Shown here in pieces: positions 1 to 64,000 of a stretch of 64,000 nt of DNA. Position 1 is the stretch's first letter. Each line of letters starts with the position of its first letter. The DNA lies in assembly GCA_035041965.1 (NCBI GenBank), contig JAPYMA010003038.1:124001-188000 (forward strand), given 5' to 3'. The notes under the pieces are model-generated. The model was not told the origin of the DNA. It ran no database searches and was given only the letters and a program-made list of their open reading frames with translations. This stretch comes from Anisakis pegreffii. Its lineage: Eukaryota; Nematoda; Chromadorea; Rhabditida; Anisakidae. The translations under genes were made by a program, and so were the position numbers.

Positions 1-3000
1 TTAACAGGTAACAAGACCGCATCAAGAGTCAATCGTCATCTGTACTTGCCGCAAACTATTCAGCCCGTTTATACCTAATCCGTTCAACCAGAGAAAAAGA
101 TAACATGAACGCGTTTGCGCTGAAGTTCGAGTTCTTTGACACTACGACTTTTCTCTGATTTGCTTTCTGTGCTACAATTCTGCAAACTCTTTCTGATGTA
201 ACAGAGTACACAAGGAAGCACCAAAGAAATAAGGAATGAATTGCAATTACAAGTTGTGCCAAAATTTCTTCACGTTTTTTGTCAGTGTAGATTCCACTTA
301 ACGCTTTTACTTTAGTGCCATACATCAAATGATGGAGCTTTTTTTAGACGTTTAGAAGTTTTTATTTTTGCAAAATTTTGTGAAACTGAAGCTTATTCTC
401 AAATCAGTTATCCTATCGGATACCTCATAGTATTATCTGTCTTGAGAAATGGTGAACGGTGCCTAGATATTCATCTTCATGTTCAGTGAATGAAGTTTCA
501 TAATTATGTCCTCAAGTTATCAACTGATTTGAATTATTTTCGAAATTTCAGTCATCTCCCTTTCTGCAAGCAACATTTTGCAGTAGCCGATAAATATGCG
601 TAAAATAATCGAAAACGTTATCAAACTGCTTGTTTATCATATTTTGAAGCAGCAATTAGATTGTTTCTTATCAGTATTTACAATTATCATTCCTTTTTTT
701 TCCATTTGTGAGTCTTCAAACTAACTTGCAACGTTAATCCAACCAGTGCAAATGAACAGCAAAACACTCCATTCATCACGACGAAAAAAAATCGTTCTTT
801 TTCGTCGCGATTTTAGAAGCACTGTGTGTGTTCTTCATGTTTGGTACTGTTATCGATAACATCTGCTAATTCCTCACAAATACCTTAGAATCGTTCGGTA
901 AAAATTAAAATTGCGAAATCCTGGATTGTGTCACTGATTAAGAAACCTGTGGGAATGATTGAACACTTTGCTGTTTGTTTGTTGGCAAAAAGAATGTAGC
1001 GTAAAAAGAATGTGGTGAAAGAGAGTTCAGTCTTGATTTCAGATTAACACATTTGTCATTCGTTAACTTCATTTATGAACCATCAAACTTTAAACGATCC
1101 ATCTAGTAGTGACAGATGCAATAATAAAACTGAATGCATTCGATTGCATCACGGAACACTGCATCCAATGGAAGAATACTGTGGTTTTAGTGTATACCTC
1201 AGTCAATTTCTTCTCTATTCCTATGAGCACGAATCATATTCAGTTATAATCTGCAGTTTATATCTGACAATTTTCTTCCAAACATGTCATTTACATACTC
1301 GAGTGACTATTCACGAAACGATGTTAGTATTGTGAGGAAGCATTGTCAGCACATCAGACTGTTGGGCTCTCTTCGACTGAATCAAGTAGGAAATGAGGAG
1401 ATCAAAAATGCAAAATGAAGAAAAACAATGAAACAGCTCAAAATGCACTATTTCCGCTGTAACATCCGGACACAAATAAGACTACACTCTAAAAAAACTG
1501 CTGCATCCAACGAAGTTGTAATCTGACAACTGATGAGGCAATCAGATCTAGGTGATGAGCACTCCTTGCAATTTTACCATCTCCTGTTTGCTCGAAACTT
1601 CTGTTATGTGTCTTATTGTCATAGAAAAATGCCCTCCTTTTCAGTGGTCTGCTCCTGGCTCAGTTTGAAAGTTTAAACGAACCACATAAAATCAGCTTTT
1701 GATTGATTAATGAATATAATTGATTCGCGATAATTTACCCAATTTACAATTAATGATTACATTTCATTATATTGATGAATATTAACATAACAAATGCTCA
1801 CACTCTCCGAAGTGGTGCTCCGCCCTTCGACTAGGTTTTTTTGCAATTTGAGTGAATATATTCAAGAGATTCACTGATTAAGAACAGTTTCAATAAGATT
1901 GGCTGTTATCAGATTCATTGCACCGTTACTGATGGTTAACTAAAGGTCGCCACTTGTTAAATTCGATTAGGCAACCGTGTTATAGAGGAGAAGTCACTGA
2001 TTTGTATTAATCTTCATTGCGTTTGAAATGAGCCATCTTTATTTGATTTGATTTAATTTTGATTTGATTTAAGGACCTTCATTGCTCGCATGACACTTCA
2101 TTACTTGACCACTCAAATGCGCTACGTTTTTTATCGGTTCCTTTTGATATTGCATTCCACAATTGCGATCGTACGACGTTGCACAATTTACTTAACGATC
2201 TGGTTGTTGTTCTCTTCAGCGGATTGTTCGATCATTTCGAATTTTATGACTTTTGTTAATTTGAAAATAATGAGTACTTTGGAGCATCGTATTGCTGCTG
2301 TGTTTCATCCATTGTTTTTATGGCTTTTTTTGTGAGTTCATAGAATCAATTGTACGCAACATTTTGTGCAAGGACATTCTCAAATTAATTAATCGTTTCG
2401 CTGCGGTGATGCATTTAGTATACAGCCTTTTGCTAGAGAACAGTTGTAGAGTCTTCAAACTAAGCATCAGTTAACTGCAGGGAAAGTTTTTCTTCTGTTC
2501 AGCAAACAACTGCAACCTTGATGCTCTTGGCTACGAATAAATTCTTCAGTGGCACTATAGATGGAAATCAATACTCAAAGCCGTATTTTCAACGACAATG
2601 ACGCGGAGAGATTTTGAATTCAACCACTGAAGAAATTGATGCCTGTGATTGTCAGATATAAAGCATTCGGCTCCTCATTAATGTCGTTGGGAATAAACTG
2701 ATTTTATCACATTCATCCTCCATTGCACAGAATCCATCTCCATCAAACAAATCACCTCATGACTGGTTAGATTCCAGCCTGTCCTTATAATTGTATAACA
2801 ACTTCATAAATTACAGAATCCAAGTGCCAATTTTCGGTTCTCAGAGCTGTTCCGTTGCACGAAAAGCTCTTCCAAAGAAGGTTCTGCAATGGCATTTGCA
2901 AATTAAGCTTATCTATTCGAACACAACAAATTTACAACCGATTGCGTACACTTGCATGACTTAGGCTTAGCAATGATACTTACTGCATACGAATGCAATA

Positions 3001-4767
3001 CTAGTTCGACTTCTTCGATTATACTTCGAAATCAAAAATGACAAAACTCAACTGACACAAACCATTCATTCCCCATTTAAGTATAATCGATTTGTCTGTT
3101 CGTTCAGTCGACGTGCATTTTCTATTCGATGATCAGTCATCACGCAACCGGTCCACATGAAACTTACTCGAGCATCCACCTAATTTAAATGTACTGTCAG
3201 CTTATAATCGGATGACGGCGCAGTTTTGAGAACGCATTCAGAGTACTATTTCATGACTATTCCAAACCATTTATCATAATTTCAAGTTCCAACCTAATCA
3301 GTAATTCGGAGTTGCGAATGTTGATGCAGTTTATCGATGCAGTATTTTATGAGAGTGGTGTGAACAAATGATGCGAAGCATTTCTTAGGCAGAAACTTTT
3401 TCATACGAATTGTGAATTTTTTATTTCAGTGGTCATGGTGGCAATTTACTGACGAATGAGAATGGTGCTGATGTGTGAAAATTTATGATAACCTCTGAAA
3501 TGATTGATGGAAATTGAACGAGATTGTTGTTCGTTTTGATTGCAACAAACATCGATGTTTTGAGTTTCGTACGAAAATATTTCCGAAAAACGAACGGTTC
3601 AATAGAATGAATTGTTAGTGTACATAGTGCATATGACTGCGTCTCTTTCGTGCTTTTCAGTGGTTGATCGTGAGTGAATGGTCACATTTTTTGTTTTCCT
3701 CTTACACAGATGCGATCATATGAATGCTCTTTTGATCGCTTTGCAAAATCGCATCTGTTCAGGAACTTCTTGATGGTTTATTGGAAGCGAAATCGCTGAT
3801 TGTTAAAAAGGCACAGTGAATGCCATTTTATGCTCATGTGCAGAACTGATCATATGTCTGAGTCACGTCAATGAGTGGCGATCATTACTTCCATGAATCA
3901 GATAGTGGAGAGCAAAAAATGTTCATGATACAAAATCGATCATTTCCTATAGAAGTCATCGACACCGTACAACAAATCCACTTGTCAGTTCAAATCAATA
4001 AACACTCGTTTCATATCATGTTCTTCGCCGTCTGTTACACAAGAAAGTCATTAAGTCTGCCACGGAACCGAGCTATCCCGATTTTTCCCTTTAAGGAGTC
4101 TATAATCTGAATAGTGTAGAACAAATTGCTTGAATATTCATAAGTTTTCAAGTAGAAATGTCCGAGACTTAATGGAATGCTCTTGTTGTGGCCGTATATT
4201 AGTGACTAATAAATGCTAACATCTGGACGGTTTTTGGATGGATCAGGATAGGTACGTAGACGATTCACAATGTGCATGCAGTGGAGATGAAATCACTTTA
4301 TAACATTACACCATTAACTTGATACGTTGCTAACAGTCCTTGTTCTCTCGTAACCAGAATATTTCCTGCAACTATGGAACTTCAATATATTCGTTCGCAA
4401 ATTATGTATAATAAAATATCTATGGCGTTTTGCTTAAAATCTAATCGTATTGTGCGCTCTAGTTATTTGTGAAGTAATGCTTATAAAAAGATCAAGGCCA
4501 CACTGATAAGATTGTTTTCAATGTTGAAATGTTTCAAACATTAGTTGTAAATCACATGACTCGATGCATTCAAATTATCGACCATATCATAAACGTAATC
4601 AATTGATACGTGTTGCAATGTAAGAATTTTGTTTCTGCGATGATCCATCCGACTGTAAACAGACTCATAAACTTTGTGATGAATCTCATTAACAAAATTC
4701 AACTACTATCTGAAGATCGCAGACAATCTGAACAATTCGCACTTTTTATGTTAGAATTTCGAGATTC
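1..4767. other. Intergenic, no supported gene
   Basis: AT-rich sequence with only short open frames (up to 90 codons) on both strands. None shows coding-like composition with fitting splice sites or a recognisable domain. No repeats beyond short simple ones such as the ATTTGATTTGATTT stretch near 2040-2070. Confidence 0.6.
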
Positions 4768-5105
4768 TCATTGTCCGGCAATACATTCCGACCGACTGAA
4801 AAATTCGCTTGTTATCTGAGTTTTTATCAGACAAATTCCATTAGTGTTTGTTGTTTCTTTCCTAAATTGTTCACTGAATACTCCGTTCACGGTTCCGAAA
4901 GAATCCTCATTAAACTTGATCGTATGTGGATTTTCGGCTGAATCAGAGGTACCGCACTACTATGCGTTCGCTGGGCTCATTGTACTTTAAGCACAAATCG
5001 ACTCAGTTTCACAATGTCGCAGTAAGCCGAATACTCACCTCTTTTCGTTTGGTATATGATGCTTGAAGTTCAATGAAAATAATACCATCAATCTCAGAGG
5101 ATGAT
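4768..5105 (-). CDS. Candidate pair of minus-strand exons of an unknown gene
   Basis: Exon 5105-5039 lies between a good acceptor (TTTTGCAG) and a strong donor (GAG|GTGAGT) and reads SSSEIDGIIFIELQASYTKR in one frame. After an 82-base intron, exon 4956-4768 continues in phase to a TGA with a polar reading that includes SFGTVNGVFSEQFRKE. Other acceptors in this intron would give different frames, and no upstream start exon is certain. I see no known domain. Confidence 0.24.
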
Positions 5106-6832
5106 CTGCAAAATAAAAAAGTCAAAGGAATATCACCTAAAAGTTGAACATTTTTTGCTTTGCTGACTTAATGCAGTGGATGCTATTGCGTATTGCAGTC
5201 CTTCTTTCTACTAGAACTGATCAGTCAGTCTAAATTCAGATTCACAACATTTGCTTATCAACGTTTGCATGAAATATTCGGGGAAAATCTCATTTAATTA
5301 GATTTGCTGAATTTCCAAGCAAAAAAAAGAAATTATGATGGTCCGTTGCTTGTTCTTGTTGAGTCAGTTAGAATGCGAAAGGAAAGCTTTATCGTTTTCG
5401 ACATGAAGTGCATCATGTCTGTGGTAATGATGATGTAAGATGGCTCCGGAATGTCGCTTTTGAAATATCCACTTCTTTTTTTATCATAAGCGTTCCCTAG
5501 CTGCAACATCGAATGTGATATGAGAATGATACCAATACATAAACAATATATACATCGGTATCTGTTTTCCTATTTACTGAACTCTTGTAATTCTCTTTAC
5601 TGTGCTCGTTTTGAGCACAGTTGTAGGCTACAATACACTGTGCCTTCTTGTTGCAACTTTTTTGCCTACCGTTCATTACGTATAAATGTCAAGCGTTCAG
5701 TAACTTTCTTCATTTCCACCGTCTATCACCAGCGTGGAACTTTCATTTGTCAGTTCTTGCTGATAATAGTTTCTACACCGTATATGATTTGGTGCATATT
5801 CATGTCATGACATACTATCTTGATATGAACTCTATCGCTTATTACGATGTTGTTGACATGCTCAACGTCATATAATAGGTGTCGTTGAAACGCAGATTTT
5901 ATGTTCATTCATCTAGTCACCGCTTACTTGAGCCTGGATGATGTCTTATTTTCATTAATTGTCAGTCAATTTCTTCGGTTGGAAGTGTTTGAGGAATAAT
6001 TGAATTTGATTTTTGCCATTATTGGTGACGAAATGGGCGAAAGTCAACTGGAGGTGATCTAAGGTTGAATCATAACTGCTTTGAAGATCGGTACTTCTGA
6101 TAGCTTTGCAATGAATACAGAACAATTCATGCAATAAACATATGTTGAATTAGATGCGTTCTTTGAGCTGTGTTCATAAATCAAACTGAACATAATCCGT
6201 GATCAATCAAGCATTTCAATAATCATCAATTTTATGCGGTATGCACTCCAGTTTTTTTCAGTATATAGATGGTTTGCCTTTATTATTCACCTGTTGCTTA
6301 AGCGTAGTATTTCAATCACCGCTGCACTCTTGAACCGTCAGTGATCCGCTGATGATTCGTTGCAAAATGAATTGTTCATGATAGTCAGCCGTTCAACGCA
6401 GAAAAATGCACATGTTGAAAGGATGGATAGGTGAGGGAGTGGTACGTGAGCAGATGAAACGAATTTGAATTTGTGATTGATTGTAAGAAAGTGTTTATGT
6501 TTTATCACTTTTGTTTCATCACGTTTATGTCTTTTTCTAAATGATTTTATGTTACATCGTTTCGCCAGTTTTTTATTTCATTCGTTGTAAATAGCCACTT
6601 TTTTTTTAAATTGTGCGAATTCTCGTTGTAAACAGTTTTGCTGAAGATTCTTTTAAATTTGCTGATTGGAGGGTAAGCTTTTTGATGTAAGAAATATTCG
6701 TCGATCAGAAAACGCACTCGTTTCACCCATCGTTCGCGTTTTATTTAATGACCACAAAACGAAAAGCAATACAAACTCTAGCAAATTCACCTACAGTAAA
6801 TGATGGTAACTGCTCGAGGCGAGCAGTAGCGT

Positions 6833-7068
6833 TTATTGGTTTTCGAATGAGGCGCTGCTGTGGGTATTTCTTATTGCCCCACGATCCATTGCCCTCTGCT
6901 CTGTGCGGGCGTTATCTATGATGAAATTCATCCACTTCAGTTGTATGCTTTGAATAGTGACAAGCGCTGGTCCAGCAGTTTTTGATGTGCCGTTCTTTAC
7001 TGTATCAAATAAACCACTTTTATCCACTATATCATTCTCGGCGTTTTTTCCAACTTATTAGCAGCCAT
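6833..7068 (-). pseudogene. Possible small gene or pseudogene, about 78 residues, with a one-base frame break
   Basis: ATG at 7068-7066 (in AAATGGCTGC) opens MAANKLEK. After a run of six A (7044-7049) the frame runs to a stop at 7029, but adding one base there would lead into an open frame that ends at TAA 6835-6833. The downstream part is protein-like, with pieces such as SGLFDTVKNGTSKTAGPALV and LKWMNFIIDNARTEQRA. A minus-strand AATAAA lies at 6745-6740, about 90 bases past the stop. The break sits in a homopolymer, so a sequencing error, a decayed copy or a missed splice (acceptor TAATAAG) are all possible. I do not recognise the family. Confidence 0.33.
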
Positions 7069-10000
7069 TTGTATCGAACAGATTCATTTACAAGATGCTA
7101 TTCTCTATTCGTTTGCTACTTTAAAGATAGGTCGATCACTACTTAAGAATCGAATTGATTTTAAATCGATTTTTTCGAGGCAGCCATGGGAAAGTTTCAG
7201 AAATGCACAAGAACGTTATGATTCATGAAATGGAAACTTTTCATACGATTGATATGCAAGCCATAACCTCAGTCAGTTATGACTCTAAAACTAACTCAAT
7301 CGTTTTTCATACCAGTTCATATCTTCAAATGACGTAAACATTTGAAAGGATATCTGATCCACAGAGGAACGGACAATAAATGCTTAGTTTCATTGTCATT
7401 TCAACGTCTAATCACATTTCACCTTTATACACTAAATTTTCCTCGACGAGTAGGACTGGTTTTGCCATTAGAGCCATTAATTTTAGGGAAATGCAGCAAC
7501 ACACAGCTGGTCGAGTTTGTTTCCATTAAGATTACTGTCAGAACCCTTTGTCAGTATCCACTGAAGTGTTCATTTTCCTAAGCATTTCTGTCCAAATTAA
7601 TAGCCTTTTCGAATTTCCAACTGAAACGGATTCTATCCCCCTCACATCGCCGAAGCTAGATTTGACATTGTAATTTCGCAGAAAAAATTGTTCAGTAATC
7701 AACCATAGTGATACTAATGCTATAAGGTCGTCATCGTTTAATTGATGGGACTGAGTTGCATGAAAAGACGTCGGTTGAATGCTAACTGAAGTACGTCATG
7801 AAACTGGAAGCATATTCGTTGTAATGTGTGGACTGAGTCGCCTCCTGGCTTGAAAGAATACGACGATTTCAGTTGCAAAACAAACAGTTGCCTTGAGATT
7901 GATTTCTGATGCTTTAAGGTGCTCAACATTAGCTAGATTGACCTTCTCGAGATCAATTCGCCTTGTGTCCTCTCCATTCCAACCAACATATTCCTATTTC
8001 CCAGTTCTTTCAAGGTGTTCTCACTTCTAGTTTCCGTGTTTTTCGAATATCATCTCAGTTCATCATCAAATGAAGTTTCATGTAGTTTTCGAAGTTTCAC
8101 TCATGGTTGTGCCAGTTAATTAATATGATATTATTATCCACTGTTTGTTCCATTGTTTTCAAATGTTCCTTTTCATTATATGATTTCAATGAATATTAAA
8201 TGAATTGTTGTCTTACAGTGCTACCGACTATAGACCTCATCCATTTGTATTGCAGTGACTTCACTTAGGATCATTACAAATATGATTTTTCATATCAGTG
8301 ATTCGAACACTTATTGTTTGCAGTCACTCGATACACCTTCTTCAGTCTTGATTTTGTCTTATTTCTGGAATGGGAAACACTTCAGCGAAATTGATTTGTT
8401 TGCAGTGGTTCGAGTCTTTTGTTATTTGTGATGTTTATTTTTAAGCTGAATTCAAAAGTTTTATGCCTTTAGAATTGGGCGCTAAAGTCATATGGATGTA
8501 TCAAGAATACGTAAAGCAGTTACATTTGTTCCTCAATACAGTTTGGTATTAAAGGCGGACTTTTTTCAAGGATAGAGACCATACGTGTTTCATTGAAACG
8601 ATCATATAATTCTTTAAACCGCAAATTGTTCTTTTGAAATCTTTCAAAACAAATTTCAAAGAAGGAGAATGAGCGAAGCTCAGATGACATGAATGGTCAC
8701 TGAACGTGCAAAAGCTTTTATTTAAGTTCCGTACGTATTCGATCCCGAACAAATATCACAAAACAATTTTCCTGGAGTTTCGACTCTCTTGAACGGCATT
8801 TCTCGATTTATGCCAGTCGACTAGATGTTACCACCACCTTAATGATGACCAGAATTAAGCAGTGTGTATTTCAAAAATTATCCAATTGTTCACTTCCGGA
8901 ACATTCATTTACATGAATGCACCTATCAAACAATTGCATTATAGTTGCTTTCTTTGATCCGCAACATTCGATATAGCCTTCAATTTTTTGCCACTGCATC
9001 TCAAACCGTTTGATAGTTCGCTTACTCTTCAGTTGAAAAATGACCGTTACGAGTGCAGCCAGTTGAAAAATACTTCATCTTTAATAATTATGTGTTCGAA
9101 GATAAACATTATTCGGCTCCATAAAGTCGCCTTTTCGTGTTCTGCCTATACTTCCGGACACTTCAGTTCAATCCATCACTATGTTTTATCTTTTGGTTTT
9201 TTTCATTGTATCCGTTGAAGATTGCAATACTTTTATTCTGCACATAAAATTTAACGCATTCCTGTATTATTTGCATTTAATTGACGGATATTTGAACGAT
9301 TCGTTATCCTCATCTAATGCCTATTCATAACCTCGTTATTGATATTACTGCTAATGCAACTGCATATCACGATTCAAAATTATCGCTTTACGAAAAATAC
9401 GGATCGGAGAAACTCTACGTGATAAATCCATATTCTGTGCTGACAGCGTTGCGCTAACAAGTAGTTTTAAGGGTGATAACTGAATCACTTAGATCATGCA
9501 CATCATTCAGATTAACATTTTCCGCTCTTTTTCTTCTGTATGACTCAATTTCCATTCATTTCCTCATTCTCTTTACACATGAAAGCATTATTCACGTGAC
9601 CGTGATGTTATTGCTCTTACCATTAGACAGCGTAGAGTTAGCATGAACGTTTTCACAAGTAATCGTTCAATCATAGCGATGGCTAAGACTGTTTGAGATC
9701 GTAGTGTTACCATTAACTGTAACATTCAACGCTTGCCTGATGGATGTGATTTTGCGGACGCTCATCTCATTCTTTTTTCTCTTCTTTTTCTTTCCCACTG
9801 AGCAAAAAATTCATGTGATCAAATATTCGAACTTATAAACATATCGTTCACCATCCGATAGCTTTGAAATCATATCGTTATCCGATAGCATTTTCTGAAT
9901 AAAATTGAGGAGTTTCCAAAAAAAATCGTTGACGAAATTTTTGCATTTGTATGTTTGCATTCAATGACAATTCTGTTGAACAGGTCTACTCAACTACAGT

Positions 10001-11484
10001 AACTCAGTGACACTTCGAGAAGTTTATGTCATTGTTTGTGTATCGTTCACCTTTTCTTACACTGGCAACACAGTTGTCAATTTTTGTTGGTTTTATCAAT
10101 CAGGTAAAAAGCCAGTTTCAACTCGCTTCACGTGAACCTCTGAAAAACTGTTGAAATTCATAAATGCCAAGACAAATGATGAGATGTTTTAAAATTTTGA
10201 AAGTAGTTATTCTACGAATGTATAAATTCACAGTGATTACACGGATTATGTCAGTAAAAATTACGATTTCATGAATAGCTGACGGAATTTTTGACCTTTA
10301 ATGGCTGGAAAAATGCAGCTTATGAGTGGTTTCTCAAAATTAAGGGGATTCTCTGGAAACCTTATAAATGGAGACACTAGTTCGCTGGATCATTGACTTT
10401 TGATCTTATGATCAGCTACATCGAATTTTATTCATCAATTCTTTTTCTATCGAAGTAATTGATGCAATAAACTGAACTGATTGAAATAGAAAGAGGACTA
10501 TTAAAATTGATTGCGATCGTTCTTATCAAACAATGACATAGTATTACTTTTGGTGTTTGTTACAAGCTGCAAACTAACAAGTAAACATTACAAAGTATAC
10601 ACATAAACATTACACAATATTACTGCTGCAAATGCAAGCAATCATTTTTTTCCACTCTTTTCAATAACACATTTCTCGCTTCTTGAGCATTCACTTATCT
10701 GATTCGTACAAATGAATTCATTGGTTTCTCATTAGGAAAGTTTTGAAACATCGTTCATGTTTGACGCTGTTATAATTATGATTATTACTGATATCACTGC
10801 GATGAACATTTTAAGAGCTTTCTAAACGTTGCAATATCGTTGGACAGAAATGACGTAGAAAATTCCGAAAAAATTTGAGCCTTTAGGGCCACCAGTTATC
10901 ATCATCCTCAATCAGTTTCGATCACTTTTTGAGTCTCAAGTTTAACTGATCATTCGTAAAGATGTGGTTCACAAAAAAACTTTTGCACTGTGCTATATAA
11001 GCTTGAATATGAAGTCGATGTATTATTGCACAGCACCACATAGAACTTCAAATACTCTTTCTCGTTCTCAAATTCTGTTCGAAGTTAGATTTGCTTACTT
11101 TATCGCTTCCTAACGATTGCAGGTGACACTTTTAAAGTGTAGAAATGCTGGGGACAAGAAAGCAGGTCACTGAGAAATAATTGCAGTGCTGTTTACATGC
11201 ACTTTCAAGATATCCTCGAAGCGATAATGAAATTTGCATTAACGATATACAGTTGTATGTGATGCTGTACGGTACCCTCTGATCGAATCAAATGTTTCTG
11301 AAAGAAAAAACATCCAAAAACTATACATTCTCATCAACAAAAAACGTATGCTAAATCGCTTCCCTATGAAGGAACCAGTCGTTGCGATCGGAATGAATTT
11401 CGAATGCAAAGATTCACTGTTGATTAATTCGTTGCTATGTACTGATTCATTTGATAACGGCTTAACTTTAATGGAAATTTTTAC
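7069..11484. other. Upstream region of the giant gene, no supported gene
   Basis: 4.4 kb of AT-rich sequence with short frames only. It must contain the promoter of the giant gene, but no TATA box or other element can be assigned with confidence. A 30-codon reading at about 10312 (MAGKMQLMSGFSKLRG) is too short to support. Confidence 0.55.
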
Positions 11485-11545
11485 AGTTCTTGGAGATCCA
11501 TGAATGACCCACCTGGTACTGTTTCGGACGGAGATCGCCCAACAG
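11485..11545 (+). promoter_or_regulatory. Likely trans-splice acceptor, short 5' UTR and first coding exon of the giant gene
   Basis: The stretch ATTTTTACAG ends at 11486 and is followed 13 bases later by ATG at 11500. The exon codes for MNDPPGTVSDGDRPT and stops at 11545 before the donor GTGAGG. It leaves one base (G), which joins GA at 12396 to give glycine and continues as WVRLQLEP. An acceptor so close to the start codon, with no supported upstream exon, is what spliced-leader trans-splicing looks like in nematodes; an ordinary upstream non-coding exon cannot be excluded. A 154-codon minus-strand reading covers the same bases but has no splice or homology support. Confidence 0.7.
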
Positions 11546-14500
11546 GTGAGGATATTAAACCAATATTTGAGCAATCCAATTAATTTTTTCTGAGAGCTGC
11601 GCAGAATGTGTGGAGACGATAAGTTGAACCAACTGTTTGAATTTGCATTAATTGCTTTATCGTTGATGTCCAGTGGGGAATCAGACATAATAAAAATAAT
11701 CAATCATTCGGCACTAATCCCTCGATCATGTGAAAAGTGCACGTGATCTTGGCAGTGAATAAGTTAAACAAGTTCATTTGAATGAATTCGTTACGCTTGA
11801 GTAAGTTTAGCTGATACGTAATAGTTAAAAAAACGGAGGTAGGACAAACCCTTGGGTTCCCTTCTCTTTCATTTGCAATGTTGATTACATTTGCTGATTG
11901 CTGAATCACTTTAATCATCATATCTATTTAATTGCGTTCAGTAAGCTAATCGAATAAACAATTTATAAACACGCCACATCCATCTTCCGTCGTATTCTTT
12001 TTTTCGGAAAGTTTGATAGGCTGGATACAGCTGATGGATGAATCTTTCGAAAAACAACATTTGTACCTCCTCATTTTCCTCCTCTTAATGACAACAATTT
12101 CTCGTTTTTTTGCGAAGACAATCAAATTCATAAGATGTTGATTATAAGCAGCAGCGACATTCTTTTCGGTACTTCAGAAAAATTTTCAATTGCAACGGAA
12201 TTTTTCAAATTAAGGGGTCTTTAACTTTTAGATTTATGATGGAAATCCCATAAATTTTCAGAAATGACCATGAGAGGAATTTCATTGGTGCACTGGGATA
12301 TGTAATTGTGTCACATGAGCCAACCTTTTAGAGAGAATGACCCTCAACGTGAACAAATTGAAATTTCAAATTGACGTGGTCTGAATTGGTTTCAGGATGG
12401 GTGCGTTTGCAGCTTGAGCCGGTCGATGTGCCATTAGAAGCGGACGAGTCGTTGCTGCTCTCAACTGTTCAGTCAGCGATTCCCGGTGCTCATGGCCTTT
12501 ATTATAAAGAAGATGATCAAAAGAAAGCATTTCGGTCGGTGTTTGTTCGACAATTCAGTTCCTCTTTAACTAGTTAAGGGGTTGGGATTTTAGACTTGAA
12601 TGATCAACTATATCACTGAACGACAGGCTGAAGAAATCAAGCTGACCGCTCTGGTGGCTTGGGATGAACATTTTCTATGATCTGAACCATTCTATAGTCT
12701 AACTGGAGAATCACTGAAGCACTAGTATTCCTGGTGGGTCATAGGATCAATGTGTTGCTTTCTCTGCGCTTAAATTCATTTTTTATTCGCGGCTAACCAC
12801 TAAAAGTGATGTTTGTTGGGAACGACAAGAGTTGGAATTGCATGGTTCCGTTTTGCTGTAATTGGATATTCCGAAACTTCAGTTATGAGAAGGCCACCAA
12901 ATTGGTTGACCGGCTTGGACAAATGAATTTACGCAGATAATAATGTCCTTTACCTCAATTGCAGAAAACTTTTCTGCGGTATTGTTTAAGAAATATTCCG
13001 GTTTCAAAGAGACCAGTAGATTGTTTGTATGTAGTTTTTATAAATTCAATGCAATAACTGATTGTTTAGAGGAGTTGCGAAATAAGTTAGGCTCTGTTCG
13101 AATGAAAGTTCTGAAATGGTATACTGAGAAAGTTACGGTTTCATGGAGTGATATATGAAAGATTATCCTTTTTTTCTCAGCGAATAAACAGTCAATGAAA
13201 TCAGCAAATATTGTGATTTATTTCAGTTTTGACTCTAATACTGGAAAGTTCTATCAAGGGCAACTGGGATGGAATGCGAAACCGATTTTCGTCAATCTGG
13301 GTGAGTAGAACTTATATCAAAGCATTTTTTTTGAATCAAGGCACTGGATGAAATAATGCAGAGTGAATTATAAATATGTACCGCCTTCCTGCATTTACTG
13401 CTTTCTCAAATCGTTCACTTTTTCGCAAGTCTTTGGGCGCTCCTTACAGTGCAGTTTAACAGAGGCTCATCGAGTGCGATTTTCACACGCTTCAGGACAA
13501 TTTAATAAGCATTCAATGAATTTCCCATCCATACTCAAACTTGAAATATTGATTAGGTAAGTTATTTTCTTAGAAAACATTCGAATCGGTATTCAGAAGC
13601 CCTTGGAAAAAAATGTCGAGCATCGGTTTCTGATATTGCCGTTCCGCTCATTCATATGAGTTGACGAAAGTTGATGATGTACTAATCAGTTCAATGCGCT
13701 TTATTGCATTCCTCTTATTGAACTTTGTGGCTTGAGTTTTATATTGAGCCAAACTTTTCTTTTTCAATCGTATGTTGTATAGGTGCGTCAGACATAAAAA
13801 TAATCATAAGACAAACGGATAATACTTTTGATTGGGACATTGAATGCATTTAATTGTTATGGTATTTTCAAAATTGAGTCTCAAATGAAATGAAACGCTG
13901 AACAAATGCGAAATTTCAATAGTCACAAACTGTGAAATGTCAGTTTTGTTTTATTTTTATCACACATCAACGACATCGACCATCTGATCAATCACTGAAT
14001 TCATTTATCATATTCGCTGATCGCATGTTTGAAGATGTCTTCAGTGGCGGTCATTTTGGGGCGTTCATTATTGTATCGATGAGCTTGAATTGCATAGAAA
14101 CTAAGGTTGACATAGAACCACTGATGACACGCATATCAAAGTGTATGGACTTAACTACTATTCATTTGCAGAATAACTCAAGGGAAAGCTTTTGGAGTTT
14201 ACTGACACTGATAATAATATATACGGCAATATGATTTATTATTTTCAGCACATGGATGTCGAACACTTACACTTGGCCAGTATGAGAGCGCAACAAAAAC
14301 ATTTGAGAAATCTGTTTCTGCGGTTGAGCGCATGCTAGGTAACAGCTGGTTGATTCATTTTGATTCCACATAGATTTCTTTTTGCATTTTTTTCTGAATT
14401 GACGTTGACCTTGAAGAGCGTTAACGAAGTGCATTGTGCCGTACCTGAAACGTTGAAAATGACTTATTGCAGGAGCAAGTGATTGGAGGACGGGAGCTAC

Positions 14501-17500
14501 CGCACAGGTATTTGATATAATTTTTTCTCCCTTTCTTCCTCTTCAGTGAATGAGTATTCTGTTACGTAGTAAACAAAAAATGGAACAGCAGTTAGATGCA
14601 TCGTAATGAAGCATTTTCTTTCTGAATCCAATGTGTATTTGTCTGATAGGACAATAGAGCCAGCTCACGCCCTTTAAGAATGTTGCATGAATAGAGGATT
14701 CCCAACATTTTATCCATCAGAAGGAAGTTGACGGCACACTGAGTTTTACTGTTCACGTTCAGCAAGGAACATCAAGATCAAGAGAGACACGACGTTTCGA
14801 AGACAGGGAGAAAACACATGAGAAACGACTGACAAGACCAACGAAAAGCGGTTTTGAAGCTCAAGCCGAAGCATTGGAAGATCATAGTGATGGATCTGTA
14901 AGTTCAGCATATTCGAGCGTTAAAACCTCATATCAATCAAAGCAGGATGTGGTCCTTTTAATCGGATTCGTGTGAATCTTTATAAAAAGATGCGACCAAA
15001 ATAAGAGAGGTTCTTTCGAAATTAATTGACTTCAGATCGATTCCGCAACATCTAAGGAACTCCTCAAGCTCCAAGAGGAAAACGAGAACTTGAAACAAGA
15101 GTAAGTTGAACGAGTTATCGTAACTGAACTCTCACGTTTGTTTCTGATGATTGACAATCCATTAACGATCATAAGGTGTATTCACCTTTCGTGAAATGTC
15201 GCTATAACGGTTACCTCTAACTATCTTTTAGACTGCATACCATCAGAGACAACTGCAGTAAATTCGAGCACGATGTAAAGGAGAAGGGTAAGGACCTAAT
15301 GGAGGCACGTCTTAGGTAAATATTTTAACTCTTCAATGCCTGTGTGATTACTAAACGACCGACCCATGGACCTTTTTCGCTGCCTGTTCGCGTTAGAAAA
15401 AAAAAACATGAAACATGAACTTTTTGGAGTATCGGAACTGTTCGTCTCAATAAAACTGCACCTTTTTTGAGGTTTCAATTTATCTCTGTCGCAATCCTAC
15501 AGCCAAATGAAGTGATAGAGTCGTTTGAAAGTCACGTGGGTAGTAGTATAACATTTCTGAAGTGCTCCAAAATGTTGACTGCAATGGACGTGCAGCATTT
15601 TCTGGCGAATAAATACTGTTGCTTGCAGTATCTTACGTATCTGACTGCAACTGGTTGTCAATATAATGCACTATTGATATGAGTTGGTTTCACTACAGTA
15701 ACCTCACAGTCTTTTAGTTCATTCTGTATGCCAGCTCATTGTTGCAAAGCTCTTCTAATTCTTGTGTAGTGAATAAAGGGAAGCAATCTTGTTCAGCAGC
15801 GAGTTCATATGAGACGAGCCAAATGCGGTTCAAATATGAATTGATGTCATTGAAGATAGCTTAGATGCACTATTGAAAAAACTTGAAATCGCCCACAGGT
15901 GACAAGATATTCCTGTAGAAAATGTAGGCAGCTGAGTGTGAAAAGTTGATGATCCTTGAGCTACCCCAATTCGACACTGCAATATGTTGCATTCAAAAAG
16001 GCCAAATAAAATCAACCCTTTGAGCTCGAATTGGATACGCCTCGATTACGGAAAGCTGAAGACTATTGTGAAGCATATCAATGAGTAATTGAGGTGATGC
16101 ATTAGAAGTGACGATAAAGATGAGAGTAAACGGGATCCACGTGACCCCGCAAGAATCGTGGACGTGATAAGCGTACTGTGTCAATGTTCCATTCAACACT
16201 ATACTTGCGATGGATTTCTTTAAAATTAAATTTACAGAGAAATCGTCTTTTAGTATCGCCTGCTCATTTTGATTCATTTTTCAAGCGATCACCTAAAAAT
16301 TACAAACAGTGAACGACGCTGAAGTAATACTGAAATCCTCAGACTTGATCAGCTGTTTTTTTAGAATAGATGAACTGTTGAGAGAGATCGAGCACATAAA
16401 ACCAACTGGATATTTGGACAGTTCCATAACAGAAAGGTTACTATTATATTTTGAGCTGCTGTTGTTCGTGATGTAATGAACTCCCCAATCCAATTTCATA
16501 AATGAGCGGCTGGCTACGACATAATTTATATTTCTTCGAAAATGTCATTCAGAACTTCAGAGGTTTTACAATCGAATTCATCAGAGAACATTTTGAGAAC
16601 ATTCATAGCTGCCGCTTTTTTATTTGAACTTTTCCGTTTTGAACAACGACCATACCAGTGATATGAAAACAAAGAAAAAACCGTACAAAAAATGTCAGCA
16701 GCATTTTCGACTCTTTTCGCGTTTCATTCTCAAGCAGGTTTTTTTGTTTCAAAGACAATGTGATAGTGCATTTCACGTTTTCAACGTGATGTCGTCCTAT
16801 CCAAATTCTCATTCTCGCACTTTCAGTGAACGTGCTTTGTATACCACCACCACCGTCATCAGCACACCTCAGGTAATCTAGATTTACTTTTGAAAAAATC
16901 CTTTCATCAGTTTCTGCTACTCATTCTGATCAATCATCTTGTTTAAGCAGGAGAAATTTCCTTCAAACATCGGCATAGGTTACAACGCTTTTCCTTCATT
17001 ATGATGAGCTCAAATTAGAACAAACGACAAAATTAGTTCATTTTTGGAATGGCTGGGATTATTCGATATATGTGAAACTGAATATGTGAAACTGATTAAT
17101 TCAGAAAACACCCCTACTTGATCTGGAAGAGTTTGTCAACTTGAAACGCGTAAAAGAAGAGTAAGTTTACTCTTTGCTGAAGTCTGTCAAAAAATTCAGA
17201 GTACTTTGACAAAAGTCTTTATTATTTTCGACTGAATATGCAGTAAACTGCAAGCCTGATACGTGACTGATTTATATTGAATATTGTTCCGTTGATTACG
17301 GATACGCGTGATCAATTTTTGGACTATTACCTTCCGGTCAACACTGATCATTCAAAACGAAGAATTGAAAAGAAAGTTTATGAGATAGCAAAATTATAAA
17401 TCCAGGAAGGCATTATTTATTTTGGTGGATGTGTTTTATCTATTAAAAAACACAGCGTGAGCTTGTGTTGATTTGGTCATACCTGTTCATAAAGATCTAT

Positions 17501-20500
17501 TTTAAAGAGCGGAGCGCGAACTCGCTCGTGAACGTGAGAACATCGAGCAACTAGAGAAGATCAGGAATGAACAGGTTGACACAATCAGCAAGTTGGAATG
17601 GAGCCTTGGCGAACACAAGCATTGGCTTGAGGATGCTAGATCTAAGTAATTTACGAACTGATTTCACACTTGCGTTCATTCATTCGCTGATTCGATTCCA
17701 TAAATATTAAACCGCCTCATTTTTTGAAAGAATTACGTTAAACAAAACATTGCAAGTTCATCTTCTAGTTTCATCATGAAAGATTATTTCAGAGTCAATC
17801 AGTTAGAAGGTCAAATCAATGGGCAAACTGCTGAATTTGAACGAACTCGTTCGGATCTGCAATCACAAATCGATCATTTGCACGAAATGTGAATTTTAAA
17901 CTTTTCTCAAAGTCGCATAAACGCTTATCATGCTATTACAACTACGAAACGCAAAGTCATGACATTCTCAATCTTAGCTTACAGCCACCTAATCATGTTT
18001 TTGTAAATCGCTCGGCTAGTATTGAATTTCTTAAACAATAAGTCTATTGAGCAACGATTCTATAAATCAATGTCTCGGCCGTAAATACAATATAGTAAAT
18101 GTGTCAGTCAGTAAAAGTAAAGTAACTGACGTTTGCTGGTTATAGGAACTGTCAACTGAAGAATGAACTGCAAATGGAGAGAACTGAAAACGAACGTCTT
18201 AATGCTGAACTTGAAAAACTGAAAACCACCATTGGCGATACACACCCCGAAGTGGGAGCGTGGGAGGACGAGAAAACTAATGTTCGTTTCTTTGTTTCAG
18301 TTAGTCACGTCTTTCGATACTTCAAGCTCTAGTTGATTGAAATAATGCATGATGAAAAGTTGATGTCGTTGATTGTGCAAACTCAACAATTAAACAGTAT
18401 TAATCAAGAACGCACTCTCCTGAGAATAACAGCTACGAGTGCTTGTCAGCCAACACTAGTAATCAGAGTTTGCACGGGATCCCGGGATTCCAGTTCTGAT
18501 CCCGATCCCGAGATTTAATTTTTGAAAAACCCCGGGGTTTCGGAATTTGATAAAACAGGTCAATTTGTGTGGTATGGCCATCTTGAAGCAAGCCTTAATC
18601 ATTCCCATCTCATTCATGTGCAGTCATCTTTGCTGTTTGCCCTCTATCATTGATAAATAGCTAAGGAAATAGACGCAAATTGGACGAATGACATGATCAA
18701 CGACAGGTCGATGAACTTTTATTGAATATTTCATTGAATATTCAATTGATTATTCTGCTCATCATTAGTTTATATCGCGCTTATGTGGATGCATTTTTAA
18801 GTAGACTAACACAGATAATCACATTTTCTAATAAGAACCAGGAGCAACAAATTCAATGAAATTTTGAGTCGTTTTCTCCCACGCAATTTGTTCTGCTTCA
18901 ATATTCCATCTGTTAATTTAACTGCATGTTCTAAAGACTGCAAATCTTTTTAGTTCGCTGTTTGGAAACATTTTCATCCGATCGGAACATACATAAATTC
19001 TCACTGAGTTCACTCATAGTCAAAATTTATTGTCGAATTAAGCAAAATTGTTCCATTCAAAAGGATCTTAAGCTTGTATATTAAGTACATTTCCATGATT
19101 TTTGATCAAAATTATCAAAAAATGCAAGTGCTTAATGGTTCGATGAAAATCCATTGCGGATGTGTTTTTTTCACTTTTTAGATAAACTCCGAACTTTTAA
19201 TTTTTTCAAAATTCAAATGATATAATTCATGCGATGAATTTCTTTCGTAAAATCGAAATTTCCGAAATGGCAGAATTCAGCTGACGTTAACACTGAGCGA
19301 AAATGGACTTGAAGCATCGCAAATAACTGCTTGAGAATCAAGAATTTCATATTCACACGCAAGTGTATTGCTATTAGCTTAGACCCGAGATGACAAGATA
19401 CCTTAGCAGAGAAAATGTAGTATGCCTTGCGGCATGACCATTAGCATCATTGTATGAAATATTAATTTGTAATTGAATAATTTGGTTTCTTGGATTTGTT
19501 CAATAATTTGTTGAATTAGCTCCTTTATGATTAATAATGAACACATGGGTTCGAAAAAATGTGTTTAAACATGTCCCGCATAGATATTTCAAAAGTTGTT
19601 TGATCCCGGGGCTAAATCCCGTTCCGAAGATTGAAAAAACGTTGGGAATTTGCAAACCCTATTAGTGATGTTATTTGCTGAAAAGCTTAAAGGCTGCTTC
19701 CCTATATAGCCACAACCGCTAACAAAAACCACTGATTTAAAATGAACTTCACATCATCCCAGAACTGAATATTTACTCTGGAATTCTCGGTTCCATCGGT
19801 GCTCAAATCCACATTCATAAAATTACTGCAACTGCATCAAATTACTATCATCTCATTCTAGGTCAATGAACAGAACGAAAGTTTTCACTGATTTCTTCTC
19901 ATCTCTCTCAGTCAGGGCTGGCATATAGTCACGCATTCACAGGCAATCAAAAGCAAATTCATCACGCTCGTTGAGTCATGAAATATTTCATCAAAAAATT
20001 TTGGAAATCTTTTTTAAAGTTTTCCAAAATTAGTATCGTGTAGTATCATTCAAAAAAACTTGATTAAGCATACTGTCATCCGGTTCAGTCAAATAATTGT
20101 TCGGTCTGTTGCAGCTCGGAAAGCAGATTGAAGAACTAAAAGGACAAATAACTGCAAAAGAGAATGAAGCTAGGTATCAGATTTGTTCATTTCATATTTT
20201 CATTCCTTCATTCATAATTTGTTTATTCCCTCAAACCGTGCATATTTCAAACTCCCTCTATTGCTCGCCCTATCATTTGCCCAATTGGAATACAACAATT
20301 AGTCAAATCAATTTATCGTCGTTGAAGAAAAAACTTTATTTCCTCATTCATCTATTAAAGTGGTTCGACGATATTGCAAGTATTCCAGTAAGACAACCGT
20401 CATCTCACAAAAACCGAAGTATTTAAAATGCTTCATTATGATAAATGAATCACAACTTTTCAGTGCACTTCGTAGTGAGAATGACTGGCTAAAGAATGAG

Positions 20501-23500
20501 CTGAAAGGAAAAGACACCTACATAAACGAGCTGAACAAACTCAAAAACGATGCTGAATGGAACCTCGGTGAGCACCGTCAATGGCTGAGTGACGCAAATA
20601 ACAGGTCAATACAGCACCTAACACTTCACTTAATCTTCGAGTCATTTTCGCTGAAATGATAGAACAATATCATAGGCGGTCGAAAGGCGAACAATAAGTA
20701 ACAATACTAGAACGAAGTAGGCCTCCTACGTGAAATTCGTACGCATATCACCGAAATAAATTTTTCAGGTCAAGAATAAATATCTCATAGGCATCATCTG
20801 GAATCGAATTCTATTTTAACAATAAATTAAGCATGCTGCGATTTGTTGATTCTGATTAACTAGGAAAAATGGACGACTCCTTATCGAAATGAAGGTACAA
20901 ACAACAAGTACAAACCCGATGAAATTTTAGGATCATTGCTCTGGAAGCAGAACTGCAGTCGAAAGTTGAAGAGTTGAACCAGTTACATGCCCAGAGAAGT
21001 GCTGGTGTTGACCAAGGCCAGGTTAATTTGCAGATCAGATTGACTTGTCATTGTAATTTTTATTGCATTCTGTGCTATCCGAGAAACAAATTGATATCCC
21101 TCATAGTGTTTTTCGATCATATCTCTAATTCCTCACTGTCAGCAAGATTTGATCGTGTCCGTCAATTGGAATCAGCATCTCAGTAATCACAATGTATGCA
21201 AATGGAATAAATAATGAATTCATACATTTAGGAAACAATATCACGTTTGGAGGTGCAGATCACTGAAGTACAAACACTGTTACAGAAAACGAATGAAGAG
21301 AAAGACGAAAAAGAACGACAAATTGAGTCAGTAATTTGAGTTTTGCTGCCATTTTAAACAATCGTGAACCTACATTTTTTCAGTACCGACTGCCGTAATA
21401 CACTCGTATTTTTTTCTGGGCTGTGCGAGCTACTGAATCTTTCTCACAAATTGAGACGAATAATAAGTGTGTCAACGATATGAATTTTTTTCCTTCAGAG
21501 AAACTAACAAAAAAGTTCGAGACTTAACGGATGAGGTGTACAACAAAAACAAGGAAATTGAGGAATTGAAGAATGATGCTGAACGGAAGCTTGAAGAACA
21601 TCGTCAATGGCTGGATGATGCGAACAACAGGTATGAAAATTCGTATGTCTAAGTGAGGTTGGATCGAAAACATTCGAAAATCTTTTATCCAAATTCAGGA
21701 AATAGGATTAGAACTTTATGCACGTCAGCATGATTGAAACAAGTTCGATATACCGTGAAAAGGCAATGGGATACTTCTAGAGAACACTGAGATGAATGCA
21801 TCATGCAAATGATCTTTTTTTCAAATCTATCACTATCGCCTGCACAATTCTAGAAACGACGAGCTCAGCCGTCAAGTGGATCAGCTAAAGAATGAACAGG
21901 AAATCCTCAAAAAACAAATTGAAACGGCAGACAAACTTGAAATTTCTCAAGCGCTAACGGCGGCACCACCTGAGCCACAAGTATTCATTTACTATGTTTT
22001 CTGAGCATTATTCACTTGAGTGGATGCTTGGCAGCTTTCAGCTGAGAATCTTTCCCCTTATCTTCTCAGATAGCACATTGTTGAGTAGCGCAACATATTT
22101 TGAATGCAAAAGTTGACTTCAGAATGAATTAAAAGTTGACGGAAGATATAATGTTGCTTTCCATTGATCATTATTTTAAAGCATATTTATTACCGTCGTT
22201 GACTCTTTTCGAAATTCATCTTGAAATTATCATAAAAGCGACACTCAAACATACAAATATGCAAGAATTATTTTACCTGAATTCAGATCATAGGGGTAAT
22301 TTGTAGGAGCGCGAAAAAGAACTTCAGACTGAACTAAGCGGAAAAGAAGAACAACTGAGTCGTGTGAGGAGAGGCGTAGCTAACAAGGACAACGAAATCA
22401 AGTTAGTTTCATTGTTTCTGTAATCTATTTAGTTACAGTCATGTGGAAACTTAAGTAAACTTTACAATGAAGAACTTCGAATGACTTAACTAAACGGCAT
22501 GCTACAATTGGACTTTGAAGATGTCTTGTGAGTCACCTGAATTCAAAGAAGAGACTGTAAATTCGCAATTTGTGACATCTAGCGAAGATCAAATCGAATA
22601 CTAACTAGCCGGCCTATTCAAGACCCTATCGCTGGGATAGGAAAGAGATTAAAAATAAATAGGGATTGCTTTTAACATCAGAAGAAGAGTAGTACACGAA
22701 ATTATGCAACAACATGAAGCACTACTGAGTTTGAGCAAATGTAAATTTGACAGCGAAAACGTATCCTTATTAGAAATAAATCAATGGAACCTTCTTGGCA
22801 TTTCAGCAGTTTGCATCGAGCAATCGGCGATATGCAGCAGCAGTTGAACGATAAAGGCATACAACTGGAAAGGACGATTCAACTCAAAAATGATGCTGAA
22901 TGGTCACTTGGTGAACACAAGCAATGGCTGAATGATGAGAAAAACAGGTATTTACAACCGAATTTTAAAACTCACCAAAAGCTTGGCGCTGCCTACTCAC
23001 TCTTTATTTTCATGAACTTGCCTATTATTCAGTTCTATTTATTTGACTTCATATTTCACTTCCAAAGTAAAAATTTCCCACAAGTGCAATGAATTAGCTA
23101 CATGGATCGCTAGCGTGACGTATTAGTAGATCTCATCTATTCGATAAATCGAGGGAGCTCGAGATTGCAGTTTTAACCATTAGCAAAGATACCAATCAGT
23201 AAAGCAAACTTATTAATACAATTTCGATCAAGATAATTGTGATCCTTTAAGGAGCAGAGGATTATTGGCAGAAGTGAATGAGAAGAACAGAATAATCGAC
23301 ATTTTGAACAATCAAATTGCTGAGCTCAGGAAACCTGCTGAAGGAGCTGAAAGCATTGAAAAGGTTCTATTCACTAGTAATACTCAGAACATTTAATGTT
23401 GGCGTACCTGATACTGAAAATATTATCGTTAAGAATTTACAGCTTCGTGAAACAATAAAAGGACTCGAATGCAAACTGGCTGACACTCAACATACGCTCT

Positions 23501-26500
23501 CTGAATCATCACAAAGTGATGAACTGAAGTATGTGAATTGCTACGATCCAACACAGTTCCAAAAAATTTTTTTCATTGGCATACAATTCAACACTCGGCA
23601 ACTTCCTGTTTCGATCAACCTTATATTCTTCAAAAAACACTAGAAATTAACCATTTCCATTCTCAACTCTAACCATAAGGATGGCAAAATGTCAATTTAG
23701 CCACCTGAAAAGTGAAGTGGATCGTCTAAACAATGAAATGAACGAAAAGAACCGTATAATCGATGATCTAAACCGAATTCGGGATGAGAATGACTCNNNN
23801 NNNNNNGAAGTTCGACTGAATATCGGTGCACACTATCGACAAATTTGAACGTCTAGTCATTGAGCGTCTTTTAAATTCTACTATGAATACGAACGTATTT
23901 TAGAGCTGATGGTCTTGAGAATGCATGCAAAGATAAGGAGAATACCATCGAATCATTGCGTAAGGAGATTGAAGAGTTGAGAAGTGTTACTTTGGAAGCT
24001 CCTCAAGCGGCAGTGCCTACCGAGGGTGAAGAACTGGATAATGTGAGTTCATCGATGAAATGTTGCTGTGAGAAGCTCTTAATGCTCTAACTGATCGGAA
24101 AGATTTTCTGATAATCAATAACATTGTTTGGTAATATGAACTGATGGTTATGTTAGACTAAAGATATTGTCCATCTGTGTGAAGACTGATAATAATTTCA
24201 GTTACGTGAAAGGATAAAAACTCTTGAAAGTGAATTGCATGATGCTCAACAGGCTCTCACGGAGGGACCAAAACAGGACGATGTCAAGTAGGATAATACA
24301 CTGTTGTTATATTGGTGAAATAATAGTGAAATGCACTTTTCGATGAGAAACAAGTGATCAGCTAGTGAATTGAATAGTTGCGACTAGCCAGATTGTGAAC
24401 ATTATCAACTCTGCTAGCACGTATTCATTTCCAAGTAATCAAGAGATCGATCGCAACATGACCAAGTCTAAATTCCAGTGCACTTCGATCAGAAAACGAT
24501 CGTCTCAGAAACGAGATTAATGAGAAGAATCGAATCATCGATGATTTGAACAGGATCCGAGATGAAAAGGAATGGACACTGGGAGAACATCGCCAGTGGC
24601 TCAGTGACGCTAACAATAGGTTCGTTTTTCTTGTTTTCCTTGAATTTACCACAACACTCGCTTTACACCAAACATGCGAACGCATCCGAGTTATTTTCAT
24701 TTAAGGGCAAATTCGCTCGAAAACGCTCTCCAGGACAAGGATCGAACTATTGATCAGCTCAAAGAAGAGATTGAACATCTGAGCAGTATGACATATGAGG
24801 CTTCATTGACGGCTGTTCCCGATGATGAATTAAAGTTAGTTTTCGCGACTAAAAAGTGAATATTGCAGCATTCCTGAAGGTTTATCGAGCCAGACGGTGT
24901 GAACATGAAATCAATCCATACTGATATTGTAACTGATCAACAAACAATTATTTCAGACGTTGGCAGAGTGAAGTTGACCGCCTTGGGAATGAGATAAATG
25001 AGAAGAATCGTATCATTGATGATTTGAATAGGATCAGAGATGAGAAGGAATGGAAACTTGGAGAACATCGTCAATGGCTTGAGGATGCGAACAACAGGTC
25101 TGCCAATTATTATGCTAACGCATTTCACTGTTTGATCAACATATGTCAATTGTAGAACCTCGTTTGGGTATTCATTCATTCTGTTCTGTGCATTTATTCA
25201 TTCCAGAGCGAACGGTCTCGAGGACGCACTCCGAGATAAGAACAATGAACTTGATGCACTTCACAAAGAGATCGATGAACTGAAGAAAGCAATACCAGAA
25301 TCTGTTGAAGCAACACCTGGAGTATCTGTTGATGAATTCAAGTAAGTGTTACTATGAGCTTCTCTGGAATTTTGCTGATTTCGTGATATTACTGTCATGT
25401 ATGATTCATTTCGATTCTGGAATTTTGAGTAGCATAACTCCCTAATTTAGCCACCTGAAAAGTGAAGTGGATCGTCTAAACAATGAAATGAACGAAAAGA
25501 ACCGTATAATCGATGATCTAAACCGAATTCGGGATGAGAATGACTCCAAACTTGGAGAACATCGTCAATGGCTTGAGGATGCGAACAACAGGTCCGCCAA
25601 TTATTATGCTAACGCATTTCACTGTTTGATCAACATATGTCAATTGCAGAGCCTCGTTTAGGTATTCATTCATTCTGTTCTGTGCATTTATTCATTCCAG
25701 AGCGAACGGTCTGGAGGACGCACTCCGAGATAAGAACAATGAAATTGATGCACTCCACAAAGAGATCGACGAACTGAAGAAAACCGTTGAAGCCGTTCAA
25801 GCAACACCTGGAGTATCTGTTGATGAATTCAAGTAAGTGTTACTATGAGCTTCTCTGGAATTTTGCTGATTTCGTGATATTACTGTCATGTATGATTCAT
25901 TTCCATTCTGGAGTAGAATAATTCCCTGCTTTAGCCACCTGAAAAGTGAAGTGGATCGTCTAAACAATGAAATGAACGAAAAGAACCGTATAATCGATGA
26001 TCTAAACCGAATTCGGGATGAGAATGACTCCAAACTTGGAGAACATCGTCAATGGCTGGATGATGCAAACAACAGGTTTGACGGCCATTTTGATAGGCTT
26101 CCGTCTAAAGTAATTTTATTCTTGTGCACTAGGGCGAAGTGTCCATAATTCTTGTTCATGTTAATTTTAGAGCGAACGGTCTCGAGAACGCACTTCGGGA
26201 CAAAGATAATGAAATTGATGGTCTTCACAAAGAGATCGACGAGTTGAAGAAGACGACGCTAGAAGTAGCGCCTGCTGTATCGGCTGACGAACTGATGTAA
26301 GGAGATTGGCTCTCTAGGAATCATTTTTTGAGCTATTCGTTTTCCGAAACCTAAAAATATTCAGCTACGGTTCAGTGACCCACGCATTGTTTATTCCTGC
26401 ACAAAAAGTGCATAGAAAAGCAATATTGTCATGCTCAATACTGCTTCAGCCATCTGAAGAATGAAATCGAACGCCTGGTGAGTGAGATCAATGAGAAGAA

Positions 26501-29500
26501 CCGAATCATCGATGACTTGAATAGAATCCGTGACGAAAAAGAATGGAGTCTTGGTGAACATCGTCAGTGGTTAAGTGATGCGAACAATAGAGCGAGTGGT
26601 CTTGAGAATGCATTGAAAGATAAAGATGTCCAAATTGACAACCTCAATAATGAAATAAGCCAGCTAAAGACTCAAATATCTGATATTGAGGTCATTGCCC
26701 AACCAGTTCAGCTTCAGAATGTTAGTTTTGGAATATGTTTCACTGGTCGTACTATCATCACTCTCGTAGCTGTTATTTCCTTCTCTGCGCAACATTCACA
26801 AAGCTTCCTTTCATTTACATGCTTTTCAGCTGCAGTCCGCTAACGATGATCTACAGCAACGAGTGAACGAATTGCAGAAAGCACTCGAAGAGGCTCCTAA
26901 GAGCGATGAGCTAAGGTAACAATTCCAGCCGTAAACCCAAAACAAATACTACATGATATTACAACAATTATGAATTCCATTCCGGATGAAATACAAGCGC
27001 CAAAGCAGAAAAATTTGCCTCTTTCCAAAAGTGAAATTTAGGGCGCCGAGTAAGGGAACATTGTCACCTAACTGAAAAGAGTATAAAGTGAAATGTTAAT
27101 TGTACGCAACTAATTTTAAGCGGATTGAGAAATGAAATCGATCGCTTGAGCACTGAGATGAACGAGAAGAATCAAATCATCGATGATTTGAACAGAATTG
27201 GAGGTGAAAAAGAGTCCAAACTTGAGGAACATCGTCAATGGCTTAACGATGCAAACAACAGGTTTGGATTATATTATACTGACAATTTCATCATCAATGA
27301 TAACCATTTCCGATGCATACGATCGCTAACGGTAGTCGCAATTAACTGATCACTTCCAATTCAATTTCTAGAGTGAACGATTTGGAGAATGTAATCAAGG
27401 ATAAAGATGGTTGCATCGACTCATTGCAAAAAGAAATAGAGGAACTTAAAACGGTCAAATTGGTAACACCTGAAGGTGACTTAGAGGGCGAACTCAAACA
27501 GGTACATATCATCTGCTGGTCTAGTTTTCATCGTTTCGGATCTAATGGATAGAGCCGATGGTGATCAATCTATTTGTTTTTTGTGGTATGCAATGATTTA
27601 AACATGGTTGTTCAGGTTCGTGAAGCAATGCAGAAAATCGAAGACGAACTGCACAATGCCCAAAAAGCACTTAGCGAAGCGCCGAATGTCGATGAATTTA
27701 AGTAGGTTAACACAATGGTTAAGCGAATCTTTAACACTTTTTGTCCGCGAATCTCGCCGACAGTTTCAACAAGAGCATATCTACACATTAATTTGCCACT
27801 TTCTTGTTTATCAAATGATTAGATGAGAAAACTAGTAGTTAATTACAGCTGGCTGAAATCGGAACACGAGCGTCTATGTAACGAAATGAATGAAAAGAAT
27901 CGAATCATCGATGATTTGAATAGAATCCGTGACGAAAAAGAATGGAGTCTTGGTGAACATCGTCAATGGCTCACCGATGCTAATAATAGGTATATATTTT
28001 TAAGAAGTTCGACTGAATATCGGTGCACACTATCGACAAATTTGAACGTCTAGTCATTGAGCGTCTTTTAAATTCTACTATGAATACGAACGTATTTTAG
28101 AGCTGATGGTCTTGAGAATGCATGCAAAGATAAGGAGAATACCATCGAATCATTGCGTAAGGAGATTGAAGAGTTGAGAAGTGTTACTTTGGAAGCTCCT
28201 CAAGCGGCAGTGCCTACCGAGGGTGAAGAACTGGATAATGTGAGTTCATCGATGAAATGTTGCTGTGAGAAGCTCTTAATGCTCTAACTGATCGGAAAGA
28301 TTTTCTGATAATCAATAACATTGTTTGGTAATATGAACTGATGGTTATGTTAGACTAAAGATATTGTCCATCTGTGTGAAGACTGATAATAATTTCAGTT
28401 ACGTGAAAGGATAAAAACTCTTGAAAGTGAATTGCATGATGCTCAACAGGCTCTCACGGAGGGACCAAAACAGGACGATGTCAAGTAGGATAATACACTG
28501 TTGTTATATTGGTGAAATAATAGTGAAATGCACTTTTCGATGAGAAACAAGTGATCAGCTAGTGAATTGAATAGTTGCGACTAGCCAGATTGTGAACATT
28601 ATCAACTCTGCTAGCACGTATTCATTTCCAAGTAATCAAGAGATCGATCGCAACATGACCAAGTCTAAATTCCAGTGCACTTCGATCAGAAAACGATCGT
28701 CTCAGAAACGAGATTAATGAGAAGAATCGAATCATCGATGATTTGAACAGGATCCGAGATGAAAAGGAATGGACACTGGGAGAACATCGCCAGTGGCTCA
28801 GTGACGCTAACAATAGGTTCGTTTTTCTTGTTTTCCTTGAATTTACCACAACACTCGCTTTACACCAAACATGCGAACGCATCCGAGTTATTTTCATTTA
28901 AGGGCAAATTCGCTCGAAAACGCTCTCCAGGACAAGGATCGAACTATTGATCAGCTCAAAGAAGAGATTGAACATCTGAGCAGTATGACATATGAGGCTT
29001 CATTGACGGCTGTTCCCGATGATGAATTAAAGTTAGTTTTCGCGACTAAAAAGTGAATATTGCAGCATTCCTGAAGGTTTATCGAGCCAGACGGTGTGAA
29101 CATGAAATCAATCCATACTGATATTGTAACTGATCAACAAACAATTATTTCAGACGTTGGCAGAGTGAAGTTGACCGCCTTGGGAATGAGATAAATGAGA
29201 AGAATCGTATCATTGATGATTTGAATAGGATCAGAGATGAGAAGGAATGGAAACTTGGAGAACATCGTCAATGGCTTGAGGATGCGAACAACAGGTCTGC
29301 CAATTATTATGCTAACGCATTTCACTGTTTGATCAACATATGTCAATTGTAGAACCTCGTTTGGGTATTCATTCATTCTGTTCTGTGCATTTATTCATTC
29401 CAGAGCGAACGGTCTCGAGGACGCACTCCGAGATAAGAACAATGAACTTGATGCACTTCACAAAGAGATCGATGAACTGAAGAAAGCAATACCAGAATCT

Positions 29501-32500
29501 GTTGAAGCAACACCTGGAGTATCTGTTGATGAATTCAAGTAAGTGTTACTATGAGCTTCTCTGGAATTTTGCTGATTTCGTGATATTACTGTCATGTATG
29601 ATTCATTTCGATTCTGGAATTTTGAGTAGCATAACTCCCTAATTTAGCCACCTGAAAAGTGAAGTGGATCGTCTAAACAATGAAATGAACGAAAAGAACC
29701 GTATAATCGATGATCTAAACCGAATTCGGGATGAGAATGACTCCAAACTTGGAGAACATCGTCAATGGCTTGAGGATGCGAACAACAGGTCCGCCAATTA
29801 TTATGCTAACGCATTTCACTGTTTGATCAACATATGTCAATTGCAGAGCCTCGTTTAGGTATTCATTCATTCTGTTCTGTGCATTTATTCATTCCAGAGC
29901 GAACGGTCTGGAGGACGCACTCCGAGATAAGAACAATGAAATTGATGCACTCCACAAAGAGATCGACGAACTGAAGAAAACCGTTGAAGCCGTTCAAGCA
30001 ACACCTGGAGTATCTGTTGATGAATTCAAGTAAGTGTTACTATGAGCTTCTCTGGAATTTTGCTGATTTCGTGATATTACTGTCATGTATGATTCATTTC
30101 CATTCTGGAGTAGAATAATTCCCTGCTTTAGCCACCTGAAAAGTGAAGTGGATCGTCTAAACAATGAAATGAACGAAAAGAACCGTATAATCGATGATCT
30201 AAACCGAATTCGGGATGAGAATGACTCCAAACTTGGAGAACATCGTCAATGGCTGGATGATGCAAACAACAGGTTTGACGGCCATTTTGATAGGCTTCCG
30301 TCTAAAGTAATTTTATTCTTGTGCACTAGGGCGAAGTGTCCATAATTCTTGTTCATGTTAATTTTAGAGCGAACGGTCTCGAGAACGCACTTCGGGACAA
30401 AGATAATGAAATTGATGGTCTTCACAAAGAGATCGACGAGTTGAAGAAGACGACGCTAGAAGTAGCGCCTGCTGTATCGGCTGACGAACTGATGTAAGGA
30501 GATTGGCTCTCTAGGAATCATTTTTTGAGCTATTCGTTTTCCGAAACCTAAAAATATTCAGCTACGGTTCAGTGACCCACGCATTGTTTATTCCTGCACA
30601 AAAAGTGCATAGAAAAGCAATATTGTCATGCTCAATACTGCTTCAGCCATCTGAAGAATGAAATCGAACGCCTGGTGAGTGAGATCAATGAGAAGAACCG
30701 AATCATCGATGACTTGAATAGAATCCGTGACGAAAAAGAATGGAGTCTTGGTGAACATCGTCAGTGGTTAAGTGATGCGAACAATAGAGCGAGTGGTCTT
30801 GAGAATGCATTGAAAGATAAAGATGTCCAAATTGACAACCTCAATAATGAAATAAGCCAGCTAAAGACTCAAATATCTGATATTGAGGTCATTGCCCAAC
30901 CAGTTCAGCTTCAGAATGTTAGTTTTGGAATATGTTTCACTGGTCGTACTATCATCACTCTCGTAGCTGTTATTTCCTTCTCTGCGCAACATTCACAAAG
31001 CTTCCTTTCATTTACATGCTTTTCAGCTGCAGTCCGCTAACGATGATCTACAGCAACGAGTGAACGAATTGCAGAAAGCACTCGAAGAGGCTCCTAAGAG
31101 CGATGAGCTAAGGTAACAATTCCAGCCGTAAACCCAAAACAAATACTACATGATATTACAACAATTATGAATTCCATTCCGGATGAAATACAAGCGCCAA
31201 AGCAGAAAAATTTGCCTCTTTCCAAAAGTGAAATTTAGGGCGCCGAGTAAGGGAACATTGTCACCTAACTGAAAAGAGTATAAAGTGAAATGTTAATTGT
31301 ACGCAACTAATTTTAAGCGGATTGAGAAATGAAATCGATCGCTTGAGCACTGAGATGAACGAGAAGAATCAAATCATCGATGATTTGAACAGAATTGGAG
31401 GTGAAAAAGAGTCCAAACTTGAGGAACATCGTCAATGGCTTAACGATGCAAACAACAGGTTTGGATTATATTATACTGACAATTTCATCATCAATGATAA
31501 CCATTTCCGATGCATACGATCGCTAACGGTAGTCGCAATTAACTGATCACTTCCAATTCAATTTCTAGAGTGAACGATTTGGAGAATGTAATCAAGGATA
31601 AAGATGGTTGCATCGACTCATTGCAAAAAGAAATAGAGGAACTTAAAACGGTCAAATTGGTAACACCTGAAGGTGACTTAGAGGGCGAACTCAAACAGGT
31701 ACATATCATCTGCTGGTCTAGTTTTCATCGTTTCGGATCTAATGGATAGAGCCGATGGTGATCAATCTATTTGTTTTTTGTGGTATGCAATGATTTAAAC
31801 ATGGTTGTTCAGGTTCGTGAAGCAATGCAGAAAATCGAAGACGAACTGCACAATGCCCAAAAAGCACTTAGCGAAGCGCCGAATGTCGATGAATTTAAGT
31901 AGGTTAACACAATGGTTAAGCGAATCTTTAACACTTTTTGTCCGCGAATCTCGCCGACAGTTTCAACAAGAGCATATCTACACATTAATTTGCCACTTTC
32001 TTGTTTATCAAATGATTAGATGAGAAAACTAGTAGTTAATTACAGCTGGCTGAAATCGGAACACGAGCGTCTATGTAACGAAATGAATGAAAAGAATCGA
32101 ATCATCGATGATTTGAATAGAATCCGTGACGAAAAAGAATGGAGTCTTGGTGAACATCGTCAATGGCTCACCGATGCTAATAATAGGTATATATTTTTAA
32201 GAAGTTCGACTGAATATCGGTGCACACTATCAAAAATTTGAACGTCTAGTCATTGAGCGTCTTTTAAATTCTACTATGAATACGAACGTATTTTAGAGCT
32301 GATGGTCTTGAGAATGCATGCAAAGATAAGGAGAATACCATCGAATCATTGCGTAAGGAGATTGAAGAGTTGAGAAGTGTTACTTTGGAAGCTCCTCAAG
32401 CGGCAGTGCCTACCGAGGGTGAAGAACTGGATAATGTGAGTTCATCGATGAAATATTGCTGTGAGAAGCTCTTAATGCTCTAACTGATCGGAAAGATTTT

Positions 32501-35500
32501 CTGATAATCAATAACATTGTTTGGTAATATGAACTGATGGTTATGTTAGACTAAAGATACTGTCCATCTGTGTGAAGACTGATAATAATTTCAGTTACGT
32601 GAAAGGATAAAAACTCTTGAAAGTGAATTGCATGATGCTCAACAGGCTCTCACGGAGGGACCAAAACAGGACGATGTCAAGTAGGATAATACACTGTTGT
32701 TATATTGGTGAAATAATAGTGAAATGCACTTTTCGATGAGAAACAAGTGATCAGCTAGTGAATTGAATAGTTGCGACTAGCCAGATTGTGAACATTATCA
32801 ACTCTGCTAGCACGTATTCATTTCCAAGTAATCAAGAGATCGATCGCAACATGACCAAGTCTAAATTCCAGTGCACTTCGATCAGAAAACGATCGTCTCA
32901 GAAACGAGATTAATGAGAAGAATCGAATCATCGATGATTTGAACAGGATCCGAGATGAAAAGGAATGGACACTGGGAGAACATCGCCAGTGGCTCAGTGA
33001 CGCTAACAATAGGTTATGTTAATGTTTTTAAAGGCTTTTATATCTGGTTTGCTCGCTCAAATTGCTTTGGTGATTTCTTCGGTTCCCTTCTAAACTGATT
33101 TGCTGTGTTTCAGAGCGAGCAGTTTGGAGAACGTGATTAAGGATAAGGATATGGTAATTGAATCACTCACAAAACAAGTCGGCGAATTGAGTCAACTCAG
33201 AATTGATGCGACTGGAGATGAGGTTGTTCAGCAATTCAGTTCTGGTTACTTAGTTTCATCTGTGAGGAAATTTTTCTGTGAATTGTTTTTATTTCCAAGG
33301 ATTATTATGTATTTTAATGTTTGTCCTTGGATATTTCGAAAATGTTCGCTTCACTATTTTAGGTGCTTTAGAAATTATGCTTTTTCTCGTGCGCATCTAT
33401 TTATCCACCATGTCGCGTAATAGCGAGCTTTGTGCTCTTACAATTGCGCATGGATTACTCCGGAACGTAAACCTGCTACAATCGCAATAGAGAAGTTGCG
33501 AGTGTAGCAGTCATATTGGGGTGTGTGTTCAATGCGAGTCTTTAGTTCCTAGCTCCACGTCTTTCGCTCTCTTCTGGATCATTGTTTCTTCCGAAGAAAC
33601 TGTTGATCCCCTCCTTCCTCCGCCCAATGTTGTTGTCACTTTCTGACATTTTAGTCATCCCTATCTCAAGTTTGATATTCCAGAAATCTCCCAGCTCAAT
33701 CGTCTCTGAGCAGTCGTATTCCACCTTTCGAATGTTTTCCACTTTATATGATCATTATCGTTGTCATGAATCATTTCGTTTTCTTAGGACAACCCTTAAT
33801 TGTGATCCAGCGTTCAGAGGACTCATGAAACTTTTTCTGAAATCAAATGCACAACAATAATCAAGATTAATATTTTCAGTTGACTGAAAGAGTTAAACAT
33901 TTGGAGCGTTTGATCGATGAACAAAAGAATGAGATAAACGATAAAAATGAACAGATTGAGAATTTGAGCAATAAATGTAAGGATGATGAATCACTAATTC
34001 GTGAGCAAATCCAATGGACTGAGGATGCAAACAAGCGGTCTGTATTATGTATATTTATTCGTAACATTTCGAAATCACTGAACGTTGTAAAACAGAAGTT
34101 GATTTCCTCATTCAATCTTAATCTTTTGTTGATGCAGTGCTATACACACATCTCTCTTATGATCATTCATAGTGTTCGTCGGGGAGCATTTTTCGGAGGG
34201 GGTCTCCGCGGGGAGAAAACTAGACGGTGTGGTCCCCTCAGAAAAGCCGGGAGCAAATTGCGCCGGGGGGAGCGCTCTCGCGTTCCCCTCGGGGTACCCG
34301 ACCGGGAGCCCGTTCCTCGACGAACACTAATCATACATATCAAATGATTGTTTACAGCAATGAGGAACTAACGAACTCTCTGAAGGACAAAGAGGACGCT
34401 ATGCAAGAATTGCGCGATGAATGTTTTGAGGTAATTACTCAAAAATTTTAGTCTCCTCAATCTGTCATATACACAAATTAACGGAGATCATTATAAGCCT
34501 TAATGGATTGCAAAACCTCCCGCTCTAAAATGATAAAAACTTGCTTCTAAATAGTATTCAATGCATTTGAATTGAATTTATTTATTTTTTGCAGCTGCAA
34601 GCGAGGAAAGATGAACTTGAGCAAAAGCTTAAGGAAATTGATGCCTCCGTACAGTCTTCTACTGAACCTCGCGTGACCAGTGAAAAAAGGTGCTTCTTTC
34701 ATTCATGAAGTGACGCATAGTTATGACATTTCAATATTTTTCTTTGCGTTGCTCTTTCCCATTTTACCTTTGGTTCTTTACACTGGAAAGCTCCTCTCTT
34801 ATGGTTGAATTATTCAAATTTTGCCTTCACATTGCATGCAATGCGACTTATGAATTACCCATGTTTCTTCCGTTTGATTTTTCGGAGTACTCTAACGTCT
34901 GATCGTTAAAACAATAAAAACGTAACTCAAAAACAATTGACATATCTACTTGCTAAGGATATGCCAATGGGTAAGTGTGACCAATGCTAAATAAATGCAA
35001 AATTTGGTGGATTTTCTTTGAGAAAAGTTAACAAATGGTCGATACTTCCGTAATTTTTCATCATTTAAATAATTTCTAATTAAAAGCACGAATGATAGTG
35101 CTGGTTCCTTTGTGCATGTCGTTTAATAGCTAGTTCTAATTCCTTCAACGATGACCTCGTGAAGGTGTCCGAATGTTTCCTTTATGCTATTATTGTTTTA
35201 AATCTTTGTTCAACGAAATATTATCATCACATTCAATAACAGCGATACGTTTATGAAGGTGAACCGTCAGTGAAATACAATTTCAATAAGTCGGTTCACT
35301 AAAGGAATTTTCAAAATGAATACTCATAATAACCATGAAGCAGTAATGATGATTCGCGCAATGCACGAAAATTACTATTTAACGATAAGCTTTAATATGT
35401 ATTAATGGCATGATGCATGAAAATGCTGTTGATCTTGATTAAGAATTGCTATTACCTTTGAAGCGTCCTCAACCTTCAAGAGAAAATAAGTCATTTGAAC

Positions 35501-38500
35501 AATGAATTGTCTGAGAAGGAAAGTGCAAATGAACGACTACGAAAGGAAAGAAACGATTTCGAATGGAGCCTTGGAGAACACCGACAATGGTTAGCAGACA
35601 GTAAGAATAGGTGAGGGGATATTCAGTTTCGACGATGTATGTACCTTGTTCCAGTTGAAAGCGCATGCCGAATTTATTTTAAAACTGCAACATTTATCAA
35701 TAATTCGCGTATTGCATGTTTGCTTGTGATTGTATTCTCATTGGTGTTTTCGTATTCGCTTTGAGTTCTTTCAGCAAATAGTCATTTCACTGGATTTGCT
35801 CATCTTTGAACGATGCAAAGTTTATTTTTAAATATGATCTCCTCAACAGCTGATTCATTAGCGTCATTTTTTCACCGATATGCTTATTCACTAATTACAG
35901 TAGTTCATTCACTGTTATAATGAATGATTTGACGAGCATACATACCAAATTTTATTCGATTGCAGAATAGCAGAACTTGAGTGTGAGATTTCAAAGCTGA
36001 AGAGCGATTATGAAACTGCACTCAAGAGTGCACGAAAGGAAGTGTACGACCTGCATGAACGGTACGCATTCATCTCTCCGAATAAAAATCCTCTCATTTC
36101 GGCACTTCGTGCCAGTGATGTTTTCAGTTATTCAAGGAGAAAGTGAAATCTTCGGAATTTTTATTTGAATTCGCTAAGACGATTCATTTGAAATGTGATT
36201 CAATGAAGATAAGTTTATGAAATGATTGTGCATTAAAGAAATACAAAACTGGAAGAAACGCTCAAGAAGACGGAAGTAATAGTTGTAAATTTGCAAAGCG
36301 ATAAAGAAGCAACACGAAGATCATTCATCCTTGAACAACCACGCACTGAGTTCCAGAATCGTGAAGAACTTGAAAAAGCGTACAAGCATGTAATTAATTT
36401 CGATCATTCACCTATGTGATTCTTACGAATCGCTTATAATACCTCATCTTTTCGGCGAAACTACATAATTATTTCATGCAGTATCAGTACGGAACTATTC
36501 AAAAACGATTTTGTCGATTATACATTTTCCTCAACCAAACGTAAGCTGTTTAGAAGAAGATGAAAGTGATATCGCTATTTCAGTTACGAGAAAAATATAG
36601 TGAACTTAGTAAAACGCTCAAATGCACTGAAGAGATGTTAGCGAAATTAGAAGCCGACATGATGGAGAAATCAGATCTTGGGTAGGTTCTGTTTAAATAT
36701 CCAACTTCTGTTAATAAACCAATGATTTTGCATCACAAACTTACCAGCATTGATTTCACAAATATATCATCGATCAGTGCACTACAGTTTCATTATCTCA
36801 ATGACTTTGATATAGTTAACGGACTGTGATTAATCCACAACGAATCATGTAACTTGTGTTGATATTTACTTCTCGAAGCTTTGTTTTCTAATATTCCATC
36901 AATATTATTCTTGATTACTACACAAAAACGGTTCTGAATGTGGCAGTGCAAAAATGATTGTTAGTACGATCAAACAATTAAGTCAGTTTTAGTACGTTGA
37001 ATCGCAAAATTGAGTTGTTGAACGAACAGCTTGATGAAAAGAGCACCGAACTAGCAAATGTCAGCAAACGCAAAGAAGAAGCTGAATGGCACCTTGGTGA
37101 ACATCGACAATGGTTAACTGAAGAGAAGCGCAAGTACGCTTTTCCGTTATATTGCCGTGTGCTTTCCAACTCAATAAGTCTATTAATTAGAGCAGTATCA
37201 TTGCAGCTTGATATTGATATGTGATCACCACACAGTGGTAGTGCTATTATCATTTTAGCAAGCAACTACCATATTCTCACTGCTATTACTATGTTACCAT
37301 ATTATCATATTCTAACAGCATTATCGTTACGATAATAGAGTAAAACCAAGTTATTGCATTCACGATGCGGTATTATTAATAGTAAACATAAAATGGATAA
37401 GGTAAGGATACAAATACGTTTGTGCGAAAGTTTGCAAATGACGCGACAAATTTCGAACGTCTGTTGCTGTCCGCCGACCCTAGTCTAGTTAGGTATTACT
37501 ATAATGATAATCTGAAACTGTGAGCCACTATCAATGGATATTATGACAGGTCTAAAGAACTCGAAGATCAAATTTCATCGATCCGAAAGGAGAATGAAGC
37601 AATCAGGCAGTCATTCGAAGTCAAACTTCAGGATCTGAATGCCTCGTAATCCATTTCCATTTCTTCGTTTCATCATTTCCTCAGTTTAAGTCAGATCCTT
37701 CATCCGCAACATTTTATATTCATTGTGATTGTTTTTGGCGTATTTCATTTTGAACTCTGAATCTTCCACAAGCCTTTTTGTACAGAATTACCTCATTCCG
37801 AAATTGAATTTAAACCGCAGCAATTGGTGATCTCATTTGTGCATTACTTTTTTGATGGTGACCTTTTTTCATCAAGCAAATTTTATTCCTTTTATCGAGT
37901 ATTTGCATCGCCTTGATGCAGATTTGGAGTTCAAATTCAAACCGACTTTCTGTATTGTTTTTAAGGAATCGCAGTTTGACAGAAAAGTTGAATGAACGAG
38001 AAAACGAACTAAATGTTCTACATCAGTCGTTACGTACACAAGTTGAAGAACCACAAGCCGCTGCCACCACAGTGACCGAGGAGAAGCGGGTTTGTCCATT
38101 GCTGTTGTTATTGTATAAAAGTTTTTTAAACCACTTCGTTGTATTTTCTGAATTCATTTCATATAATTCCATTTTACCACCATTCGAAAGTCAGATCACG
38201 ATGATAAATGTCCGTAATGATTCAGCGGATTGTAAGATTTTCAGTCTCGGATTGAATCATTATAAGTAATTTGGATTCAGATATTGTTGTTTCATTTGCA
38301 TTTTTTAGACTATTGTGGGATCTGTTGAAGCGCCAAGGTTCGAATCAATTGGTGGTAATCTGAGGTAAAATTATCAACGTTCAAGATGTTTTCATGCGAT
38401 TCTGTTGCTTTTTTCTGCTTGATTTTATCAAATCTATAATGTGGCATCTCATTTTACCGGTGTTTATATAATTCGTAGGTCGCGACAGATAAAGTTTGCG

Positions 38501-41500
38501 TTAGCTCAATAGCATCATCAGTTGAGTGAAAGAAATCAATGAAAGTGTTATTCATTTCAGCAAGAAACATTTTTTGAGCATAAAAAGAGTGAAATTGCTG
38601 AAGTTATGGAAGGATGAACGCCAATTCGTGTAGAAAACATTTTGTGGTTCACCAGACAGAAATACGGTTGCAGATTCACATTAATTTCGTTGCAATTTCA
38701 GTGATCTCAGTAAGACTATTCAAGAACTTCGCCATGCGTTGAAATATCAAGAAATCATCGATTCATTAACGTCAGACAAGAACGATGTCGAAAGATCGCT
38801 AGAGGAAAAAACCACTTTGCTGACTGAGGCCTATGAAAGGTATCCGATTTATTGTATCGAGTAATTCAATGTATTTGCAACAGCTCAGCATCATATTAAT
38901 TGCGATCGGAGTATTCCGAATTGATTTTCTTACAGTGTCCATTTTATGGGTTCCATAAAGATCACTATCAAATCACTATCAAATTTAGTTCAGTGAACTT
39001 CTAATCGAAGTTAATTCCAGAATCAATGAACTAGAGGACTCACTATCAAAAAGTTCTAAAGAGCGTGAAGAAGCGATTGAAAAAGCAGTTATGGAGAGGG
39101 TTAAAGTCATGTCAAAGTTAGTGAAATCAATTGTAATTGCTTCCATTAATTGATGAATTATTCGTTTTGAGATGTGTAATGGATTGTTTATGCTTCAGGG
39201 GAACTGAATATACGAGAAAATTGGAAGAGGACGAGACCTTTGTCCATGAAGAGCGATACGTTGTACCTCGCCGATCAAAATCACCACCCGATGATGTGAG
39301 GTATGGATTGATTTTCAATAAGCAGATTTGCTGACTATACTGATACTTCTCTTCAGCAATTCAGCTAGGTATTTGGGTCTTCGGTCACTCATCTCCATTT
39401 GAGTCCAGATTCTATTGTTTCCATCATTCTATTACGTCAATAATTTTTGCATTCATTGTTCCTTTATCATCTTCATTTTTTTACATTTGAAAGCTTTGTT
39501 GTGCACGAGATACACACCATCTGGCCTCAAGTATACAGCTCGGACTGCAGTATATCCTGAATTCACTCCATCTTTACTGTTAAAAGTTAATTTCAACTAC
39601 TTGTTTCTTTTAGCGATCAGAATATTTTTCAACCCTCCAGATTATTTTACTTTAAACATATCAAGTATGGTGTAGATCATTTCAACGTTGATAACATTCT
39701 TTGCGAATAAATCACATTGTTAACTGAGCGTTTATTGCATACGGCCGATCAACCGGTGCCTAGATGTGGGTTCGTTTCATGTGCAGTTTCGCTAAATCGC
39801 GTAGTACTAATCATCGTTTCTTTTGCATGTTGCGTTTGCGAAATTGACCACTTTTAGATCATTTACTGAACGTTTGCACATTTTATGACGATCAGTTTTG
39901 TTCACTTGTCTTATTCTGTGGTTGTTGTTTGGTGCGTATTTGCATCGTTTGTTGTGCACGGTATTGACGCAACTATGATTGTAAGCAAATCCATAAGCGT
40001 TATTGTCTGATCCAATTTATTTTTGTACACACCGATAGTATTGGAGAAAAAGATTTTCGTAAAATTTGATTTGAGCATATTGAAGTTCATTTTATACGAC
40101 TTGTTATTTTTCCTTTCGATATTTTTTATCTTCAATACACCTGCGATTTCATCAAAGGAATATCTCTTGATTGTCGTTGTATTTTACGATTCAACAGCCT
40201 ACAGTTTCGCCTTCTTTTTTACAAATTTTTGGTTTAATACTTGTAGATGAAGGTGAAAATTACCTGTGAAAGCACAAAGTGAATTGCTTAATGGAATTGC
40301 TTTGTTCGATTTTTTCGTAACTATTGCGGCAGTTTTCATTGAATGACCACTACATGCGTTATCAGTTCCTACTATCATTCGTTGAATGTTTATTTTCAAA
40401 AGAATCTTTTCACTCGTTCACAAAATAATCAGCTACTATAAAATCCTATTATCTTGTTGTCCGTGGTTTTGATTATCCATGTTCGGTCACTTACAACATT
40501 TATAGCGTTTCTCGTGTTAAAATTGTCATTAACCGTCTGTTTGTTCATTCTCGATATGTTCCTGTCTTTCATCTGGAATATTCTGAAGCATCCGGGCTAC
40601 ACTTTGGATTGCTCTAACATTCTTCCACAACATCACTTGCGATTCACTGAAACGTCTATACTACCCTATAATGGCATCCCACAAACATCATTCCGTTGCA
40701 ATGGACAGTTTCAGTAAGTTCGAGGGGTTTTTTGATTTCAACTTATCAAGCAAATTCTGATATAGTTCTAGTAAGCAGTGACTTTGCAGAGGGTATGAAA
40801 ACAAATTTTTACCAATAATTCAGCGTTAGGATAGGATATGAACACATAATTCCTAAGCTAATTCCCATGTTCGGAAGCGCATGTGTTAGACTTTTTCATG
40901 CTTTATCTCAAGTGAAGAAACGTAGGTAAGATACTGACTAATTCCTTCTCAGTTTGTCGATAAAAAGGAGCCAACAGTTCAGTCATTCCGAATTTTCTGT
41001 CATCTGTTACTGACCGCCTCAATAGTGGTTTTTCTTGGTGCTGGTAACTTGTCATCATTCCATTATAGGTTTCTCCTCTCGCTATCCATGTTATATTCTT
41101 CCTGCTCGCAACATTTTCCATTTCCCAATGCCCATCGCTCTTCTACAGTGAAAGTTCGTCGTATTATTATCATTATCAATATGCAATCCCATTCTTGAAT
41201 GGAGTATTATTCAACAAACTAGTTTCATGTTGGTGAACTTGCAGCCAGATTCGTCTACAGTTGGATCAGCTACACAGTGAGATGGAAGCCAAGAACGCCG
41301 AACTCGCAAAAGTTTTAAAGCTTAAAGACGAGGCTGAATGGTGCCTTGGTGAACATCGTCAGTGGCTCAGTGAAGCAAATGACAGGTATTCATTTTTATC
41401 ACTATTCACTTCTGACAGATGCATTGATTCTAATGATAATGTTTGATGCGATTCAAACGTCCAAGATTAAACTGCTATCATTTGAAGCTATAACCAGTGA

Positions 41501-44500
41501 AGTTTTGCTGGAAATGATTTATTTTTAAGATTATTTAAGTTTTGTTGAAAGAAAGTTGTATTAAGATGCTTATGACGAAAGTCGTTGATAATTAAGTCAT
41601 GCCCTATCGTGAACAACGCATTTCATAAGTGCAGCCTTCTGATTGATAGTTATTTACATTTTTCAACGTTTAAACAGATTAAGAACAAAAAAATTGTTCG
41701 TCTACTCTTTACAACACAATCAACAAGCGATCGTAGAGCTAAATGACTGCGTATTCCATTTTGATATAGCATTTCGTTTAATAACCTTACGGGGCATTTG
41801 TCACACAAGTGATTTGATGGACTCTGCTCATCGGTGATAAATACTTCTTTGAAACCAATTTGCAAAAACTTTGCATTTTATACGAATATTTCATTTGCAT
41901 ACGAAAAAAGCATTTTCTTGTTGTTTTGCGGGGTAAAACGAAAATAAATTTTCCATTTAAAATATAGACGTATAATTTGAACTTTGAACACCAGCGAATG
42001 GATTCGGCAGTTCCTATGCAAGCGGTTATCAGTGCTAAGTATTTTTTGCAAGCTGAAAATTTGGAATATTACGTATGTAAACGTCACTATAAAAGTCACG
42101 TGTGCATGTATGTTGTAAATCAGTTTATATTGCCTCCTCATAAACATAAACACATACATCACAGACCTCGTGTTTGATAAGCATTTTACAGTGATGACAT
42201 GCAATCAATTTAGTTTTTCGATGACTTTTTTCGGGGGTTGAATTGAAGCTGAAAGAGTAAACATCTGAAATCAATGGGAGCACACATAAGTATAAATAGT
42301 GGAGTCACGTGTGGGTTGTGATATTGTCCTTGTTGTGATATTGTTCACTAATCAGCAATCAAAGGAATGTATAAGCTTACAGGTTGTTATACGTACCTTT
42401 TTTGTATTTACTATTAATTCTAAGTTCATTTATTCGTAAATTTTCGCATGTTCGCTCAGATGTTTATGGGCAGATATTCATTTTATTGGTTGGACATTTT
42501 TGTATACTTGAACGTAGCTTCTTCATTTGTTCACTTTTTGGTCTCTTTATTTGTTGATTTACTTAAGATCAATTCAATTACTGTATCCACTGAGAACAGC
42601 CAATAAAAAGGAGTGTTTTGATGGGGCGTTTCTCTGTCTCTGAACTGTTTGTCCATAAAACTTTAACGATATGATTACATTTAAGATGCCTCGTAAAGAC
42701 GTGGAATTAGTTGATATATTGCAATTGTTTTTCCCATTTGTTTTGAATTGTTTGTGAGTGCGATCATTTGAAAACTGCACTGAAAAACAGTCAGTTTGAA
42801 AAAGCTGAAGATAAATTGATCGATCTCTCGTTCAGAAGTATCCAATATGGGTTACTGATTACGATCTATATTCCAACATTTTTTAAATTCTGAACTCGTT
42901 CCCAGTTGTTTACAATCAGTCGGTAGTAGAATGCAACAAATTATCATCAGTTACACTGTATTATCTTATCATTCAGCTCATTTTCTGACTCTGCTGCAGA
43001 TTTGGTGCATACGATAACGGCCTTGTTGTACTCAAAAAATATTTGATGTGATTAACGTCACGATATTTTCCGAAACTAATTCAGATTAAATTTACATTCC
43101 AGTTTTTGGGTCCTAGATGAATTTTGATAGCGTGACAATTGAAAATGGCAATGCTTTTAACTGATACATAACCCACCTGAATACCGTTTTGAAATGACTT
43201 TTTTCATAAGTACATGTCTAACGAAACACTGTTCACGAAATTGTGAAGTAAATATTAACATATAAGTCCTCAAACATCATCTGTTTCTATCAGTTCTAAT
43301 GTTTCCCTCCATCGAAAACCGTTCAGTCACTTGATTAACTCATCTGATCAAATAGGCTTTTTGAGTGCTGAATTGCAGCAACAACCTTTCGTTTCTTAAG
43401 AAGTCATTTTGAAACTCGAAAAATTCTTTGCTAACTGGTGGTTTTACGGTATTGGATCAAAATCAATCGCTTTTATATATTTTTTTTCATTCATATTCTA
43501 ATTCAACCCATTTGTATTCTTTTATTCGTTTTAAAATCAGCTGGCTTACGTCTTCATGATACAATAAAATGAAAGTAAGATGGATTGTCCACGTAATGAT
43601 TTCCTTGCAGCAGTTGTTATTGTGTTTTGTCGAATGTAACAGCGCTTTCTAAATCAGTGGGCTTTTAATCAATTCGATATAGAAGTTTTGCTTTTGATAA
43701 GAACATGTTTTTTGCAGACTCACAGATAACATTACTGCTTTATTTTTTATTATAACGATCGGTAGCGTTACTTCGATACGGTATTGTTTTTGTTGCATTA
43801 CTCAGCGACCGCTTTAGGTTGCTGCACTCTTATCGCTCTGTATTCGCTTGCAAATTTGCAAGGAAGTCATCGTGTTGCAATCGCAAATTTGGGTTGTATT
43901 CGAGAACAGAGTATTTGTGAGATGTAGTGAATTAATGACAATCAGCATTTTTGCAATGACACAGTGAAAAATGAAAAATATTTGATATTTTCACTATTCG
44001 GGTGTTTTTCAGAAATTCACAAATGTCGGGTGAACTCGCCGAAAAGCAAAGAGCGATCGATGCTTTGAATGGCGAAAAAGATCGTCTACAAAGTGAGGTG
44101 GCTGCGCTCTCAGATAAATTGAAAGAAACACTTTCAGCTGATGTGGATGGTGTATCGCACACTGAACTGGTGAGTTTGCTTCAGGTTGTATCTTCATTCC
44201 GCTTTATCATAATCTGCGATGAGTTCGAAAAGTGGAATTTATCGATGGATTCAGTAACGGTGTTTATACTCGTTAAAATTTTTGCAATAACTATCACATA
44301 ATACGTTTGAATGCCTGTTTGTTTGTAGTCAGCTGAAGAGACGTGTAGTCTTGAGGCCAAACTGAGAGAAAAAGAAGACCAACTGCATAAGGCAGCCACA
44401 GAAATCGATGAGAAAGAAGAGGAAATCAAGTTAGTTGTCTCCGTTGTTTATGCAATGTTTTCCGCAAGTAAATTTCAGTGGTGAATTCATCAAGCAGCCA

Positions 44501-47500
44501 ATCTGTCATGTTGTTGAAATGAGCTCGTTTTTGCATAGCACTCATCGGTGTTAATGGCATTGATTATCTGAATGCGGCATCATATTCAAATCCGTTTCGT
44601 CCCTATACAAAATTTCTTATTTCAGCAATTTACATCGCGTGATTGAGGACTTGAGAAATGAAATAGCTGATAAAAATCGCACCATTGATGACCTCAATAA
44701 AATAAAAGCTGATACAGAATGGAGTCTTGGAGAACATCGACAATGGCTTGCAGATGCTAACAATCGGTATTGTATAGTCCCTTTACATAAAACAAATATT
44801 AATTCTGATGAGGATACCGATGGAAATGACTGCTAAAGCACGTTCAAACGTGGACAATTTGATTGTTTTTATTGTTGTCGCATCTCACTGCATGATATTT
44901 TCACATAAGAAAACTATATGGTGATCGAGAAAGGTGCTATCGAAATTTTGCATTTATTGTTCCCAGAAAAAAAACCATCCGAACATAAATTCAGCGCTAT
45001 CATTGCAGAGCTAATTGGTTAGAGAGCGAAATGAACAAAGCAAGAAGTGAAGCGAATGTGAAACAAGCTGAAAATGAAAATTTGGGTCAACGAATTAATG
45101 AGAAAGACAAGGAAATCGCTTCTTTGGTCGATAAGTAAGATATTCGAACTCGAATTTGCAAATGCTGAACACTTTGGAATGCTAAGCAGTGGTGACAACA
45201 TGAATACAATATTTATCCATTTTTGATTGAAAGGCGATCCGTATGATTATGCTAAAACAAAACGTGCTCGATAGATTCGCAAAGCAGTCATTCGGTTACT
45301 TGAAAGAGAGATTCTCGCAACAGATTGCATGGCCTTTTGTTTTGTAAATAAACAGCTAAACAACCAATGTCTGACACTGTTTTCTTTTTAATTTTTTTAA
45401 TATGTTTAATAACTCGTCAACTTTCACAAAACATCCGTAGCCATTCCAGCACGAACACTCTGTTGATTAATTTCACTTGTAAATCGCTCTTTAAAATGAA
45501 TTCTTCTGATATTTGTGAACGCAGTGATCAAAATGAATAGAGCTACATGCAAAGAACGCATACAAATATTCTCCTAGCTGTGACTGTTGTTGCCATAGAC
45601 GATTCAGCTTCATGCATTTCATTCAGGATTGAGGAAGCAAGTTCGGTTGTTCCTGCTACGGTAACAGAATCTGGAATGCCACTGACAGCAAACGAGGTAC
45701 GACAATGTTAATACGACAATCTACCTCATAATTACTCGGATAGATTTTGAGTGCTTCTCTTCAGCTTCAATCTTCTTTTCTCAGCAGAATCGAATTCACC
45801 ATTCGTTCCATATGATTTCTCACCCATGAATGAAACTTCTTTTATCATCTTTGATTTTAATTTGCTGAATTGCTTCACCAGAGTTCACAATTTTTATGTT
45901 GTGCACATAGTGTGATAGTTGTATCATCAGAAAATGTTTAGTTATCTTAATCAGATATGTCATTTGTAAATGATTCAGGAAGAACTCAGAATGCTTCAAG
46001 CCAAACTGAAGAATGCCGTTGAGAAGAGTGAACTGATTCAGAACCAACTTGATGATGCACTCTTGCAGATTGTTCGTTTTTCATTTGAATTTGGTTTGAG
46101 TTCACAATAATTTGCCATGCACCTATTGTTATCCACTAAATTATATGAAACATTTACGTCTCCTACACACGGAACAAATTATTTTTTCATCTTAGTCTTT
46201 CATTACTGTGAACCCTGCAGTAATATTTAAATTCAGGAATTCCTACATCGCCAGGCTGATAATCAGAAGTATCAAGAATCAATAGCAAGTACTGGTGAAA
46301 GTGAGTATTGCTCATCGGATATCCTATTTCTCTATTCGTGATCTTTAGTTGTGTTTTGTACACTGACGTCCTACTTGAACGCTTCTGTGACGATTCTTAG
46401 TCTGAACGGATCGTTCTGCTATCGATTCTTAGTTCTGCGCAATCAAAAAAACTTTACCTGTCGTTGAATGAAGAGGTTTCTGAGTGTGCAATGAAGCAGT
46501 GAATGTAATTCTACTAAGTTGCTTATTCTAATTCGCAATAGTTCTACCCATTCAGTCGAAATGTCATTTCCCTTCCAGCTCTTAATTCGTCTAAATGCAC
46601 TCATTCTCTTATGATTAGTGCTCCTTATTTTAGAATCGCCGAGCACTGTTGAGCCAACAGTTTCAGCAACTGATCTAGATGAGTTATCGGAGGAACTTAT
46701 TAAAGTGAGCCGTAACAAATACGATTTGCAAGAAAAGGTATGCATTATTCATATGGACAAAAATAACCATTCGATCAGAACTACCTTACCAATGGTGAAA
46801 TAAGTGCATTCTCATATCTCTCAACTGTTGAAAATTTGGGATCGTATTTGGATTGTTTTCGGATGGACAGAAAATTTAATGAAAGAAAACAACTGTGAAT
46901 GATAATTACGGATGTTTAAGTGATAGTTCAGTTGGAGCTTGTATCATTATCAGTTTGCTAAACGTTTCAGTTGAAACGCGTTGAAAAGGAGGCAGAAGCA
47001 TCGAAAGAACGTGTACTGTTTTTGGAAAGTGAAACACGTCGTATGGGAGAAGAACTGTGGATTGCGAATGAAAGAGTCGCCAATCAAGGTCGTGAACTCG
47101 GTGACGTTCATGGACAGTTGTCATGGCTGAAGAGCGAGAATGAAAGATTGAGTAAGGAAATGGAAGAGGAAAAAAGAAAGGTTAGGTTACGTCTCTTTTC
47201 CAAGTTGAATGATTTGTGAATGATTTTAGTGTGCACAATTTTATTTCTAATGATGCAAACATCTCACAAATCTATTGTATGATTCTGAATTTATCACATG
47301 TTTATCAGTACAGCAACGTCTTCTGATTCAAGCATTACCTGTCAATTCAACACTTTAAGTTCATGGAGGCTGGTGGAGTTGATTACTCAAAATATGAAGA
47401 GATGTCCAGAGCGGTTGATACACTTCGCGTTGAAAAGAGCAAACTCGAATGGAATCTCGGAGAAGTAACGCAATGGTGGAACGATGCTAAATGGAGGTGA

Positions 47501-49385
47501 GTATGTAGTGAAGTTCGCGTTATTTTTATTGAACGCGGGCACATTGTTATCATGCAGTGATACCGTTGTTATTACTATCAGTATCACCATTATCATACAT
47601 CGCATTTGACATGTATTTTAGTCCGCATAAATTATTTTATTACCTACTGCTGATATCATTATATTTACTTTAATCAGTTTCCTTCATAGGTTGTACTGTG
47701 CTTGACTCAAAAAGCCTTTGTAAACTCGAGTTCATCATCAAATATTCAGTTCTTTGATGGTTCAAATATTCTTGTTTAAATTAATTAAGCACTGTGATTG
47801 ATTCATTTCGTTGAGTTCTGCAAGTAAACAGGATTGAATAATATCACTTTGCTGATCTCTTAGGGTCGGAGAACTCGAAGCTGGTATGGCCCACCGACAA
47901 TGGTTGCTTGATCAGGCCAACCAGAAGGTATTCGAACTTTCATCCGAGTGAGTATATTTTTGTATTTTTTTCTGTTCATTCAACGTATTCTCAGTTCTAT
48001 CTCTATCTCATTCTGACATTGTACTGTTCTTAAAATATCAGTTAAAGATAAGAGATTTTTTTCCATCCCCCACGTTCTATATTTTAGTCAATATTTGCAT
48101 TATTTTATCGCCTTTATGATTTCTCATGTCTTTGTAATCCTAGACATGAATCGTTACTTCAATTCCGTGACCAAACTAAAAACACACTCGATGGAACATT
48201 CCTAATACGTAAACAACCTAGTGATGGCCGATATAAGTGGCGTTTAGCAATGTGGTAAATACTTTTTCACTTCCATTTCAATTTTAATAATCCCGATTAG
48301 CGTTCAACTTTTATGTAGACAATTTTTATGTCTCGACGAACAGTTTTTCGTATGAATTCATTTGGATGAACTCATTTTATTTGAATGAACAACGGCTCAT
48401 CGAATTACCTGATGTAACATTCGATAATTTTTCCAATCGACGGCCTTGTGCTCGAACTACGAAAATTTTGAGTTCCTCATTTGTTTATCTTTTTCAATTG
48501 CGTTACTCCACACATCTCACCAAAAAATCTCTTGATATCGCTCTCAATTGTTTCCTTTCTCGCTTACTATTAGACCGTCACTGAAATTCAACTGAAACAG
48601 AAATTCATTTTCGAAGTCACATGTCGTCGATTGTAGGGATGAGAACTCACCTGATGACCTCAAAGAATATCGACGGGTTTGGTTTGAAACAACAGCTCCG
48701 GAAGCTAAACGCGTCTTTTTATCCGTAAGTGGCTATGAATTAAACTTTTAAGCAAAATTCCTTCCTAGAATGGGTAATTACTTCATGCGAATGATGTATC
48801 GTCGACTAAATGTTAAGTGAAGCAAACGTATTAAAATTTGCTGACGAGTTCAAACATTAACCGATATGGCTGTAATCCAGACATGCTGATCGCGTCTAAT
48901 GTCTCAGTACAAAAAATACGTAGTTTTTGGGCACTTGTTAAAAAACATTTATGTCAGTTGATTATTTGTTCTATATCAGTTGATTATTCGTTTGATGGAC
49001 AACTCAGCTAAATACTACATCAGCCGGTACACATTCACATACTCTGTGAGCATATAACCAAGTTCAGATTTCATCACTTAATTAAGTGTTTGCTGAATTA
49101 CTAAGTGGTTTGTGTAATGTCTGATAAATCTGATTTTGAATGAATCATTATTTCCATGGCTCAAATAAGTCACCAATACTTCAGGCAACATTCGTGAATT
49201 GGGAATGTGCGTTGGTGTGTAATAAATTCGATGAAGCGAATGGCAAATTTGGTGTTTGGGTTGATATTCCACCAGGTCGTTATGAATTTTTGTTCGTTGT
49301 TGATGGTGAATGGAGAACATCTGAGCTATATCCCACCGTACCGAATGATTTCGGATCACAAAATAATTGGAGATATATTGATTAG
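11500..49385 (+). CDS. Giant modular coiled-coil protein: TDP-43-type N-terminal domain, repeated LGEHRQWL modules, C-terminal AMPK-type glycogen-binding domain
   Basis: I assembled 89 exons by matching acceptor and donor sites to reading phase; every junction keeps one frame from the ATG at 11500 to the TAG at 49383-49385. The visible coding length is about 10,560 nt (about 3,520 residues), with one exon cut by an assembly gap at 23797-23806. Residues 1-90 resemble the TDP-43 N-terminal domain. From about residue 175 the chain is highly charged heptad-like coiled coil carrying 23 complete L[GE]EH[RK]xWL motifs, one cut by the gap and three decayed ones. The last ~95 residues match the AMPK-beta CBM48. 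No signal peptide or membrane segment is visible, so a cytoplasmic protein is likely. It stands alone, with no same-strand neighbour. The exon lists are given in the segment entries. I do not recognise a named orthologue. The scaffold or glycogen-tether role is inference; the domain calls rest on motifs I can read. Confidence 0.86.
12396..13300 (+). other. TDP-43 N-terminal-domain-like region (two exons, 12396-12534 and 13227-13300)
   Basis: The two exons join through codon CG|T. The first half reads VRLQLEPVDVPLEADES, then LLLSTVQSAIPGAHGLYYK. This parallels the TDP-43 N-terminal domain, which carries an LLSTV segment followed by a PGA-x-GL-x-Y segment at the same spacing. The second half ends GQLGWNAKPIFVNLG, matching the GW-x-NLVYVVNYP strand of TDP-43, including its conserved tryptophan. 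In TDP-43 this is a DIX/ubiquitin-like fold that oligomerises head to tail. No RRM domains follow here, so this is not a TDP-43 orthologue but the domain placed on another protein. Homology is called by eye; a profile search for TDP43_N would settle it. Confidence 0.72.
14249..17160 (+). other. Linker segment of the giant protein between the N-terminal domain and the first module
   Basis: Exons: 14249-14338, 14473-14507, 14763-14897, 15036-15100, 15232-15315, 16827-16872 and 17105-17160. The first codes for a helix-like stretch (YESATKTFEKSVSAVERMLG). The next is short and ends in TAQ. Then comes a basic, arginine-rich segment with several RE and EK repeats (14763-14897), likely disordered, followed by the first coiled-coil heptads (KELLKLQEENENLKQE). 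The exon at 16827-16872 codes for a threonine-rich spacer (LYTTTTVISTP). All phases agree. The 1.5-kb intron 15316-16826 shows no supported exon. Confidence 0.75.
17508..23796 (+). other. Modules 1-5 of the coiled-coil rod
   Basis: Exons: 17508-17645, 17793-17888, 18146-18281, 20115-20173, 20464-20604, 20931-21021, 21232-21326, 21499-21630, 21854-21980, 22307-22401, 22807-22947, 23252-23363, 23443-23528 and 23701-23796 (cut by the gap). Motif exons carry LGEHKHWLEDARSK, LGEHRQWLSDANNR, LEEHRQWLDDANNR and LGEHKQWLNDEKNR. The exon before the gap has the upstream part of a fifth copy but ends just before the motif. The typical motif exon is 141 nt with phase 2 at both ends, so copies can be added or lost without a frameshift. 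The end of exon 18146-18281 is uncertain: the donor could be GTGGGA at 18252 or GTTCGT at 18282, both in phase. Confidence 0.78.
18464..19661. mobile_element. Non-autonomous hAT-like element (about 1.2 kb) in an intron
   Basis: The left end reads CAGAGTTTGCACGGGATCCC; the right end on the other strand reads TAGGGTTTGCAAATTCCC. The two ends match over GTTTGCA. They are flanked by imperfect 8-base direct repeats, CTAGTAAT (18456-18463) and TTAGTGAT (19662-19669), six of eight matching. An 8-bp target duplication and CAGRG-type ends are the hAT signature. No transposase-sized reading frame is inside. The element lies in the intron 18282-20114 of the giant gene and accounts for most of its length. 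Confidence 0.62.
23797..23806. other. Assembly gap (10 N) inside a motif exon
   Basis: Ten N join two contigs. The left side stops inside a 141-nt motif exon, 45 nt short of its expected end. The right side starts in mid-intron at a point identical to 28004 and 32201. The true gap length and the number of missing modules are unknown. The fixed size of 10 suggests a scaffold join rather than a measured gap. Confidence 0.97.
23807..28003 (+). repeat. 4,197-bp tandem unit, copy 1 (16 exons, 722 codons)
   Basis: Exons: 23904-24042, 24202-24287, 24479-24619, 24706-24834, 24957-25097, 25207-25341, 25451-25591, 25701-25832, 25935-26075, 26171-26296, 26450-26720, 26830-26915, 27121-27261, 27372-27501, 27616-27701 and 27849-27989. 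They sum to 2,166 nt, exactly 722 codons, entered and left in phase 2. Seven exons carry the LGEHRQWL motif or its LEEHRQWL form. The intervening exons follow the pattern R-A-N-G-LE-x-AL-x-DK and end in an acidic spacer such as GVSVDEFK. In 26450-26720 the usual intron between motif exon and partner exon is absent. The unit starts at the gap, so its true left edge is not seen. Confidence 0.9.
28004..32200 (+). repeat. 4,197-bp tandem unit, copy 2
   Basis: All 16 exons recur at +4,197: 28101-28239, 28399-28484, 28676-28816, 28903-29031, 29154-29294, 29404-29538, 29648-29788, 29898-30029, 30132-30272, 30368-30493, 30647-30917, 31027-31112, 31318-31458, 31569-31698, 31813-31898 and 32046-32186. 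I found no difference from copy 1 wherever I compared them, introns included. This adds seven LGEHRQWL motifs and 722 residues. Identity of introns over 4 kb means either a very recent tandem duplication or gene conversion, or a duplicated contig made by the assembler; the N gap at the left edge of copy 1 makes the last option serious. Confidence 0.88.
32201..33017 (+). repeat. Tandem unit, partial third copy (about 815 bp)
   Basis: Exons 32297-32435, 32595-32680 and 32872-33012 repeat the first three exons of the unit. This copy differs slightly from copies 1 and 2: CTATCGACAAATTTG becomes CTATCAAAAATTTG near 32230 (one base shorter), GAAATGTTG becomes GAAATATTG near 32455, and AGATATTG becomes AGATACTG near 32560. 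Similarity stops a few bases after the splice donor at 33013, where unique sequence takes over. Because this copy is distinct, at least part of the duplication is real DNA. Confidence 0.88.
33114..39300 (+). other. Rod segment after the tandem units (divergent modules)
   Basis: Exons: 33114-33261, 33880-34037, 34358-34430, 34595-34689, 35464-35610, 35966-36061, 36239-36389, 36584-36681, 36993-37133, 37550-37645, 37966-38089, 38309-38364, 38702-38839, 39021-39116 and 39199-39300. Intact motifs occur in 35464-35610 (LGEHRQWLADSKNR) and 36993-37133 (LGEHRQWLTEEKRK). In 33880-34037 the motif has decayed to IREQIQWTEDANKR. The exon at 39199-39300 ends in a basic, proline-containing spacer (VVPRRSKSPPDD). 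These modules are clearly older and less alike than those in the tandem units. Donor choice for the first exon is ambiguous (33222 or 33261, both in phase). Confidence 0.78.
34172..34327. mobile_element. GC-rich TA-flanked MITE (156 bp) in an intron
   Basis: The ends are inverted repeats: GTGTTCGTCGGGGAGC at the left and, on the other strand, GTGTTCGTCGAGGAAC at the right. Both are flanked by TA, the target duplication of Tc1/mariner-type elements. The body is strongly GC-rich against the AT-rich host. It lies in the intron between exons 33880-34037 and 34358-34430. Related copies are near 52070-52236 and 58960-59056. Confidence 0.72.
41245..47947 (+). other. Last rod modules before the glycogen-binding domain
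   Basis: Exons: 41245-41385, 44013-44169, 44329-44429, 44626-44766, 45009-45134, 45627-45696, 45979-46071, 46237-46300, 46634-46737, 46971-47180, 47360-47496 and 47864-47947. Two intact motifs: LGEHRQWLSEANDR (41245-41385) and LGEHRQWLADANNR (44626-44766). Two decayed ones close the series: LGEVTQWWNDAKWR (47360-47496) and GMAHRQWLLDQANQK (47864-47947). The 210-nt exon 46971-47180 is uninterrupted coiled coil. The introns 39301-41244 and 41386-44012 are the longest in the gene (1.9 and 2.6 kb) and show no supported exon, repeat or element. Confidence 0.78.
48144..49385 (+). other. C-terminal AMPK-beta-type glycogen-binding domain (CBM48)
   Basis: Exons 48144-48254, 48637-48724 and 49185-49385 (TAG at 49383-49385). 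The order of features fits the AMPK1_CBM family: a strand ending VFLSATFVNW (the GSFNNW position), then PPGRYEFLFVVDGEW (the EHQYKFFVDGQW position), then a turn with PTVPNDFGSQNN before the end. Of the four AMPK-beta residues I recall as contacting glycogen, both tryptophans and the asparagine are present, while the lysine position reads as leucine. The part before it (GTFLIRKQPSDGRYKWRLAMW) may be an extra strand or a linker. No kinase-binding C-terminal domain of AMPK-beta follows, so this is not an AMPK subunit. Confidence 0.85.
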
Positions 49386-49547
49386 AACTACCGTCTAGCA
49401 CTGTGATAGTTTTTGTTTTTAGACATTTTTTGCTCATATCCAGTGATAAGATTTGAAAATTTCACCAATCAGCTCTTTGAATTTCATTGAATTACATCTT
49501 ATGTTTACTGATCTATTCACATTTAGTGAATGAGTTATTTGATGTAG

Positions 49548-49553
49548 AATAAA
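49548..49553 (+). terminator. Polyadenylation signal of the giant gene
   Basis: AATAAA lies 163 bases after the TAG at 49385, in AT-rich sequence. It is the first canonical hexamer downstream of the stop codon on this strand outside the coding sequence. Confidence 0.6.
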
Positions 49554-50842
49554 TCGAATATAGTTTGTTCAAGGTATATATTAGAGCCAAAAATAATGTA
49601 AAATCATTCCGAAATACGACTGGATAAAATTCTGAAACTCTTATCACTGTTTCTTGAAACATCGTTGTGATTATCAATATCATTTGTGTAACATCGTTTT
49701 ATGTGATCATTGTGCTCTTAACATGTGCGTGCCTTCATTCGTTTTATTTGTGTTCTACCTAATTTGTTAAAAATTTTTAGTGATAAACTTGTTGGGATTC
49801 ACTCTATCCTTCATGCGTACGTTGCTTGTTGAATACGCACTCACAGTTAAGCAAGCCCAAACATCGGTTCAACGACTTGATCCAAACAAGAAACTATTCA
49901 TCAAATAATTTCACAAAGTTTTTTATAATGAAATATTGTCCCTAAGTTACAATAGTTCCATCACTCCAGCAGTAGCATACAACATATCTCCCAAGAGCAG
50001 CACAATTTATCAGTGGTTTGAGTGTGTCAATGAGAGTTGTGGAGATTTTGTCAAACCATCTTTAGACTGGTATTTTTTCATGATTCTACCACAGTGGTTC
50101 ACTGGTAAACTGAAATTGATCGATCAATCACTCATTCAGCAAACTTGATATTGATATTGACCAACGGATCAATGCCATGAGCTTCTTTTAATTTGTCGAT
50201 CAAAAGTAACAGATTATTATTGGATGAGAGAATTGCGGACTCATAGATTGCTTGACGTTGGAAAGGTAGTCTGCCATACATCAAAAGAGGGTACGGAGCT
50301 TGAGAGTAAGGAAATTAATGAAACGAAAAGTGTACAGCGCATCGTACATAAACGGCACAGTGTATCACTCTGTCATATCAGCAGTTTTGTGGCCTGGTGT
50401 ACCAGAGGTCATAACAAATCCCTTTCCGGAAACCTTCCACTTGGCTATAAGACAATTTATGTCGACATACAAAAAAAGGCACGGCATTATGAAGACTACT
50501 CAAAGAGCTGTTGATTTCCATGCAGCAATAGCTGTCTGAGAAGAACATACAACAGCACTCCTTGTCATAATAAAAGGACCCTTAATGTTTCTAGACCTCT
50601 CCAGAAAATCCATGCTGAGTGTTTGTTTACGTGCTACACATTATGTCAATGAATATTTGGTTAATTTTGAGTGTGCAAAAACAGTTTCTTGTTAATAGTT
50701 GATTGCAAAGTGCGTTTTTTGGCAGCAGAAAATTTTGCATTCTGGCAATCGAAAATGCAGTGATGAGTACAATACGGAAATAAATTGGCTCCGCAAATTG
50801 TTAATTCGCAGACGAAAATTTTTTTCGCTAAAAATACTCCGT
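49554..50842. other. Intergenic after the giant gene, no supported gene
   Basis: Overlapping frames of 70-96 codons in 49936-50539 lie in different frames of the same bases, and none has a recognisable product or splice support. Confidence 0.5.
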
Positions 50843-50928
50843 CGGTAGCGCTATTGTTGAAAAAGTGGTGAAAATCACTCGCTGAAAGTACCGCCGATCG
50901 GAAAAAAATAGCGTCAGCCAACCACTAC
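50843..50928. mobile_element. Possible third hAT-like remnant
   Basis: The segment contains GGTAGCGCTATTG and ends AATAGCGTCAGCCAACCACTAC. The reverse of that end, AGTGGTTGGCTGACGCTATT, resembles the CAGTGGTGGGCAATAGCG end at 51722 with differences. It is too decayed to be sure. Confidence 0.3.
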
Positions 50929-51589
50929 CTTTAAGTCTCCCCTCAAATTTGCAATTGTACCGCTGATTTGTAAATGAATAAACTCCATTAAGAAATTGAA
51001 AATTTCTATTCAAACATTCAACAATAAATAACAAAGAATTCTTTCAGATAGAGGCGCGCGCCATTCAATGATGAGAACAAGGCTGAGCGCTGAGAAAGTA
51101 ACCACTGACGACAAGAAAACTCAAAAATGAAAAGCAATCAACTGGCAGCAGCCCACACCTACCCCTCATCCACTTTCAAGAATATCAGCATGTTGAGTAT
51201 TTCGTCTAAGAGTCTGGATCGTATGGCCTTTATCGAATATTTTCCCAATGAGAACAGAAATGAGCAGATTTGCATTGCACTGCCACGTAGCTTTCCTAAA
51301 GTCACACAAATTCCTGAGGTCAGACGAAATGTTTATGATCTAGTTATAGCAAGCATTTGAGGCATGATTAAATCATCAATTTCAATCCGTTAGGACGACT
51401 ACGAGTACGATAAGTTCGAAATTAGTATTTGTCACTGCCATCGCAGGTACGTATTTTAAATATCTGATGTTAGGAAAAGTAAGCAATCTTTTGCGGTTGA
51501 AATGTTGCTAGGTAGCGCAAGTCTGAAAAAGTGGCTTATTAGAATGCCAGCGAATGAAAGCAGTGCAAGTAATCACTGCTTTAGACCGA

Positions 51590-51722
51590 GAAAAAACTAT
51601 TGCAGCGCAAGCTATCGCTATAAATTCCCGCTATATGAAAAAATAGCGAGCTATCGCGCTGTCGAAAAAAGTAGCTCAGCTGGACAGCGACAAAGCGAAT
51701 AGCACGCTATTGCCCACCACTG
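51590..51722. mobile_element. hAT-like element end
   Basis: Read on the minus strand, the end is CAGTGGTGGGCAATAGCGTG followed by CTATTCGC. A CAGTGGTGGGCA terminus is typical of hAT elements. The interior is rich in TAGCG and CGCTA words. I could not find the matching left end. The end at 56195 belongs to the same family. Confidence 0.5.
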
Positions 51723-52069
51723 ATTGTTATAAATATAAGTCATAATCATTGGATCGAATCAGGTGATCCTGATTCTCATATTTCAAGGTATTTACTTGAT
51801 AACATCAACAATGCCCAGCATTTCGCGATTTATCGTACTTTTAACCTCAACAGCGATCACGATCAACCAAGATACGTGGATATCCGGGAGATTAAAATTA
51901 GATTTCGCAGCAACGAATGATAAACTCTACCGATTTTGTTCCTTCAAACGATAACTCTTTAGTTTTTCCATTGGTTCATTCTAATGTATTTAATTACGTT
52001 AAATGGGGAATTGTGAATTTATCTATTTCCAGATTATTAGGTTTTGTGCTCATAAGGTCGTTTCAGCAG

Positions 52070-52236
52070 TGAGTGTAAGAATCGGGAAGCGAATTGCCCG
52101 GGGGATCCTCGCGGGGTGGAAAATGAACGGGGGTCCCGCCAAAAAAGTCGGGAAGGAAATTGCCCAGGGGGACATCGTAAAAGGAGCGAACCTGCCCGTG
52201 TTCCCCGACGGAGATAGCGGGGAGCATTTCAGCTCA
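52070..52236. mobile_element. Second, degenerate copy of the GC-rich MITE family
   Basis: The body lines up with the element at 34172-34327: CGGGAAGC, then a GCGGGG block, then a GGGTCCCGCC block, then GTCGGGAAGGAAATTGC. The right part (TTCCCCGACGGAG) corresponds to the terminal repeat. Clean termini and target duplications are not visible, so the limits are approximate. An 80-codon reading frame through it is a by-product of its GC content. Confidence 0.55.
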
Positions 52237-52734
52237 ATTTTTTGATATATTTCCAATTTTTAAAAATTTTCCTTCTTTTTAAGTAATTTTTTTGAAAATT
52301 CCGCCTCAGCTTTTCCAATAGAATTTCCTCTTTCAATGTGCACCTTTCTGGAAGTGAAATAAAATCGGCTTTCAATGATAATCCGTGAAAACGAATACAG
52401 CTTTAAATAATATGTTGCTACCATTCAAAAACCTCACAACGTTACTTGTTCTAATTCACATTTATTGTAAAAACCAAGCGCGAATCAATATTAATAAAAT
52501 GAAAACAAGAACAAATCAAACATATCATTATAATCATTGCTATTATTACCGTATCATTACCTCAATCAAATAAAAACAAAAACGAATTATTATCAATAAA
52601 ATAAAAACATGTGTGAATCATTCATTATCAGCGGTATTTCGCTATTTTGAGTTGATTCGCGAAGGTTCTCGAAGGATTTACATAACAGAATGATTGAAAA
52701 TTTTCACTGATAAACAAGCATCTTTTATACAAAT

Positions 52735-55317
52735 ATGAAAAATTTTATAAAAATAGAATCCACCTCTACATCTGAACCAACAACTACAGAATCCACCTCT
52801 ACACCTGAACCAACAACTACAGAATCCACCTCTACATCTGAACCAACAACTACAGAATCCACCTCTACATCTGAACCAACAACTGCAGAATCCACCTCTA
52901 CATCTGAACCAACCACAACAGAATCCACCTCTACATCTGAACCAACAACTACAGAATCCACCTCTACATCTGAACCAATAACAACAGAATCCACCTCTAC
53001 ATCTGAACCAACAACTACAGAATCCACCTCTACATCTGAACCAACCACAACAGAATCCACCTCTACATCTGAACCAACAACTGCAGAATCCACCTCTACA
53101 TCTGAACCAATAACTACAGAATCCACCTCTACATCTGAACCAACAACTACAGAACCCACCTCTACATCTGAACCAACCACAACAGAATCCACCTCTACAT
53201 CTGAACCAACAACTACAGAATCCACCTCTACATCTGAACCAACCACAACAGAATCCACCTCTACATCTGAACCAACAACTGCAGAATCCACCTCTACATC
53301 TGAACCAACCACAACAGAATCCACCTCTACATCTGAGCCAATAACTACAGAATCCACCTCTACATCTGAACCAACCACAACACAATCCACCTCTACATCT
53401 GAACCAACAACTACAGAATCCACCTCTACACCTGAACCAACAACTACAGAATCCACCTCTACATCTGAACTAACAACTACAGAACCCACCTCTACATCTG
53501 AACCAACCACAACAGAATCCACCTCTACATCTGAACCAACAACTACAGAATCCACCTCTACATCTGAACCAACCACAACAGAATCCACCTCTACATCTGA
53601 ACCAACAACTACAGAATCCACCTCTACATCTGAACCAACAACTGCAGAATCCACCTCTACATCTGAACCAACCACAACAGAATCCACCTCTACATCTGAG
53701 CCAATAACTACAGAATCCACCTCTACATCTGAACCAACCACAACAGAATCCACCTCTACATCTGAACCAACAACTACAGAATCCACCTCTACACCTGAAC
53801 CAACAACTACAGAATCCACCTCTACATCTGAACCAACAACTGCAGAATCCACCTCTACATCTGAACCAACCACAACACAATCCACCTCTACATCTGAACC
53901 AACAACTACAGAATCCACCTCTACATCTGAACCAACCACAACACAATCCACCTCTACATCTGAACCAACAACTACAGAATCCACCTCTACACCTGAACCA
54001 ACAACTACAGAATCCACCTCTACATCTGAACTAACAACTACAGAATCCACCTCTACATCTGAACCAACCACAACAGAATCCACCTCTACATCTGAACCAA
54101 CAACTGCAGAATCCACCTCTACATCTGAACCAACCACAACAGAATCCACCTCTACATCTGAGCCAATAACTACAGAATCCACCTCTACATCTGAACCAAC
54201 CACAACACAATCCACCTCTACATCTGAACCAACAACTACAGAATCCACCTCTACATCTGAACCAACAACTACAGAATCCACCTCTACATCTGAACCAACA
54301 ACTACAGAATCCACCTCTACATCTGAACCAACAACTGCAGAATCCACCTCTACATCTGAACCAACCACAACAGAATCCACCTCTACATCTGAGCCAATAA
54401 CTACAGAATCCACCTCTACATCTGAACCAACCACAACAGAATCCACCTCTACATCTGAACCAACAACTACAGAATCCACCTCTACATCTGAACCAACAAC
54501 TACAGAATCCACCTCTACATCTGAACCAACCACAACAGAATCCACCTCTACATCTGAACCAACAACTGCAGAATCCACCTCTACATCTGAACCAACCACA
54601 ACAGAATCCACCTCTACATCTGAGCCAATAACTACAGAATCCACCTCTACATCTGAACCAACCACAACAGAATCCACCTCTACATCTAAACCAACAACTA
54701 CAGAATCCACCTCTACATCTGAACCAACAACTACAGAATCCACCTGTACATCTGAACCAACAACTACAGAACCCACCTCTACATCTGAACCAACCACAAC
54801 AGAATCCACCTCTACATCTGAACCAACAACTACAGAATCCACCTCTACATCTGAACCAACAACTGCAGAATCCACCTCTACATCTGAACCAACCACAACA
54901 GAATCCACCTCTACATCTGAACCAACAACTGCAGAATCCACCTCTACATCTGAACCAACCACAACAGAATCCACCTCTACATCTGAGCCAATAACTACAG
55001 AATCCACCTCTACATCTGAACCAACCACAACAGAATCCACCTCTACATCTAAACCAACAACTACAGAATCCACCTCTACATCTGAACCAACAACTACAGA
55101 ATCCACCTGTACATCTGAACCAACAACTACAGAATCCACCTCTACATCTGAACCAACAACTACAGAATCCACCTCTACATCTGAACCAACAACTACAGAA
55201 TCCACCTCTACATCTGAACCAACAACTGCAGAATCCACCTCTACATCTGAACCAACCACAACAGAATCCACCTCTACATCTGAACCAACCACAACAGGAA
55301 TCCACCTCTACATCTGA
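52735..55317 (+). pseudogene. Mucin-like Ser/Thr/Pro-rich repeat ORF, disrupted
   Basis: ATG at 52735 opens an 860-codon frame, MKNFIKIE followed by 11-residue STSTSEPTTTE repeats. Such Thr/Ser/Pro repeats are the usual substrate for mucin-type O-glycosylation, as in secreted or surface-coat proteins of nematodes. There is no signal peptide; the N-terminus is only eight residues before the repeat. One extra G near 55297 shifts the frame and ends it at 55317. Past that point the same frame resumes but meets a TAA at 55760-55762, then runs on to TAG at 56009-56011. So either the gene is broken, or the insertion is a sequencing error, or the start is in an unseen upstream exon spliced at AAAAATAG (52755). 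Expression is unproven. Confidence 0.42.
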
Positions 55318-55980
55318 ACCAACAACTGCAGAATCCACCTCTACATCTGAACCAACCACAACAGAATCCACCTCTACATCTGAACCAACCACAACAGAAT
55401 CCACCTCTACATCTGAACCAACAACTACAGAATCCACCTCTACATCTGAACCAACAACTACAGAATCCACCTCTACATCTGAACCAACAACTGCAGAATC
55501 CACCTCTACATCTGAACCAACAACTGCAGAATCCACCTCTACATCTGAACCAACCACAACAGAATCCACCTCTACATCTGAGCCAATAACTACAGAATCC
55601 ACCTCTACATCTGAACCAACAACTACAGAATCCACCTCTACATCTGAACCAACAACTACAGAATCCACCCGTACATCTGAACCAACAACTACAGAACCCA
55701 CCTCTAGATCTGAACCAACCACAACAGAATCCACCTCTACATCTGAGCCAATGACTACATAATCCACCTCTACATCTGAACCAACCACAACAGAATCCAC
55801 CTCTACATCTGAACCAACCACAACAGAATCCACCTCTACATCTGAACCAACAACTACAGAATCCACCTCTGCATTCCAACCAACAACTATAGAATCCATC
55901 TCTACATTCCAACCAACAACTACAGAATCCACAACAACATCTAAATCAACCACTACAGAGCCCACCTCTACACCTGGACC
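52759..55980 (+). repeat. 33-bp coding minisatellite, about 97 units
   Basis: The unit is an 11-codon block, STSTSEPTTTE in the plus frame. Variants recur in a fixed order (GCAGAA for alanine, CCACAACAGAA, GAGCCAATAACT, ACACCTGAA), so blocks of several units have been copied together, a higher-order structure. The last units (after about 55865) have drifted (GCATTCCAACC, AAATCAACC). Because 33 is a multiple of three and the unit lacks stops in several frames, very long open readings appear on both strands. Confidence 0.95.
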
Positions 55981-56104
55981 CATTACTATAGATGTTTTTT
56001 ACTTTGAATAGATCGCAAGAGTTCGGTAGATTCGAATTTAGTCCAGTGTTGCAGCACAAATATGTATTTAGATACCTCAGTGATTGGTGGATTATACGTT
56101 CACG

Positions 56105-56195
56105 AACTGATAGCGGAAGTAGTCGCTATCGAAAACGATAATGGTGCCGTCGCTATTCCGCTAATAGCGGAATAGCGCGCTACTGCCGAGCCCTG
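56105..56195. mobile_element. hAT-like element end, related to 51722
   Basis: On the minus strand it starts CAGGGCTCGGCAGTAGCGCG and continues CTATTCCGCTATTAGCGG. It matches the end at 51722 in the CAG, GGCA, TAGCG and GCTATT blocks in the same order. The left limit is approximate. Confidence 0.48.
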
Positions 56196-59100
56196 CATTC
56201 AGTTACGTTCAACAGTTAGGTAGTTCGTTTTTACAGTCAGAATAACAAGTGAAGCAAAGTATGACAATTTTATGATAGCAATATTCAAACGCAACAGAAA
56301 AGATTACTTTTTTGGTTGACAAAGTTGCCTCTGGAGTTCGAAGTAACGATGGTGTGCTCGCAATATTGTTTGATAAGTAATAAGTAGCGATCGTTGATAA
56401 GCGACGATTTGGTGGTGCTTCAACCGAACTGACCGAATGGAATTTGTTGATGTAGCTGTGACAAATTGACCAATACTTGATTGGATGATTTCATTGTAAA
56501 ACGGATGATAATACAATAAGATGATGCAGTGAGTCAGTGGTTTCTAATTTACTCACCACAATTTGTGGCTTAACTTCACATTAGCTCAAAAATTAGCCAC
56601 ATGATATCGATTATTTCGGGAATCATATTTTTAAATATCTCCAACGAGTTTAATTTATACAACCTCAAATTTCGTTAATTAAATCTCTAGTACATAATGC
56701 AGCACACGACACGAACATCACTTACCGCAACATAATAAACTAGAGCACAATCATCATACGAAATTAACGACCTAATTAAGCATCGGTAAACAATTAAGGA
56801 ATAACAACACTTTCGAAGAACTGTAGAAGTTTGATATGCCCTGATGAGCTGCGTGAGAGGTGATGTGAATAGCCTTTGTGGGCTAGAAATAACATTATGA
56901 ATAATTGGTTTGCTTTGCAAATGATATTTATATACCAATCGTGAAGAGAGAATTTGCGATTACGATTACAATATAAATTTCAAAAGATGAAACATTTCCG
57001 ACCAAATTGTTTGAACTGTGATCAGATAAACCAATTCTTTTCTTACAATCTCTTTCATTTCTCATAATACAACTAGACAAATCATTGATGCATTTCTCAA
57101 AATAAATAGTGATTCATTAGTTTGTTTCTCATATAGCTAGTTGGTGCATTATTTGGTTTCTCATAACAATCGAAATATATGATAGACAGACACATCACAA
57201 AAATGTAACCAATCGAATAATAATATTACGCATATAGCAATTCATAACAATATAAATCCCCTTATTGCACAAAAAAATTAATTAAATGAATTACTTCGCG
57301 ACATTATTCGCGATGTTATCATGCAGCTGTCTAGAAATTTAGGTTTATTTTTGTAATCCTTTGAATATATCCTTCTTGCCTTCTGTTGGTATACTCAATC
57401 GACATGACTTGAATCGTTTATGTGCTGTTACGATCATCCAATATAAAACCTATACATTACATTTGATCTTTACTATAACTAATGTGTTGGGGTGCTGTGA
57501 TCAGTGTTGTTATTGTATTACACTACTGCCCAGAAAAACAATCTCGTAAACTTCGTAACTTCCGTTCTTTGGTATCCAGTTATTAACATCACTATTACTG
57601 ATATCATAATTGTTGGTCAAATCTCTGTCCTCGTAAGTCCCGTGCTCCCCTTGTTAATTTTTGCCGTGCTGTACTTACCGTCAAACTTCTCCAGCGCAGA
57701 TTCCGCACCTCCCGTCCGCCATCATCACTACAGTCAATATCTTCTATGCTCACCCCTTTTCGTTCTACAATTGTACTCATTTGCTTCAACAACTTCATTA
57801 AATTAATTTATTTCACATTTGCCATTGCATGTCTTATTAACTGTGGTCTTTATTCCGCATACCCTTTGATCACTCTACATATTAGTTGTCAGTATTCACG
57901 TATATTATTTAAATAACCGCATTTTAACAAATAATAGTCACTTAAGTTAGGTCTTTCGGTTATCACATAATATCACAATACTCAAATCAAATCTTATTAT
58001 TTACAGTTTACTAATTACATGGTTGAATGAACACCATTCAGTCAACCATTACGCACAATGTTACCTCTGCTTTTGGATCTACCATTATTTGTACTTACTG
58101 AATGAGTGTTATTTGTTTTGTCATCATACAGAATTAATTCTTTCACGGTTCATTCTACCACAAAACTGTAATACATTATTACTAGTATCAATAAAATCAG
58201 TAAAACAAAATCTATAAATATTATTTCTGTTACTATTACATTGGTACTTCATATAATTTGTGTCATATTATTAACGATCTAGAGTGGCGAGAAAATGCAT
58301 AAATAAGAGCTGGGTGAGCAGTTCGGTATTATTCGCTCAAATTAGACTGAATTCCAGATTCAGATTTAAAATGGGCTAAATTGCATCAGAATAGGATTTC
58401 AACTCAGGTTAACTTATGGAGGTTAAGTTATTATACGAAAGCAGAATGACAAATTGATGCAGTTTCTGAATTGCTCCTTAAAGAACTTGTTGCTGTTATT
58501 TCATTCAACCGATAAATACTGCGTGGATAAAGTTTATCACCAAGCGATGTCAGTTTCACATAGTGTCAGTCAGAGTTCAGAGGGATCGCGACGAATAATG
58601 CGACTTTCAGTAGTACAATTTCCCGAGGACCAAATACCGCACCTTGAAATGCACTCAGGTATTGCAGGGAAAACAACTGCAGTATATGAATGACTTTTCT
58701 CACAAAGCACTGAGCTCATCTTGCCGCTGCGAAAACCACAACATGATATCAATTTACTCCGTGGAAAATCAATCAATTTTACTTTTACTCCGTGGAAAAT
58801 CGTTTATCAAAATAACAAAACACATCAGTCCTTACTTCCATCGCCAAATGGTGGAAATTGAGATATGTTGAGGTGAAATGAGATATGAACGCCGTACTTT
58901 TTATAAATCGTTACAGTTCTCTAGTTTAAAGTTTTCTTCAAGGCACGTTTCTCCTCAAAAACTGCTCGAAGGAACATTGCCCTTTTCCTCTTCTCCAATT
59001 TCGGGGAAAAATTTGCCCTCGGAACATCGCCCGTCTTTGACGAACGATGGGCACTAATATAAAAAAATTGTTATCAATATCTCAAAAAATATTATTATTA

Positions 59101-59588
59101 CAGAAACAATTGTTCGGATCACTTTGCGGTCACGGACAAAAGTACGAACTAATATAATATTATTGAGCACTGAATGTAAAGATGCACTGAAAAGAAACGG
59201 AACAAAGCTAATAATCAACGATCTCTGAAATATTGATCGGCAATTGTATCTTCAAGTAATATTTTCTTTCGTTCCCTTAATAATTCCCCCTTCTCTCCAA
59301 CTCGAGGTGAATTAATACCATGTCTACTGTGATACGCCTGCAATATCATACATTTGACTATAACATATGAATATCACTCGGAGTGAATAACCAACAGAGT
59401 TTGATTAATTCTCTCCTCAACGAACACAAACAAACGAAGATACTACAAAATGAATATGAATCCCATTGAAAATTGATAACAGAATACACGACAAAGTATG
59501 CTTTACATTTGATACTCGTGCAATTGTATTCCATCTGCATATTTAAGAATGAAACCTGTTTTATGAAAATCCTGCTCATTCTAATATT
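56196..59588. other. Mostly non-coding stretch, one weak exon candidate
   Basis: Very AT-rich with many ATTA and TTAT runs. On the minus strand, 57798-57671 reads VERKGVSIEDIDCSDDGGRE and ends at a good donor (ACG|GTAAGTA), so it may be an isolated exon; no partner exon was found. A MITE fragment lies at 58960-59056. Confidence 0.45.
58960..59056. mobile_element. Fragment of the same MITE family
   Basis: The right end reads GACGAACGATGGGCAC followed by TA, as at 34327. Inside are blocks GGAACATTGCCC and TTTGCCCTCGGAACATCGCCC that resemble, in the opposite direction, the interior of the other copies. The left end is not recognisable. Confidence 0.42.
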
Positions 59589-60588
59589 TCATTCAGTACC
59601 ACTGAGAAGTTCAACAGAAAATACCTCAAATGGATCATTAATGTAATATTTAGGTCGAAGCCAAAATGGGGTCATCATACGATCCAGCATCCAACACTGC
59701 TCTTTAGTGCAAGTCTCGTAGTACATGCTTGTCTAAAACACACTAATATCACTTCATATTACGGACTGTTCATTATTACAGTTATTACTGCCATTATTTA
59801 TTGGTTATTATAAACCCGTGATTCTCAAAATTTTGCACTCCCTTGTCTTATTCAACGATCTGCTTGATCACATGATCACAATCCCCCCTCCTCTGAAAAT
59901 CTATTGTTTCTCATTAGGAAAAAAATTTCACTGATTTTTTCAAGAAAATCGCTGTGAAAAATTCCTCAGCTGTTACAAAGGAATCAATTCTTTGTGACTA
60001 AACAAGCGTTGTTGGACCTCCCTAATTCTATCTGCCATCTTCAAGCCCCTATATCTCTTCCATCTTTCACGAACGACTGCCATATACTACTGTATGACAC
60101 AAATTAGTGAGCGATTAATGTCGCATTGTTTACAATAACAGAAACAAACCGTTTGAAAGACATCATCTTTGGTATATCGTAATTTATTTCTACCGGGATG
60201 TGCATGAATCCACATACCGTTATTGAGTCGTTTGAATCTATCGAGAACGTCTTGACATGGTCTTTTCCTGCCCTCGTATGGATCGAATCTTAACGCCATC
60301 AAATCTTTCATTAAACACTATCATCTATTAAGAGAAAATTTCATCACAAAAATATATTCCTTAACATTTTATTAGGCACCTTTTATGTAATGCTTTTCGG
60401 TAAGACTGAGAGATTCATCGAATTTATAATAACATCCGTAAACATTAATAATGGACATTCACTAACCTAATGTGATATTCCCAATGTGGTATTCTTGCAA
60501 TGCCACGCTGCTGCTGAACATTGAACTGTTCATTCACTAACAAACGAGTCACACATAATGGTCGTCCCAAAACTTTACGGAATTCCAT
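59589..60588 (-). CDS. MRPL35: Mitochondrial ribosomal protein bL35m, three exons
   Basis: A structural protein of the large mitochondrial ribosomal subunit. Exons on the minus strand: 60588-60467, 60288-60150 and 59732-59589 (TGA at 59591-59589), giving 134 residues in consistent phase. Donor AG|GTTAGT, acceptor TTAAG, donor ACG|GTTTGT, acceptor TTTTAG. The core [20 protein letters not shown] matches the animal L35m segment [20 protein letters not shown]. Further on, [21 protein letters not shown] matches the family's LLDKMTTSFWKRRNWYVDD. The spacing between the two blocks is the same as in the human protein. The first 20 residues ([17 protein letters not shown]) could be the mitochondrial targeting peptide. 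An extra 5' exon is possible because a CTGCAG acceptor lies just upstream of this start. The human protein, 188 residues, is longer. Confidence 0.82.
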
Positions 60589-60600
60589 TACATTCCTGCA

Positions 60601-60969
60601 GTGCATCTGGATTTCTTGCGACATTCATTTTTCCAATTAAGTTATTCACTAGCATTATCGAATCATTACACTGCAATCAAGCAAGTGCTACTCACTCACC
60701 GAATAAGGCCACTTCATGTTTCCGGGCAGTTATTTCATGAAACGGGACATTTCGGCGCCGACGTTGTGCGTCGGATATTTAGATACATGAATTTTGTGCA
60801 TAAACGAGTCACAGATACCAGAAGTTCATGTCAACTGATGCAAGAAAGTCGCAAACTTTTCTCACTTGTTCTATTTGGAACGGTTGGCGCAGAAACGGCT
60901 AGTGGCAGTAAGGGGGCACTTTATGCTTGTTCTTGGCTGGTTGCTTTTAGAAGAAAACCTGACATGTGA
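60601..60969 (+). CDS. Hypothetical 122-codon ORF, divergent from MRPL35
   Basis: An open frame from ATG at 60601 to the TGA at 60967-60969, 12 bases from the start of MRPL35 on the other strand. I do not recognise the product. It has no hydrophobic signal or clear domain; a basic, serine-rich middle is followed by a small-residue stretch (FGTVGAETASGSKGALYAC). The stop is followed within 60 bases by a tandem repeat full of AATAAA. It could be a real short gene, or chance and the promoter side of MRPL35. Confidence 0.22.
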   Translation: MHLDFLRHSFFQLSYSLALSNHYTAIKQVLLTHRIRPLHVSGQLFHETGHFGADVVRRIFRYMNFVHKRVTDTRSSCQLMQESRKLFSLVLFGTVGAETASGSKGALYACSWLVAFRRKPDM

Positions 60970-61006
60970 GAAACAGACCAAAAGTCATAGCGATAATTAA
61001 GAGACT

Positions 61007-61325
61007 GAATCTATACTGCTCCTCAATAAAATCACGAATCTATACTGCTCCTCAATAAAATCACGAATCTATACTGCTCCTCAATAAAATCACGAATCTA
61101 TACTGCTCCTCAATAAAATCACGAATCTATACTGCTCCTCAATAAAATCACGAATCTATACTGCTCCTCAATAAAATCACGAATCTATACTGCTCCTCAA
61201 TAAAATCACGAATCTATACTGCTCCTCAATAAAATCACGAATCTATACTGCTCCTCAATAAAATCACGAATCTATACTGCTCCTCAATAAAATCACGAAT
61301 CTGTACTGCTCCTCAATAAAATCAC
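61007..61325. repeat. 11 x 29-bp tandem repeat containing AATAAA in every unit
   Basis: Eleven consecutive units of GAATCTATACTGCTCCTC followed by AATAAAATCAC, start to start exactly 29 bases, with one substitution in the last unit (GTACTG for ATACTG). Each unit carries the polyadenylation hexamer AATAAA on the plus strand. There are no spacers, so it is a minisatellite and not a CRISPR array. Near-perfect identity points to recent expansion. Confidence 0.96.
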
Positions 61326-64000
61326 AGACTGAGAAAACGTTAGTCAAATATAAATGTATCAAAGCATGTAATAACTTCAACAATTATACCAGCTCACTTT
61401 CATAGTAGTATTTTTATTCTTTTGAACGATCAACTGCATTCCATTCACAGAATGTAATTATCACACAAAACAAACATTGTTGCAATACACTCCAAATGCA
61501 TAATAAAACAATCAAAAGATATCGTTGTACGGTCAGTTGGACAATCAAATATGCGCGGACGAGAAGTAGAGGGCTATAAAAGACAAATGAAAAATGTGGT
61601 AACAATTAAAAAATGCTTCGAGTTTCACAGTCACTAATTGTGAGAAATCACTGATAATAACTGAGACAATAACGAACAATTGTATTAAGATGACGGATTC
61701 AAATTTGAGACTGACGCTATTACTGGAAACTGAAGATAAAAGAATTTCAAGGTCAAATTAGGCACAAATCAATTTGTTGTAACGATGATAAGGTGCTTGC
61801 TTGCTGGACTGCACCAAATTGAAATAATTCAACTGAAATTTCATTGTGACAAAAACTACGCTCGAAATTCTCAACGTATAAACTTTACGAGGAGCTGCGA
61901 TTCACTCTGCAATATCTTTCACAAAAACCCTATCATAGTTGTTCGTTTTACATTGAATGAACAAAACAAATCCTTAAAATGAAGCAAATTGGCAAGAATC
62001 ACAACGATTAATACTGAATCAATCACCAACTCTACAATAAGTACAAACAAAACGCCGAATGTGGGCTACAATTCTTTAATTAAGTAGTTCATAAACAACA
62101 AATCGACTGAACACAATCAAACCTATCAACGGTAAATACATTATGAAATTATATCACATCAAACAAAACTCGTACACACTTACACAAATTTATGCATAAA
62201 TCAATTGGAACGCTCAAGAATTAATATTAAAGAAAAATTCCTTACAAAAAAACCAGTAGATGTTTTAGTTTTATGAATGCTAACCAGGTAGTATGCCAGC
62301 GTTCCCAGAAACAAGTAATATTAGCTGAATGTGCATAAGAGCGATTATCATTGTAGGAATTTGAGAGATATAAAAGTAATTTTGAAGTTGGGTGAACCGT
62401 TCCTGATCAAGCTGTTTTCCACAATTCATCAATCACGCTTTGGAAATGTTCATGTCATCAAACAAAAATGAGTCTTTTGATACTACCAATGAGTTTTTGA
62501 TCGCAAACATCGGCAGCAATGGATCAATTTACTGGGTTGTCGTTAAGGTGTAATGTATTGTTGGAGGGGTATGAGGGAGGGAGAAGTAACTGCGACTTGT
62601 CGCGAGACCAAAGAAGGACACTGAGCGCAACAGCATGGGAACTACTGGTGTACAACATAATCTGCAATATTGATCGCATAACATAAATAAGATCAAAAAT
62701 ATGTGAAAACTAAATGATATTCTAAAGGAAAGACTAAGACAAACACTGCATAGCACCATAAAATTGGTTTAAAAATGAAGGTACAAATACATTACTTTTC
62801 CGATGTAACACTATAAAACTGATAATTAAAAAACAATTGAATAAATGTACAAATTAGATGAGGTGAGTAGAGAAAAGAACACACAATACACGTGAAGTCA
62901 TAAAATATTGAAACAATGAATTGCAACATACACAATTAATTCTTCATCAGTTACGCTGTACTTCTTCAGATAAAACATCAGTTACGCTGTACTTCTTCAG
63001 ATAAAACAAAGAGGAGTAACAACGGCGAAGTCAGCATTTTCACAAGGGAATGACCCATTCCAAAAATCTCATGCCAGGGATTGCAGACGCCTTACCTGTT
63101 GCGAAATACATTGACACTGGTATATGAATACAACAAAGGAAAATATTTATCACCGGAATAACTTAAGTCAATGATTCATCACGTTTTGTGTTCATTTTAT
63201 GTCACTAATTAAGATTATCTCAAGATGTCACTAATTAAATCAACATTAATTTAAAGAACACTAAAGAGGCATCATTACCATTTCTTCTGTGATCATATAC
63301 TCCGAAACGGCAATAAAAGATCGATGGCCACATTCAGAAGTTCACTTTTGCAGACTTTCTGATGACCGCTTAATCGGCACCAACGATTCAATTACCATAA
63401 TCCAACCTCGTGACAGATAAGATAATTTCCACAACCCCTGTTGCTTCAATCTCAACTGCCAACAAACACTAATCGAAAATATCATTTAAATGAGTAACCA
63501 AATCATTTGGTTGACCAAAGCGAAGTAAACTAGTAGGCATTCAACTACAAAGGATCAATTTAACATATTTCACAACAAACCACAATCCCGATACTATTTC
63601 CTTACGGCATTGCCAAAAGTATATCCATAACTATATTCAAATAAATATAGTTACATACAGAGAAGAAACAATAAGATCATCAACATAATCGACAAAAAAC
63701 AATGAGAAATGAAACGGAAAGGGTGTTGCAGTACTCAGTCGAATGTCTAATATCCAGCATTACTATCGCCACTTGCACTGCTCCTCTCCACATCACTTAC
63801 ACCACTTTGCAATATATTCCCCGTACGGTCTGTACACTCTTTTATCTCCTGTAATTTTTCAAAGCAGTTAATTATTTTTATAATTCCATCATAAAATTGC
63901 TTACAATTAATAATTCATAATCGCAACTCCAATCACCAACGAATGACCAAATACATCACACGATGAAAAAATGCTGCGTTCGATTTATTATTCAAATATC
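61326..64000. other. AT-rich stretch without a supported gene
   Basis: Only short frames. Minus-strand reading 62648-62521 begins after ATTGCAG and runs 44 codons to a stop, and 63140-63045 reads through a possible donor; both are too short to support. Confidence 0.45.
62945..63006. repeat. Direct duplication of 31 bp
   Basis: CATCAGTTACGCTGTACTTC followed by TTCAGATAAAA occurs twice back to back, identical. Confidence 0.93.

What the first reader, a model, noticed from the sequence alone, without database searches (positions are those of the whole stretch)
11500..49385. A giant protein joining a TDP-43-type polymerising domain, a modular coiled coil and a glycogen-binding domain
The first ~90 residues carry the LLSTV, PGA-x-GL-x-Y and GW blocks of the TDP-43 N-terminal domain. 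The last ~95 carry the AMPK-beta CBM48 pattern. Between them lie about 3,300 residues of coiled coil built from repeats. In TDP-43 the N-terminal domain forms head-to-tail chains, and CBM48 binds glycogen. Together they suggest a filament or long tether anchored on glycogen, perhaps ordering glycogen granules in muscle or another storage tissue. The domains are visible; the function is inference. I know of no described system with this combination.
Basis: partly seen in the sequence, partly recalled or inferred. Interest (0 to 1): 0.93.

Follow-up and report, generated by a model that had tools for sequence, protein, structure and literature searches.

The report
Giant worm protein, possible glycogen tether
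A roundworm gene appears to encode a very long rod-shaped protein with a self-assembly domain known from the human protein TDP-43 at one end and a glycogen-binding type of domain at the other, so it may tie together the animal's stored sugar, although nobody has tested that.

Summary
A 122.7-Mb nematode genome (132 exact SL1 sites, 0 in the control) carries, on the + strand at window ~12.4-49.4 kb, a chain of exons that starts with a TDP-43 N-terminal domain (Pfam 65.6 bits, E 3.7e-18), runs through ~3,200 residues of modular coiled coil and ends in an AMPK-type CBM48 domain (50.1 bits, E 3.2e-13). The coil exons are coding: gene-finder score 1200.8 against 24.9 (other strand) and 29.5-50.9 (5 shuffles), with mostly synonymous differences between repeats. 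A paralogue on another contig has the same TDP-43 domain, a homologous next exon, then coil-like exons.

Caveats: 3,489 aa as assembled, 2,767 without one near-identical 4.2-kb tandem copy beside a gap. The first coding exon is unresolved. The CBM junction rests on splice phase and Pfam coverage, not RNA, and the unforced gene finder did not pick it. Some interface and glycogen-contact residues are changed.

Best reading: a self-associating rod that anchors or cross-links glycogen. Anatomy likely (~0.8); glycogen function inferred (~0.42). It resembles plant PTST and Ccd1 in layout and is filed under neither.

The parts
12315..12348 (+). Provisional first coding exon (MSQPFRENDPQ): placeholder chosen by the gene finder, not supported
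   Evidence: the phase-1 acceptor at 12396 implies some upstream exon
12396..12540 (+). Exon with first two thirds of the TDP-43_N domain (WVRLQLEPVDVPLEADESLLLSTVQSAIPGAHGLYYKEDDQKKAFRSV); exact donor (12540 or another nearby) uncertain
   Evidence: 44% over 36 aa to the C174 paralogue, E 1.1e-8
13227..13300 (+). Exon with last third of TDP-43_N (FDSNTGKFYQGQLGWNAKPIFVNL)
   Evidence: the Pfam match then reaches profile position 73/74
14249..14338 (+). Conserved linker exon (HGCRTLTLGQYESATKTFEKSVSAVERML)
   Evidence: matches the exon after TDP-43_N in the C174 paralogue, 47% over 30 columns, E 1.7e-5
14473..23363 (+). N-terminal part of the coiled-coil rod (exons 5-23 of the model); short exons before ~17.5 kb less certain
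23797..23806 (.). 10-N assembly gap interrupting model exon 23701-23825
   Evidence: (printed 0-based there)
23443..33222 (+). Most regular part of the rod: ~47-aa exon ending GEHRQWLxDANN, ~43-aa exon, optional ~28-aa exon; modules of ~90 or ~120 aa
   Evidence: in 10 pairs of module exons 158 synonymous and 105 non-synonymous codon differences, 19% synonymous expected
28004..32200 (+). Second copy of a 4,197-bp tandem unit (first copy 23807-28003, partial third 32201-33015)
   Evidence: self-alignments at 99.92% over 5,013 bases and 99.51% over 816
33880..47947 (+). C-terminal part of the coiled-coil rod (exons 62-87), last HRQWL motif in 47864-47947
48637..48724 (+). Exon with acidic linker and first strand of CBM48 (DENSPDDLKEYRRVWFETTAPEAKRVFLS), phase-2 acceptor, donor gtaagt; no Met
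49185..49385 (+). Last exon: CBM48/AMPK1_CBM core and stop

Best explanation
One gene encodes a giant rod protein. SHOWN by sequence: TDP-43-type N-terminal domain; a conserved ~30-residue linker; ~2,500-3,200 residues of coiled coil built from ~90- or ~120-residue modules with prolines between them; C-terminal AMPK-type CBM48 (its join to the rod is likely, not shown). INFERRED: the rod dimerises through the coil, so each particle carries two CBM48 domains at one end; the TDP-43-type heads associate weakly head to tail (with copies of itself or with the C174 paralogue), giving clusters or short chains from which long, hinged rods radiate; the CBM48 ends bind branched alpha-glucan. The net effect would be to cross-link glycogen particles or hold them a few hundred nanometres from a fixed site.
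For: Pfam matches at both ends, over curated cut-offs; PDB sequence matches to TDP-43 NTD (5x4f, E 9e-5) and AMPK beta-2 CBM (4y0g, E 1.8e-7). Gene-finder score 1200.8 against 24.9 on the other strand and 29.5-50.9 on 5 dinucleotide shuffles. Coiled-coil periodicity. Purifying selection on module exons. The C174 paralogue has TDP-43_N, a homologous linker exon and coil-like exons (by eye) on one strand within ~4 kb, so the TDP-43_N/coil neighbourhood is seen at two loci. For the CBM join: donor gtgagt at 47947 is in phase with acceptor 48637; exon 48637-48724 supplies the first CBM strand and neither CBM exon has a Met. W100 and W133 equivalents are present; the acidic face E14/E17/E21 is kept as E/D/E.
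Against: No RNA evidence. The unforced gene-finder path did not choose the CBM ending (it ended at 49552) and began at 11500; the end junctions of the final model were given bonuses after reading the sequence. The first full codon after the 47947 donor is a stop, TGA, inside the donor itself, so the rod could end there. An in-frame ATG at 49140 runs straight into the last exon (81-aa frame). Stand-alone CBM models score low (-4.2 best; -13.6 from 49140), but the joined path's 21.1 is nearly all due to the coil exons themselves (12.9 + 7.3), and the last CBM exon has a negative coding score (-3.5), so this comparison is weak. K126 equivalent is L and R55 equivalent is F. Single-sequence AlphaFold models of window pieces were poor (pLDDT 59.2 and 55.8) and Foldseek on the CBM model found nothing at E<=0.001. 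No orthologue could be sought in other species. A check for glycogen synthase did not complete.
Confidence: 0.42

Rival explanations
1. Same single giant protein, but the CBM48 has turned into a protein-docking domain (for a kinase or a cytoskeletal partner) and does not bind glycogen; the protein is a cytoplasmic linker rod.
For: K126 equivalent is L; each of W100, K126, W133, L146, T148 mattered in AMPK beta1 (PMC2642990, passages read). Its score (50.1 bits) is half that of the C56 gene (100.8 bits).
Against: F and S at the L146 and T148 sites are shared with the high-scoring C56 gene, so they are not a sign of decay. Both tryptophans are kept, and mutating the two aligned tryptophans together abolished starch binding in PTST (PMC4339375, passages read).
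Confidence: 0.25
2. Two genes: a TDP-43_N/coiled-coil protein ending just after 47947, and a small CBM48 gene whose first exon lies in 47.95-48.6 kb, starts at the in-frame ATG 49140, or is trans-spliced.
For: TGA is the first full codon after the 47947 donor and an in-frame ATG lies at 49140; the genome holds SL1, so trans-splicing is expected; the unforced finder did not take the CBM ending.
Against: The donor at 47947 is gtgagt and in phase with the 48637 acceptor; a start at 49140 would lose the first CBM strand and scores -13.6; the best stand-alone model scores -4.2.
Confidence: 0.17
3. Single protein whose TDP-43-type domain does not polymerise but makes a one-to-one contact, for example with the C174 paralogue, so no filament forms.
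For: R55 equivalent is F and the S48 region is different and one residue longer; in the gapped alignment the paralogue has K at the R52 and V at the R55 position, so neither has the full basic face.
Against: The acidic face and contact residues I16/P19 are kept as E/D/E and V/P, and each protein keeps one basic residue on the other face.
Confidence: 0.14
4. Assembly artefact: unrelated exons brought together by scaffolding across the gap at 23797.
For: A 10-N gap lies inside the gene and the sequence after it is a near-perfect tandem repeat.
Against: Module exons on both sides of the gap are homologous (window 20465, 22832 and 23705 before it), and all 29 matches that the search scored at E<=0.001 are on this contig (such counts are lower bounds).
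Confidence: 0.02

Closest known systems
TDP-43 (TARDBP / nematode TDP-1), N-terminal domain
   Same: Same Pfam domain (PF18694, 65.6 bits); acidic face kept
   Different: No RRM in the 2,636 of 3,489 model residues scanned (for the middle piece the best 25 of 31 families were shown); the domain caps a coiled-coil rod
AMPK beta subunit carbohydrate-binding module (CBM48, AMPK1_CBM)
   Same: Same Pfam domain, both glycogen-contact tryptophans, FGSQNN block like the C56 gene
   Different: No AMPKBI alpha/gamma-binding domain reported; CBM at the extreme C-terminus; K126 equivalent is L
Plant PTST (PROTEIN TARGETING TO STARCH) proteins
   Same: Coiled coil followed by C-terminal CBM48; PTST brings GBSS to starch (PMC4339375, passages read)
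   Different: Plants, plastid; PTST is far shorter (recalled); no TDP-43-type domain in the passages read; homology of the coils not tested
Ccd1 (Coiled-coil-DIX1)
   Same: Head-to-tail DIX domain with ubiquitin-like fold in a coiled-coil protein (PMC5552852, start of abstract in search listing only)
   Different: DIX is a different Pfam family (recalled); Wnt signalling; a carbohydrate-binding domain is not part of it as far as I recall
MFP1 of chloroplasts
   Same: Coiled-coil protein that fixes where alpha-glucan granules start (PMC10801857, abstract, part of the introduction and outline seen)
   Different: Anchored by an N-terminal transmembrane domain (section heading); the term CBM48 does not occur in that paper (count 0)

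Membership tests
TDP-43 / TDP-1 | TDP-43_N domain | tested here: met
   65.6 bits, E 3.7e-18
TDP-43 / TDP-1 | two RRMs | tested here: not met
   no RRM listed at E<=0.001 in 2,636 of 3,489 model residues; for the 721-aa middle piece 25 of 31 families shown; the rest is mostly tandem-copy repeats
TDP-43 / TDP-1 | charged head and tail interface residues | tested here: inconclusive
   E14/E17/E21 are E/D/E; R52/R55 are R/F in the alignment; residue list from PMC5491494
AMPK beta subunit | AMPK1_CBM / CBM48 | tested here: met
   50.1 bits
AMPK beta subunit | C-terminal alpha/gamma-binding (AMPKBI) domain | tested here: not met
   not among the 2 families listed for the C-terminal 1,121 aa; the protein ends right after the CBM
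AMPK beta subunit | glycogen-contact residues W100, K126, W133, L146, T148 | tested here: inconclusive
   W, L, W, F, S (positions placed by me)
Coiled-coil/CBM48 glucan-targeting layout (PTST-like) | coiled coil N-terminal to a C-terminal CBM48 | tested here: met
   if the CBM join is right
Coiled-coil/CBM48 glucan-targeting layout (PTST-like) | common descent with PTST | not tested
   protein database off
DIX proteins (Ccd1, Dishevelled, Axin) | DIX domain by profile | tested here: not met
   TDP-43_N is the only family reported for the first 200 aa at E<=0.01

The most novel reading that the evidence does not exclude
A dedicated glycogen-organising polymer in nematodes: TDP-43-type heads form a head-to-tail backbone from which hinged coiled-coil rods of a few hundred nanometres project, each ending in paired CBM48 domains that capture glycogen particles, possibly co-polymerising with the C174 paralogue, in which no CBM48 was detected. 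It would be a non-RNA use of the TDP-43 polymerisation domain and an animal counterpart of plant starch-granule scaffolds.
Probability: 0.25. Interest if true: 0.85.

Novelty: new variant of a known kind. Interest (0 to 1): 0.62.

Why it matters
If the protein self-assembles and binds glycogen, it would be an animal scaffold that physically orders glycogen, a role known for coiled-coil and CBM48 proteins on plant starch. It would also show the TDP-43 polymerisation domain working outside RNA biology, in a worm with a second such coiled-coil protein, giving natural sequence variants of an interface of medical interest. The claim is directly testable with two small recombinant domains.

Tried and rejected
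Structure prediction of the CBM exon and of the 47-residue TDP-43_N exon from single sequences gave low confidence, and Foldseek on the CBM model gave no match at E<=0.001: uninformative, not negative. The first gene-finder runs were over-permissive (discarded) or missed the ends.

Considered and rejected: that the coil is a known myosin, intermediate-filament or HOOK protein. Pfam coiled-coil matches are many and mutually inconsistent (6, 31 and 2 families for three pieces), and a 228-residue coil piece has no PDB sequence match at E<=0.001. Considered: that the C37 or C1359 CBM48 genes are relatives of this gene. The C37 model scores only 79 and shows no coil-like exon by eye; C1359 lies among other coil-like exons, but a stop follows its CBM and the model there is unreliable. 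A weak match of window 14721-14789 to C174 (E 0.023) was left aside as possible chance; one search listed only part of its 58 matches, by filters on E-value and position.

The gene-finder trace of the C174 paralogue put its linker exon in the wrong frame through a spurious exon; the frame used here is the direct splice of the two exons printed in that call. I first took C56 for AMPK beta; its CBM scores 100.8 bits, but an open frame that I took for the AMPKBI part had no Pfam match, so it is called only a CBM48 gene here.

Literature (open-licence PubMed Central only; for these searches I saw listings, not papers): one search asked for at least 3 of 4 terms ('TDP-43 N-terminal domain', 'glycogen-binding', 'coiled-coil', 'nematode') and returned 1 paper, a TDP-43 review. 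Searches (20 of 122 listed; 20 of 41; 8 of 12; 8 of 12) listed no title or abstract start about this combination.

Full report
WHAT WAS CHECKED. The window is G000:C1710:124001-188000 of a 122.7-Mb genome in 1,740 contigs. Species was not identified.

END DOMAINS. A six-frame search of the genome with Pfam TDP-43_N gave 4 places, one of them window 12416-12538 (55.9 bits); AMPK1_CBM gave 5 places, one of them window 49176-49382 (46.8 bits); all 4 and all 5 were marked over the cut-off, the fifth CBM place only together with its neighbours (only best candidates are scored). Splicing in the next exon (13227-13300, carrying the GW block) gives 65.6 bits over profile 11-73/74; splicing exon 48637-48724 to 49185-49385 gives 50.1 bits. 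By sequence alone the N-terminus matches solved TDP-43 NTD (best 5x4f, E 9e-5; 8 of 8 sequences at E<=0.1 are TDP-43) and the C-terminus matches AMPK beta CBMs (best 4y0g, E 1.8e-7; of 19 sequences at E<=0.01, 15 are named AMPK beta, 1 is SIP2 and 3 are plant glucan phosphatases).

THE ROD. A home-made Viterbi gene finder gives 89 exons and 3,489 residues (end junctions given bonuses). Without any imposed site it scores 1200.8 with 91 exons on the + strand, starting at 11500 and ending at 49552; the opposite strand of the same 38.6 kb scores 24.9, five dinucleotide shuffles score 29.5-50.9, and 30 kb of contig C37 scores 52.8. Introns are all GT-AG, but the finder allows no others; phases 2/0/1 = 59/24/5, median 174.5 bp. 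The rod (model residues 176-3390) is E 15.6%, L 11.5%, P 1.4%, with a hydrophobic period of 3.5 residues, power 1.22 against a maximum of 0.26 in 50 shuffles. Twenty-three copies of an LGEHRQWLxDANN-like motif were found; 16 of the 22 spacings are 89-92 or 119-122 residues (tandem copies included). Ten pairs among five related 141-bp exons differ by 158 synonymous and 105 non-synonymous codons, where single-base changes would be 19% synonymous: these exons are translated and constrained. All 29 matches at E<=0.001 to a 90-residue module in the whole genome fall inside this gene (C1710:144465-168770; counts are lower bounds).

ASSEMBLY CAVEAT. A 10-N gap at 23797-23806 lies inside a model exon. 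Right after it, a 4,197-bp unit is present 2.2 times (23807-28003, 28004-32200, 32201-33015) at 99.92% over 5,013 bases and 99.51% over 816. The second copy encodes 722 residues; without it the protein has 2,767. Real copy number is unknown.

IS IT ONE GENE? N-terminal join: a paralogue on contig C174 has the best TDP-43_N of the genome (79.9 bits), followed by an exon 47% identical over 30 columns to window 14254-14340 (E 1.7e-5) and, on the same strand within about 4 kb, coil-like exons (by eye). Both TDP-43_N coding blocks begin and end in phase 1 (read), the window gene having one extra intron. So TDP-43_N next to coiled coil is seen twice. C-terminal join: the last coil exon ends at 47947 with donor gtgagt in phase with acceptor 48637; exon 48637-48724 supplies the first CBM strand; neither CBM exon has a Met. 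Against: the first full codon after the 47947 donor is a stop (TGA), and an in-frame ATG at 49140 runs into the last exon. A stand-alone CBM gene after 47950 scores -4.2 at best and -13.6 from 49140, but the joined path's 21.1 is nearly all from the two coil exons (12.9 + 7.3), so the score comparison is weak; with no bonus the finder also preferred a slightly different CBM path (48676/48753) and, over the whole region, missed the CBM ending. I put single-gene status at about 0.8.

WHAT THE DOMAINS CAN STILL DO. In TDP-43, E14, E17, E21 and R52, R55 form the two polymerising faces, and E17A/E21A or R52A/R55A abolish polymerisation (PMC5491494, passages read); head-to-tail chains were also found by PMC5830921 (passages read). 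In the alignment the window protein has E, D, E and R, F, and keeps I16/P19 as V/P; the C174 paralogue has K and V at the last two in a gapped alignment. In AMPK beta1, mutating W100, K126, W133, L146 or T148 markedly reduced glycogen binding (PMC2642990, passages read). The window CBM has W, L, W, F, S; the highest-scoring CBM48 gene examined in the same genome (C56, 100.8 bits) has W, K, W, F, S (positions placed by me). Glucan binding is plausible; the K-to-L change is the main doubt.

MECHANISM PROPOSED. Rod dimerises (inferred from the coil); heads associate, alone or with the C174 paralogue (inferred); paired CBM48 ends bind glycogen (inferred). At 0.148 nm per residue (general knowledge) the rod could span up to about 0.4-0.5 micrometre if fully extended; the prolines between modules should make it flexible. 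The layout resembles plant PTST, where the coiled coil binds an enzyme and the CBM48, through two tryptophans aligned with W100/W133, binds starch (PMC4339375, passages read), and MFP1, a coiled-coil protein that sets where starch granules start (PMC10801857, abstract, part of the introduction and outline). It 'works like' these only by inference and is not filed as a member of them, of TDP-43 (no RRM) or of AMPK beta (no AMPKBI domain); Pfam on 2,636 of 3,489 residues listed neither.

WHAT COULD NOT BE DONE. The protein database was off, so presence in C. elegans or other nematodes is unknown; an annotated but undiscussed orthologue may well exist. Structure models were single-sequence and poor. 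Presence of glycogen synthase did not complete; C. elegans stores glycogen (PMC5481799, abstract start in search listing).

Noticed in passing
52755-55980: 33-bp tandem array, 97.7 copies at 92%, open for 867 codons on the + strand (TESTSTSEPTT repeats) and for 860 on the - strand; looks like a mucin-type Ser/Thr/Pro protein or a coding-like satellite.
   Followed up: no
61007-61325: 29-bp tandem array, 11 copies, 99% matches.
   Followed up: no
L010-L015 (G000:C374:1-60000): Two TDP-43-like genes with RRM-like exons about 30 kb apart; the contig's tetranucleotide profile correlates 0.65-0.74 with the other six sets, which correlate 0.87-0.94 with each other, so it may be foreign DNA. Outside C374 the RRM query found 3 weak places (33-37% identity) of 8 in all, so the worm's own TDP-1 was not located.
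   Followed up: partly
L016/L021 (G000:C174, - strand, about 141.0 kb downwards): Paralogue with TDP-43_N, conserved linker exon and coil-like exons; RRMs were not searched for in it, and no CBM match was reported on this contig.
   Followed up: partly
L017 (G000:C37:354232-354441) and L019 (G000:C1359:49578-49685): Two further CBM48-type genes besides the one on C56; C37 scores 69.3 bits, C1359 41.4 bits.
   Followed up: partly
L030-L036 (G000:C14:549-3882): SL1 sequence recurs every 552 bp, 7 times, on contig C14, as expected of a spliced-leader repeat array.
   Followed up: no
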